64,000 nucleotides of DNA from Beroe forskalii. Taxonomy: Eukaryota > Ctenophora > Nuda > Beroida > Beroidae. The translations under genes and the position numbers were made by a program. Below the pieces are notes generated by a model, which searched no databases, was not told the DNA's origin, and saw only the letters and a program-made list of their open reading frames with translations. Of this stretch, positions 1 through 64,000 are shown piece by piece; the stretch's first letter is position 1, and each line of letters opens with the position of its first letter. The stretch covers positions 868,001-932,000 of the forward strand of contig WFMF01000016.1 of assembly GCA_011033025.1 (NCBI GenBank), in the 5' to 3' direction.

Positions 1-764
1 CATACAGATTCAGTATTCACTCAGCTACTCAGAATAAATTGTGTAAAATGGCAGTTTAGGTGGTAATTGTGGTTTATTATGAAAAACTTACTGTGTATTT
101 TTTTGTACATATCACAGTATGTGTAGAAGTGCTGAAAAGATATGATTGCATGGTACACTTTTATGTCATTTATGTTCGGTCAAGCACGGAAATAAGTGGC
201 GTGCCCTCATATTTATTCGCCGTTTGAAGTCCTGATAATGATGCCAATTTTTTAAGCAAAACCACTCGTTCAAACGCAGTTTGGGTCACGTGAAAAGTAC
301 ACGAGGTTATAGTTTTATGGCTTTTTATACGGCTACCATTATATGATCAGTCAGTTATAAACTACGTCTACTTGACAGAAATAGGTTACTTTGACTCGTT
401 GTAACCTGTTCCTTGTTCAATAATCCTAACTTTGTAGCCTACAAAACGGGTCAGGTTTTAGCCAGTTGTATTTCTGAGTTTCCGTTAATTGAACAATTTC
501 CTGCTGTTTTATCATTTCTACTTTTTCATGATTCACCATTCACTATGAATCTTCTAAATATAAGATGTAACAAGAAGCAGCACTCAAATTTTCGCCCTTT
601 TTCCCTTTCTGAGTCGCAGTAATTATTCTTCTACGGTCACCGCAGCATAATATACAAATTCCTTTCATGAGACCTCTCCACGCCACACGCCCTCAAATTA
701 TCCATGTAACTCAAATATCCATGTAATGGCAATATAAAAGTCAGTGATCCACTTTCCCCCTCAG

Positions 765-3700
765 ATTTGGGACCGAGCCTGTGGTTTTTTTACCTGTGCT
801 GCACCTGTAACTTCGTCTTCTACTCAGCACATTGGCAGACCCTGGTGTCAGGGGAACTACATTTTGGGAAGTAAGTCATTCATCAACTCATGATATCTCG
901 CTTTAAAATTTCAATTTAGAAAAACACTGCGTTTTGCTTTTCATCTGTTTATTTTCAAAATTTTATTTTGAATTTCAAAAGGAAGAATCAGCCAATAACT
1001 GATACTATTAATTTGTGGACAATCTATAATAATTGATTACAATGCTTTTTCAGGTTTGATGTTACAGAAGCACAAGTTTTTATGATTATGGTTCAGTTTT
1101 ACACAGGATGTTTCGGGTGTGACTTATGGAATTATGAGATTACAGATGGTAAGTCCCCTATCTTGACGTGTATTCCACAAAAATCACCGAGATATTATGG
1201 TAATTTCCTCCAATTTTTTGTGCCAGCATTTAGTGCAAATTCAGTGCAAATTATTGTTAAGTGTAACTAACATACCTGAAATTTTGCAGGATTCCATTTG
1301 AAGCATCTGATGCTGATCTTTAGTACCATCTGTGGGGTGGGTGCCTTTGTGATTTCCGGTAACGTTCATTCGATACTGAGTGGTGGAATCGGGAAGAATG
1401 GAGCTACTATCGCCGTGAGTAGAAAGAATTATGATAATTAAAATAAAGTAATGATAACAAAGAAACTATACTTATGTCGCTAAACCATGGTCAGTTATTG
1501 AGCATGCTCTAAGTACAGGATATTTCTTCGGAAAACCGTCTGTTTGGGTGCGTAGGCAATAATTGATATCTGCCTCTTATGACTTTCTGTCTTTCTCTGT
1601 CTCTAATGGCTCTTGATGACTTTCAACTTCCAGGCATCATTGAACTATTGATTTAATAATGCATTCGACTGTTCAGTGATTGATTGATTGATTAATTAAT
1701 TGATTATTTCTCTACTCTTCCTCCCCCAGGACACCTCAGTTCTATCCCCCGGTATCCCTATCCTCCTTATCTCCGGGATGTTTTACAAAGTGGTGGCAGA
1801 GAGCGAGTCTCAGCTCTACCAGCAGAACACTGTCCTCTTCCTCATGACCATGGGCCTGGCCTTCACCAAAGTCACTAACTCTCTTGTGGTATGTCAATAT
1901 GTCACTGATTCACCTAAGTCACTAATTCTCTTTTTTGTGAGTTGATCTTCCATCATCATAAATTTGCTATCATAATGGAGAAACAACTATTGAGAAAAAA
2001 TTATTAATTCAGTCTGAATAGTTTGAAGATGATTTCACATCGTCTCATACAAACACTCAATTTTGTAATACACTGACGAATGATAGCTGAAATGATGTCA
2101 TCATCATTATAGGTTAACGTATTACGTTGATGACATTTAAATCCTTGCTGGTAGTTTTCCTCTTGTTAGCCACAATATTATGTGCTGTACGGATAAAATG
2201 ATGTGATCATAAGTACACATATATGATTTAGTACTAAATGTTACGAAGATAGAAGAAATGATTATTCAAATTATCTTACATAATCATTATACGTACTAAA
2301 TGAGCAAATGTTACATTATTACAAAATTAGTAGAAGTATATTCATATTATAGCTCAGTACACGCTCAACATCATTAATAATCATGAGTGGTTCACTAACT
2401 GGTTTTGGACGCTTTCAAATCGTATTCATGATTATGATTTAATCCAATGTCTAAGTTTGAGTAGATTTTATAGTTATACTTATTACTCAAACGAGACAAC
2501 ATAATTCCTATTTTGTTAAATTGGTCCAGGGTTCTTGGCAAAACATCAAAAAGTTCTAGCGTTTTGGTATACTGAGAATCCATTTTGTAGACCCATCAGC
2601 ATTCAGCAACTGTAATGAAGTATTTGTGTGCTCTGCCTTGTCAAAGATTTTCTTACACTTGTATTATTTTCTTACATTTGTATCATTGACATATTGATAT
2701 TGTGTACGGTGTACACTGTACACTGCATGATACTGTGAGAGCACCACTGCCGTGACAGCATAACTACTTGCTAAACGCCATTAACACACACTCCAACATA
2801 TAACGTCACTGTCTAGAGTTACATGATATCATCGAACAGTTGCAATATCTCGCTCATATCGACGGTTTAGCATCCCAAAATCGTCATGACATCGACCAAT
2901 CAGAGCGCGAGTTTACTGTTATCTTGCACGCTGATTGGTTAATGACAAATGAACCTGTGGGTAAGGTTATGCGCCACTGATAATGACGACATAATGTTGT
3001 ATTGAGGTCATCGCTACTTAGCATCCATTAGCATTGCACCATCTGATCAGTTACCAGCTGTCAGCTTGAATACGCGCTGACGTCACTGCACTTTATAAAT
3101 CACGATAGTACTTGCTCATAAGATAAAGATTTGAAATGAATTTTGCTCTCCTTCATAGTTAAGAGAGAAATAAGATGGAATTAAATCTATTTGATTACAG
3201 GTTGCCACTAGGCACTAGATTCCCATAGAATTTAACAGGTGGCCTATAGATCTCTAGGTGGAAGAGAGAACGGGATCACATCTTAATATTATCATCATTT
3301 AACGAAACTAGCTGGTGATGTAGAACCGCTTATTTTCCTACTTTCCAATACCAACATCATTTTAATTATATCAGCGCTTGAAATTGCTGTGCGACTACTA
3401 TTATGTACATATTTACTTATAAAAAGAGTATTATAATCGAACTACAAATTTCATTTGAATCTACGTGAATTCAATTAAAATAGGTACCATGTGAGTATTT
3501 GGATTGATTGGATTCACTGCTGGAACAAAGAAACTAATGATTTGAATGGCACACGATAACTTCTGTATTGTGTTATCACAGAATGTATTTTAACATAAAA
3601 TAATGAGTACCAAAACATAACGATATTGTGATAAATCCAATGTAACACAGGTAGTAACATACATCATTTTTGTTATACTATGTGTAGAATACGCAGTTTT

Positions 3701-6700
3701 TTTGATAAGAATGATGCGAACTTTTTGTATTAATTAATGCGATCAAAGTCGAGAACATTGAGATTTTATTATCTTACAAGAAATTAATAAATGTTGGTGG
3801 GTCGATATTCATATAAAATTTTGGTGTGGACTTAAAACTTTAAAAACTCGACGTCTTCTACCCTAAGATTTTATTTCCACACACGGCCCTGAATCTTGAT
3901 AACCGAATGAATGTACACAAAACATCTTTATCAAATCAAGCTCCAACCTCTCAACTTTGTTCACCAATGGTTGTTGTTATTACGGAATGCTTTGTGTTGG
4001 TAACAATGACGTGAACACACTGCGCAGGCAATTGGGGACACATTCCATGGCAACAATGAAAGGATACACACTGCACACCTTACAGTTAAATGATACAACT
4101 TGCAATACAATGTACAAGTCACAATACAATGTACATGTCACAACACAATGTACAAGTCACAATACAATGTACAAGTCACAATTCATGTAGACATGTAGCT
4201 TATACTGTATAGTGTATAATGGGGTGCAATAAAATCTAATGAGTAGCTAATTAAGTTTCCTTACTGAGTTACAAGATCGCCGCTTTGCCCGGCATAAAAA
4301 GCTATAAAACAAGTGAGAGCTTAAACAGAGGAAAAGAGGACACCAATTGTTTCCTCACTTCGTCATCATCCATAAATCCAATGGAACCCTCTGACGTTTT
4401 TATTGGTGTCTATAATGTATAGATACCCCGCTTATCTCTTAGAGGTGGCCCAAAATGGACCCGATAAAAGGGTCTCTATGAATTTTACATCCTAATCCTC
4501 TATCATTCTATTCCTTGAAGCTTAAAATAGTTTGAATCTCGACACTCCGCCTATCTTTTGACACACTATTTTCACAGGTTGCCCACATTACAAAGTCACC
4601 AATGGCCCAAAATGGATCCGATAAGAGGGTGTCTATGAATTTTACTATCATTCATATCCTCTATAATTATATTCTTTGAAGCTTAAAATAGTTTGAATCT
4701 CGACCATCTTTTGACGTACTCTTTCCCCAGGTTGCCCACATGACCAAGTCGCCCCCCACCCTGGTCGTAGATAGCATCATGCTGGGTCCAGCCCTCCTGC
4801 TAGTGAACCAGTACCTCGGCGCTCCTGTTCCAGAGGACTTCCTGCTCTGGCTCGTTATGGTGAGTACACCCCATTTCACTGACTTTAGATGGTTCGTTAT
4901 GGTGAGTACACCTCCCCCCTCCTCCCGAGCATTACAGATACCTTAGGTGGGGCCTAACCCCCTCCCTGGCTCGTTATGTTTAGCCCCCACACCCTCGAGC
5001 ATTACACAGACTTTAGGTGGAACCTAACTGCCCCCCCCCCCTGAGCATGCCATAACACAGACTTAGAGAAATGAATCAATTGCGATAATGTTTTTGAGAA
5101 TAATAAATTTGAATCTCATAAATATTAGTATCATTTTCACTACTTTCTGAATTGATTATTTTCGTTTCCAAACCGATTGAAAATCGCCACGTCAGCCTCT
5201 TTTATCTCTGGTAACTGTATACCCCATAGTATGACCATACATTGACGTATTTCGTGCAATATATTATTTTGGCATCCGTTGTGCGTTTTTGTACGGTTTC
5301 TTAGAAATAACCTAGATTACCTAGTTTTAAAATTAAGTTGGTTAAGATATTAGCAGAACTGCGTGAGAAAATGAAAAGGAATTATAAGAGAAAAGATAAT
5401 TCGTTGAGCTTGTGACCAATTCGTCAGAAGAGAGTTTGGGGAATTTCAAAGGGCCATTATCGCATGTTTTTTAATATAAGAAAATACGCTTACTGTACAC
5501 CTCTTGTAGAAGAAAAGTAGAAACTGAAGCACAAAATGGGTTTTTTAATGTTTAGATCTTATTTGATTTTACATTTGATCTTATTTGATTTTACATTTTC
5601 TAAGCACGTCCTGTTGATAAATTTTGCCACGTATTGATGTAAATTATCAAAATAATAACATGCGACCAACTTTAGGGAAATGGCGTTGATGTCTCATGAG
5701 ATAGTACTACGTTTGGCTCTGGTGAGATCTGGAATCTGGATAATATGATCTTATACTCTTATGATTTAATTTCCATGTAAAAGTCAAAACCTTCGCTTCG
5801 ATATTTCGTACACCGTCCAGAATGATGGGAATGATGGACTACGGGCCTCGTCCACGGCCAAATGGCTCGGAAAGAATAAAATTGGAAGAGGATTCTGATT
5901 TTGATATGGCCCGCCTTCCAATGAATATAGATAAATCAAAATCGTCGGAGAGCTCAGATAGCAAGATCCGCCTTCCAAATTTCCGATACTTTCTTCGACA
6001 CGGAACTAAAAAAGTTTCGAAAATATCCACCTCCAAATGTGATGTTAATGAAAAGGACGATTCAAACTGCTACTTTGATTTTTTGGGTCTTCCATTGGAA
6101 ATAAAGCTCCTTATATGCAGATATTTGTCACCCCATGACATCGTGACTCTTTCTCGATTGAGTAAGGATTACAAAACTTTTGTGGATGGGAATTTCATTT
6201 GTGATCATAATAATCAGTTGCCGAAAAACCTTGATCAATTTGTCTCAGAAAAATATGAAAAGAATTGTCGATATGTTTTATCTTTGAACATTGATTTCGA
6301 TTATCACTCGAATGGAGGTAATTATAAAGAAAATCTTGAAAAACTTGTGGAGAGTCTAAATCTACTTGAACTAAAATCAGTACAGCTCAAAAAGGATGTG
6401 GACCGAAGTGAACCTGAGCAATCATCGCAATCACAATATTATTGTTATATGAGTGTATGTCCGTGTTATGCGAAGATCTCAAAGTTGATATTCAGCAGTT
6501 GTTTTTACCTTCAATCAGTAGATTTCACTCTCTATAAATGTGAAGAATCTCGGGAAGCTTTGGAAACACTGGCAGAAAATTCTTTCTATTTGAGAGACGT
6601 TACTCTTAGGAGCCCTAAGGAATTCTGCTTAAATTTTGTGGAAGATGCTCAAGAGTTTTGTTCTCTATCGAATCTCATCGCTGGTCTCCTTGAAAAGTCA

Positions 6701-8599
6701 GCCATCAGATCTTTGAAGCTGGTTGATTTTCATAGCATGAAAGGAATGTGGTCGGATCCTGATGTTAGTCATGACGTTCAGCGCACGAAAAGGTGCCACT
6801 TTTTAAGTATCCAATCCGAAACTCTACAAAACTTGAAAATTACTTCATCCCTCTTGTCTTTTCCTTCTCATATTGGAAAAATGCGTGATCTCGTTTGCCC
6901 TCAACTGAAGAAGATGTCGATAAAGTCAGCAGGTTGTCGACCTTGCCTTCTCCATCTCGACACGAAGGTTCGAGGTTTACGCGACAGTTTGGCCGAAAAC
7001 TCGCCCAACTTGGAGCGGTTCAATGGATACAAAACTGATAAAAAGTGGTTAAATACAGAATTTTTTAATGAAAAAGTTGCTAAAAAGTTTTGCAGCACAC
7101 ATTGTCATCTGAAGGGAAATCTCTTCTGATGGAAAGCCGAAGCTTAGTATCTCTGTTCTGTTTGTCCGTATTACAGATTTTCTCAGATGCAGTCTGTGAC
7201 GTATCAGGTTGCTTTTGTCGAGCTACGTGCGCGCTGCAACATTGTCAAGGACTGATATATCGGCCATCTTTGTGACAATTTAGAGCTCCGAACAATAAAC
7301 ATCTGCTGAAATGGTACATTTTGCGTGTCGTATACGGAACGCGCGATGACATTCCTTACGCAACAACCATGCTATCTTCACTGCTAATCGATTAATTCTT
7401 TTAAAAATTAAAATTATTAATTTGAAAAAAGTTTTTAGAATCTTTTTAATTTCAAATTGATTGAAGCTGAGCTTACATTAAGAAGCATTTCCTCTCCAAT
7501 CGTATTTCACGATCGAAAAGCATTCATTCTCAATCTTTCCATCCAGCAATTGAGTAAGATAGTCGTCTGATTCTTTGTGCTAACCAATAACAATACCCCA
7601 ATGTGTTTGTCACGTCATGAGGATGACCTGATCATCTACAAGTGGCGTGATATCGGAGAACATAGTGTTTTATGATAGGTGTGTTTGCTTAGTGTGCACT
7701 GACAGAGATATGAACATATGAATGAATTTCTCAATCTAAATAATTCATAAATTGTTTTTATTTCAAAATTTGATATTTGATTAAGTTACTTTGCATCAAA
7801 TTATCGTCCTTTATCTGTCGTAAACCGTCTATATGTGTCCTAGGGATCGTTCACAAATTACGTAGTTAATTTTTGACCGATTTTAACCCCTCCCCTGTGT
7901 AGGAATAAAACATCACCTTGTTGGCGGATGTTTTATGTGGATTTAAAATGATTTTAAAAACGCTAATATCCCAATATTTTCAGTTATTCACAGCATACGA
8001 CAGTATTCGCTATTGTGCTGATGTTTGTAAGGAGATCTGCAGCTTTCTAGAGATCCCGTGCCTCACAATGCCTAAGGACGTAAGTTCTTTAAAAATCTTT
8101 CGTTGTGCCGAGGTTTTTCCGAATGTCAAACCATGGATGTTGGATGTAAATGCATTTCTGTAATAAAAACCGCAGTCCCCTCAGTGTTCCTTTCAATTTC
8201 TCTCCTGTCACTCTCATCCTCAAGAAGACTTACATTTCCTCTTGCCGTCTTGCCAGGAAATACTTAATTCCTCTCTAAGCTTACCTTAAAAATGGGAAAC
8301 CGCCTCGGTAGAAGTGCTACTCCTGCTACCAAGTTTTGTAAATTTATCTCCAAACTGACCATTTCCTCCCCCAGGTGAAACTGACTGCCCCTCCCATCAC
8401 CAGATCTTCCTCCTCCCTCAAATCCCGCTTCCTCAGCTCCCCCACCAAACGACCCTCCACCTCATCTCTCTCCAGCCGGGGCTCTCAGCCCTACATCGCC
8501 GAAGTGGCGCCTGTCATGCGCCGCTCGTCCTCGCGCCTCGCCGGCCGCCGAAACACTGACTCTAGCGGCTCTGGCACCAGTTTGAGCGATAGGAATTAG
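765..8599 (+). CDS. CEPT1: Choline/ethanolamine phosphotransferase (CEPT1/CHPT1 family), 3' seven coding exons
   Basis: Last step of the Kennedy pathway: transfer of phosphocholine or phosphoethanolamine from a CDP-alcohol to diacylglycerol in ER/Golgi membranes. Coding exons read by eye: 765-870, 1054-1148, 1290-1414, 1730-1888, 4731-4859, 7984-8079 and 8375-8599; every junction has AG acceptors, GT donors and matching phase. Family landmarks in order: AHWQTLVSGELHFGKFDVTE, the GGIGKNGATIA...DTSVLSP block, KVTNSLVVAHMTKS, IMLGPALLLVNQY, and YDSIRYCADVC. The frame passes through several hydrophobic helices. The catalytic CDP-alcohol phosphotransferase motif would be in earlier exons, which lie left of the window; bases 1-764 are intron. 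The last exon encodes a Ser/Arg/Pro-rich tail of about 74 residues, longer and more basic than the usual vertebrate tail. A possible ATTAAA signal is at 8908-8913. CEPT1 and CHPT1 cannot be separated on this part. Confidence 0.88.
1889..4730. other. Intron of the phosphotransferase gene, no gene seen
   Basis: Intron between the SLV and VAHMTKS exons. AT-rich, with no open frame that looks coding. It holds a short tandem repeat at 4087-4187 and a local duplication at 4445-4755, both listed separately. Confidence 0.6.
4087..4187. repeat. 21-bp tandem repeat (ACAATGTACAAGTCACAAT type)
   Basis: About four imperfect copies of a CAATACAATGTACAAGTCA unit. The period is a multiple of three, so it gives a spurious open frame. 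Confidence 0.75.
4445..4755 (+). repeat. Tandem duplication of an intron 3' end including splice acceptor and exon start
   Basis: Two adjacent copies of about 155 bp, each opening with GGCCCAAAATGGA and closing with an acceptor plus GTTGCCCACAT. Copy 1 (about 4447-4603) ends with a decoy acceptor at 4574-4577 and exon-like sequence from 4578 reading VAHITKSPM. Copy 2 (about 4604-4755) carries the real acceptor and exon (from 4731, VAHMTKSPP). The decoy has no matching donor and leaves the family sequence after about nine codons. Confidence 0.8.
5822..7129 (+). CDS. Intronless F-box protein, nested in an intron of the phosphotransferase gene
   Basis: Single open frame of 435 codons, same strand as the host gene, wholly inside its intron 4860-7983. 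Residues 1-80 are acidic and Ser-rich. Residues about 86-125 (FDFLGLPLEIKLLICRYLSP, then HDIVTLSRLSKDYKTF) fit an F-box, the SKP1-binding helix bundle of SCF ubiquitin ligases. The rest (about 140-420) has spaced leucine/cysteine segments such as SKLIFSSCFYLQSVDFTLYK and SLKLVDFHSMKG, suggesting degenerate leucine-rich repeats as a substrate-binding part. The start MMGMMD leaves the exact initiator open. A canonical AATAAA follows 165 bp after the stop. Lack of introns inside a split host gene suggests a retrocopy, but no poly(A) tail or flanking duplication is visible. The substrate is unknown. Confidence 0.75.
   Translation: MMGMMDYGPRPRPNGSERIKLEEDSDFDMARLPMNIDKSKSSESSDSKIRLPNFRYFLRHGTKKVSKISTSKCDVNEKDDSNCYFDFLGLPLEIKLLICRYLSPHDIVTLSRLSKDYKTFVDGNFICDHNNQLPKNLDQFVSEKYEKNCRYVLSLNIDFDYHSNGGNYKENLEKLVESLNLLELKSVQLKKDVDRSEPEQSSQSQYYCYMSVCPCYAKISKLIFSSCFYLQSVDFTLYKCEESREALETLAENSFYLRDVTLRSPKEFCLNFVEDAQEFCSLSNLIAGLLEKSAIRSLKLVDFHSMKGMWSDPDVSHDVQRTKRCHFLSIQSETLQNLKITSSLLSFPSHIGKMRDLVCPQLKKMSIKSAGCRPCLLHLDTKVRGLRDSLAENSPNLERFNGYKTDKKWLNTEFFNEKVAKKFCSTHCHLKGNLF
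7294..7299 (+). promoter_or_regulatory. Polyadenylation signal AATAAA
   Basis: Canonical AATAAA 165 bp after the stop codon of the nested F-box gene and 680 bp before the next exon of the host gene. It supports an independent transcript for the nested gene. Confidence 0.6.
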
Positions 8600-9990
8600 A
8601 CCAAATACACATAATTATCATTATTATACATGTTCATCGACTTTGTATGATGGCGTTTTTAGATGGATTGTGTAGGTGACGGGATATTTAATACGCGGAG
8701 TGAGATGTGGTGTTTATTTTCAGAGATTGGTTTAGCCAATCAAATTGCGGCGGATTATAAAACATCTCTTGAGAACAGTGATAAACGGAGTTTAGCCTGG
8801 TGAAGCAATCACAAATTAAGAATTAACGTGAAGTTAGAAGTTGAAGAATGAAACTGGTTTCGTGTATCGTGCGATGGTCAAGAGTCCCAAGGATTGACGA
8901 GAAAAGAATTAAACTTATTTAGTTCATCCTTGCATCATCGAAGAAAGACAGAGATGTGTGAGATGTAACTGAGTTATAAACCGAATGAATAATCTCGTGT
9001 CATTATTGGCACATCTTGTTTGTTATCTGTTAGAAAATTAGAAGTTAGGACGTTATTAGGGTTAATCTACTGCATGGACCGTTGATTAAATCTAGTGAAT
9101 CAGCGGTTAAATTAACTCTATTTGTATGACCTAGTTATATTAATTTGTTTTCTGTTGTAAGATTTGAACGGAGCAGATTCGTTCATAATTCATAGGTTAT
9201 TTACTACGGACGTGTAACGTGTTAGACCAATTAAGTAATGATACCATCTCGATTACGATATTTCTGTGATTATAGTTTTTTTGCGAGAAGTCGTCCATTA
9301 AATGCCTTCACAAAAAGCTTAAAATCATACTTCTCGAAATATGGGGTGTAGTTTTGAGGACGACATTTCGTGTTGGCGTGGGTCTTTCTTTTTCTTGATT
9401 CAGTCGGTAATGATAATCTGAACGGTATTTTGGTGTTTTAAATTGCGATTTTACATTTTTCGTATGCTGACGGTACCTGACAATTGGGATCGTGATACGA
9501 ATGTTGTCGAAGTGATTATATTTGATTTTAAAACCCAGGGATTTGTGCGGTGGCAAATTGCTATCTATTGATCAGGAATGTTCATGGTTGTGTACTGTGC
9601 ATCAGTATATTAGCTTGAGATATACATTTGGGATGACGATGTTTTTAAGTCATAGTCTTACCACTTGAATTATGTTTATATTCGCAAAATTACAGTTAAA
9701 TAACCGACACAGGCAATTTGAACTTAATCTATGTCATACCAAAACCAATGTATTACGTAATCTAAAGGTTTAGGTTAAGTTAAATTAGGGATCAGTGGTA
9801 TGGAGAAAGACTAAAGTTCGATGAAATGATAAATTAGGGATTACTGAGTTGTTTAGATTCAATGTTATTGTTAGTACCGGAGTTGAAGAGTGAACTTGAG
9901 GATGTTGGATCTTGTTGACATTTAAAATTAAAACATTTTTAAAACACGCCTCTTCAATGTACGATAAAGATCAATCTTTCCTCTTGTCTG
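8600..9990. other. 3' flank of the phosphotransferase gene, nothing recognised
   Basis: AT-rich sequence without a convincing open frame or repeat. It probably holds the 3' untranslated region and then intergenic DNA. Confidence 0.5.
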
Positions 9991-10150
9991 ACCCCGGCCT
10001 TTACCTTTCGGCGGGCGCGCGCGTCCGCCGAAATTAAATGGTCTGACAAGCAAACTCCCCGCTTGCCCTAGCCCCTAAGCTTGTCAGACCATTCTTTCAG
10101 TGGTCACTGGTCAGACGCGCGCGCCGGAGGCGGAGGGGTCTGACAATCCT
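9991..10150. repeat. GC-rich inverted-repeat block
   Basis: CpG-rich island in AT-rich surroundings. It contains the palindromic CGGCGGGCGCGCGCGTCCGCCG region and repeated GTCTGACA / TGTCAGAC words facing each other (about 9990, 10045, 10083, 10137). It directly adjoins the 14-bp minisatellite. Confidence 0.6.
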
Positions 10151-10160
10151 AACCAGGACC

Positions 10161-10705
10161 TTGGTGTCTGCTGACACCAGTCCTCTATCTCCAGCTAACT
10201 GGCACCAATACTCTGACATCAGTCTGCAGACACCAGTCTACTGACACCTGGTTACTGATACTAGTCGTCTGACCCCATACTACTGTTATCAGTCTGTTGA
10301 CACCAGTCTGCTGACACCTGTATGACACCAGTCTTCTGACACCAGTTTACTGACACCAGTTTATTGACACCCGTATACTGACACTAGTCTGCTGACACCG
10401 GTCTGTACGTCTGCTGACTTCACGTTACTGATACTAGTCGTCTGACACCATACTACTGTTATCAGTCTGCAGACAGCAGTCTACCGCAACCAGTCTACTG
10501 ACACCAGTCTCCAGTCTGCTGACACCAGTCTGCTGACCATGACACCAGTCTGCTGACACTGCACCGCACCAGTCTTCTGACACCAGTCTGCTGACACCAG
10601 TCTACTGACACCAGTCTACTGACACCAGTCTACTGACACCAATCTGCTGACACCAGTTTGCTGACGCCAGCTTTTACTGATAACAGTTCTCTGACACCAG
10701 TCTAC
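10161..10705. repeat. 14-bp minisatellite (CTGACACCAGTCTG)
   Basis: Roughly 35 degenerate copies of CTGACACCAGTCTG, with some units expanded or shortened. No conserved open frame. Confidence 0.9.
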
Positions 10706-10900
10706 AGTCTAGTGCGCACTGCATGCGAGTGCGCGGCGCGGCAAGCTCCTAGATAAGGGAACTGAAAAACTCCCCAGTCCCCGCTTGCTATATCCTTAGG
10801 TTTGTGTTGATGCAAAGAAGTTCCCCTGACAAGGGGCGAAACGAGCGTGGAGCGAGGCAGGTGCGGCGCCGCGCGCGCGTAAAACTAGGGATATAGTTTA
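10706..10900. other. GC-rich segment with GCGCGC runs
   Basis: CpG-dense stretch (GCGCGGCGCGGCAAGC, GGCGCCGCGCGCGCG) after the minisatellite. It resembles the other GC-rich islets of the window at 30130-30200, 38090-38770 and 46200-46240. No gene recognised. Confidence 0.5.
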
Positions 10901-11204
10901 AGTTTTATTCTAGCCTTCGGATATCTGCATTTTTCAGTGTCAAGTGTGTTTTATATTTGCCACTGACTTAAACTTCATCATTTTGCAGATAGGTTAATAG
11001 TTACAGTGCCGCGCGCTTTTCTACATTCTATATGTTGACTAATCGTCAAATTGCGATTTTCGCGCCGCGCACATCATCGTTTTATTACTCAACGCTTTTG
11101 CGCATATTAATTTCGGCACTGGATAAACTGCAACTTCTCTGCAGTAGTACGACAAGATTTCATTTAATTGCCGCTCCTGTGCTCCATGGCGTGACTCCGC
11201 CGCA

Positions 11205-11473
11205 GACTTATTCGTTTCATCTTGCGTTTTGAGTCGCTACCTGAAGTTTATCCAATTTTGACTTTGAAACCGTTTTGGGTTGGATGCAACGCGAGCAGTA
11301 AAAAACTTGCCGGACTTGTCATGGAGCAATACGGCAGCGGGTTAGTTGCAACTCTCCAAGCAAGAAATATTGGTCTTAACAGTTTGAACAGTGTTTACGA
11401 TGTTCAATCACCATCGAATCACAGCCCTCAGTCTCTCTATTTCAACCAACCATCTCCAGATGAAGTTCTACAG
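11205..11473 (+). CDS. Exon of a possible HBS1/SKI7-like protein
   Basis: Open frame ending at a clean donor (CTACAG|GTAATT) in phase 0. The left edge is uncertain: an acceptor-like CCGCAG precedes 11205, and the frame is closed by TGA at 11192-11194. The product is rich in Ser, Leu and Asn and ends with SLYFNQPSPDEVLQ. In HBS1 and SKI7-like proteins an (F)xxPSPDD(I/V) motif sits before the GTPase domain or in the exosome/SKI-binding linker, so this is a plausible match (inference from the motif only). No GTPase domain is visible in the window. Two later phase-0 exon candidates (17364-17480, 18143-18187) would join it in frame. Confidence 0.4.
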
Positions 11474-13172
11474 GTAATTAGATTATCCTTAAAAACAAGT
11501 GGCCAGCTGTACATCCAAACGCATATTGTTGTTGTTATTATTACCATCCAGTAATGCATCTTCGAGTAAGTTAAAATTCAATAATAAGTAACTTTAACTT
11601 TCGACTTTATCGAATAGCTACTGGAATGTGTTAATGAGTTGGCATCGGCTGTTACTGGCTGTAAATTTTTATAAGTACTTTAATCCTTGAAATTATTAAG
11701 TAGATCAAAAGATCAAATGGAAGCTCAGTTGTTAACTGTCTTAGAGGCTCTCGTTCAATTGTTTTAATTTAAGAGTCTAAGGAACTCTATGATAAGGTAA
11801 TAGTTTTCATTTATCGCCTTTTTCTCTAGTTATGAGATTTTTTCCTATATTCATTGGTGACGATGCTTAAACTGGAGCTTAAGGTGCTTGTGTTGTCATG
11901 GTTGTGAACTACGTAAGTACGTATATAAATGGATACATTTTATCGTAAATTAATGAGATCTTTTTGTCACATAAAGATGCAATAGCCAATCATTGTCATG
12001 ACTCAATCAACTGTCATTCAAGCATTCAACTTTATCAATTCCCTATACCGAACATCGCTATAACTTTTCGTTTTCATTGATCATTGGTGTTTTGCATTCT
12101 TTACAAATATGGCTTTCTCAGCTTTCGAAGTTTTGTAACAAGTTTGTTGAATCACGTTGATAATTAGTGTTAGAATAAGGAAGCCACACGTCTCAATAAT
12201 GCTCTTTACTTCTGAAAGCTTTCAGTTTTCTATATAATTTGTAATAATAAAATTCGTTAATTTTATTGGTTGTTCAAATAAAGATATGCTTCCCGAGCCT
12301 GTAAACCTAAAAAACGGAACGCTATTTATTAATATTATATAAACCATCGATATAAACAGATTTAATTTTTAAATCATTTATTTCATTAAACAAATCATCA
12401 CTTGCGTTTAGAGTCGGAAGCCTTCCAAACCGACCGTTTATTTGTAAAAATATATGGCATTTCATCCTGAATGAAGGAGAACGTAAAAAACATTAGCTCA
12501 TTTACATATAGATATATCGTCCGGTATTATATAAGTTAATATAAGAATGGCACTATATACCTACAGCTCCAGATGATATATATATTTATGACTTGCAGCC
12601 TAAACTTTGCATATACGACACAACATATGATATCCTCTTCATTCTCACTCTCTCTCATTCTCTTCTTTTCTATACTTCCTCCTCCCCAACAACCTTCTTT
12701 ATATATATCTATATACCCTCCGGTAAATAAATAAAAATAAGAAAATATATATTTCTTAGATTCACGCTCACCTCACCTGCAGCTCCCTCTATATATAAAC
12801 ATATATATTGCTGTACTACTATCTTACTAAGTCTGAAGTTGGGTTCCACCTTAAATCAACACCTAGTTCCCCCTGTCCGGTTTTGAGCCCGTACTGCAAG
12901 TACTTCTGGGTCAATGGCATCGGATATTATTTATCACTCACTATATATAATAATATATATAAATATAAATCTATATATATAGATTTATGTAGGTTATAGT
13001 TTTCCTCTTGCTCACGCCGTATATAATAATAACGTTATGTATGATAACCTAGTTAATATATATTTATATATACCTGCTGAATTCTGAAACGCGCACGTTT
13101 AAAGCATCGTTATATATTATTTTAAAAAACACATCCTCACCCCGGTTAACATATATTATCAAGTTCTCTTAG
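11474..13172. other. AT-rich intron-like sequence with TATATA tracts
   Basis: No coding frame recognised. From about 12500 to 13150 the sequence is dense in TATATAT and TATATTTATATATA tracts, typical of intronic low-complexity DNA. Confidence 0.5.
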
Positions 13173-13251
13173 GGAGGTGTTTCGAAAGGTGCTAGAAACA
13201 TTTTCATGGCTTACCAGCCCTGTTCCAGTGAATCATATTTTGACGGTAAAA
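13173..13251 (+). CDS. Weak exon candidate
   Basis: After the acceptor-like TTCTCTTAG one frame reads GGVSKGARNIFMAYQPCSSE and on to a donor-like GTAAAA. A different frame stays open to 13437 with a GTGAGT at 13309. Neither matches a family I recognise. Offered only because it lies between the phase-0 exon candidates on the same strand. Confidence 0.2.
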
Positions 13252-13437
13252 CGTGAGAGGCATTTTACTGAAAACGTGAGCCAAGGAGAGCTGGTTGTGT
13301 ATATAAGAGTGAGTATGCGTGACCGGGGGTGCTCCAGGTTAAATAGTTATTTGTTTTCCATTATTTCCCATCCCTTCCGATATGCTCGAGTTGGCGAAGT
13401 GATCAATATATGGCGTATGATAGGGCTGTCAGCGTGA

Positions 13438-16400
13438 GTAATAATATAAGTGGCTTTTTAGGTGGTGTCTCTTCTTTTTGGGCGTTGAAAAGCAGATATT
13501 TTAATGTTTTCTTTAGTTTCGAGCATGGTTTTAACCACTTTTTCTCTGTGTTTTACAATGCGTTTTTCTAAAATTTAACAATGCTAACACCATGGCAGCA
13601 TCTGTAGGTTTCAATTCCAATTTCAAAACTTAGCGTTACAATGTTATGTCAAATAGCTAATTGTCTCAAGTGGACAATCTTGCATTTCCAAAATATTTTG
13701 GGGCTTCAGTTGTGAATATCTAAGATGAATATGTATTGATAGATTGAATACTTAGAAATATATTGAATCATATGTTATAAACACAATGTAAGGGTAAAGG
13801 AAGTTTGTCATATGATACTGGGACAATAAACCGGAATTTCACTCTTTTTCTTCGGCCTCAACGTCTACGAGAAATTTCTCAATACTATCTTTGGACTCAA
13901 GCCAAAAATAGCAAAAAAGTGAGCTGAACTAATCAAATTCTTGACCAAAATGGGAATTCGCAAATGATAATTGGCCAAAAAGAACATTATATGTCAACAA
14001 TTCCTTGCTTAGTACGTTAGTAGGCCCTTTTCAAAAAAGGATTTTCTGTGTTGGTTCTTATTAATAATTAATATCACTATTGAGTAGTTTCCTAACTTTA
14101 AGGCCATTGTAAGTAAGCGTTATACAATGATAATTTGATATTGCGTTAGAGATCATGGGTCCAGTCCCCGGCCAAATTATAGAGTATATTTTCCAAATCA
14201 ATATACTCTATATTCCTTATGAGATATATTTAGTGGAATGAAAATTGGGGATTTCACGAAAAATCCCTATATCTTCGAACCCCAAAATTTCTATCGCTAG
14301 AATTATTTTCCCACATAAATATGCCAGGAAGATATTAAATAGGAGCCGTGCATGATTTTAGGGAATATTCCTGATCCTGAGAATCCCACATACACTCATG
14401 TGTGTAAGCGGATCAAGCACTTAAGACTTGGTGCATGGTAACCATGGTAACATGGTAACGTTACCATGGTAACGGTAATCCCGGAAGACGCTGCACCCTC
14501 GAGTTAATGAGTCATTGTCTTTTGCACTTGTACGGTGAACGTTGTGAAGGATGACGTCATTATCAGGGTTTAGGGTGTTCATTTGATGACATGATGGTGT
14601 ACCTGACATGCTCTACAGGGTTAAAAGGCTTGGTTAATTGGAATTGTAGGTTATGATTATTATATTTCATGATGGGCCAGCAATTATAGATCTGAGTGTA
14701 ATGTGTAGGATCTATTAGGATGATTTGACAAGGCTATTAAGGGATTTTGTATCAGTTAATATTAAGGGATCGTCATTCCATGAATTTTGAACGATTAACT
14801 CATTACTTAGTTGGTGTAGCATCATCAATCTCGGATATAGAATCTTTAAGTCTTAAGATCTATAACTACAGAATATCTACTGATGTCTGATGAGTTTCTA
14901 ATTCTAAGTGGAACCATTCAAAGGCTAACTGAAAAAGTGAATTATCGAATAGTATTACCTCCTGAATTGATTAAAAAGATACAGAAAGATGCAAAATTCA
15001 CTATCAAAAATAGAAACTAGGCGAACTACAGCTTTTCAATGTCTAGAATTCGTAGCAAAGAACGGAATAAGCTATATCAATCATGCGAGTTATTCATCTT
15101 AAACCTTCTGGCTCATATTTTCATACTAGGCTCATATTTTCATACTTTTTCAACATATGTTCGTATATTTATTATATACTATTATTATTTTTCCAGTCAG
15201 GTCTGATTTAAACCTGGTTATATCTGGCCGGGGGCCAGTCCTAATTAACGAGAGATGTCGTTTGTACATAGCGCCAAGGTGTTAACAAGGTCAAATAATA
15301 TATACTTCATAAAATTCATTTACGGTTCATGTATTTCATTAATTGGGTGTTATCATTGTGTGAGACGCATAATTCATTACCACAACTCAAATCTTTGTCA
15401 ATAATATTTTAATTATTTATAAACCACTGGGCAAAATCAATTCATCACTTTTCCTTCGGTCTTCATGGCACATTTCATCAATCTATTCCATCTCTTTTTT
15501 CTAAACCATCAAATTTCCACACCCCTAATCAATCCACCATTATTACTCAGCATATCGAATCATCAGTTTTTCCGCATCACTTCACCGGTCCTTCCCATTT
15601 CATCTCCTGCATCTTATTGATGTCAAACACGCCACACCCCCCGTGCTTTACTTGTTGAATTAAATCACTCCTCTGTCACCATGCGAAGTGTCACAAAGTT
15701 AACTATATAGATTATGAATCGGCGGTGCTGGTGAAGTCATTTTATTATTGTAACTTGATGACGTCATTATCTTAGTTTAACTTGGTAACTAAATGACGCT
15801 GAACCATTATTTTCACGCGTGCAGGGTTTAATCGGGATGTAAAAGTATATAAGCGGTCATTAATTAAGCATTTTGTCAAACACCTATTTTATATGTATGC
15901 GTATAGATGAGTAAATAGACTGTGAAATTTTGTCATCAGCGACAAGTGAAAAATATAATAAGAATGCCTATAGAATTGTTTACATGTGTGTATGTTGTAT
16001 TTTGTACTTGTAAACGTGCTTACGAATAGTAAATAGTATATATATTTTATATAACAGTAAATATATAATAAATCAAGAATTACCGGATTATATAGGTGTT
16101 TAAAATCGATGAGTATTATATTTTAATGATTAATTTGTGTAACTTATGAAGCTATGTTGTCGAATGTAAGAGGTGATAAAAAATTATTTTTGAAGAGTTT
16201 TAGCTTCTTTTCATTTTCGACTTTGGCTTTTCCGATTTTCCAAATTTCCTAGGAAAGCGATTGGCATGGTGATATCATTCTAAAAAGTAAAAATATACTG
16301 GAAGACGACCATTGGGTATGAACTGATGATAAACGATTGCTTGAGTCAAAAATCAAAATCTACTCAAAACGAATCAAAATTATTTCCTTGTGGGCGGCAA

Positions 16401-17280
16401 TATCAATTACAGCTATTCGTTGAAAAATCAGGGCCCGACAACTATTTTACTTGACGTGGTCTTATATTGCAAAAACATGAAGCAAAGTTGAAACCTTACT
16501 GCTGCAGTATGAAATAAATGTAAATATGTAAATGTGCTTTTATGTAATTCCAAAAGTGCTTCTTAAATATTGAAAGATTGAAGTACCTGAAAATTATTTA
16601 GAATGGTTATTCATCGTCCACAATGCTCAGATGAGCTGGTTACATACTACAATGCCAACACATATCCAAAGAAAAAATAATTTTGTCTTTAAATTACCAT
16701 TCCTCTCAAATTGAGAAAATAAAATTTCAAAAAATCTATCTTTGGTAATTTTGCCAGTTTAGAACTTTAGGGACCCCTGAAGTTGGCCATTTATACAGCA
16801 TTTGCAAATACTTTTCTACGCATATTAATTCCGGTTGCTTTCCATTGCCCTCAGGGTGACGGGCAGGAATTCTGAAAAATTCATTACTTTTCCTCGAAAT
16901 TAGTAGGTGTTCTTTAGAATTAGAATAGTAAAATGCTTCTAATCCTTAAAAGCACTAATAGCAAATTAGGGGATTGTATGATCGTGCCTTCTGGAAATTT
17001 TTTCTTGCTTTTTCTCTAATAATGTAAAATTATAATATAGCTATTGTTCGCGCGCCGTGGTAGAAAAGATTACTATTCTTGGGGGAGGGGGGCACATTGT
17101 AACATTTAATTCGATTACATTAATTCTGAAAGAACATGTCTTAACAGCACCTCTCATGGTATAAATAATGACACAAAGACGATTTCTGAAATTGTTTTCG
17201 ATCAAAAATAGTGAATTTACGTAAATTAAGCTTGGACGAAATTTTGGGAAATGTAACCCCTCTCTCTGTTTTCAAGATCT
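13438..17280. other. Non-coding AT-rich stretch
   Basis: No convincing exon on either strand. Contains the palindromic cluster at 14424 and otherwise unique-looking intron or intergenic sequence. Confidence 0.45.
14424..14473. repeat. Palindromic cluster of GGTAACCATGGTAAC
   Basis: Four alternating copies of CCATGGTAAC and GTTACCATGG within 50 bp, able to form a cruciform. Isolated and not near a recognised gene. Confidence 0.7.
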
Positions 17281-17363
17281 ATATATTTCATGAAATGTAA
17301 CCTCTCTCTCTGTTTTCAAAGTCTATATATTTCGGGAAATGCAACCCCTCCCTCTGTTTTCAG
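17250..17363 (+). repeat. Triplicated polypyrimidine/acceptor segment
   Basis: Three imperfect copies of GGGAAATGTAACCCCTCTCT followed by TGTTTTCA and a CTATATATTTC stretch, ending in the acceptor GTTTTCAG at 17363. The two upstream copies end TTTTCAAG and TTTTCAAAG and are potential weaker acceptors. Confidence 0.7.
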
Positions 17364-17480
17364 GGTCTATCCCACACCACCCCACTGTCTCCCCCAAATG
17401 GAGTCCCCTACTCACCGGGAATGTCCTGTGCGCTCCAGAACCCCTCACCGCCCTGCTCTCTCACCCTCAACCAACTCATG
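17364..17480 (+). CDS. Exon candidate, Pro/Ser-rich, phase 0-0
   Basis: Exactly 39 codons between a strong acceptor (TGTTTTCAG) and donor (CTCATG|GTACGT). The phase-0 frame reads GLSHTTPLSPPNGVPYSPGM and ends CSLTLNQLM. Base composition is clearly richer in C than the flanks, as expected for coding sequence. It would join in frame to the exon ending at 11473. The protein is not identified; all three frames are open, so the frame choice rests on phase. Confidence 0.45.
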
Positions 17481-18142
17481 GTACGTAAAGTACGTAATTG
17501 TTAATTAAGATTTATCAAGTTGAGTTTTCAGATTAAGGCTTCAAATTGAAACTTCAAATTAAGATTTAGCCAATTAAACACTCATAGTACAAAAATCCAA
17601 AACTGATAAACTGAGAAATCGTGCAATGTTTTTCCTTAGAAATCCTTGAAATTTGGAAGCATTCCACTTCATATTATCGAGCATCCAGCATTATTATTTC
17701 CTAAAATTTAAATGTAATATTCCGAATATTAATTATGGCTTTGCTGATATATTATAATAATCATCATATAGTTAACTGTGCAGCTAAGCATGGCGATGCA
17801 CTATAATTAAGTATATTTGATGTACTTATAATTTTAGATTAGGACTTTAGGAGCACCGGTCTCTTCTAATACTTCTAAAATAAAACAATGCGAAAGAGAG
17901 AGAATATGATCTTGATTAATAAATTTAAATATAGTTGTTCTCCGAATTCATACGGTGTACTATACCTGAAAAAGGCTTATCTTTGGTCATGTAATGAGAT
18001 GATCTATAGCGATAACCAACCTTATTAAATCCTTAAAAACCAAGCCGTTAAAGTATTAATGATGTTTGAAATTTAAGGCTTTTAGCAATCTTTGAAGATG
18101 GGTGATTTTGTGAATAAATTTTTTCGAATTTTGTATTGCCAG

Positions 18143-18187
18143 GAATACCTAACTGATGATGACGTTGAACAAAAAATTAGTGGAAAT
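18143..18187 (+). CDS. Small exon candidate, phase 0-0
   Basis: Fifteen codons between ATTGCCAG and GTAAGA reading EYLTDDDVEQKISGN. Acidic, and in phase with the 17364-17480 exon. Confidence 0.35.
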
Positions 18188-18194
18188 GTAAGAA

Positions 18195-18262
18195 TCTTTC
18201 AGGAAAATTAAGCCCGCAGGGAGAAATTAAGCCCTCAGGGAGAAATTAAGCCCGCAGGGAGA
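18195..18262. repeat. Three-copy 21-bp repeat
   Basis: Three copies of AATTAAGCCCGCAGGGAGA (the middle one CCCTCAGG) just after the donor at 18188. A related GGGGAGAGAAATTAAGC occurs at 25499. Confidence 0.7.
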
Positions 18263-18720
18263 ATTCGGTTAAGTTCATAAAAACCATATAGGATATAATA
18301 ATTTAATGAAGAAATAGTTAAAGGACCATTACACTATAGAATCGATATCTTTAATTTAAATTCTTAATTACGTAATAAAAACAAGCACTTCAATTGATAC
18401 AAATTAGTGAAATCCCGAGCTTTCTACGTGATCTAATTCCGGAGATACAGGCATGTAAATGTGTAACTCTGTATTCCGCTATGTGACGTCACTAATGACC
18501 ACTATCACATTACACGATGCGCTGCAACGCCTCTGCTCACAGTTGAAACACTTTGTAAAGTGCTATTTTGTTTTGTTTGTGGAGTTTTTGTTTGTTTACA
18601 CAAATTACACATTTGACATTATGACATACATAAACTACATTGATACCAACGTCACTCAATAATTAAGTAATAAGTATATAATTATTTAATTTTGCCTTAT
18701 CTTAACATTATCACTAATCA

Positions 18721-19395
18721 TTATACTCTTGAAACAAACTCAGAAGCTTCAAAATCTTTATATTTTCCATCTCGTGATGGATACTGTGACCGAATTTTCG
18801 CGACAACACATGCTGGTAAAATGTACCGTCGATTCTTGCCAATGAATCTGAGTTCACATATATTGAGAAATGATGTTCACCTTAAGCAGCATAACGAAGA
18901 CCTTCAGGCTAATTTTACCAAAATCATTATGAGTAGCCATCTTCTTCTGTATTAGGCCAAACGCATACATTTCTAACATTTTCTTGTTATTTATTCCATT
19001 GACAAACAACTCGCACTGCGTGACACAAGATAGTTCTTCACGCTCTAATATCAATTCTGTGATGTGGGAACTTTCCTGGCAGCAATAACACTCTTCCTCT
19101 GACTTCATCACACCGCAGTTACCACATTTTACACAGATCCATGAGTTGTTCAAATGGCACTCCATCGAGAAGAGTTGCCAGATGTGTCCTCTTCATCTGT
19201 ATCACACGATCCATACCCTTGTGTTGCTAACTCAAGATCATCCTCATGGTCACTAACATCTACTTTGGGATCAAGACTTATGTCTTGCATCCTCGTTTCT
19301 GTGGCATTAGATCCATCGAGTATGCTGCGAAGTAGTTCTTCATCGCTCTCCTGTTCACAATCACTGTAGTATTCACTCTCGGATGTGTGGCTCAT
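18721..19395 (-). pseudogene. P2RX7 C-terminal (ballast/zinc) domain protein, frame-broken
   Basis: Three frame segments on this strand add up to one domain. From 19395 an acidic N-terminal part (MSHTSESEYYSDCEQESDEE) ends at a stop near 19150. A frame shifted by one base continues with ICVKCGNCGVMKSEEECYCC, the cysteine signature of the P2X7 cytoplasmic zinc-binding tail (P2RX7_C), then CVTQCELFVNG. A third segment ends with RRYILPACVVAKIRSQYPSR and a stop at 18721-18723, the conserved end of the domain. At least two frame changes and one in-frame TGA interrupt it. The alternatives to decay are unrecognised short introns or base-call errors. In invertebrates this domain often occurs in stand-alone proteins unrelated to ion channels. 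Confidence 0.7.
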
Positions 19396-19433
19396 TTCAG
19401 AAATTGCTGTAAATGATCAAATTATTTTTCAGG

Positions 19434-19819
19434 TGAATGATATGGTTTATTGTGCTGTTTTCGGTTGTAAAAATGTGAGATCCAAATCGCAGAGTGCCGT
19501 GGAAGGACGGAAGTTCCTCCGATTCTATAAACTTCCTTCTGACCCAAAGATGGCAAAGACCTGGAAATCGAGAATCGGAAGGAGGATTGAGGATATATCG
19601 GAAAAAATGCAGGTGTGCTCCGATCATTTTGCTGATGATGATTTTGAAAATTTCGTAAAAATCAAGAACTTCTATTACGATGGTATGCACATTAAGCTCA
19701 AAATGAAGCAGTTCCAAATACTGACAGCCAGACAAGGCATTCATCACCAAATATTGGTTATGCCTCATCTCAACTTGAATATACGTGCATTTCACGTGAA
19801 TATACGTGCAGATCACTGA
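19434..19819 (+). CDS. THAP-type zinc finger domain, running into satellite
   Basis: Frame from the ATG at 19442: MVYCAVFGCK, then RFYKLPSDPKMAKTWKSRI, then VCSDHFADDDF. This is the C2CH THAP DNA-binding finger (C-x4-C ... W ... C-x2-H), found in THAP proteins and P-element-type transposases. An acceptor-like TTTTTCAG lies just before (19426-19433), so it may be an internal exon. The usual AVPT box after the finger is not clear, and after about 85 residues the frame enters the 21-bp satellite (NIRAFHVNIRADH) and stops at 19819. Only 46 bp separate its ATG from the start of the P2RX7-C gene on the other strand. Probably a truncated or interrupted gene. Confidence 0.7.
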
Positions 19820-20850
19820 ATATACGTGCAGTTCACTTGAATATACGTGCAGTTCACTTGAATAATGAATATACATGCAGTTCACTTGAATATACGTGCA
19901 GTTCACTTGAATATACGTGCAGTTCACTTGAATATACGTGCAGTTCACTTGAATATACGTGCAGTTCACTTGAATATACGTGCAGTTCACTTGAATATAC
20001 GTGCAGTTCACGTGAATATACGTGCAGTTCACGTGAATATACGTGCATTTCACGTGAATATACGTGCAGATCACTTTAATATACGTCCAGTTCACGTGAA
20101 AATACGTGCAGATCACTTTAATATACGTCCAGTTCACGTGAATATACGTGCAGTTCACGTGAATATACGTGCAGATCACTTTAATATACGTCCAGTTCAC
20201 GTGAATATACGTGCAGTTCACTTGAATATACGTGCAGTTCACTTGAATATACGTGCAATACACTTGAATATACGTCCAGTTCACTTGAATATACATGCAG
20301 TTCACTTGAATATACGTGCAGTTCACGTGAATATACGTGCAGTTCACGTGAATATACATGCAGATCACTTTAATATACATGCAGTTCACGTGAATATACG
20401 TGCAGTTCACGTGAATATACGTGCAGTTCACTTGAATATACGTGCAGTTCTCATAAATATATTTGCAGTTCACATGAATATACGTAAAGATCACGTGAAT
20501 ATACGTGCAGTTCACGTGAATATACGTGCAGTTCACTTGAATATACGTGCAGTTCACTTGAATATACGTGCAGTTCACTTGAATATACGTGCAGTTCACT
20601 TGAATAATGAATATACGTGCAGTTCACGTGAATATACGTGCAGTTCGCGTGAATATGCGTCCAGTTCACGTGAATATACGTGCAGTTCACGTGAATATAC
20701 GTGCAGTTTCCTTGAATATACGCGCAGTTCACTTGAATATACGCGCAGTTCACATGAATATACGTGCAGTTCACGTTAATATACGTGCAGTTCACGTTAA
20801 TATACGTGCACTTCACGTGAATGAACGTGCAGTTCATGTAAATTCGCGCA
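19776..20850. repeat. 21-bp satellite (GAATATACGTGCAGTTCACTT)
   Basis: About 50 near-identical units with CTTGAA or CGTGAA variants; the latter create CACGTG E-box palindromes. Two phase slips of +4 (GAATAATGAATATA) occur at about 19860 and 20602. Period 21 keeps several frames open on both strands, which explains long repetitive open frames such as NIRAVHV repeats; these are not proteins. Confidence 0.95.
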
Positions 20851-23310
20851 GTTAAAGGAAGTTGAAATCTTTCAGGATAATCATAAAGGGTCCCCCAATT
20901 ACTCAAACTTTCAATCGTTGATTTTTATCACCACCGAAATTTGGGGTTCCCAAATTCCCAAATATTTAACCGCCTTGAGAAATAGTCTACATGTAGTTCT
21001 GCAGCTAAATCCACATGCTCTCACCTCAATTATAATTGGGAGAATATCCCATATAACAACACGACACCAAATATAATAGTGATAATGTTAGTGAACTAAG
21101 CTCAGAGAAAGTCAGTTCAAAGGTTGGACAACTGAGGATATTCGGCTGGAGTCTGCATTTTAAAATACTCTATAATTACCCGGGTTCAAGGGTTCATTAT
21201 CTCAAACAGCTTACATAATCACAGGGTCTTGTGTAGCTCAATTATTGAGGAACTTTAAACTGTAATTAGACGTCACAGCCACATACTGAGGGTAATGGGG
21301 TATTGATAACTGATAATTGTCCTTGATACGACTTCTAAAAATAACACTTGTCATTTTAAGACGGAGACTATCATGATGAATTAAGCGACTGGTTTCTACA
21401 GCATCTACTGGAGGTGCGACATATCGAAATATATGGATCATTGGATAAGAGGTTGAGATATTCGTGGTGAAGGTTATCATTATCAAACAATATGTACATT
21501 GTACATTGTACACAATACAGATTCTGAAGAATTAGAGGAATCCAAGCACTCTTTGGGCGATTTGACCCAAATAAGGGTTTGTGGGTGACGTAAAATTAAG
21601 TTTTTGGTCAATATTTGCCATCGTTTGTCATCATTGGCTGACCCCCTCCCCCTTGCTGACGTCAGCATTGACCAAACCCCCCTCAAAATTATAAAACAAA
21701 TTTTGGTAATTTCGGATCGAAACATTAACAATAGAAATTAAATATCAATCAGGCAGGAGTGGTGTGTCTAATCTTGTTAAATTCGTTTCAGATAAACAAA
21801 AAATGGTTCTAATCGTTTCAGATGAACCACATTTAATCATCAAATGGCCTGTCATGTGCCTAGTAAATTTTCGAATATAGATATCATATTGCAGAAATAC
21901 AATAGGTTCATATCAAAATTTTATGGACAAAATATTATGGACAAAATATTATGGACAAAATCGTCAGAAAATCGTATCATAAAGGATGCAAAAATTTCAA
22001 AATTTTTCCTGACGTCAGTTCAAACCCACTCCCTCCCCCTGTCATCATCTGTCAGCATTTGAAAAACCCCTCCCCCGTCGGGTGATGACGTAATATATGA
22101 CGGCTCCCTAAAGGTTTAATAAAAATCGATCAGGTAAGTTTTAAAAAAAAGAATCAAATTCAAACTTAGAATGGCCCATGAACATTGAACCCGAATTCCT
22201 GACAGCTAGCCACAGTGTACAGTTTTACTATAACTCCAAAACTCCCAAAAACTCCGACTAGACTGATATTCTATTGAGTAGCACTCGAGTGTAAAGCTTT
22301 GCACTATAATGTAGAACGTATTTACGCCAAAAAAATTACGAATTTACGCCACAAATATGAAGAATTTACGCCACAAATACGAGTATGACGTTTTTACGCC
22401 ACAAATTGAAATACGACGTTTTTGCGCAACAACCGTCTTCCGAGCACATTTCAGATTTAACAGTGCGGATAAAGGTATCATACACAAATTCTCCCATAAT
22501 CCTCCAAACCACGTCCATTTCTAACCCTCTCATTCGCCTTTTTGTAAGACGAAAAGGCCAGTGGGGAGAGAAAAAAGTCGCTGCCATCCACAAGACATGA
22601 CAAAGAAGACAGAGTACAGCTTGGTAAAGTACAGTGAGAGAGGAAGTGTATGAGTGTATGTGTCAGTAAGTGCGAACAGGTCTCCCTAGCTGAGAGAGTG
22701 TCCACCAGCAACTCATCACTGCCGCAGAGCAATCATCACCCTGTCTCGGCACTCACACGGAAAGGCACAGTTTTCATAACGCCGAGCTGCAGTCTCATAT
22801 CCTCCTGCCTCAGGATATGCGTGTAAGAATCATTCGTTACTATAATCCAAAACTTGTCGAAAATAAATATTTTCATAAAAATGTCAGAAAATTCCGTGCA
22901 TGTGTGAGAATGTGTAGGGCTGACTTGGCCATGCGGTGTTGAAGTTTAATCAACTTCAAGCTTTCAAGGATTACTTGGACTTGGCGTGAGCCAAAAGTTC
23001 TGAATTTGCTGGTTCCCAAGTCGCCTAAGGGCTTCAATGAATACATTCTGACACTTCAAGAGATTAAATTTACTTGGCAATAATTGAAAAAATAACGGGC
23101 TCGGATCAACAAGGTGCATTCATCTATTATTTTTATTATAGTTTCCATGTCTGCATGGGAAACTGTAACTGTTAGGCTGCAACTAATTTTTTAAATTCCC
23201 CAGCGCTAGATGTTGTATTTTTATGTTTTGAATAGAATTAATAATCACGTATCTTTTCCATACATATCAATATGGGAGCCGTCACATATTATTACGTCAG
23301 CACTTTTTTG
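20851..23310. other. Intergenic stretch with small repeats
   Basis: No gene recognised. It holds a 17-bp triplet repeat (TTATGGACAAAATA, 21920-21962) and five copies of TTTACGCCA spaced 20-35 bp at 22320-22405. Short frames near 22400-22730 lack family features. Confidence 0.5.
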
Positions 23311-23665
23311 GAAAACTTGGTAATGGTAATCTGTCGACGGACAGTTACCCGTTACTTAACGGTCGGTTAAAGGACGGTTAACGGACGGTTAGCGGACAGT
23401 TACCGGTCGGTTACCCTACAGTTGTAAGGTCTCCCTGCCTTCTGCGATGTACATGTCCCATCAGCAGGTGACAAAGGGAAACGGAGGGGTTTCGGCCCAC
23501 GTACCCCTCACAGCTTACAACTGCAAGGCTGGGCCACCCAGGACTCCGGATTCCTGAGCAACACAGTTTAGAGGGAACTGGAAGGGGGAGCAAAAACTAA
23601 AAGAAAGAGTTCAGAAGAGGTGAAAGATCAATGATTGCTATAATCGTGTGGAATATCTGGGGTCG

Positions 23666-23920
23666 GTCTCCCATGTAAACGGGAGCCTTCATTATCAGTA
23701 TGTCTGACAATATGAATATGCCGAGAAATATAATTAAGCGCATCTAGCGCTTTAACCATTAAGGTTAGGGTTCTGGTTAGGGTTAGGATTTGTTACTGTT
23801 AGGTTTAGAGTATAAAGGATTAAGGTTCGGGTTTTAGTTAGGGCAATGGTCAGGTTTAGGATACAGAAAAAATTGACGTTTAGATCTGTGACGTCACTCA
23901 GAGTCGTTTACATGGGAGAC
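23666..23920. mobile_element. 255-bp MITE-like element with 16-bp inverted tips
   Basis: Perfect tips GTCTCCCATGTAAACG and CGTTTACATGGGAGAC. The interior contains degenerate GGTTAGGGTT telomere-like repeats and the palindrome TGACGTCA. A related sequence in opposite orientation is at 30316-30720. No clear target duplication. Confidence 0.7.
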
Positions 23921-24009
23921 TTTAAAAAACCTGAATTTGAACGTTGAAATAAAAGGGGGTTGCAGGCATCTGCCTGTCCAGCCCCACATTCAGTCCCAGG
24001 CTAACCATA

Positions 24010-24300
24010 CAGCAAGTCAGTCAAGTCAGTCAATTCAGTCAAGTCAGTCAAGTCAGTCAAGTCAGTCAAGTCAGTCAAGTCAGTCAAGTCAGTCAAGTCA
24101 GTCAAGTCAGTCAAGTCAGTCAAGTCAGTCAAGTCAGTCAAGTCAGTCAAACAGTCAATTCAAGTCAGTCAAGTCAGTTAATTCGCTATTCAGTCAAGTC
24201 AGTCAATTTTAAGCCAATTCGCTAGTCAACTTCAAGTCAGTCAAGTATTCAGTCAAGGGGATTTTAATCCAATTCAGTCAGGTCAGTCAAGTCAGTCAAG
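24010..24300. repeat. 10-bp satellite (AGTCAGTCAA)
   Basis: Near-perfect CAAGTCAGTCAAGTCAGT repeats with a short complementary stretch (TTGACTTGACTGGACTGACT) at 24358-24395, so it can itself fold back. The open frame reading SQSSQSSQ is a by-product. Confidence 0.9.
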
Positions 24301-24905
24301 TTGGTCGGGATAGTCAAGTTAGTCGGGTAAGTTAAGTAAGACTAACTTGATCGAAATAACTTGACTAACTTGACTTGACTGGACTGACTTGACTTACTTA
24401 ACTATGAGTGCGTTTATGGCCTTATTGACAATGACATTTTACGTGATTTTCAAATAGTCATGATAAGTGTAAGAATAATGACCAGGAAGTGGCCAGTATG
24501 AGTCAGTAGGTACTTCAGTAGAGGTTCGCCAGGGGTGAAAAGGGGTCATTGGTATACTTCCATCCAACCCAAGCGACCAGTGAGTGTGACTGACTTAGGG
24601 CGTTAAGTGACCGTTAACTAATCTGTAACTGTCCGTGGGCGGTGACCGACCGTTAACCGACCGGTTACTGCCCGTGGGCGGTAACTGTTCGATAACTGCC
24701 TGTAAAAAGGCCGTTTAACATGACCGTCCTTAAAGTTAAACCGACCGATAAGTGACCGGAAACTGTTCGTCCGCTAAGAGTAAGTGTCCTTCAACCGACA
24801 GGTTACTGTCCGTGAGCGGTAACCGTCCGTTAACCGACCGTTAAGTGACGTCCGGTTACCGACCGTTTACTGTTCGTCGACAGATTACCAAATTACTTGG
24901 TGATC

Positions 24906-25245
24906 TAAATCTGTCGACGGGCAGTTACCGGTCACTTTACGATCGGTGAGCGGTCGGTTAACGGACCGTAACCGCCCACGGATAGTTGCCAGAATACCGG
25001 TTGGTAACCGGTCATTTAAGTTTAATGGTCAGTTAACGGTCAGTTAAGTTAATCAAGTCAAATCAGTCAAGTTAGTAAGTCAAGTTCGATTAAGTAAGTT
25101 TTACTTCACTTAACCCTCTGTTACGGTTAACCGACGCGACCGTTAAGTGTCCACCAACCGACAGGTAACTCAAACTGTCCGTGGGCGGTAACCGTCCGTT
25201 AACCGACCGTTAAGTGACCGGTAACTGTCCGTCGACAATTTATCT
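24906..25245. mobile_element. Second, shorter foldback of the same repeat family
   Basis: Begins AATCTGTCGACGGGCAGTTACC and ends GGTAACTGTCCGTCGACAATT, directly adjoining the previous element. The arms are again GGTTAACGG-type words meeting head to head around 25060-25120. Confidence 0.55.
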
Positions 25246-25601
25246 ATGACGTTTAAGAAACTTTTCCCGATAAACGTTTATTATACGTCAAATTAAAGTT
25301 AAAGTTAAACCAGTTTTGAATCAAACCAGTTGTGATTTAATCGTTTTATCCGTTACGCAAAAGCACGTTTAATAAACTTTTATTAAACGTTATTTCGTTT
25401 CGTTATGGTTTCCTTTAAAACGTTTATTAAACGTTTCTGTGCCGTCTAAGATGTATTTAAATGTTTTATCATGATGCTAAGGTGACATTAAGCACCGCGG
25501 GGAGAGAAATTAAGCGCCAGCATACGGGATGCAAGAATTGTGCCGGCAAGCGCAATTCTTGTTGTTGATGAACGATTAACTAACGAATGGGAGTGTTAAT
25601 G

Positions 25602-27920
25602 TATGGTGGCCGAGAGTGGCCATCAGAAAAATGTTGTGATGAAAATTTTAAAAAGAAAAAATTATTGTGAAAAAAAAACATCTGAAAAAAAATAAAAATT
25701 CAAAAAAAAACTCAAACGAAATTTTTTTCGTTGGCCGAGAGCCACATGCACCAGGGCGACATGCGCGCGCAAAAAATTCGCGTGCGCGCAATTTTGTACA
25801 GTAAATCGTCGTGTGGCGATAGCGCCCACTTATTCTCCGTGTAGACATCGGTCAAGCTTCACTTTTTTCGTTTGAGTTTTTTGCCGATTCATGCGGCTGT
25901 TCAGTCAAATTTTAATGAAGAGAATGAATGGCACTTTGACGTGGTCTCTCAGCTCATTACTTAAGTATCTAATACCTTGATGAATTCCGAATGAAAACCA
26001 TTTTAAACTTCAAGACAATTAAAACGCCGTCATCTTAGGGATATTTCGATTTTCGACAAATGCTTGATTTCATTTTCAACTTGAATTTGGATAATTTATT
26101 TAACAATGCTAGCGAATATATGATACCTAGTTTACAAGCACACAGAAGATGATCTAAAAGGACATTGTGGTTCGTGAGGCGGGACACGCTGCTATAGTAT
26201 TCTATATCAGTATCTATTCTACGGGGAGTCGGCCTAGGTAATTAATGAGCGAAAACTCAATTTGTCTTCAAGCCTAGACATAACACTCTCTAAAACCGTA
26301 GTGGAGGGAAATCAGAAGGTACATTCCAGATAATTATTGAGTAGGTAATCCGCTCAATTTGTTCTCAAGTCTGGTGAAATTCTCTCTGAAAATAAACACG
26401 AACCATACCGTATACTAAAACAAGCCGCACGTTATTTGTATAATATTAGTTGAAATAGTGTACGTGTCAATTACTACATTACATTCCTAAATACGTCAAA
26501 TTCTTGTCGTATTCTTCTTCTTCTTTCCACATCTTAACTTCGGTACGCCCCCTTGGCCGCTCTGCCCAGACCATAAGTCCTAAATTAACTCACGTCAATC
26601 AGCTTTCTACATTATCAAAATAAAGCCACTGATCACATTGTACCGACTAGATAAAGTATTAAAAAACCGATACAAATCAATGCATAATACAAGCTTACAG
26701 GCATAATAGTTAGAAAATATTGAGCGTTATCGACCACTTCTGCGTAATTTTTATACTAACAAACTCATGTTTTTATGTGTACACAATAAAGAACAATTTC
26801 TTCAAGACATCAATCTGCAAGTCGCATTCCAATGCGACATTTGTACTCTTCAGTAAAGGTGGTGAAGCATTTCACATGTATTAACCACAATACTACCCGA
26901 AAGTTAGTGGGCAAGCATTACACAATTTTTGAAATACAATGAAAATATATAAATACACAGTCGCAATAATAACTGTATCTGTTGATATCAACAAACTATC
27001 CCTTTGAATTCTAAAACTGAAAAGACAATCGGGCAGGCAAAATGGGAAAAGAAAACTAAGAAATTAACAAAAAGTTAAATCCCATGTCAATCCATCTGGG
27101 ATGAGATTGAACGAAACCTCTGAAATCGGAATTTCACGCTTGTGAGGGTTTATGTTTCTACCCCGGGATCCTCTCACTGACACATGTATTAACTGACACA
27201 TGTATTAACTATAAGATTCTAATTGTAAAGGTTCCCTGAGCATGAAACACATAAATTATTCAATACGTATATTTATGCAGGGCAAAAGATTTGCTTACCT
27301 TGATGATATCGAAAAGAGCTATCGTTTTGATGGTACTCTAAAGGCAAAACTCCTGCTCGATACATATATTATAATTAATCATATTAAACATTGACATAAT
27401 ATACTTTATCTAACGGTACTGTCACTGCAAGCAAAGCCGAGGAAAATTACGGCATTAATGAGTGGGACACTATAGGCACCACAAGAGGGCGTAAGATTAG
27501 CGTATTTTACCACGACACGACTGAGCTGAACAAATGGTTGGTGGACTGACACGCTATTTTGTCGTTTTTGTCCGCTCAACTAAAGGCCAATAAAGTATTG
27601 GCTTCAGTCAGCAAATATGTAATATCAATACGATAGCCAATGTCATTGCCTAATTCGTTGTCGTGAAGGTGAGCAGAACTTTTGCCCTGTAGAAAGAACA
27701 ATCGACTGGTCAATCAGTACGTGATCCAACTAGAGACTTGCTTGCAGGAAGCTTGAAAGACTGCGTGTTGTTTTAAGTGTACCTCCTGAAGTGTTGGCTT
27801 CCTGTTGTACGATATACAGTATACACCCTATACATTATGTATACTGTGCAATGAACATTGTACACTGAACAGCACTCAATCAGTACGTGGTCCAACTACA
27901 GGACGTGTTTTCTTAAGTTG
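25602..27920. repeat. Large interspersed repeat, copy 1
   Basis: Starts TATGGTGGCCGAGAGTGGCC and is collinear and near-identical with 33178-35395; partly also with copy 3 (46285-47458). No long open frame. On the minus strand a 39-bp exon-like piece (27299-27337, acceptor CTTTAG, donor GTAAGC) reads STIKTIALFDIIK and is conserved in copy 2 (34776-34814). The last 250 bp are units of a 170-190 bp tandem repeat (GTACGTGGTCCAACTA...GTATACACCC). Nature unknown: non-autonomous transposon or duplicated gene fragment. Confidence 0.8.
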
Positions 27921-28159
27921 GCAAAACTTTGAAGCTAGTGGAGAGAGAACGGGACAACCCAGAACTTCATCTATGGATATGTTGTCGATCATAGTCCCAA
28001 TTGTGTTAATGAATGGGTCTCAGTGGATAGCTTATCTTATTTTATGACGTAATTGTGACGTCATCAGTAATGCTAGTAACGCAATTTTTTTACGCGCGAT
28101 TTGACGCCAAATTTCAACATTCAGGCACAGAAAAAGGGTGATATTTTTTCCCAAAACCA

Positions 28160-28402
28160 AAAAAGGATTTGGTTGTGATGGTCCGCGGTTTTAAGGCGTT
28201 CTTTACTGTAAAACCCATGATATGAGAACGCGACGGTTGAAACTGCCGCAACGGCATTTCTTGATGCATTTATGTTACGTGAATGCTGTATATTGTGACG
28301 TTGCAGCAGTTTTAACCGTCGCGTTCTTTTCTCACTATCATGGTTTTAAGTAAAGAACGCCTTTAAAAACCGCCCGTGGACCATCACAACCAAATCCTTT
28401 GA
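28160..28402. mobile_element. Hairpin MITE, about 240 bp
   Basis: Left half AAGGATTTGGTTGTGATGGT ... AAGGCGTTCTTTACTGTAAA; the right half is the complement, ending CCATCACAACCAAATCCTTT. The arms extend over 90 bp each around a central loop (GATGCATTTATGTTACGTGA). No coding capacity. Confidence 0.85.
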
Positions 28403-29063
28403 ACACAGGAAAACGTCTAAACTTTCAAATGAAATAGGCAGCATTTTTGCTCAAATTTAATATATGTAATTCAAAATATAAGCTGATTGAATTGATTTTT
28501 CAATGGATTTCAAATTTCACCTAACCGTATTAGCGAAAAAAAAAAACCTCTACCGACCTCTGATTTCGCTGAATGTAGCCTGAGATTTGCTTCCACCGTG
28601 GTCCCCAGAACACATTGTCCCCGTCACACTGTCAGCTATAGAATACGTAGGATTTGCCCAGCTTCTGGTCATCTGGTCAAACTTTAGCGATCTAAGTTAA
28701 GGCGTTCATTCTTCCATATTATGTGAAAATACAAATAGGTAAAGGAAACGTTGTTACTGCATTCTTTGTAGTAAAATTACTATTGTTTGTGTTATATGCA
28801 AGCTTACCCACAGATCCATTCGACATTGACCAATCAGCGCGCATGTTGGTGTAGCTCCCACTAACCGGTAAAGGTCATGACATGGGGTGACATGGATGAC
28901 ATAACCGAGAGGGCAGAGCCACAGATCTCGCGCAGGCGAGCACAACTATAATAGATGAAGTTTCGGGTGGGATATTTGCTTTCATTTGATTTTTTACACG
29001 AAGGACAAAGCTTTCTCCTAATACTGCCGAGCATTGCGTTTATTTGTTTTTGGTTCAGTATAC
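28403..29063. other. No gene recognised
   Basis: Unique-looking AT-rich sequence between the hairpin MITE and the WSC-like exon. It is downstream of that exon and may be its intron. Confidence 0.4.
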
Positions 29064-29381
29064 CTTATACTCGCTGCCATCATGTAGGACACGATTGTTC
29101 ATCCATCCATCTCCATCCTCACACCCTGGATTCTCTCCGTGCTCTTTGTATCTCTTCGCGGCATTGCCACTACTCCAGCACTCCCTGTTATTCCTCACTG
29201 CAAATACCGTCCAGCCGCCTTGTCTCATCATGCTGGTACAGGTCGCACACTTAGACACCCCTTCACACGTGTCCAGAGAGTAACCCATCGCTCGGTCATC
29301 GGCGTCATTCCAGCAGCCAAGGGATCGAGATGGGTATTCATCAGAGCATTCGTCCTGGCCCGGTAGTGGAGCTGAAACAAA
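29064..29381 (-). CDS. Exon coding a WSC-like cysteine-rich extracellular domain
   Basis: Minus-strand exon from acceptor TTTGTTTCAG (29387-29382) to donor AAG|GTATAC. It reads GCWNDADDRAMGYSLDTCEG, then GGWTVFAVRNNRECWSSGNA and RYKEHGENPGC. This pattern (GCW-D ... C ... G-x-x-x-FAV-x-x-x-x-C ... Y-x-x-(Y/H)G ... C) is that of short WSC-like secreted or membrane modules common in sponges, cnidarians and other marine invertebrates, which are thought to bind carbohydrate. It enters with two bases of a split codon. No partner exon was found in the surrounding repeats, so the gene is either split by long introns or a remnant. Confidence 0.6.
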
Positions 29382-29459
29382 GGGGGCTTTGCTGACATAA
29401 ATGGCGCTTGATCTGTCGCATCTTTTGTAAGAAAGCAGCTCAAAGAAGCAATTCAAAAA

Positions 29460-30120
29460 AAGAAAAAACTAATTTATGATGTGACTGCTGGGGCCTACCT
29501 CATAAAAGCTCTGCAATTTAAACACCCAGCTGAGGTAGGTATTGGACTGAAGATGCCTGCACACCACTCATCTTGGTGTGACTCATTAAGATCCTACTGC
29601 TCTCCACATTGCATTACCTAAAGGAATCATGTTGGTGTTCAAGTACGGAGTTGGAGAAAAGTCTTGCAGATTGATGTCTTGAAGAAAGATTTCTTTTTAA
29701 GCTCAAATATAATTCATAAGATAATTCATAATTCATGAATCAATTAACAACATAAAATAATTTGATTTATAGCATCAAAAGCATTCAGATGGATAGCCCA
29801 ATTAACCAAAGTATCAATGAAGCTCTATCCATTGCAGAATAATTCTATTCATAGAAATTAATGTCTTGAGGAAAGATTTCTTTTTATTTCAAATAAATTC
29901 ATAGAAATAAATAATTAAAATGATTTATAGTGTATAGGATATTTTGATTTAATACTGACATTTAAGATCATTGATTCAACAGAAACATTTATTTCAAAAC
30001 ACGTGCCCATGGTTCATTAGAAAAATATTTCTACGGCCTTTTCATCGAATTAAGTTGAATAATTAATAATTACTGCTCAAGGCAAAAAATACAAAAAAAT
30101 CGACTCAAATAATTTGTCAG
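29460..30120. other. No gene recognised; internal direct duplication
   Basis: Two related stretches (about 29660-29760 and 29858-29960) share ATGTCTTGAGGAAAGATTTC and TTTATTTCAAATAAATTCAT. A matching CTTGCAGATTGATGTCTTGA occurs in the complementary orientation within the large repeat (about 26800-26825). Confidence 0.45.
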
Positions 30121-30315
30121 AATTCCATCTGCGCATGCGCGCCACTGCGCCGCGCGCTAGATCGGCCGCCTAACGCGCGCGCGGCCACAGTAGGTGCAAA
30201 CGAAGTGCCCAATGGCCATTATGCAAAAATTTTATGTAAAATAAAGTGATCCTTCTCGGCCACTGCAGTGGACGAAAAGGCTCAAAATTTTACATAAAAT
30301 TTTTTGATCCTCATA

Positions 30316-30720
30316 TATAACTCTGGCTGAGTGACGTCACAGACCTAAACGTCAATCTTTTTGTATCTTAAACCTATTTATTGCCCTAACCAAAACCCTA
30401 TTACCCGCTAACCTTAGTCCTAACCTTAATCCTAACAGTAACCCTAAACCTAACAAATCCTGACCCTAATCCTGAACCTAACTCTAACCTCAAAGCAAGC
30501 TAGATGTGCTATCTTTATTTTTCCGAGTGACGTCATTATCATATAGATAATGAAAGCTCTGCTTATATATGGGACACTAGCCCAAATCCTGACCCTAATC
30601 CTGATCGTAACCTAACCTTTAAAGCGGTTGATAAGCTTAACTATATTTTCTGACTGACGTCATTATCATAGATAATGAACAGCCCAGCGTTATATGGGAC
30701 ACTAGCCGTATATTTACTAA
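30316..30720. repeat. Telomere-like (CCCTAA) degenerate repeats in MITE relatives
   Basis: Reverse-complement relative of 23666-23920: GAGTGACGTCACAGACCTAAACGTCAA, then degenerate CCTAACCCTAA words, then GAGTGACGTCATTATCATA and a GGGACACTAG end. A partial second copy follows, ending at 30710. It looks like an interstitial telomere-like block carried by a mobile element, not a chromosome end. Confidence 0.65.
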
Positions 30721-30784
30721 TAATTTCAAGATGAAGAATTAACGTGACAAAGCCACGCATGTACTATGATTTATTAATGGTTAA

Positions 30785-30880
30785 CACGGCACTGGATAAA
30801 ATCGGCACTGGATAAAATCGGCACTGGATATAATCGGCACTGGATATAATCAGCACTGGATATAATCGACACTGGATGGA
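30785..30880. repeat. 16-bp repeat (GGCACTGGATAAAATC)
   Basis: Six consecutive copies of CGGCACTGGATATAAT type, next to several CACGTGA motifs (30896-30945). Confidence 0.8.
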
Positions 30881-30984
30881 TAGAACTAGAGCTGGTCACG
30901 TGATATGCCACGTAATATGTCACGTGATGTCATTATCACGTGAAATCAGGGTAACTGCGTGCATACTAGTAATGCTGGGTGGAT

Positions 30985-32300
30985 ACTAATGGTCACGTGA
31001 CTAATAACTGGGTGGAACTGGATACTAATGGTAACTGGGGTGGATACTAATGGTAACTGGGTGGATACTAATAATGGTGGAACTGGTAACTGTGGATACT
31101 AATGGTAACTGGGTGGATACTAATGGTAACTGGGTGGATACTAATGGTAACTGGGTGGATACTAATGGTAACTGGGTGGATACTAATGGTGGTAACTACT
31201 GGGTGGATACTAACTAATGGTAACTGGGTGGATACTAATGGGGTGGATACTAATGGTAACTGGGTGGATACTAATGGTAACTGGGTGGATACTAATGGTA
31301 ACTGGGTGGATACTAATGGTAACTGGGTGGATACTAATGGTAACTGGGTGGATACTAATGGTAACTGAGTGGATACTAATGGTAACTGGGTGGATACTGG
31401 GTGGATACTGGGTGGATACTAATGGTAACTGGGTGGATACTAATGGTAACTGGGTGGATACTAATGGTAACTGAGTGGATACTAATGGTAACTGGGTGGA
31501 TACTGGGTGGATACTAATGGTAACTGGGTGGATACTAATGGTAACTGGGTGGATACTAATGGTAACTGGATGGATACTAATGGTAACTGGGTGGATACTA
31601 ATGGTAACTGGGTGGATACTAATGGTAACTGGGTGGATACTAATGGTAACTAGGTGGATACTAATGGTTACTGGGTGGATACTAATGGTAACTGGGTGGA
31701 TACTAATCGTAACTGGTTGGATACTAATGGTAACTGGGTGGATACTAATGGTAACTGGGAGGAGACTAATTTGAACTGAGTATGGGGTTTCTACTGAGCT
31801 ACAGGGGCTCGCAAGTTGTGGTAACTAATTTTTAAAATTCACATTTGTGCACAGCTATTCTGGTTTTGCAAATAAATTTTATCTCGTGGATACTATTTAT
31901 TTTAGTATCCACCAGTTACCACTCAGTTACCACTTAGTTACCATTAGTTACCATTAGTTACCAAATTTGGGCTCCAGTATCCACGAAAATTGATTTTTAC
32001 AAAGTGGTGGTAACTGATGGATACTAATTCGTCCGTGGATACTAATGGATACTAAATGGTAACTAACGGCAATTTTAGTATCCGTGGTAACTGGGTGGAT
32101 ACTAAATGGTAACTGATGGTAACTAATGGTAACTAATGGATACTAATTTAGTATCCACGGTGGATACTATTTTAGAAAAATTAGCCACCAGTACCCATTA
32201 GTATCCGTGGATACTAAATCTGAAATTTAGTATCCACCCAGTATCCACCCAGTATCCACCCAGTTACCACGGATACTAATGGATACTAATGGATACTAAT
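30985..32300. repeat. 21-bp satellite (GGTAACTGGGTGGATACTAAT) with inverted end
   Basis: More than 35 forward units to about 31770. A 130-bp spacer follows, then a scrambled part (31890-32300) containing both orientations (AGTATCCACCCAGTTACCAC and GGATACTAATGG). It thus has foldback symmetry. Repetitive open frames (MVTGWIL) are artefacts of the 21-bp period. Confidence 0.9.
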
Positions 32301-33040
32301 TTTTGTCATGTTCCTGTGGTACAACATTGCCGTCTTAGTAAAACGGCCAAGGTCGGTTTAATCAACCAGGCCAGTGCAGCCATGCTGAGCATAGAGACTA
32401 TCCCTAATACACTAGGCTAAGGGTGTGAACTCCTGGGTGGTTTTTAGGCCACCCGACTGCGGGTTATATCCTGGGCTGAGAGCAGAATCCAGTCCTGGAC
32501 CACACAGGTCTGGGATTCTACCAGTACAGTCTCTTCCACCTCTTATGTCAATCCTTGAATTAGAATCTACGGTTGTGTTGAGAAGAAAATTGAATATTTT
32601 GAGTATTTTGTCATGTTTGTTATGTTATACCCATACACCTCTATAGATAAGACATTGGATTTGTTATTTGAATGTTCTTGTAAATTTAATAAATGGACAC
32701 GTCCTGGCCCCATTCAAAAACCAAGGCAACCTACGCAACATATTGTACTAACATCAAGGGTATTAAAAGGACAAAATTACTAACATGTGACCTGATTGAC
32801 AGTTGACAACGAACATGGACAGAAGTGAAACTGTGAAAATAATTAGTAAAGTATCAACAGTTCATTTTAATCAGAAATAGGACGAGTAGAGTGGTTACGA
32901 ACATCTTCAATTGTAACAATTAAAACGTCGTGTTCTTGTGATATTTCAATGAATATATCATTCATCATAGTCATACATTCTGAGAAGTTTATTGGTTAGA
33001 ACATACATTTATTGAAATATCACAATATATTCATTTTTTC
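32301..33040. other. Unidentified, possibly a retroelement 3' end
   Basis: No conserved protein. The part to about 32700 (CTGCGGGTTATATCCTGGGC ... AATTTAATAAATGGAC) has the look of a 3' untranslated tail with AATAAA, but I cannot assign it. Confidence 0.3.
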
Positions 33041-33042
33041 CC

Positions 33043-33177
33043 AAAACCAAAAAGGATTTGGTTGTGATGGTCCGCGGCGGTTTTAAGGCGTTCTTTACTG
33101 TAAAACCCATGATATGAGAAAGAACGCGACGGTTAAAACTGCTGCAACGTCACAATATTATACAGCATTCACGTAAC
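33043..33177. mobile_element. Truncated copy of the hairpin MITE
   Basis: Left arm and part of the loop of the 28160-28402 element (AAGGATTTGGTTGTGATGGT ... CAGCATTCACGTAAC). The loop is inverted relative to the full copy. It is cut exactly where large repeat copy 2 begins. Confidence 0.8.
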
Positions 33178-36100
33178 TATGGTGGCCGAGAGTGGCCATC
33201 AGAAAAATGTTGTGATAAAAATTTTAAAAAGAAAAAATTATTGTGAAAAAACATCTGAAAAAAAAACTCAAACGAAAATTTTTTTCGTTGGCCGAGATTG
33301 GCCATATACAGGGCGCCCACTTATTCTCCGTGTAGACATCGGTCAAGCTTCACTTTTTCGTTTGAGTTTTTGCCGATTCATGCGGCTGTTCAGTCAAATT
33401 TTAATGAAGAGAATGAATGGCACTTTGACGTGGTCTCTCAGCTCATTACTTAAGTATCTAATACCTTGATGAATTCCGAATGAAAACCATTTTAAACTTC
33501 AAGACAATTAAAACGCCGTCATCTTAGGGATATTTCGATTTTCGACAAATGCTTGATTTCATTTTCAACTTGAATTTGGATAATTTATTTAACAATGCTT
33601 ACAAGCGAATATATGATACCTAGTTTACAAGCACACAGAAGATGATCTAAAAGGACATTGTGATTCGTGAGGCGGGACACGCTGCTATAGTATTCCATAT
33701 CAGTATCTATTCTACGGGAGTCGGCCTAGGTAATTAATGAGCGAAAACTCAATTTGTCTTCAAGCCTAGACATAACACTCTTAAACCGTAGTGGAGGGAA
33801 ATCAGAAGGTACATTCCAGAAAATTATTGAGTAGGTAATCCGCTCAATTTGTTCTCAAGTCTGGTGAAATTCTCTCTGAAAATAAACACGAACCATACCG
33901 TATACTAAAACAAGCCGCACGTTATTTGTATAATATTAGTTGAAATAGTGTACGTGTGAATTACTACATTACATTCCTAAATACGTCAAATTCTTGTCGT
34001 ATTCTTCTTCTTCTTTCCACATCTTAACTTCGGTACGCCCCCTTGGCCGCTCTGCCCAGACCATAAGTCCTAAATTAACTCACGTCAATATCAGCTTTCT
34101 ACATTATCAAAATAAAGCCACTGATCACATTGTACCGACTAGATAAAGTATTAAAAACCGATACAAATCAATGCATAATACAGGCTTACAGGCATAATAG
34201 TTAGAAAATATTGAGCGTTATCGACCACTTCTGCGTAATTTTTATACTAACAAAGTCATGTTTTTATGTGTACACAATAAAGAACAATTTCTTCAAGACA
34301 TCAATCTACATTCCAATGCGACATTTGTACTTTTCAGTAAAGGTGGTGAAGCATTTCACATGTATTAACCACAATACTACCCGAAAGTTAGTGGGCAAGC
34401 ATTACACAATTTTTGAAATACAATGAAAATATATAAATACACAGTCGCAATAATAACTGTATCTGTTGATATCAACAAACTATCCCTTTGAATTCTAAAA
34501 CTGAAAAGACAATCGGGCAGGCAAAATGGGAAAAGAAACTAAGAAATTAACAAAAAGTTAAATCCCATGTCAATCCATCTGGGATGAGATTGAACGAAAC
34601 CTCTGAAATCGGAATTTCACGCTTGTGAGAGGGTTTACCCCGGGATCCTCTCACTGACACATGTATTAACTGACACATGTATTAACTATAAGATTCTAAT
34701 TGTAAAGGTTCCCTGAGCATGAAACACATAAATTATTCAATACGTATATTTATGCAGGGCAAAAGATTTGCTTACCTTGATGATATCGAAAAGAGCTATC
34801 GTTTTGATGGTACTCTAAAGGCAAAACTCCTGCTCGATACATATATTATAATTAATCATATTAAACATTGACATAATATACTCTTATCTAACGGTACTGT
34901 CACTGCAAGCAAAGCCGAGGAAAATTACGGCATTAATGAGTGGGACACTATAGGCACCACAAGAGGGCGTAAGATTAGCGTATTTTACCACGACACGACT
35001 GAGCTGAACAAATGGTTGGTGGACTGACACGCTATTTTGTCGTTTTTGTCCGCTCAACTAAAGGCCAATAAAGTATTGGCTTCAGTCAGCAAATATGTAA
35101 TATCAATACGATAGCCAATGTGATTGCCTAATTTGTTGTCGTGAAGGTGAGCAGAACTTTTGCCCTGTAGAAAGAACAATCGACTGGTCGATCAGTACGT
35201 GGTCCAACTAGAGACTTGCTTGCAGGAAGCTTGAAAGACTGCGTGTTGTTTTAAGTGTACCTCCTGAAGTGTTGGCTTCCTGTTGTACGATATACAGTAT
35301 ACACCCTATACATCATGTATACTTTGCAATGAACATTGTACCCTGTACAGCACTCAATCAGTACGTGGTCCAACTACAGGACGTGTTTTCTTAAGTTTCA
35401 GGAAGCTCCAAAAGGACTGCGTCATGCCGTGTTTTTTAAATTGTACCTCCTGAAGTGTTGGCTTCCTGTTGTACGATATACAACCCATACATTATAAATT
35501 GTGTGCAATTGTGTCAAACGTTGCGTAAAATGTTGGTTTATACAAAAGTACAAAGTGTGTTTCTGCAAATTTCTTATTAGCAATAGTTGGTTCCAATCAT
35601 AAATTGTACGCTGAGATAACAGAGTCTCATAATCACTCATCATAAAGTTTATCATCTTGTGAAGTTCAACAGGAAAAATGGTTACACCAAGATTGTATAT
35701 TGTGTTGATCCCATGAACAGTGTCACCAACTTCCTATTATACGCTGATTCCATCGATTGGGAATTTATGCTCGTAGCCATGGGCAGCAAGCAGCAGTCAG
35801 CTTCTCATGTTGTTCTGATGTTCTTCCTTTAGTCGCACCAACTATCTGAAAATTAATCTTGAATCAAACTTAAATTTCTGACAAAGCAAGAATATAGATT
35901 TGAAATTATCAAGGAAGCGTTTGTCCAGCATTGCAAGATTTATATATCACACTTTCAATAGAGCAAACAAAACTAATGAAAAGAGAAGTTTCTCACCAAT
36001 ATTTTAATGTTTCGCCCATGCAGAGTTTTTTCTTAGGGAGGGGGTGAAACAACAGAGAGCGTTCAGAGAACTTCATGACTTCAATTTCAAGAGGATATTG

Positions 36101-36530
36101 CAAGGTGGGACAGGTAACACTCTGAAACGTTACAAGAATTTACAAGTGTAAAGACTTGTACAGGATTTAAGTAAAAATTCATCCAAGATCATATTCAGAA
36201 TTCTCTCCACACTAAGTCACCCTTAGAGAACCCTTATTCGGATCATGAACATAATCAGGTAAAATGGTAGTTCAGGAACATGGATGAATTTAGCCCCCAA
36301 TAGCCCCCATTAGCCCCTCATGGGGGCTACGTGAGGGGCTAATAAGAGGCTAGTGAGGGGCTAATAAGGGGCTAGTGAGGGGCCAATAAGGGGCTAGTGA
36401 GGGGCTAATAAGGGGCTTATAATGAATATAATTAAATATATTATTTTTATGTCTTAAGTTGGTGGCCTCGTTAACAGTCCTAGTGATTGACTGAGTGCTT
36501 TCCTTCAGCACAGTCAAGAAGCTTCTTCAA
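33178..36530. repeat. Large interspersed repeat, copy 2 (longest)
   Basis: Collinear with copy 1 to about 35395. It then continues through a tandem-unit zone (35190-35520) and about 950 bp (35560-36530) shared only with copy 3 (49270-50235). It contains the minus-strand exon at 35997-36121. The right end overlaps the left arm of the GGGGCTA foldback. Confidence 0.8.
35997..36121 (-). CDS. Exon candidate inside large repeat copy 2
   Basis: Between acceptor GTTTCAG and donor ATTG|GTGAGA the frame reads SVTCPTLQYPLEIEVMKFSE and on to FHPLPKKKLCMGETLKY, open throughout. The same exon with few changes lies in copy 3 at 49703-49827. A diverged similar stretch (SSQLLHPFAVFIEGRQ) is in the exon candidate at 37399. 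Protein not recognised. The following acceptor would place a stop across the junction. Confidence 0.35.
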
Positions 36531-37269
36531 ATAAATTATTGAAAATATATACTGTTGTAATTGTGCTGTAAAACTTATATTCAAATTCAAATTCAAATTC
36601 AAATAAGGGGCTAGTGACTAGTGAGGGGCTAATAAGGGGCTAGTGAGGGGCTAATAAGGGCCAGGGGCTAGTGAGGGGCTAATAAGGGGCTAGTAAGGGG
36701 CTAATAAGGGGCTAGTGAGGGGCTAGTAAGGGGCAGGGACCTAGTTAGGTTTTTTGTAACGGTGGGGGCTAGTGGTCTTGCAATTTCTGAGTTTTTTAAT
36801 ACGATTTGAAAATTTGCATTTTTAGCACAAAATCTACTACTGGTGGGGGCTAGCTGATTTTGCCAGAAACCAGCCAAATTAGCCCCTCATATGGGCGCAA
36901 TAGCCCCTCATATGGGAGCAATGGCCCCTCATATGGGCGCAATAGCCCCCATGGAAATTCACAAACTTAAAATCCGTGGGGTTAATGGGGGCTAATTTTT
37001 CTATGGGGGCTAATGGGGGCTGATGAGGGGCTCACCTTCATTTTAAGCCCCCGTGGGGGCTACATGAGGGGCTAATGGGGGCTAAATAGCCCCTCACCGT
37101 TGGCGCTATAGCCCCCACCATAGCCCCCACGCTATTTTAGCGCCCATGGGGGCTAAATGCTTAAAATTAGCCCCTCACTAGCCCCTTATTAGCCCCTCAC
37201 ATAGCCCCCATGGGGGCTAATGGGGGCTATTGGGGGCTAAATTCATCCATGTTCCTGTACTACCATTTT
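36262..37269. mobile_element. Foldback element of GGGGCTA-type repeats
   Basis: Ends AAAATGGTAGTTCAGGAACA ... and the complement ...TGTTCCTGTACTACCATTTT, over at least 38 bp. The interior is a GAGGGGCTAATAAGGGGCTA satellite on the left and the complementary TAGCCCCTCA on the right. Inside sits a 180-bp insertion (36419-36603) ending in (ATTCA)n, like a retroposon tail. Copy 3 of the large repeat carries only the left arm (49975-50125). Confidence 0.75.
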
Positions 37270-37398
37270 TCCCATAATCAACTGACTCAGCAATTCGACA
37301 TCCCAGAAGTTACCGCTTCTGAATTTATGTCAATTGAACTTTTAGGATGTTGAAATTCTGTCCCAAAACCAGCAATGAAAGGAAAACTGAAAAATATC

Positions 37399-37556
37399 TC
37401 ACCCATGCTCACAAAATCTATTAACTGTCTCCCTTCAATGAATACTGCAAAGGGGTGAAGCAACTGAGAGCTTTCCACATTCCTGTAGGACACATGGCCT
37501 TCAATGACTAGTCCGGTTTGCTTATGAGGAATTATTGATTGTTGCAAACTCAGGAG
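37399..37556 (-). CDS. Exon candidate of an unrecognised gene
   Basis: Minus-strand open frame reading QQSIIPHKQTGLVIEGHVSY and SSQLLHPFAVFIEGRQLIDF, closing with donor CATGG|GTGAGA at about 37398. The composition is convincingly protein-like. The left boundary is uncertain (frame starts LLSLQQ). Likely the same gene as the exon at 37689-37840. Confidence 0.4.
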
Positions 37557-37688
37557 TTTTATCCAAAGGAAATAGTAATTAATCTATAATTATGCCATTC
37601 TATTAGGTGTGCACTGTGCATTGCCCAGTAGTCCACATATTCTCAGCAGACAATTAAGTGTAACATAAGTGATAACTGGTATCTAACC

Positions 37689-37840
37689 TTTTCCCTGGTA
37701 GTGTGGCAGAAAGGCTCATCTTTCTCCAGAAACCGTTGAATAAGGTGAAGAACATCACAAGTCACAAGTACTGTGACCTGACACTTGACAAAGCTAGTCA
37801 TGCTGCAGAGCAGGGCTAGGGACTCCTTTGTAGAGAACCT
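37689..37840 (-). CDS. Exon candidate of an unrecognised gene
   Basis: Between acceptor TTTTTAACAG and donor GAAAAG|GTTAGA, reading FSTKESLALLCSMTSFVKCQ, then VTVLVTCDVLHLIQRFLEKD and EPFCHTTREK. Alternating hydrophobic pattern of an alpha/beta fold. I do not recognise the family. Confidence 0.45.
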
Positions 37841-38089
37841 GTTAAAAACAAGTATAACCGTGTTGTGTAGCAAACAAGAAAACAGGGGTTAGTTAATAAG
37901 TCTTTGGGCTTACCAAGATGATTTATAGAGCATCAAGAGCATGCCTTGGCAAGCATGGTAGCAAAGCATAATAAAAACAAAGGCACATCCACTGAAATGA
38001 TTGCAGAGCTGTACCAAAAGCAAATATTTAAGCATAGATCTGAAGATCACATTAAGGTGATCTTGGGTCCAGGTCTTGACCCAACAGTT

Positions 38090-38770
38090 AGAAAGAACAC
38101 GCGCGCGCGTACGCACACCTATGCGGGCTAAGAAAGACACATATATCCCAGTTCGCCTTGCGCGGCCCAGCGCTTCCTGTAAAGTTTTTGCGCTTCGCGC
38201 GTATATATACGTTTGTGGGCTTAGGGACAAAAAATATAGTGCGCGCGCCAACTGTTTACCCTAACCAGGGCCCTGGTTTTTAGCATTTCTCTAACTGGAC
38301 CGGGAGCGCGCGGCGTTGCGAAATGCCGCGCTTTCCGTGCGTGTAACCAGGGTCATGGTTAGGGCACTGCACCTTCAAGCACAGAGTGCGCGGCAGGCGT
38401 CTTGTGATGCCCATGGTTAGGGTAAGTAAATAAAAGAAATTTACCCTACTCTCCGCCGCGCGCCATTTATTGCTGCGATGCGAGGAACACGACCTGTTCA
38501 ATTTTTCGAGTTTTGCGAATTAGGGATGGGGAAATCCTTGCCACATGCTATGTGTCCCTGTTTGTTCGCGCGCGCGCGCGCCTTTTCTTCGAAAAGTCAC
38601 AAACAGGGCCACACACTTTTGGTATTCCCGCCAAAAAGTCGGGGCGCATTTTTTACGCCCCGATTAAGTGATTAAAACCATGCTCGGAAATAATTGCCTG
38701 CGACGCGCATACCTCAGCAGAATTCTAAGAAGTTTACGCCGCGCATTCTCAATCCATCCACTCAAGCTAG
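38090..38770. other. GC-rich islet with GCGCGC runs and AACCAGGGCCCTGGTT palindrome
   Basis: CpG-dense, containing ACGCGCGCGCGTACG, TAACCAGGGCCCTGGTT and CGCGCGCGCGCGCC. Similar in style to 9991-10150. Open frames here are compositional. Confidence 0.5.
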
Positions 38771-39007
38771 AATAACTTTGCAAATATTGGGCATGCCTTA
38801 ACATGCCCCAAAGCATGTGGCTTCTCAGATGTCAGATGAAAATGGTGAGTCGTTGTACATTCCTATAATATATTGTGCTTGTCGCTTGCATTGTAATTTT
38901 GTCGATGACCGGAACCCTGTTGTCAATCAGTTTATCTAATTCGCTAAATAAATGTAATGGGATGATCTAATTGATGTCACTGTACTAATCGATGTCCTGC
39001 CGGCAAT

Positions 39008-39800
39008 GATGCTCACTCTGATGCTGGGATAATACTCACTCTGATTCCGGGATATTACTCACTCTATGATGCCGGGATAATACTCACTTTGATGACGGGA
39101 TTATGCTCACCCTAATGCCGGGATAATTCTCACTCTGATGCTGGGATAATTCTCACTCTGATGCCGGGATAATACTCACTCTGATGCCGGGATAATACTC
39201 ACTCTGATGACGGGATAATACTCACCCTGATACCGGGATAATACTCACCCTGATGCCGGGATAATACTCACTCTGATGCCGGGATAATACTCACTCTGAT
39301 GCTGGGATAATACTCACTCTTATGCCGGGATAATACTCACTCTGATGCCGGGATAGTACTCACTGATCTGATGCCGGGATAATACTCACTCTGATGCTGG
39401 GATAATACTGACTCTGATGACGGGATAGTACTCACTGATCTGATGCCGGGATACTAATACTACTCACTCTGATGCCGGGATAATACTCACTCTGATGCCG
39501 GGATAATACTCACTCTGATGACGGGATAATACTCACTCTGATGACGGGATTATGCTCACCCTAATGCCGGGATAATACTCACTCTGATGCCGGGATAATA
39601 CTCACTCTGATGCCGGGATAATACTCACTCTGATGCCGGGATAATACTCACTCTGATGCCGGGATAATTCTCACCCTGATGCCGGGATAGTACTCACTGA
39701 TCTGATGCCGGGATACTACTCACTCTGATGCCGGGATCCCGATCATACTCATTGTGATGCCGATATCAAGCTTACTCTGATGCCGGAATCATGATCATTT
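39008..39800. repeat. 23-bp minisatellite (CTGATGCCGGGATAATACTCACT)
   Basis: About 33 copies of CTGATGCCGGGATAATACTC-ACT with ACGG/CTGG variants; diverges from about 39740. No open frame. Confidence 0.95.
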
Positions 39801-39919
39801 TGATGCCAGCAAGATCTAGATCTTCACCTTGATGCCAAGCTCCTGATTCCGATTTCCGGGTACCTGAACCCTACTGGCTATGTCAACTCACTGTCTCACT
39901 CTTCTTTTCCAATAGTCCA

Positions 39920-42204
39920 GGGGGGGGTCCACCGGCCAACGGCCAACCGTCTTAAAAATTTGGTGTTTCGGCCAATTGGCCGTTGGCCGGTTGGCCGTTT
40001 TTTTCCTTTTTCATCCCTGGTTTCGCCCAGAAGCATTATAGTTGAAAGTTGTGAGAGAAAAAGTTGTTACAATTTCTATAACTGGCATTTTCCTGCTAAT
40101 TTTATTGGTGGGGGTGTCAAATGTGTCAATCAAGGTCGTCAAAACAGTTGAAATTAGCCCTTGTGCTTGGAGAATTGAAGGCCCAAGCTCCATTTGTTTA
40201 TATAATGCTGTTTTATGTTGCCGAAATCAACTTTTGAAAGTTGTTAATGGTATAGGATATGTAGATTAACCCTTGATAAGTTCAAGTGTAGACCATCCCA
40301 CCTGTAAGGTTCTTCCCTTATAGTCTTAAAAATCCATTGCAGTATAGTCATGTTGATTGTTGTCTTATCCCTGATTCCCTGCCACGCTCGGAACTATTTC
40401 CTGTTCAGTGTTCATGTATGAAACAAATGATTCTATTGACTGTCTCCCTGCATGTATATGACCTAGAGATGACATTCACGAGCCCTTGCCAGCTTGCCTA
40501 GCAGTCCTAAATAATTTATGCAGTCCAAGTACTTATACTAAGGCCTTATAGTTTGCAATGATTCCTAGGATTGGCTCAGGCCTTTTTGTAGTGCGGCATG
40601 CAATTCATTTGACCCTCCGACAATACACCCCCCAACACTCGATCTATAAGACATGTAGTCATAGCCAGGAAGCTGTCAGCAGTAGGTCTGGAGTAGTTCC
40701 GGATGAGGATCTGGATCCTCTCGTTCCTCTTAGTTTCCAGGGCAGATGGCTTGAACACGTCTCCTCTGTAGGCACGGAACAACTTGGTTCAGAAGAGGTT
40801 CATCCCACTTAAAAACCTTGAATAAGCTGCGGATTATAGCGTTTGATCTGTGTTGATTCATCAAGAAATGCAATGTCAGGGGGGTTAAATGTCGCTGCAA
40901 TCCTCGCACTGTGATGTTTGATCCCCGCTTTCCTCTACAGATTTGCTGTACTGAAGTAGGTGATGTAATGTTGGGGGGGTTAGATGTCCCTTAACCGGTT
41001 TTATGGTGCTCTGAGCAGAGGAAGCACCTGGCCACCTGGTCAGATGTGTACAGTAACAGTGAGACCCTCATTAACCATAAGGTGTCCAATGATACAATGA
41101 TGAGGTGCCTATGATAGAGAGATAGAGGAACTATCTGGTAAAGGTAGGGATCTGTTGTAGCTTAGGGACCAGATGTACCATCATATCTATGATGTGCTGG
41201 CTAAGCGATTCTTCAAAGCACCAAGGTTTGCACCCAGGTAGAGGAATAGCTCTGTGCAGCAGGAGGGGTAGTTGGTGGTTTCTGCAACACTCGATTGGGA
41301 TGGACAAGGAATCCATTGGCGAGGGCCAGGAGCTGCAAGACAGGATGAAAATACTGAGGAGGAGACTGGCTACAAGACTCAGAACGAAGTTGAGGAGCAG
41401 TGGCTGATCAAGAGGAAGTTGAGGAGGAGGCCAAGGCACTAAGGCGGGACAGGGCTGAGGAATCCATAGTACTATAGTGTGAGGCACTGAGTCAGGGCGA
41501 CTAGATGGGCAGGGGCACTTTCAGGGCTAAATTGGGGCAAAGAGGGCTGTACTGGAAAGAAGGACGGTGGAAGAATGAAGTCAGGAGGTGAAGCTGAAGG
41601 AAGCACTGGTGTTGAAGGAGGTAATATGAGTTGTGGAAAGGTGATTGAAGGTGGTTGAACCTGGAAAGGCCCCGGAAGTGGAAGCAGGAGTGTGTTAAAC
41701 TGGTTGCAGGGCCTTGAGGTTGACAGAATTCTGGGAAGCCAACTTTAGCTCCAATAGTCCAATGTCAGGAATCTGTGCCACCGTCTTAATTGGCAAGCCC
41801 TTTCATTAGAATTAAGGAGTCCTCATGCAAGGAGATTTTTTTTCAAGCACTCAAGTACTTTCCCGGCCACTGGAACATATTCAATACCTCTTGGTGAACC
41901 TATTTAGGTGTTAACAGTAGGATGATCCTGGTCCATGAGTTGCTAAAAGTACTAGACTGTACGAAAATGAGCTAAATTATCTTTAATATCACATTTTTTT
42001 CGTGATTTCGATATTAGTGTCTTCAAATGTACTCAGATGTGTTCTTAGAACTATTACAAGCAACTTTCTCTCTGGGAGTTTTTTGATTGGACCCCCCTAA
42101 AGAGCGTAAATATCAAAAATAAAAAACGGCCAACCGGCCAACCGTCTAAAAAATTTCCAATTTCGGCCAATTGGCCGTTGGCCGTTGGCCGGTGGACCCC
42201 CCCC
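39920..42204. mobile_element. 2.3-kb inverted-end element with 6-bp target duplication
   Basis: Flanked by identical AGTCCA at 39914-39919 and 42205-42210. Tips are GGGGGGGGTCCACCGGCC and its exact complement. Inside each end lies a roughly 48-bp block in direct orientation (GGCCAACCGTCT, then CGGCCAATTGGCCGTTGGCC). The 2.1-kb interior has no transposase-like frame, only short unrelated ones. Non-autonomous DNA element by structure; superfamily not assigned. Confidence 0.85.
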
Positions 42205-42796
42205 AGTCCAATATCGCAGTCCAGTCAACTGTCAAGTCATGAGCTGACTCAGACTGGTGAATTAGGTACATTAAATAGTGATTTGTTAGGTATTCGATCA
42301 CATAATTCAGTTTTTGAGTTTTTGAACGCCATAAGTACAAATATGATACCGACTCTTCACCTTATACTCTTACACTTATACTCTCTACGATTTTACAGGT
42401 CACATGCAGGTTTTCTACTCCGAGTATGCCATTGATGTACCACTGCACACGCCCTACTGCTGCATGATGCTGACACTGAGGTTGAACAAACTGAAACTGA
42501 GGACCTGAAGGAAAGGTTGGTGTGTTATCAACTAGTTATTGAATTTTAATTTTAAACTTAAATTATATTGATGATGCGTTGTGAAATTGTGATACACTAT
42601 TGGTGATGCACCTCTAGTGCTTTCTCAGATTATATTTATATTATTTCATTCTCTTCGGAGACTTTCCCATTTAGGGCACTGTCAATGTTATTGAATGACG
42701 TAGTCTTTGACTTGAAATCAAGAGCGACTAAGTAGTCGGCCAATACTTATTGTTGCAACTTAAATCCGGCTATGACAGGTTAACCTTTTCAGTGCT

Positions 42797-42931
42797 CTTC
42801 GAGTCTGTACATTGAACTTCGCTAAAGTGCTCCGTGAAGTTGCAACTCTAAAACGAAAATACCGACTACAGTTATACGAGCATCAAGATCATATGGACAT
42901 CATGGGATTAATAGCATCGTTCAGTTGCAAG
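42797..42931 (+). CDS. Exon, coiled-coil-like, unrecognised
   Basis: Acceptor ACCTTTTCAG and donor TGCAAG|GTAAAT. The frame reads ALRVCTLNFAKVLREVATLK, RKYRLQLYEHQDHMDIMGLI, ASFSCK. Charged, heptad-like helix. A preceding exon candidate ends at about 42515 (TEVEQTETEDLKE|gttggt), which would join in frame (split Ser codon), but its own start is unclear. The 2.3-kb element at 39920 would lie upstream of both. Confidence 0.5.
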
Positions 42932-43260
42932 GTAAATTAAACATTCAATGCCGGTTAAGGCATTTAAATGATATCTTCAGATTTTTCAACTCAAAAAAAA
43001 TAAATTGGGGTACCGATTTTTATTTCAACATTTAGAGACCCCCGTGTTTTATGTAATTTCTATCTGTGTAACAGTGTAGATAAGTATTGGAGTTAATGCT
43101 CCTTTTTTCAAGAACAGCGACTGAAAAGTAATTTCAACTTCTTTTCGGTAACGCAATTGCGATGTTATGCGACATGAGCTGTCTCCTTAAAGGCCGCCAG
43201 CAAAATACAGCTTCTCAAGATGAAGAAAAGAATTCCTAACATGAGTTTTCAAAAAGGTTC

Positions 43261-43436
43261 TCAATATACAATATGGACATCTTGGATAAAACCACGGTCG
43301 TTCACCACTAAGGGCTTGGCGTTCGTTATATATCTAAAAACTCGTTTGCTCAGTTGGAAGTTTCGAACATTTGATGCAACCAATTCAGGCTGTTCAGCTT
43401 CACCTCTATCGGTCTTGCATCCAACTGAGTCGTCTT
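43261..43436 (-). CDS. Terminal exon candidate, unrecognised
   Basis: After acceptor TATTGCAG the minus strand reads DDSVGCKTDRGEAEQPELVA, NVRNFQLSKRVFRYITNAKP, LVVNDRGFIQDVHIVY and a stop. Protein-like composition, in contrast to the plus-strand frame over the same bases. Family unknown. Confidence 0.35.
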
Positions 43437-43489
43437 CTGCAATAATTTTCAGTTTTCAGCCATAAAATAAAGGATGGATTATGATTGCA

Positions 43490-45180
43490 ATTTGCCAATT
43501 TTCGAAAAAAATTTTGAAATAAATTTTAAAAGGGTATAAATCAGTTATCCAAATAAGATACTTATATATTTTTTAAAAAACCCAAAACCCTCCCAAAACA
43601 AAACTTAAAAAATTTTTTTATTAAAAAAATTTTAATTTTTAAAATTGTCAACTGAAATTAATTTCAAACCCAAGATTTATAAAAAATATTGGGGGGTTGA
43701 GACCAAAAAATTCAAAAAAAGAATTTCGTGAAAAACGCATTAAATTTTAATAACGTTAATCTTTGTCTGAATGAAGGGGGGGTTATTTTCCTCCAAAAAA
43801 AAATTTTAAAAATTTTAAAAAAAAACAAATGAAAAAAAAAATTTCATTTTTGTTAAATTACAGTTATAAGAAAAAATATCTGGAAAATTTTTTTCCAGAA
43901 CACACTATTTTTGTCGGGTTATGTTAATGATGATTTTTATAAAACCCATTCAGTCCAAATGCCCCTTTTTTTTGAACCATTCAATCCCCCCCCCCCCTTT
44001 TTTTAAAAATTTAAACTTTTTGAAAAAAACAGAAGGGAAGAAGGTGCCCTGTCTTTGGGTATCATGTTTAAGAAAAAAAATTTTTATGAATTTTTAAAAT
44101 TTATATTTATAATTGCATGACAGTTTTGTCACGGTCAAAAAGGGGCGTAAAAAGGGTATATATAAGGGGAAATAAAGGCCCCCAGATTAATGCTTCCTAC
44201 TAAATTTTGGGTTACGCAGACAAAAACAAAAAACCCAAAATTTAGACCCACACATTACTTCTCCAAATCCAACAATGACTTTATTAAAGAATTATATTGT
44301 TTTTGAAAAAATCCAAGTCCCCTAAACTTTTTAATTGAAAAAAAAAAGGTCATTGTAGTGGGTCTTTTAATTTTTAAAAAAAAGGAAAAATCATAACTAA
44401 AACAAATAATATCCCCCCAAAAAACCCATTTTCAAAACCCCCCGTTTGTTGGAATTGTTAGAAACAGAAAGACTCATCCGAACGGTAATAACTATCAATA
44501 TTGCAAAATTTAAAAATGGAGGAATTGAAAAGAAACCGGTTTTAAAAATCATAAAGTTGAGATTTCCATAACCGTTTCCAAGAGTTTTTTTTAAAAAAAG
44601 CAATATATTTATGATGCAGTTTAACAAAAATTTTTTACCTGTACTGGGGGCCACATCCAAGTCTTTTTATCCTTGGGGTTTAGCTTTAAACCCAACAAAA
44701 AAAAGTTTAAAAGGGTGGAGGAGAAAGGTAAAGGGGCGGTTTTTAAGGGAAAAAAGATCTTCAAAGTTTTTGCCGCCCGCAACAAACTTTTAAAGGGGTT
44801 TAGGAGATTTAGGCCACAGCTTGTCCCAAAAACCGAAAAACACGTCAAAGTAAAACGATTTTATGCCCTTTTAAATTGTTTAATGATGGATAATTTCAAT
44901 TTGGGCCCCTAAACATGGAGGGGGAAAGGGGCGAGGCCATGAAAATTTCAAATTTTATTGTCATAAAGAGACCAAAATCAGGGGAAATTGGGGCATGAAC
45001 CAGGTGACACCAGGTGAGCAAAAATTTCCCCCTTACTGTAAATTAAAAAACTACCATTATTCGCAATTATTTTGAAACGGGAAATTTTTTAATTACATTG
45101 ATTATTACTTAATTTTATTATTAAATTGATTATAGTTTCAAGGGTTTTAAAAATAAGAATTTAATTGATACAACTTTATT
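43490..45180. other. Homopolymer-rich low-complexity stretch, probably poor consensus
   Basis: Extremely dense runs of A, T, C and G (for example C11 followed by T7 near 43990, and repeated AAAAAAA/GGGG runs) unlike any other part of the window. No gene can be read. Sequence error is the likeliest cause. Confidence 0.5.
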
Positions 45181-46284
45181 CAGACTGAAAATTGTAATAC
45201 TGAACAACCCGGGCATAATCAAACAGCAGTTATCTCCCCATGTTAAAAGATGAACATTCGCACACACCCTGTTTTTTTCTGATTAACCAGTCAACGATAG
45301 AAAAGTTATTTATATTTAAAGTAGTAAAAAAAAATCATCGATGATTATTAACCACTTTTGATTACGATGGTTGACCAGTGAGATAAAATAAGAAGTCAAT
45401 TTTTCAAATTTCATGTATGTATGTAATCAGGGGTTTCTATTTCGTCAAAGAGACGACAATTTTTTCGGGGTTTTAAACGGGAAGTGAAGTCAACAAAGGT
45501 TGCTAAAATCACGTTTATAAATAGAGTATCAATGATCAAGATAGAAAATCCAGATATACCATAAATAATCACCAACCGGGACAAATTTCATGTATTTTCC
45601 ACTAGTTAAATCTTTGGATCAGTCGACAATCATCACTGATCGCAACCAAACTACCCATTTATAAATTTTTTTCTCACTTGACCAAATGATCTCGAATACC
45701 TAGAAAGCTCTTAGCTACTAGCTAGCTGCTTCCACTGCACCGGATGCCACTAAGTGAAATTATGATAAAGGAGCAGTTGAATGCTTGAAAATAAAGCGGA
45801 TGACATGCCTACATTACGAAGGAAAGTAAGAGATGGAAATTTGTCCCGGTACCTTATGTATTTACTTTATTTGACATAATTATCACGGTCATTCCATTCA
45901 CGCTGAGCATCTCTATATACTCAGCGTGAATATTAATGTCCGTGAAAATTAAGTCTGGTATTTCCTCCTAAAAATTTACTTACATTTTGAACAACAAAAG
46001 TAGGGAACAACTATTTCAGCTGTTCGAAAATAATAATCAAATTACTACGACATTAAAGATTTAAAGCAATCGATGCAATTATAACAAAGTTTTAGTTTTG
46101 GGACAAGCAGCTGAAATGAATCGTTCTTTTCGAATAAAATAGATTTTTGAAAAATCAACAATTTGTAAGTTATTAGTATATACTCGACTCAGAGTTTAAC
46201 GCCGCGCACGCGCAACAATTTCGCGCGCAAATTTTGCAAAGTTATTCCGAGAGAAAAATCGCTTAGGTAAATGCGCAGCGACAT

Positions 46285-47458
46285 TGGTCAGAAAAATGTT
46301 GTGATAAAAATTTTAAAAAGAAAAAATATTGTGAAAAAACATCTGAAAAAAAAAAAAAAAACTCAAACGAAAATTTTTGTCGTTGGCCGAGATTGGCCAT
46401 ATACAGGGCGACATGCGCGCGCAAAATTCGCGTGCGCGCAATTTTGTACAGTAAATCGTCGTGTGGCGATAGCGCCCACTTATTCTCCGTGTAGACATCG
46501 GTCAAGCTTCACTTTTTCGTTTGAGTTTTTTGCCGATTCATGCGGCTGTTCAGTCAAATTTTAATGAAGAGAATGAATGGCACTTTGACGTGGTCTCTCA
46601 GCTCATTACTTAAGTATCTAATACCTTGATGAATTCCGAATGAAAACCATTTTAAACTTCAAGACAATTAAAACGCCGTCATCTTAGGGATATTTCGACA
46701 AATGCTTGATTTCATTTTCAACTTGAATTTGGATAATTTATTTAACAATGCTTACAAGCGAATATATGATACCTAGTTTACAAGCACACAGAAGATCTAA
46801 AGGACATTGTGGTTCGTGAGGCGGGACACGCTGCTATAGTATTCTATATCAGTATCTATTCTACAGGAGTCGGCCTAGGTAATTAATGAGCGAAAACTCA
46901 ATTTGTTTTCAAGCCTAGACATAACACTCTAAAACCGTAGTGGAGGAAATCAGAAGGTACATTCCAGAAAATTATTGAGTAGGTAATCCGCTCAATTTGT
47001 TCTCAAGTCTGGTGAAATTCTCTCTGAAAATAAACACGAACCATACCGTATACTAAAACAAGCCACACGTTATTTGCATAATATTAGTTGAAATAGTGTA
47101 CGTGTCAATTACTACATTACATTCTAAATACGTCAAATTCTTGTCGTATTCTTCTTCTTCTTTCCACATCTTAACTTCGGTACGCCCCTTGGCCGCTCTG
47201 CCCAGACCATAAGTCCTAAATTAACTCACGTCAATATCAGCTTTCTACATTATCAAAATAAAGCCACTGATCACATTGTACCGACTAGATAAAGTATTAA
47301 AAACCGATACAAATCAATGCATAATACAGGCTTACAGGCATAATAGTTAGAAAATATTGAGCGTTATCGACCACTTCTGCGTAATTTTTATACTAACAAA
47401 GTCATGTTTTTATGTGTACACAATAAAGAACAATTTCTTCAAGACATCAATCTGCAAG
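46285..47458. repeat. Large interspersed repeat, copy 3, left part
   Basis: Matches 25620-26820 and 33197-34310; here the first 15-20 bases of the other copies are missing. It breaks off after ATCAATCTGCAAG, where unrelated sequence and the GCGGACC satellite are inserted. The matching part resumes at 48060. Confidence 0.8.
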
Positions 47459-47589
47459 AATTTAAAGGCCAACTGATAATTTCACAAAATTTTCGAGATG
47501 AGTATACCAGGCAACGCCTCGTACTATATAAATAACATCTATGAAAGTCCGGGCGTGATATGATAATCACAGTGCTCAGTATAGGAAGC

Positions 47590-48057
47590 TGAAATATCAC
47601 TGCTTACGACTCATCTTCGGCGGACTTTTGTTGAACAAGCATAAGCGGACCTACAGTGGACCTAACGATGTATGCAATCAGATGCTGAGGGCGATTAGCC
47701 ATCTAGTTTATTCTAAAGAAACTGTTTCTGGAGAAACACCGACTCATCTTCGGCGGACCTAAGGCGGACCGCGGACCAATGGCTGACCTTAGCTGAACAA
47801 GCATAAGCGGACCTACAGCGGACCTAACGATGTATGCAATCAGATCCTAAGGGCGTTTAGCCATCTACTTTATTCTCAATAAACTGTTTCTGGAGGAACA
47901 CCGTCTCATCTTCGGCGGACCCTTGTTGAACAAGCATTAGAGGACCTACAGCACACCAAACGGCTAACGGTATGCAATCAGATGCTAAGAGCGATTAGCC
48001 ATCTATTTTATTCTAAAGAAACTGTTTCTGGAGGAGCACCGACTCATCTTCGGCGGT
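47590..48057. repeat. About 145-bp GCGGACC satellite, short array
   Basis: Three units with ACTCATCTTCGGCGGACC, AACAAGCATAAGCGGACCTA, GCAATCAGATGCTAAGGG and AAACTGTTTCTGGAGGA. Same family as 55250-57965, which is 7.5 kb away. Confidence 0.85.
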
Positions 48058-48059
48058 AC

Positions 48060-48830
48060 GTTGTACACTAACAGCGCTCAGTCAGTATTCAGTACGTGGT
48101 CCAAACTGAGACTTGTTTGCAGGAACCTTGAAAAAGACTGCGTGTTGTTTTAAGTGTACCTCCTGAAGTGTTGGCTAATGGCTACCTGTTGTACGATATA
48201 CAGTATACACCCTATACATCATGTATACTGTGCAATATACATTTTACACTGAACAGCACTCAATCAGTACGTGGTCCAACAAGAGACTTGTTTGCAGGAA
48301 GCTTGAAAAGGACTGCGTGTTGTTTTAAGTGTACCTCCTGAATTGTTGGCTACCTGTCGTACGATATACAGTATACACCCTATACATTATGTATAGTGTA
48401 TACTGTGCAATTAACATTGTACAATTACAGCACTCAATCAGTACGCGGTCCAAATAGAGACTTGTTTGACAACAGAAAGCCAACACTTCAGGATGTACAC
48501 TTAAAACAACACGCAGTCTTTTTCAAGCTTCCTGCAAACAATGTTTCAGTGTACCTCCTGAAGTGTTGGCTTCCTGTTAAGTACAATATACAGTATACAT
48601 TATGTATACTGTGCAATTTACATTGTTCACTTACAGCGCACAATCAGTACGTGATCCAACTAGAGACGTGTTTACTTAAGTTGCAGGAAACATCAAAAGA
48701 AATGCGTGTTGTTTTAGTGTACCTCCTGAAGTGTTGGCTTCCTGTTGTACGATATACAACCCATACATTATCAATTGTGTGCAATTGTGTCAAATATTGT
48801 GTAAAATGTTGGTTCATACAAAGTGTCACG
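48060..48830. repeat. 170-190 bp tandem repeat with one inverted unit
   Basis: Units of AGTACGTGGTCCAACTAGAG, TGTTTTAAGTGTACCTCCTG and CCTGTTGTACGATATACAGT, also found in copies 1 and 2. One unit part (48474-48530) is inverted and abuts the next unit, forming a hairpin of about 40 bp arms. Confidence 0.8.
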
Positions 48831-50235
48831 ATGAGCGGCGAAAACATGCCTGTACGGCATCTCAATGCAATTGTGGTCTTATTTATAATTTTTATTGTAT
48901 TAATTTTATTTATTTATTTCGGCACATGCCAGCCCCACCGTGGGATTTCAAACAAACAAACAAAGTGCTCAATCAGCACGTGGTTCAACTAGAGATATGC
49001 TTCCTTAGGACTGTGAGTGTTGTGTTAATCGTGTGTACCTACTGATCAATAGCATAGACCGTTTTTGTATCTTATAAATGGGAGGGGGGTTGGAAGATGA
49101 AGCAATATGAAAGTAGAGTTTCAGTGTATGCCTCATGAAAAAGGTAGAGCCTAGAGGGGTATTGGTAACTGGTTGTTGCTAGTATAATCCAGATGTATAT
49201 CGTATATGTATCTATTGTTTCTCTATTATATTATGTATATATTGTTTCTCTATATTGCATACTGCAAACTGCAAATTTCTTATTAGCAATAGTTGGTTCC
49301 AATCATAAATTGTTCGCTGAGATAACAGAGTCTCATAATCAGTCATCATAAAGTTTATCATCTTGTGAAGTTCAACAGGAAAAATGGTAACACCAAGATT
49401 GTATATTGTGTTGATCCCATGAACAGTGTCACCAACTTCCTATTATACGCTGATTCCATCGATTGGGAATTTATGCTCGTAGCCATGAGCAGCAAGCAGC
49501 AGTCAGCTTCTCATGTTGTTCTGATGTTCTTCCTTTAGTCGCACCAACTATCTGAAAATTAATCTTGAATCAAACTTAAATTTCTGACAAAGCAAGTTTA
49601 TAGATTTGAAATCATCAAGGAAGCGTTTGTCCAGCATTGCAAGATTTATATATCACACTTTCAATAGAGCAAACAAAACTAATGAAGAGAGAAGTTTCTC
49701 ACCAATATTTTAATGTTTCGCCCATGCAGAGTTTTTTCTTAGGGAGGGGGTGAAACAACAGAGAGCTTTCAGAGAACTTCATGACTTCAATTTCAAGAGG
49801 ATATTGCAAGGTGGGACAGGTAACCTTCTGAAACGTTACAAGAATTTACAAGTGTAAAGACTTGTACAGGATTTAAGTAAAAATTCATCCAAGATCATAT
49901 TCAGAATTCTCTCCACACTAAGTCACCCTTAGAGAACCCTTATTTGGATCATGAACATAATCAGGTAAAATGGTAGTTCAGGAACATGGATGAATTTAGC
50001 CCCCAATAGCCCCCATTAGCCCCTCATGGGGGCTACGTGAGGGGCTAATAAGAGGCTAGTGAGGGGCTAATAAGGGGCTAATAAGGGGCTAGTGAGGGGC
50101 CAATAAGGGGCTAGTGAGGGGCTAATAATGAATATAATTAAATATATTATTTTTATGTCTTAAGTTGGTGGCCTCGTTAACAGTCCTAGTGATTGACTGA
50201 GTGCTTTCCTTCAGCACAGTCAAGAAGCTTCTTCA
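48831..50235. repeat. Large interspersed repeat, copy 3, right part
   Basis: From 49270 to 50235 near-identical to 35560-36530, including the exon candidate and the left arm of the GGGGCTA foldback. Between 48831 and 49270 sequence is unique, with a (CAAA)n-tailed piece (48895-48963) that may be a retroposon end. Confidence 0.75.
49703..49827 (-). CDS. Exon candidate inside large repeat copy 3
   Basis: Counterpart of 35997-36121 with acceptor, donor and frame intact (KVTCPTLQYPLEIEVMKFSE, then FHPLPKKKLCMG). Few differences, none disrupting the frame. Confidence 0.35.
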
Positions 50236-52935
50236 TATAAATGTTAATTTAAGATTCTCTTCCGTTATCCCCATTTCCCATAGAGATCCAATAGAGTACA
50301 ACCACTTCCTTTGCAATAAATGAATGGAATAACAGTAGAATAACAGAATCCAATCCAGAACTGAAGAACCCCGAACTCATGATCCACATCACCGCACTCA
50401 GCTCACAGCATTCCTTCCTCTGTAGTCCTCTCCGCCTCCGCACTGAGCGCTCCACACACCGCACCTCCTATCGCCGCTCCTCTTCTCTACTCCTCAGCTC
50501 CTTAAGTACTCTCTTGACATTTGGGCGTCCTCTCCCGTGACTTCCATATTCTCTAGTGTTAAAACTCTATCTCGTAATGTCCCTCTCTTTAACTCCGCTA
50601 CTCCTCTCACCTGACTCTTAGCTCATCCATTTCACTCGCTTATTTTGACCTCTTATCTCTGTGACTCTGTACTGATCATTAAACCAAACCTGTTTAACGA
50701 CACAATACCCTGGTTAAAACTCAGTCTCACAATTCTCTCATTCTCAAACTCTTATCTCTACAAATCATATTACAAGTTAAAACTATACTCTCTAGCTGCT
50801 ACTCAGTTGTAGGCACGTACTCAGCCTCACGACCTATGAAGTAGCACTTCCAATTCATTCTCTAAAAGTACCAAATATCACACATCAACACATCACCCTC
50901 CAAAATTTTGATAGTTTATTATGATGCTATTGCAGCATAAAAAACTTTCATTCAAAAGATTAACTCTTACTCCCCAGGTTCTGATGATTCGGGCACCATA
51001 CCGTTAAATCAGAACATTGGTGAGATTCCCTGGAACGGAGCTTCGTTGCTGCTCCCGAGGCCGTAGTCTGTAGATTAGCTTGCTAATACTACAGCGATGG
51101 TGCGTTAAGACTAAGAAGCAACAAGTAGGATGCCAACTTTCTTATGCTCTTGTAGTATAAGAACAACGTGCAACCTAACAGACTAGCGCTGTATCAGCCA
51201 TTAGTCTTTCCTCTTACAGTCCATAGTTCTTTGTGCTATTTGCCGGATGAGAACTAAAAAATCCTCCAGATCTACCAGTGAGGTCCCAATCTGTCACACT
51301 AAAATCAAGTGATATTGGGGAATTTTGTCCAGCAGTTTGAAGTAGGGCTTCTTTGCCCTGCGGAAGCTCTGCCAAAATTTAAATTTCACCACTCAAAAAA
51401 CATAAATTTATTTGAATTAAATATATAATTCATACATGTGTTTATGTAAATTGATATTAGAATTATCTCACAAAACAAATAAACGTAGAAGCACACCTTT
51501 ACAAGGTAATAATAACAAAAGACGACGATACCCCAATTGATTTCAAGACAATAATGGAAGAGCAGGAGGGTCTGACATTTAGATAATCTACCACTTAAAA
51601 TGAAATCCGTACCACTTCTTAAATTATCTACCGAAGTCAACCCAGCTCATGCCTTCAAAACTTCAATATATGACTTTTTGACCGACCCATGGCAATGTGG
51701 ACAGGGAGAGTAAATCTATTTTTTCTGTGCTTTGGACAAATATAGTTGACTCAAAACTGGTGTGTAGCAGTAAAAGGCGGCTTGTCTGGCTAACACCGGA
51801 CCCCATTGCTCAGTGAAGTTCACCAAGCCAATGTCACTGAAATGCTGTTCCCAATAAAGCCGAGCGCAGTGGAGGTACCAGTGGCAACTTGCCGTCGCTA
51901 TAATCACATTATCATGCTAAAGAGAGCAAGTGTAATTAATTGACAATAATTGAATCATTATGATGAATATTCTTTTTGCAATAACAATATAATGTACCTA
52001 TCATTTCATGAAGAAACATCTCGGTGTGGTTGAGGGGAGCACTTTTAACCAATCATTTGGTCAGTTAAAAAGGCCACCCCAAAGGAAATAACAATGATAT
52101 ATTCAAAAATAATCATCAACAATACAACAGTGAATACCCAAGACTTTAGTTAAAATGATAATAATAGTAAAGCACACATTTAACATTTATTGGTCACTTA
52201 TTAACCAAAATCAATCAATTAAACAAAATTTCTATTAGACAAAATTTGTAACATCAAGAAACTTAAAGCTTAAGATGGACATATTTTCAAATATAAAGCT
52301 TAGCTGCAGATTAGTGACATACCAACGTCAGGTTACTTTGTCGTGACAATTCAAGGTCTAACAGAAATAATTAAACTTCGAATTAAAACGTCCCTTCAAA
52401 TCAGTAGTTACATTTATGATTTACTCACGACAGTAAATCGCAGGCTAGTTAAATCACTCGGTATCATGAATAGCAAACCGCATGTCAGTACATTAACATT
52501 AAGCAAGGATCTTAGGTTTAGGGAAAATTGTTTGATCCTTGTGCAGTGATGAACAATGAAGTCTGTTAAGCCAAGTAACCAAATAATGCCGTATGTTCAG
52601 TTAAGTCTACTTTAGATATAACTTACATTAACAACAAATGCTATTGAACCTGTTTCTTTGGTAGTAAAATGGGACAATCAAACTTTAAGACAATCAATTT
52701 CTCTTAAAAACTACAGTTTCATTTGTTGTGTTGTAAGGTGTTACAGTCCAAACAAATTTCAAGGCTTGGCGAACGAGAACTGAGATCAACAAAGATTACT
52801 TAAAATAACTATTCAGTACATAAGACCAACGAAAATACGAGTATACGTGGGAAATCTTCGGTGGTAAGCTGGATATGATTGATATTAGAGACGAGGTCCT
52901 TCCTTAATTCCTCGTCGATATTGCTGACACATAAC
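50236..52935. other. Mostly non-coding; weak exon-like pieces
   Basis: No recognised gene. A plus-strand piece at 50978-51024 (acceptor CTCCCCAG, donor ATTG|GTGAGA) reads SDDSGTIPLNQNI. A minus-strand frame at 51716-51907 reads DIGLVNFTEQWGPVLARQAA. Both are unsupported by family or partner exons. Confidence 0.3.
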
Positions 52936-53009
52936 TCATTCGTTGCTGCTTGCATCCAGGTGTATCTTGGCAAGAATAGTGCTGGTCTTAGCGATTCTGT
53001 CTAGCTCAT
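52936..53009 (-). CDS. Terminal exon of a split gene with phase-1 exons
   Basis: Acceptor TATCTTTCAG, then two bases completing a codon, then ELDRIAKTSTILAKIHLDAS, SNE and a stop. Joins in frame to 53462-53557 (PDELDRI). See 60862-60954 for the whole chain. Confidence 0.5.
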
Positions 53010-53461
53010 CTGAAAGATAGGGTGATTTCGATAACCATCAGGCATCATTGAGTTATAGTTAGTTTTAATTAAATTGGTAAAACTTTGATATGTGAAAGGC
53101 CCCCGGAAGCCTCTAAAACCAAAATAAAATTCACTTGTAGCTATTGAAGAAGTCTGCAAGTTGCAGCAAAATCACTAGAAACCTGCTTAATTGTCAAATC
53201 TGTGACCGCTTGGTTCACGAAACACTTTCACCATCAAAAGAAAATTACTTGGTTTCAAATTACCCGAATAAATTCCTATTAAGCTAGAAAATTGGGTGGT
53301 ATGAATGCTGAAACATTAGTCGGCCGAAGAACTGGGCTCAGCCTAATCTATAATGATGATATATCGCTTTTATTGAAGTCGTATTATGAGATTGCAGAAA
53401 GGCCAATCTCAAGATGATGCATTTTGTACAATGTACATGGTTCAAAATTGTTTTTGCTAAC

Positions 53462-53557
53462 CTGGGTAGATGGCAGCCATCAACTGAGCTATACTCTTCC
53501 CCCAAACGTCCCATTTGTCCTCGTGGATGAGCTTGTTTGCGCCTATCGCAACTTGGC
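53462..53557 (-). CDS. Phase-1 exon of the same split gene
   Basis: Acceptor GGTTTATCAG, donor CCAG|GTTAGC. It reads QVAIGANKLIHEDKWDVWGK, SIAQLMAAIYP. 96 bp, symmetric phase 1-1, clearly protein-like. The family is not recognised. Confidence 0.55.
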
Positions 53558-54749
53558 CTGATAAACCAATATTGAATCAATTCTCTGTTTCAGTACATAC
53601 CATTAAATATTCGGCGCATGACCGCATAGTTGTACTATTGCTGTGGTGGCACGAGCTGAAGCCAAGATCTATGTTTATTCATCGGGTATTTAATTTCGGG
53701 GGTCAAATGTCGCAGCGATCGTCGAACTGCGACGTTTGAACCCCCGCTTCCCTCTTTAGATTTACAGTACAGTAGTAGGAGTTGTAATGTCGGGGAATGA
53801 AGTGTCGGGGGTTCAAGTGTCCCTTTACCTACATGATACAATAACTCGCAATTCAGATGAAATGGCGATGGGATAAGTTTGTATGCGAGTGCAAGTGGTA
53901 AAATAAGTTTATTGAGTTTACAAACAATTACCCTCACTATTTGTCTAAAATCTTAATGTTAAACCAATTCAAACTACGATGATCATAGTTCATAGGTTTA
54001 GCCCAAAAAGGTTATAAAAAAAGTAATTTTACACTTCATCAATCTGCATTCGTGATTCATGATGTAACAGTATTACAACCCACACAGTAAATTTTTCATC
54101 ATTTTAAGTCAACAGTTCACCCTCTGAACTCCCTACACTGCAGAGGCCAAAGAATGAGCATATAGGATGCCGAATGGGCAGAGCTGTTGCTCATATCATG
54201 TTGGTTAATCTATACCTTTATTCAAAGAACTAACTTGATGTGAAAACTTTGTTTTCTAACATTTGTGTGATAGAGTGCTTTAACTCTTTAATTATATTTA
54301 ACTAAGTGTGTTCAATTTTTATCAATACAATTGTCTACTCACCGATTATGGGGTTCGCAGATACTGCCTGGTTGACCATAACCTCTGAAGTCCTTTTCAG
54401 TCCCTCAGCATGACAACCTCTTCTTCCTGAAGGGATGTTGTTAATATATTCTATCTAGTTTTGGGACAAATGAGGCCGAGAAAAAACAGGGCTTAAAGTG
54501 AATTAGGACTGGAACAAGTGAGACAGAGAAAAAGGGGGACTAAAAAAGTGAGCAGTCTGGAGGGAGTATGCGACTTTTCATCCCCCGACCTTTAACCACA
54601 CTAAGGATCAAGTGCGACCATTAACCCCCCCCCGGTCGTTTTATCCCCCATTGGCATAGAAATGGAAAGTTTTTTAAAGTTCAACCACAATTCACACGAA
54701 TTAAATATGATTATAAGCCTATAAGCAATTCCAATTCCACGAAGAAGCT

Positions 54750-55042
54750 TCAGGGAGAGTGTACTCTGAGACCTGCTTCTAGATCCGTTCGTTCGCCTTC
54801 TTCTCGTCGGTAGAGTGAGCGAAGGATCTCTGGATCTCGTAGATGGTAGCTGCTGTGTGTGTCTGCTGCTTCTCCAAGGACTCCAGGGAGTTTCCAGATT
54901 GAGGGGTGCTGATAGCTGATGAGGCTGTTGAAGGAGTGATATAATGCTGTGCGGTAGTCCTGGTGGATCCCCTGAGCATGTCTGTCGTAGACATTCCACG
55001 AGATGAAACGTAGGAGCCATCCACTATTCCACTGTCTAGCCA
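54750..55042 (-). pseudogene. MULE-like transposase C-terminal fragment
   Basis: After an acceptor-like ACTTTCAG the frame reads ARQWNSGWLLRFISWNVYDR, HAQGIHQDYRTALYHSFNSL, ISYQHPSIWKLPGVLGEAAD and stops at 54750. The spacing W(N)VYDR ... RT ... HSFN ... HPSIWK resembles the end of MULE-type transposases found in FLYWCH-associated animal elements (WNV-x-(D/E)R ... RTNN-x-x-E-x-(W/F)H ... HP-x-IW-x-(F/L)I). The asparagine and EGWH residues expected are changed, so it is a decayed or domesticated remnant. No upstream catalytic part was found. Confidence 0.45.
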
Positions 55043-55249
55043 CTGAAAGTCCAAGTTAATTCGAAGTAGAGGACTGTGGAGGATGAGGAGCTCGTCAAGA
55101 AGGAAGGAGGTAGACAGGGACTCGTAGACCAGCAGTCAGCACCAAATCCGAGAGCTAAGCACGCAGGGGTGATGCGACTTTTTACCCCCCGACTTTTTAT
55201 AAAGAGCAGCAACCTTCTTCACCCGCACCTTACAGTCCAGGTCAGAGGT

Positions 55250-57965
55250 AGGTGTACCTACGGCGGACCATAGCTGAACAAGCATAAGCGGACCTATAGC
55301 GGGCCTTACGACATGCAATCAGATGCTAAGGATGATTAGCTAGATATTTTTTTCTCAATAAACTGCTTTTTCAGCAACACCGACTCATCTTCGGCGGACT
55401 TCAGCCGAACAAGCTAGGCGGACCTTCGGTGGACCTAACGACATGCAATCAGGTGCTAAGGGTGGTGAGCTAGCTAATCTATCCTAAAAAAACTGTTTCT
55501 GGAGGAGCGCCGACTCATCTTCGGCGGACCTACGGCGGACCTTAGCCGAGCAAGCATAAGCGGACCTTCGGCGGACCTAACGACATGCAATCAGATGCTA
55601 AGGGTAATTTGCCGACTAGTTTATTCTATTAAATGAACTGTATCTGGAGGAACATCAACTCATCTTCGGCGGACATAAGGCGGACCTACGGCGGACCTTA
55701 GTTGAACAATCATAAGCGGACCTACAGCGGACCTGACGGCATGCAATCAGATGCTAAGGGTAATTTGCCGACTAGTTTATTCTATTAAATGAACTGTATC
55801 TAGTTTATTCTATTTAATGAACTGTATATGGAGGAACATCAACCCATCTTCGGCGGACCTAAGGCGGACCTACGGCGGACCTAAGCTGGAACAAACATAA
55901 GCACACCTACAGCGGACCTAACGACATGCAATCAGGTGCTAAGGGTGGTGAGCTAGCTAATCTATCCTAAATAAACTGTTTCTGGAGGAGCGCCGACTCA
56001 TCTTCGGCGGACCTAAGGCGGACCTTAGTTGAACAAGCATAAGCGGACCTACAGCGGACCTGACGGCATGCAATCAGATGCTAAGGGTAATTTGCCGACT
56101 AGTTTATTCTATTAAATGAACTGTATCTGGAGGAACATCAACTCATCTTCGGCGGACATAAGGCGGACCTTAGCTGAACAAGCATAAGCGGACCTACAGC
56201 GGACCTGACGGCATGCAATCAGATGCTAAGGGTAATTTGCCGACTAGTTTATTCTATTAAATGAACTGTATCTGGAGGAACATCAACCCATCTTCGGCGG
56301 ACATAAGGCGGACCTTAGCTGAACAAGCATAAGCGGACCTACAGCGGACCTGACGGCATGCAATCAGATGCTTAGGGTGATTAGCCAGCTAGTTTATCCT
56401 AAAGAAACTGATTCTGGTGGAGGAGCGCCGACTCATCTCCGGCGGACATAAGGCGGACCTACGGCGGACCTTAGCTCAACAAGCATAAGCAGACCTACAG
56501 CGGACCTGACGGCATGCAATCAGATGCTAAGGGTAATTCGCCGACTAGTTTATTCTATTAAATGAACTGTATCTGGAGGAACATCAACCCATCTTCGGCG
56601 GACCTAAGGCGGACCTACGGCGGATCTTACCTGGAACAAGCATAAGCGGACCTACAGCGGACCTGACGGCATGCAATCAGATGCTAAGGGCGATTAGCCA
56701 GATAGTTTATCCTAAAGAAGCTGATTCTGGTGGAGGAACATCAACCCATCTTCGGCGGACCTAAGGCGGACCTACGGCGGACCTAAGCTGGAACAAACAT
56801 AAGCACACCTACAGCGGACCTAACGACATGCAATCAGGTGCTAAGGGTAGTGAGCTAGCTAATCTATTCTAAATAAACTGTTTCTGGAGGAACACCGACT
56901 CATCTTCGGCGGACCTAAGGCGGACCTACGGCGGACTTTTGTTGAACAAGCATAAGCGGACCTACAGCGGACCTAACGGCATGCAATCAGATGCTTAGGG
57001 TGATTAGCCAGATAGTTTATCCTAAAGAAACTGATTCTGGTGGAGGAGCGCCGACTCATCTTCGGCGGACCTTCGGCGGACCTACGGCGGACCTTTGTTG
57101 AACAAGCATAAGCAGACCTACAGCGGACCTGACGGCATGCAATCAGATGCTAAGGGTATTTTGCCGACTAGTTTATTCTATTAAATGAACTGTATCTGGA
57201 GGAACATCAACTCATCTTCGGCGGACATAAGGCGGACCTTAGCTGAACAAGCATAAGCGGACCTACAGCGGACCTGACGGCATGCAATCAGATGCTAAGG
57301 GTAATTTGCCGACTAGTTTATTCTATTAAATGAACTGTATCTAGTTTATTCTATTTAATGAACTGTATATGGAGGAACATCAACCCATCTTCGGCGGACC
57401 TAAGGCGGACCTACGGCGGACCTAAGCTGGAACAAACATAAGCACACCTACAGCGGACCTAACGACATGCAATCAGGTGCTAAGGGTGGTGAGCTAGCTA
57501 ATCTATCCTAAATAAACTGTATCTGGAGGAGCGCCGACTCATCTTCGGCGGACCTAAGGCGGACCTTAGCTGAACAAGCATAAGCGGACCTACAGCGGAC
57601 CTGACGGCATGCAATCAGATGCTAAGGGTGATTAGCCAGATAGTTTATCCTAAAGAAACTGATTCTGGTGGAGGAGCGCCGACTCATCTTCGGCGGACCT
57701 AAGGCGGACCTACGGCGGACCTTTGTTGAACAAGCATAAGCAGACCTACAGCGGACCTAACGACATGCAATTAGATGCTAAGGGTATTTTGCCGACTAGT
57801 TTATTCAATTAAATGAACTGTATCTGGAGGAACATCAACTCATCTTCGGCGGACATAAGGCGGACCTTAGCTGAACAAGCATAAGCGGACCTACAGCGGA
57901 CCTGACGGCATGCAATCAGATGCTAAGGGTAATTTGCCAACTAGTTTATTATAAATAAACTGTTT
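55250..57965. repeat. About 145-bp GCGGACC satellite, long array
   Basis: Some 18 units with ACTCATCTTCGGCGGACC, AACAAGCATAAGCGGACCTA, GGCATGCAATCAGATGCTAAG and AAATGAACTGTATCTGGAGG. Several higher-order variants recur in the same order (for example the CTAGTTTATTCTATTTAATG insertion at 55800 and 57340), pointing to multi-unit duplication. Confidence 0.95.
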
Positions 57966-58084
57966 TTGAGATCAAATATTAATAAATCAAATATTAATTT
58001 AAACCTAATTTAAATCTAAATTTTCACATGGTATTAAATTGAAAATTTAAAACTGAATCAAACTAAATCGAACTGAAGAATAAA

Positions 58085-59035
58085 TTATGAAGGGAGGAGC
58101 TTCCCAGCTTTTCGTAGCTCATCACTTCTGCTCTTGAAGGGGGAGGTTGCCAGCTTCTCCTTGCACGCTGCGCTGAGCTTCTTCTTCCGCTTCTCCAGAC
58201 TCAACTGCTGCTGGCACGCGTCCTCATCTGTGAGAAGAAGTTCTACCAGATGTTTCACCTGGTAGAATGAGGACTTCGCAGTGCCGCAACTCCGAAGTGC
58301 CTCCTTCATCGGCTCACCAGAAACGTATCTCTCCCGCACATTGTTGTACAGCTCAACATCGTCATCAAAGGATGTAGCGAGCCTGTGTCTCCTTTTCTTA
58401 GACGGTTGTTCATCTTCAGCATCAGGAGCGAGCATGGGGTCTGACGTGGAGGCTGGAGGCGTAGGGGATGGTTGGAGTGGGAGGGGTAGATCAGGGATGA
58501 CATCATCGACCAGTCGGAGGGGAGGAGGGGAAGGTAGAGGGGGAGTAGCGCCAGGGTCCGCCAGCAGAGTGAATGGGTCCAGTTCTTCCCGCAGAAGCTT
58601 AAGGATCCTCTGTTCCTCATCTTCTGGTGGAATTCCGGCATCTCCAAGGACTTTCTTCTGCTGCTCCAAATGAAGGGAACAGAGGGTTGTCTTAGTGAAG
58701 GCGCACAGCTCACCATCCTCAAGCCACCTCCTCTTCGAGGAAAACTTGCAGTCTGGACATCTCGATAGAGAAGGCAGGGGTGCAGGAGGGGTGAAGACGT
58801 CAGGGTTGTGAGTAGATGAGGTAGGATGAAGGTCTTCTACAGGGTCGGGGAAAGGGCAGGAGATGAGGGATCGTTCTGTCTGAACAGCTTTCTCCGTGAA
58901 AGGATTGTCCACGGTTTGCTGGATTGCGTTGGTTTGCTGTTCCACTGTTATCCTCGCTGGTATCATCGTAGTAGTAGTGTTGGTATTGTAGGTAAGACTC
59001 AAATGAAACGATGGTGTTGAGAGCTGTGCATGCAT
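58085..59035 (-). CDS. Single-exon protein with CCDC106-like helix-turn-helix region
   Basis: Intronless frame of 316 codons. Residues 93-122 have C-x2-C ... C ... C-x2-H (CPDCKFSSKRRW ... CAFTKTTLCSLH), a possible zinc site. Residues 165-205 are Pro-rich. KKRRHR at 213-218 is a likely nuclear signal. Residues 223-268 (FDDDVELYNNVRERYVSGEP, MKEALRSCGTAKSSFYQVKH) resemble the conserved C-terminal helix-turn-helix of CCDC106-type proteins, many of which derive from repeats in fish and invertebrates. The C-terminus is a Lys-rich helix. A TATATAA box overlaps the first ATG (59035-59041), so initiation at Met24 (58966) is more likely, giving 293 residues. It lies between the long satellite array and one inverted satellite unit, within an intron of the phase-1-exon gene. 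Confidence 0.7.
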   Translation of the reverse strand: MHAQLSTPSFHLSLTYNTNTTTTMIPARITVEQQTNAIQQTVDNPFTEKAVQTERSLISCPFPDPVEDLHPTSSTHNPDVFTPPAPLPSLSRCPDCKFSSKRRWLEDGELCAFTKTTLCSLHLEQQKKVLGDAGIPPEDEEQRILKLLREELDPFTLLADPGATPPLPSPPPLRLVDDVIPDLPLPLQPSPTPPASTSDPMLAPDAEDEQPSKKRRHRLATSFDDDVELYNNVRERYVSGEPMKEALRSCGTAKSSFYQVKHLVELLLTDEDACQQQLSLEKRKKKLSAACKEKLATSPFKSRSDELRKAGKLLPS

Positions 59036-59041
59036 TATATA
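59035..59041 (-). promoter_or_regulatory. TATA box
   Basis: TATATAA on the minus strand, about 70 bp before Met24 of the single-exon gene. Its distance suits a transcript start near 59010 and hence the inner ATG. Confidence 0.4.
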
Positions 59042-59184
59042 CCATGGTGCCAGTTATGTGAGACACCACTTAACAAGCCCCTATGAACCTGACACCTACG
59101 ATGTGACACCACCTGACACTACAACCCAATCATCATATTATGATCGGTGATCCGATGATCAAGATCTTCATACCAGGGGAGCCA

Positions 59185-59285
59185 AGTTATCCTTGTTTTA
59201 CGGAGGTCTGCCTTAGGTCAGCTTATGCTTGTTCAGGTCAAGGTTCGCCTTAGGTCCGCCGAAGATGAGTCGGCGTTTCTTAATG
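59185..59285. repeat. Inverted partial GCGGACC satellite unit
   Basis: Complement of the array unit: GGTCAGCTTATGCTTGTTCA, then GGTCCGCCGAAGATGAGTCG. Together with the array at 55250-57965 it brackets the single-exon gene as an inverted repeat. Confidence 0.8.
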
Positions 59286-59289
59286 AGTA

Positions 59290-60204
59290 GCAGACAAAGA
59301 TGGTTGTGTCAGTGACAGGGAACGACCGAGTACTCGGCTTCGCACAAAATAGACTCTATTTTCAAGGTCGGCCTCGGCAAAATATTGCTTCATTCTGCCG
59401 AGTTTGATACCAAGCTAATTGCCAGAATTTTACGTGTTATTTCAAAACATAGGCTGAATTTTAGGGTCAAACAAGCTAAAATTTTCTCTTGGTTAAAATT
59501 TAACGCAAGAAATTTATCAAATTTAGCCGATTCAATTGGCAAAAGATTCTTCTACAGTAAATAGTTTTACAGAAAATCACGGCAATATAAAATTGAACTC
59601 GATTGAAATCGGCCTCGGCTAAGAACCAATATTCAGTCGTTTAAGCATTCAGAATTCAGTCGTTTAAGCATTCTTTAACTCAAGACATACGATACGACAA
59701 AGAACATGGCAGTTCCAGTGCAACAAACTACAAAGTAGCTGCTGCAGTGATAACGTTCAAATTTGCCTGTTGTGAAATAAAAATTGTAATGTATTGACAT
59801 AGCGGCAGTTGCTAAGTTGAAACTGCCACGTTCATTTTCCTTTCATTGGAGGTTTTGACTTTTTGAGCCTTCGAGATAAAGAATGCTTACAAGCTGCAAA
59901 CAAACACAACTACATGATGTGCTTAGTTGGGTACATAGTATGTTGGATAATATGTTATAGTAGTATGGTATAGTAGTATTGATATGGAAGTATTGATACT
60001 CATTTTTTTGAATGATAAAAAACATCGATCAATTTGAAAATTACTATTTTTCACTTCTCTGAGTGTCCCAAACATCAAAAGAACTAAATAGGGACAATTG
60101 GAACAGTGACATTCTCCCATATACAATGAATAGTTGGCAACCTGTAAAGTCGCCTAAGGATACATGAATACTTTATAAATATGGGAGCCCACTACCAAGA
60201 TACT
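59290..60204. other. No gene recognised
   Basis: AT-rich intron sequence of the phase-1-exon gene. Contains a direct repeat of ATTCAGTCGTTTAAGCATTC at 59631-59672. Confidence 0.5.
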
Positions 60205-60212
60205 CTACTCAC

Positions 60213-60299
60213 TTAGATTGGAGTCTAATATCCTCCTTTGTTTCCGCACGTGGTCAGCTCTCATCGCAGGTGTCGCATGTACAACTGCACTCGATTGAA
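60213..60299 (-). CDS. Phase-1 exon of the split gene
   Basis: Acceptor ACTATTTCAG, donor CTAA|GTGAGT. It reads QSSAVVHATPAMRADHVRKQ, RRILDSNL. 87 bp, phase 1-1. If the donor is skipped the frame ends four codons later (SE stop), so an alternative terminal exon is possible. Confidence 0.5.
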
Positions 60300-60608
60300 C
60301 TGAAATAGTGTATATATGAACAATCAATATTATGATGACTTATAATCAATACAAACGCAATTTACATGACTTTGCCGGGCAAGTAATACTGGTGTGTGCT
60401 CACTGCCCATAGGTCGAAAGCAACAAGTACATCATGGAGTCAATCTTCATCAGGGGCTCCAAGAAAATTTTCTTTGTACCTGTCCTTACGACCTACTTCT
60501 CGACCTGTTTCTTTCAGCACATATGGGCTTGGTACATTTTTAACACATATCATAATCTATAACTCAACTATTTATGACAATTATATTGCTAAATATTTAT
60601 TAACCTTC

Positions 60609-60978
60609 GATCCCAGTCCCCCTTAATTTTTTCATTCCCGCCTCCTGTTCCCGTCCACAAGAATCATTGAAATTGGGGCACCCCCACCTACCTTATTCAG
60701 CCCAAAATCTTTATCCCCCCTTTTCTTATGGGCGGAGGAAGCTATGGAATAGCTTCCTTAAAATGCAAAGCTGCCAGCCAGGGAGCCGGGAACGCTTATT
60801 TGGCAATGGTCTTTTGATGACTACGAAGATCGCAAGTCCCGGACTATAATAAATATTTTACCTTCGACATGGGGAGGGGTGGGTGCAGCTGCTGCAGCGC
60901 GTTCAGCTGGTGTCACATTCTGCATCGTGCGTTGGGCTCTCTGCATTGCTCGGTCTGTGAAAGTAAATATTACAAATT
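60609..60978. repeat. 370-bp duplicated segment, copy A (uninterrupted)
   Basis: GATCCCAGTCCCCC ... AAGTAAATATTACAAATT; matches 61651-61987 plus 63429-63469 with few changes. Contains the exon 60862-60954. Confidence 0.9.
60862..60954 (-). CDS. Phase-1 exon of the split gene, intact copy
   Basis: Acceptor ACTTTCACAG, donor GAAG|GTAAAA. It reads RAMQRAQRTMQNVTPAERAA, AAAPTPPHVE. 93 bp, phase 1-1. The chain of exons 63909-63977, this one, 60213-60299, 53462-53557 and 52936-53009 joins in one frame on the minus strand, all symmetric phase 1 and a multiple of three. Predicted helical, Ala/Arg-rich, soluble; no domain recognised. The 5' part lies right of the window. Confidence 0.55.
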
Positions 60979-61287
60979 TCAAACTAACTGTGGTGTTCCC
61001 TGTCGAGTGTCGAAAGATCGCTTAAATTCTGAGCAACTATCAGCATCTATCCATAGCTTAATCCTGCCCCCCCCCCCATTTTTAATCTCCCTTGCCCAAA
61101 CCTCCACCTGAATTTTCAAAATCCCTCCCCCACCATTTTGGGCGCCCCACCCCTGAATGTTGACAATTCGATCAACTCCCCACTAATGCTAAAACTTCGA
61201 AAAATTTTCTCAGGTACGGTCATGGAATTGTTTACGTTAGAATCAACCCAAACTGGAAACTGAATGACAAGATTAAGTTATGTTTTA

Positions 61288-61640
61288 TTAAACTATATAT
61301 TGTGGCTGACACATCAAGAAATGGGGCTTCAACGTATAAATGACTGAATGTTTCAAATGACTGAAATGGTAATGAAGGTCACTTTTTATGTCAATTAATT
61401 CTTGAATCAAAAAGCTACAAACTGTGAACGTGTCAGCGTTTGTAAAAATCAAGCCTAGGAATATTGTCAAAACAATAAAACAAAAAACAAAACAAAAAAG
61501 GTAGATAGGTAGATATACATATTTGTTAAGCTATCATCCCTTTAAAAAGACAAGGAATTAAAGAGTCACAGTGATAGTGGCAGTCTCACAGCAGCAGGGT
61601 GTGAAAAGAAATATTTCTCGCGGAAATATGATTTCGAAAT
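61288..61640. other. Intron sequence, nothing recognised
   Basis: Between the two copies of the duplicated segment. AT-rich with an (AACAAAAA) tract at 61480-61500. Confidence 0.4.
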
Positions 61641-61650
61641 TCGTCTGTCA

Positions 61651-61987
61651 GATCCCAGTCCCCCCTAATTTTTTCACTCCCGCCTCCTGTTTCCGTCCAC
61701 AAGAATCATTGAAATTGGGGCACCCCCACCTTCCTTATTGAGTCCAAAATCTTTATCCCCCCTTTTCTTATTATGGGCGGATGAAGCTATGGAATAGCTT
61801 CCTTAAAATGCAAAGCTGCCAGCCAGGGAGCCGGGAACGCTTATTTGGCAATGGTCTTTTGATGACTACGAAGATCGCAAGTCCCGGGCTATAATAAATA
61901 TTTTACCTTCGACATGGGGAGGGGTGGGTGCAGCTGCTGCAGCGCGTTCAGCTGGTGTCACATTCTGCATCGTGCGTTGGGCTCTCT
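61651..61987. repeat. 370-bp duplicated segment, copy B, left part
   Basis: Copy of 60609-60942. It is cut in the exon after GTTGGGCTCTCT by the G-run element and resumes at 63429. Confidence 0.9.
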
Positions 61988-63428
61988 GGGGGGGGGGCCA
62001 ACCCCCCAAAACCCCCCAAAATTAAGCCCCCTATTGGAAATTTGTTATATCTACCAGGGGTTAAATTTAACCCCAAAATTAAACCCCTATCGACAGCAAA
62101 ATTAAACCCCCAAAATTAAACCCCTATCGACAGCAGAAATTAAACCCCCCAAAATTAAACCCCCTATCGACAGCAGAAATTATTCTAGTACGATTCAAAA
62201 AAGCACCAAAATGAAGAAACAAAAAAGTACCATTTGAAAAGTTGCCAAAAAACACGAATAAAAAGGTACCATTTCGAAAAGGCGCAAAAAATCGGACAAA
62301 AAATTGGTACCAATTTAGAAGGGTACTTCTGAAAAATCAGAAACGAAAAAGGTACCAATTGAAAAGGATGCCAAAAATCAAAAACAAAATTGGTACCATT
62401 TAAAAAGGGGCTGAATACATGAAACAAAAACGGTACCATTTTGAAAGGATGTTAAAAATCAGAAACAAAATGGTACCATTTGAAAAATATGCTGAAAATC
62501 AGAAACAAAAATGGTACCATTTCATAAAAGTTCCAAAAATTATAAACAAAAATGGTACCAAAAACCGGAAACAAAAATGGTACCATTTTGAAATGGTGCA
62601 AAAAATCAGAAACAAAAACGGTACCATTTTGAAAGGATGTTAAAAATCAGAAACAAAATGGTACCATTTGAAAAATATGCTGAAAATCAGAAACAAAAAT
62701 GGTACCATTTCATAAAAGTTCCAAAAATTATAAACAGAAATGGTACCAAAACCGGAAACAAAAAATGGTACCATTTCTAAAATCGCCAAAAATCACCACC
62801 AAAATGGTACCATTTTGAAATGGTGCAAAAATCAGGAACAAAAATGGTACCATTTTGAAAGGGTGTTAAAAATCAGAAACAAAATGGTACCATTTGAAAA
62901 AGATGCTGAAAATCAGAAACAAAAATGGTACCATTTCATAAAAGTTCAAAAATTATAAACAAAAATGGTACCAAAAACCGAAACAAAAATGGTACCATCT
63001 CTAAAAATCGCCAAAAATCACGAACAAAAAAATGGTACCATTTTGAAATGGTGCAAAAATGAGAACAAAAATGGTACCATTTTGAAAGGATGTAAAAAAT
63101 CAGAAACAAAACGGTACCATTTGAAAGAGATGCTGAAAATCAGAAACAAAAATGGTACCATTTCATAAAAGTTCCAAAAATTATAAACAAAAATGGTACC
63201 AAAACCGGAAACAAAAATGGTACCATTTATAAAAATCGCCAAAAATCACCACCAAAAATGGTACCATTTTGAAATGGTGCAAAAAATCAGGAACAAAAAA
63301 GGTACCATTTGAGAAAAAAATGCCCATTTTTTGCACTAAGAATTAAGCCCCCCAAAACCCCCCCAAAATTAAACCCCCTATTGGCGATTTTCTATATCCA
63401 CCAAAATTGAGGGGGTTGGCCCCCCCCC
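61988..63428. mobile_element. 1.4-kb G-run inverted-end element carrying a KpnI-site satellite
   Basis: Tips: ten G then CCAACCCCC, and the complement GGGGGTTGG then nine C. Flanking TCTCT on both sides (61983-61987, 63429-63433) is single in the uninterrupted copy (60939-60946 region), proving insertion with a 5-bp (or 6-bp CTCTCT) duplication. A block reading CCAAAACCCCCC, AAAATTAA, CCCCCTATTGG, TATATC-ACCA is present at both ends in direct orientation. The interior is the GGTACCATTT satellite. No coding frame of note. Confidence 0.9.
62200..63310. repeat. 34-36 bp satellite with GGTACC (AATCAGAAACAAAAATGGTA)
   Basis: Over 30 units AAAAATCAGAAACAAAAATGG/TACCATTT, each with a KpnI palindrome. 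A higher-order period of about 210-215 bp is visible (units with CATAAAAGTTCCAAAAATTA recur at 62523, 62711, 62935 and 63165). Spurious open frames result. Confidence 0.9.
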
Positions 63429-63469
63429 TCTCTGCATTGCTCGGTCTGTGAAAGTAAATATTACAAATT

Positions 63470-63908
63470 ATTCACACGCTGTTTCACTCTGTAATTAGTA
63501 TACTCTGTCCACATTACCGCTGAATCAGTCGATATTTAGTTGACATAACATTTTTGTCGAACCTCAATTTTAAGTACTTAAATTAACAATTACCAATTTA
63601 AATTAACAGGGGCCTCTGTGCGCTCATAAATAGTTGGGGAACAACTTATCTCATGAGACTTTATTCCAACCCCAAGCAAAAGTCCGGTTGAATTGGGGTC
63701 TGAGTCGGGGATATGAATAACTAATAAGCTTAGGGAGGTGAAATGTCCTGACATGAAATATCGTATTACAGATGATGTGTCCCCATGAATTTTGTGTCCG
63801 AGTTATTTCCGATGATTAGTTTTTAAATGACGCACAATTTGACAAGTCTAATTTTACTGGAATGCCAGTGATAGAAGCTGTTATCAATATCTGATATTAA
63901 TATCTTAC
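63470..63908. other. Intron of the phase-1-exon gene
   Basis: No repeat or coding frame recognised between the interrupted exon and the exon at 63909. Confidence 0.4.
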
Positions 63909-63977
63909 CTCCACCAAGAGAGGGTGATGGTGCTGCAGTCACTTCACGATCAGCTTGGCAGCTGGTCTTCATTTCAA
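63909..63977 (-). CDS. Phase-1 exon of the split gene, most upstream in the window
   Basis: Acceptor GTTTTCACAG, donor GGAG|GTAAGA. It reads EMKTSCQADREVTAAPSPSL, GG. 69 bp, phase 1-1; joins to the RAMQRAQRTM exon through a split Asp codon. Confidence 0.5.
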
Positions 63978-64000
63978 CTGTGAAAACAAATTGCTATAAA

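Follow-up and report, generated by a model that had tools for sequence, protein, structure and literature searches.

In the available sections of the literature, target-site duplications of 3–6 bp are given for LTR elements and of 6 bp for Polintons (PMC10045372), and duplications of 6 bp are likewise given for hAT6 and for the fungal families of IS3EU, which have TIRs of more than 30 bp and the termini TAYGG...CCRTA (PMC12730594). Dada makes duplications of 6–7 bp, has no TIRs and inserts into small RNA genes (PMC3706591), and the duplications of Tetris and Galileo measure 8–10 bp and 7 bp, respectively (PMC4079207, PMC3573991). With regard to hairpins, Helitron2 has two of them together with short asymmetric terminal inverted repeats, and the same source names hairpins for IS200/605 and describes the non-DDE groups as being without TIRs and target duplications (PMC3627910). 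The coral elements CMITE and CMITE-IN, of the piggyBac group, have a TTAA duplication and CC[C/T]T tips (PMC2872659).

We analysed a window of 64,000 nucleotides from Beroe forskalii (contig WFMF01000016.1, positions 868,001 to 932,000), in which two insertions, E1 and E2, have inverted G-run tips, flanking target duplications and a sub-terminal block repeated in direct orientation (Table 1). E1 represents one copy of a family termed F1, and E2 one copy of another, F2. Together with a third family, F3, F1 and F2 very probably represent at least three families of non-autonomous cut-and-paste DNA transposons sharing one end design. All three show the features of class II TIR-type elements, namely inverted ends, a duplication of fixed length, and dispersed copies in which no transposase of their own was found.

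Judged by the sections available, Tetris and Galileo resemble F1–F3 in their tandem repeats and in their many copies without a transposase; single-end copies occur in Galileo as in F1 and F3, and an autonomous copy was likewise not found for Tetris (PMC4079207, PMC3573991). Unlike F1–F3, they have long TIRs that enclose the tandem repeats, and in these sections there is no mention of G-run tips or of two end modules set in the same orientation. IS3EU has the 6-bp duplication and TIRs in common with F1–F3, but in the latter the G-run adjoins the duplication and the termini are not TAYGG...CCRTA as described for the fungal families, so IS3EU was rejected (PMC12730594, in part). Dada was also rejected, since F1–F3 have TIRs, whereas the part of the source available gives Dada, with its similar duplication length, no TIRs (PMC3706591); the duplication words of F1–F3 are also varied. 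Helitron2 and IS200/IS605 are like F1 and F3 in having hairpins near the ends (PMC3627910, in part), and unlike F1–F3, whose inverted tips begin with a G-run and whose duplication measures 6 bp. The coral elements are also small non-autonomous families, and include a composite of a MITE and direct repeats (PMC2872659, in part); in that composite, however, the direct repeats surround a central MITE, whereas in F1–F3 the two modules form the ends.

Table 1. Coordinates of E1, E2 and their end features in the window
Feature	Position	Strand	Remarks
E1, one F1 copy	39920..42204	+	2285 bp
E1 left target-site duplication AGTCCA	39914..39919	.	identical word at 42205-42210
E1 right target-site duplication AGTCCA	42205..42210	.	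read from sequence
E1 left inverted tip	39920..39947	+	G8 + TCCACCGGCC...; 28 bp identical to right tip, inverted
E1 right inverted tip	42177..42204	-	mirrors left tip
E1 direct sub-terminal module A, imperfect hairpin	39933..39997	+	fold of 39928-40002: z = -4.29
E1 direct sub-terminal module B, imperfect hairpin	42127..42191	+	fold of 42119-42196: z = -4.00
E2, one F2 copy	61988..63428	+	1441 bp
E2 left target-site duplication CTCTCT	61982..61987	.	or TCTCTG, shifted one into G-run
E2 left inverted tip	61988..62006	+	G10 + CCAACCCCC
E2 right inverted tip	63411..63428	-	GGGGGTTGG + C9 on + strand
E2 direct sub-terminal module A	62002..62056	+	hairpin not significant, z = -0.46
E2 direct sub-terminal module B	63348..63403	+	hairpin not significant, z = -0.60
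E2 internal tandem array	62215..63318	+	unit ~41 bp, GGTACC motif

Anatomy and dispersal of the three families

By direct reading, the G8 run of E1 lies at 39920–39927 and its C8 run at 42197–42204, with AGTCCA adjoining both. The inverted tips share 28 identical outer base pairs and align at 74% identity across 89 columns, and the two modules are 89.4% identical over 66 columns in direct orientation (F1 block alignment score of 93, compared with a maximum of 27 in 300 dinucleotide shuffles). In E2, the G10 run occupies 61988–61997 and the C9 run 63420–63428; its modules, also direct, are 87.5% identical over 56 columns (F2 score of 75, maximum of 36 in 300 such shuffles), and its target duplication can be read as CTCTCT or as TCTCTG, depending on where within the runs the border is placed. 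The G-run inverted tips of a preliminary description of the window (G8/C8 and G10/C9) are therefore confirmed, as are its direct sub-terminal blocks, which measure 56–66 bp, are 88–89% identical and score far above the shuffle maxima. The target duplication, given there as 5–6 bp, is present in both elements and is 6 bp long. The interiors are not private sequence as had been proposed: for either element, dozens of matches were obtained in the genome, and tandem units of ~41 bp around GGTACC make up most of the interior of E2. The tips described as unrelated are less unlike than claimed (GGGGGGGTCCACC versus GGGGGGGCCAACC), short of demonstrated homology.

F1 and F2 are both dispersed in the 216-Mb genome. 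Exact tips number 242 for F1 (119+123) and 334 for F2 (167+167), with backward controls of 0/0 in both cases, and 444 for F3, which brings the three families to 1,020. When E1 was compared with its own genome, at least 114 match segments were obtained (best 40 of 463 candidates scored), and at least 21 of these cover 97% or more of the query, namely E1 itself and 20 segments at 88–93% identity. For E2, the best 40 of 739 candidates gave at least 67 match segments, the longer ones at 80–94% identity. F3 was found by scanning the fetched DNA for G5+...C5+ with matching 6-bp flanks, a scan for which five shifted controls summed to 18 rows, with similar tips in 5. Thus further loci of the same design do exist in the genome, both as copies of F1 and F2 and as F3. 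No sequence similarity was detected between the three families, and their interiors hold no recognised transposase; tandem repeats are common in those of F2, F3 and several F1 subfamilies, not in that of E1 itself.

Among copies that have both tips, 34 were counted (19 of F1, 9 of F2 and 6 of F3), and the direct block is present in every one. Nearly all of these were fetched via an F1 or F2 match or via the tips, the exceptions, from regions fetched for another reason, being the F2 copy in L064 and the pair of copies through which F3 was recognised. The count leaves out two rows in which nested tips of L051 were cross-paired, L014 (without complete tips), the copies from the window that are the same as L001 and L009, and L057, whose left tip is mutated; L057 still has a 6-bp word and a direct block at 87.9%. 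Target duplications of 6 bp or more flank 33 of the 34 copies, compared with 1 of 1122 mispaired flanks, and the remaining copy (L070) is one of the six of F3. Helitrons are not known to make a target-site duplication, and the 33 duplications speak against a Helitron2 assignment. Two copies (L016, L067) have 7 bp. Because the border often falls inside the G- or C-run (e.g., L009, L010, L053, L055, L065, L069), the exact duplication length rests on the unambiguous copies. The duplicated words vary between copies of F1–F3, the G-runs are variable in length, and the block spans ~45–70 bp, with 32 bp in one copy.

The blocks of F1 and F3 are laid out as arm, asymmetric loop of ~20 nt, and arm, forming an imperfect hairpin, and all four modules tested from these two families folded better than shuffles (z of −3.76 to −4.29). 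Two such hairpin modules in direct orientation therefore give inverted tips (the arms) together with direct repeats (the loops). F2 falls outside this hairpin reading, since its modules have no advantage in folding over shuffled sequence (of 200 shuffles, 62 and 57 were as good). A screen for an inverted tip, a duplication and a direct block that did not demand G, applied to loci mostly fetched by G-run tips and counting matches outside palindromic or tandem arrays, returned G-run tips in all but one case. The exception is a nested element (L068:541-2312) with the non-G tip AGGCATAATAGG, a 53-bp direct block at 88.7% and a flanking word of 6–8 bp.

Search for a partner transposase

An autonomous relative, as envisaged in the preliminary description, was looked for without success among the tips listed (the first 100 per family) and the copies, and no transposase was recognised there. 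The Pfam scan covered eight reading frames of E1 (69–129 aa), which gave no match over the cut-off. To this extent, the absence of a transposase that had been noted for both insertions stands for E1. Among the tips listed, the longest convergent pair under 20 kb spans 10.1 kb (L047/L048); between its tips lie tandem repeats and a copy of F3, as well as an ORF of 337 aa that has no Pfam match. A 3.85-kb F2-type member holds RT and RNase H frames and no recognised transposase, and none was recognised by eye in four F3 members of 1.4–2.4 kb (frames of up to 222 aa). A profile search with PF21787 (P-element-type) gave no match, controls included, and was thus uninformative. Three scans of the tips against viral contigs gave 0 matches, in a collection from which own-genome or very near records may be excluded. 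An F-box gene and retroelements are also present in the genome.

Since neither a transposase nor an autonomous copy was found, mobilisation in trans is what we infer for these families. A transposase supplied in trans would cut at the G-run borders with a 6-bp stagger, and the modules would be its putative internal binding sites. It is possible that this transposase is rare, lies on unread contigs, or has been lost.

Module inheritance and competing explanations

The modules cluster by side. Identity between modules A and B is 0.763, 0.800 and 0.784 within a copy (F1, F2 and F3, respectively) and 0.764, 0.787 and 0.782 across different copies, compared with 0.94, 0.92 and 0.97 between A modules. 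The exception is the diverged F2-type copy L067, whose two modules group together. Single-module copies exist at the length computed from full copies: one of F1 at C215 (88 bp, 97%) and two complete ones of F3, at C192 (83 bp, 94%) and at C110 (83 bp, 100%), the last being identical to the expected chimera. For F2, none was present among 40 scored candidates. These rare copies are compatible with deletion between the direct modules, which would be expected to leave such a product. Terminal hairpins of the parvovirus-like flip-flop kind were rejected, the blocks being direct in all 34 counted copies.

An LTR origin of the modules was rejected because A and B are no more alike within a copy than between copies. 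Unusual LTR-type elements, with short LTRs, chance inverted tips and movement by reverse transcription, are accordingly a highly improbable explanation. LTR elements have TG...CA tips, whereas here the outer tips are G-runs and the alignments show inner module edges without them; side-wise inheritance also contrasts with LTRs renewed in each copy. In favour of this explanation, both ends bear direct repeats, single-module copies look like solo LTRs, and a 6-bp duplication falls at the edge of the 3–6 bp range given in the available part of PMC10045372. The preliminary description had called the pattern neither a normal TIR nor a normal LTR one, of which the exclusion of LTRs stands; F1 and F3 are of TIR type with two direct hairpin modules. 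We also consider it very unlikely that F1–F3 are non-autonomous, integrase-type derivatives of Polintons. Polintons end in 5'-AG...TC-3' and, in their autonomous form, carry a polymerase and an integrase; the ends of F1–F3 differ from these. The genome does seem to hold Polintons (seven PolB family matches over the cut-off, six within open frames of 511–1142 aa), and their duplication length agrees (PMC10045372, in part), but among the tips listed (reaching C331/C244/C215) no F1–F3 tip or copy lies on the six contigs with PolB matches. F1–F3 are also unlikely to be non-autonomous elements of a foldback/Mutator-like or hAT-like kind that make 6-bp duplications. Hairpin ends and tandem repeats recall Tetris and Galileo, hAT6 duplications are 6 bp (PMC12730594, in part), and transposase matches exist in the genome for hAT (23) and MULE (46). 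Against this, the 6 bp of F1–F3 differ from the 7 bp of Galileo and from the 8–10 bp of Tetris and suggested Mutator kin, as given in the available sections. Among the tips listed, inspection placed 0 of the 23 hAT matches between a tip pair and 0 of the 46 MULE matches between a convergent tip pair of one family. The sole hAT match within 30 kb of listed tips or copies (C761) lies 3.8 kb outside an F1 copy, and six MULE matches (C132, C155, C176, C242, C292, C434) lie less than 20 kb from a listed tip or copy.

It is possible, if doubtful, that one transposase or a close group moves F1–F3 via the G-run tip, with the family-specific modules mattering little. This would be consistent with a G-run tip, 6-bp duplication and direct-block layout common to families that have no detected shared sequence, and with the G-run tips returned, with one exception, by the screen that did not demand G. 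However, each family has a long conserved sequence inside the tip (A–A identity of 0.92–0.97), as expected from binding sites of its own, and we lowered our estimate slightly for the nested element that has a direct block without a G-run. The screened loci were also mostly fetched by G-run tips, and no transposase was found for G-run recognition, which would be a plausible route of mobilisation. Classical TIR elements offer mirror-image ends to the transposase. A rather unlikely and more far-reaching possibility is an undescribed transposase group that would read the ends in two layers, the G-run tip setting the cut with its 6-bp stagger and the modules, mostly hairpins, being bound in the same orientation, so that the synaptic sites would be parallel and not mirror images. 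Such a reading would be shared by several families without detected similarity, and the diverged F2 lineage L067 would have retained the direct layout as its two modules came to be nearer to each other than to other F2 modules.

Non-autonomous cut-and-paste families thus remain our preferred explanation. The single undescribed non-autonomous family proposed earlier needs to be restated: the design itself stands, recurs in the genome and is non-autonomous in the DNA that was read, and it belongs to at least three families. That E1 and E2 did not fall into different classified superfamilies reflects only the fact that neither could be given a superfamily. That F1–F3 have no detected sequence similarity and yet all have direct end modules behind G-run tips suggests either that they share a parallel-site transposase or that hairpin modules were recruited repeatedly. 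With this layout, a DNA transposon would also be predicted to leave a product resembling a solo LTR; copies of the expected length exist, and naming the transposase would place ~1,000 exact tips of this genome.

Anatomy, target duplication and dispersal

Sequence inspection and alignment confirmed the preliminary description of the two insertions E1 and E2 (copies of families F1 and F2), both of which have inverted tips with a G-run, a short target duplication and, at either end, a sub-terminal block in direct orientation. The scores of the direct block lie well beyond chance: F1 reached 93 where the best of 300 shuffles gave 27, and F2 reached 75 where the best of another 300 gave 36. E1 and E2 are members of families. 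In the 216-Mb genome, in which the window lies on contig C203, at least 114 segments matched E1, and 21 of these (E1 itself counted) covered at least 97% of the query, the other 20 at 88–93% identity (40 of 463 candidates scored); for E2 there were at least 67 match segments (40 of 739 scored). The 19-base F1 tip occurred 119 times on the + strand and 123 times on the − strand and the 17-base F2 tip 167 + 167 times, with backward-read controls of 0 and 0 for both. Subfamilies of F1 have their ends in common and differ in their middles.

Flanks were compared for the 34 copies that have both tips (F1, 19; F2, 9; a third family, F3, 6). In 33/34 copies the same word of 6 bp or more stood on both sides, versus 1/1122 mispaired flanks, and locus L070 had no target duplication. 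Words longer than 6 bp arise by coincidence, where the next base of the target is the same as that of the G- or C-run, except for the 7-bp words of L016 and L067, which are not attributable to run matching; in several copies the border of the duplication lies inside the run itself.

End modules and a third family

The direct-orientation block was found in all 34 copies (32–68 bp, 80–93% identity), with G-runs of 6–17 and C-runs of 5–13. The F1 and F3 modules tested were hairpins whose loop is asymmetric (z −4.29, −4.00, −4.21 and −3.76; 0/200 shuffles as good each). The ends of these families are two palindromic modules placed head to tail, which explains their inverted tips around direct repeats. 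The two F2 modules showed no significant hairpin (z −0.46 and −0.60; as good in 62/200 and 57/200 shuffles), and F2 has the direct block with only a short inverted tip.

In an LTR mechanism, both ends are copied from a single template at each move. This is disfavoured for F1–F3 because the modules are inherited by side and not made together in each copy: across copies, left modules resemble left and right resemble right, and the modules of one copy were no closer than those of different copies (within- versus between-copy identity 0.763 versus 0.764 in F1, 0.800 versus 0.787 in F2, and 0.784 versus 0.782 in F3). The exception was L067, a diverged F2-type copy; since its own two modules group together (support 0.918), homogenisation, or separate origin in the same orientation, is likely there.

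The genome holds further loci of this design in F3, whose layout is that of F1 and F2. The window and the fetched loci were scanned for G5+...C5+ pairs bordered on both sides by the same 6-bp word; this gave 31 rows, comprising F1 and F2 copies, two F3 elements and one chance-like row (L066), with both window copies listed twice; five controls with shifted right flanks together gave 18 rows, with similar tips in 5. The F3 element at L058 has an inverted tip of 31 bp (93.5% identity, part of the G-run counted in) and a direct block of 56 bp (91%). The 28-place F3 tip pattern occurred 220 + 224 times in the genome (backward-read control 0 and 0).

A second screen used tip, duplication and direct block without the G requirement, and covered 319,089 bases of partly overlapping loci. 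It returned the same families, several palindromic or tandem-array matches, and one nested element (L068) with a direct block of 53 bp (88.7% identity), a flanking word of 6–8 bp (TCAAATAA) and GCGAACT-type palindromic repeats. As its tips lack a G-run, the direct block also occurs outside G-run elements. Screened loci were mostly picked by G-run tips, and the screen is therefore weakly informative on the association of G-run and direct block.

Coordinates of elements and other features (C, contigs; L, fetched loci; both of the same genome)
Feature	Position	Observation
F3 element	L058:255-828	Duplication TTTATT; G5+...C5+ scan
F3 element	L047:5781-6308	Duplication GACACT; G5+...C5+ scan
Nested in F3 copy	L068:541-2312	Inverted tips AGGCATAATAGG, without G-run; G-independent screen
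F1 copy nested within F1 copy	L051:868-4854	Separate 6-bp duplication for each
F1 close tip pair, single module	C215:283989-284076	88 bp
F3 close tip pair, single module	C110:684331-684413	83 bp
10.1-kb F1 member	C142, L047:2074 to L048:5188	Perfect 6-bp duplication TATGTT
Rearranged F1 copy	C761, 14101-20787	Partial hAT-domain match 3.8 kb outside
Open frame, 454 aa	window 5765-7129 (+)	F-box domain (PF00646); probably ordinary host gene
Tandem repeats	window 19397-20924	Long repetitive frames, both strands; no gene evidence
Tandem repeats	window 31210-31824	Long repetitive frames, − strand; no gene evidence
Tandem array	window 39600-39780	ACTCTGATGCCGGGATAAT-like units, immediately upstream of E1
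Tandem array, higher-order units	window 55261-57962	130–327 bp units built on GGCGGACCTAA words
Open frame, 322 aa	window 58085-59053 (−)	No Pfam match; C-terminal part like conserved domain by eye

Single-module copies and the search for a transposase

Recombination between the two direct modules would leave one module with both tips. The expected length, computed from full copies after two close tip pairs had already been noticed, was 88 bp in 14/19 F1 copies (others 66–89) and 83 bp in 3/6 F3 copies (others 92–93). DNA searches with joined modules (40 candidates scored per family) gave one full-length F1 match (97% over 88/88) and two for F3, on C110 (100%) and on C192 (94%), the latter with one tip already listed and its pairing not noticed earlier. 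Three F3 partial matches exceeding the usual end match (C236 6–83, C791 1–76, C159 2–76) may represent either single modules that have been damaged or variants of the ends; no F2 single-module copy was present among the 40 scored. The sequence of the C110 copy is exactly that of a chimera joining an A-type (left-module) left part to a B-type (right-module) right tip, and this match makes deletion between modules a more probable origin than a primordial small element.

The longest convergent tip pairs below 20 kb, among listed tips, were read for a transposase. Inside the 10.1-kb F1 member lie a 337-aa frame, an F3 copy and tandem repeats totalling about 3 kb, so F1 ends can enclose large cargo; the frame has no Pfam match and by eye resembles a retrotransposon ORF1. 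RT and RNase H domains were present in the frames of a 3.85-kb F2-type member, and no transposase frame was recognised on inspection of four F3 members (1.4–2.4 kb). E1 had no Pfam match above cut-off in eight reading frames (two weak ones below, E 0.027 and 0.098). Genome-wide, there were 23 hAT and 46 MULE transposase matches and 7 PolB matches; the P-type search gave 0, its controls likewise. These positions were compared by inspection with listed F1–F3 tips and copies (first 100 places per family pattern). One hAT match (C761) lay within 30 kb and six MULE matches (C132, C155, C176, C242, C292, C434) within 20 kb, with no MULE between a convergent tip pair of one family among listed pairs. 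Three scans of viral contigs for the tips gave 0 matches.

Probable non-autonomous transposons of a common design

The best account of this anatomy, dispersal, duplication and side-wise inheritance is that F1–F3 represent a minimum of three families of TIR-type, non-autonomous DNA transposons with a common design. One or more transposases, acting in trans with a 6-bp stagger, would move them; the modules would be putative binding sites, and the putative transposase may recognise the G-run. Among open-literature matches listed, titles and abstract openings held no description of G-run tips with direct sub-terminal modules (literature drawn on, in excerpt: PMC3706591, PMC10045372, PMC12730594, PMC3627910, PMC3573991, PMC4079207, and PMC2872659 including its section 17). 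We consider the G-run/direct-module design a real, recurrent and new variant among non-autonomous DNA transposons.
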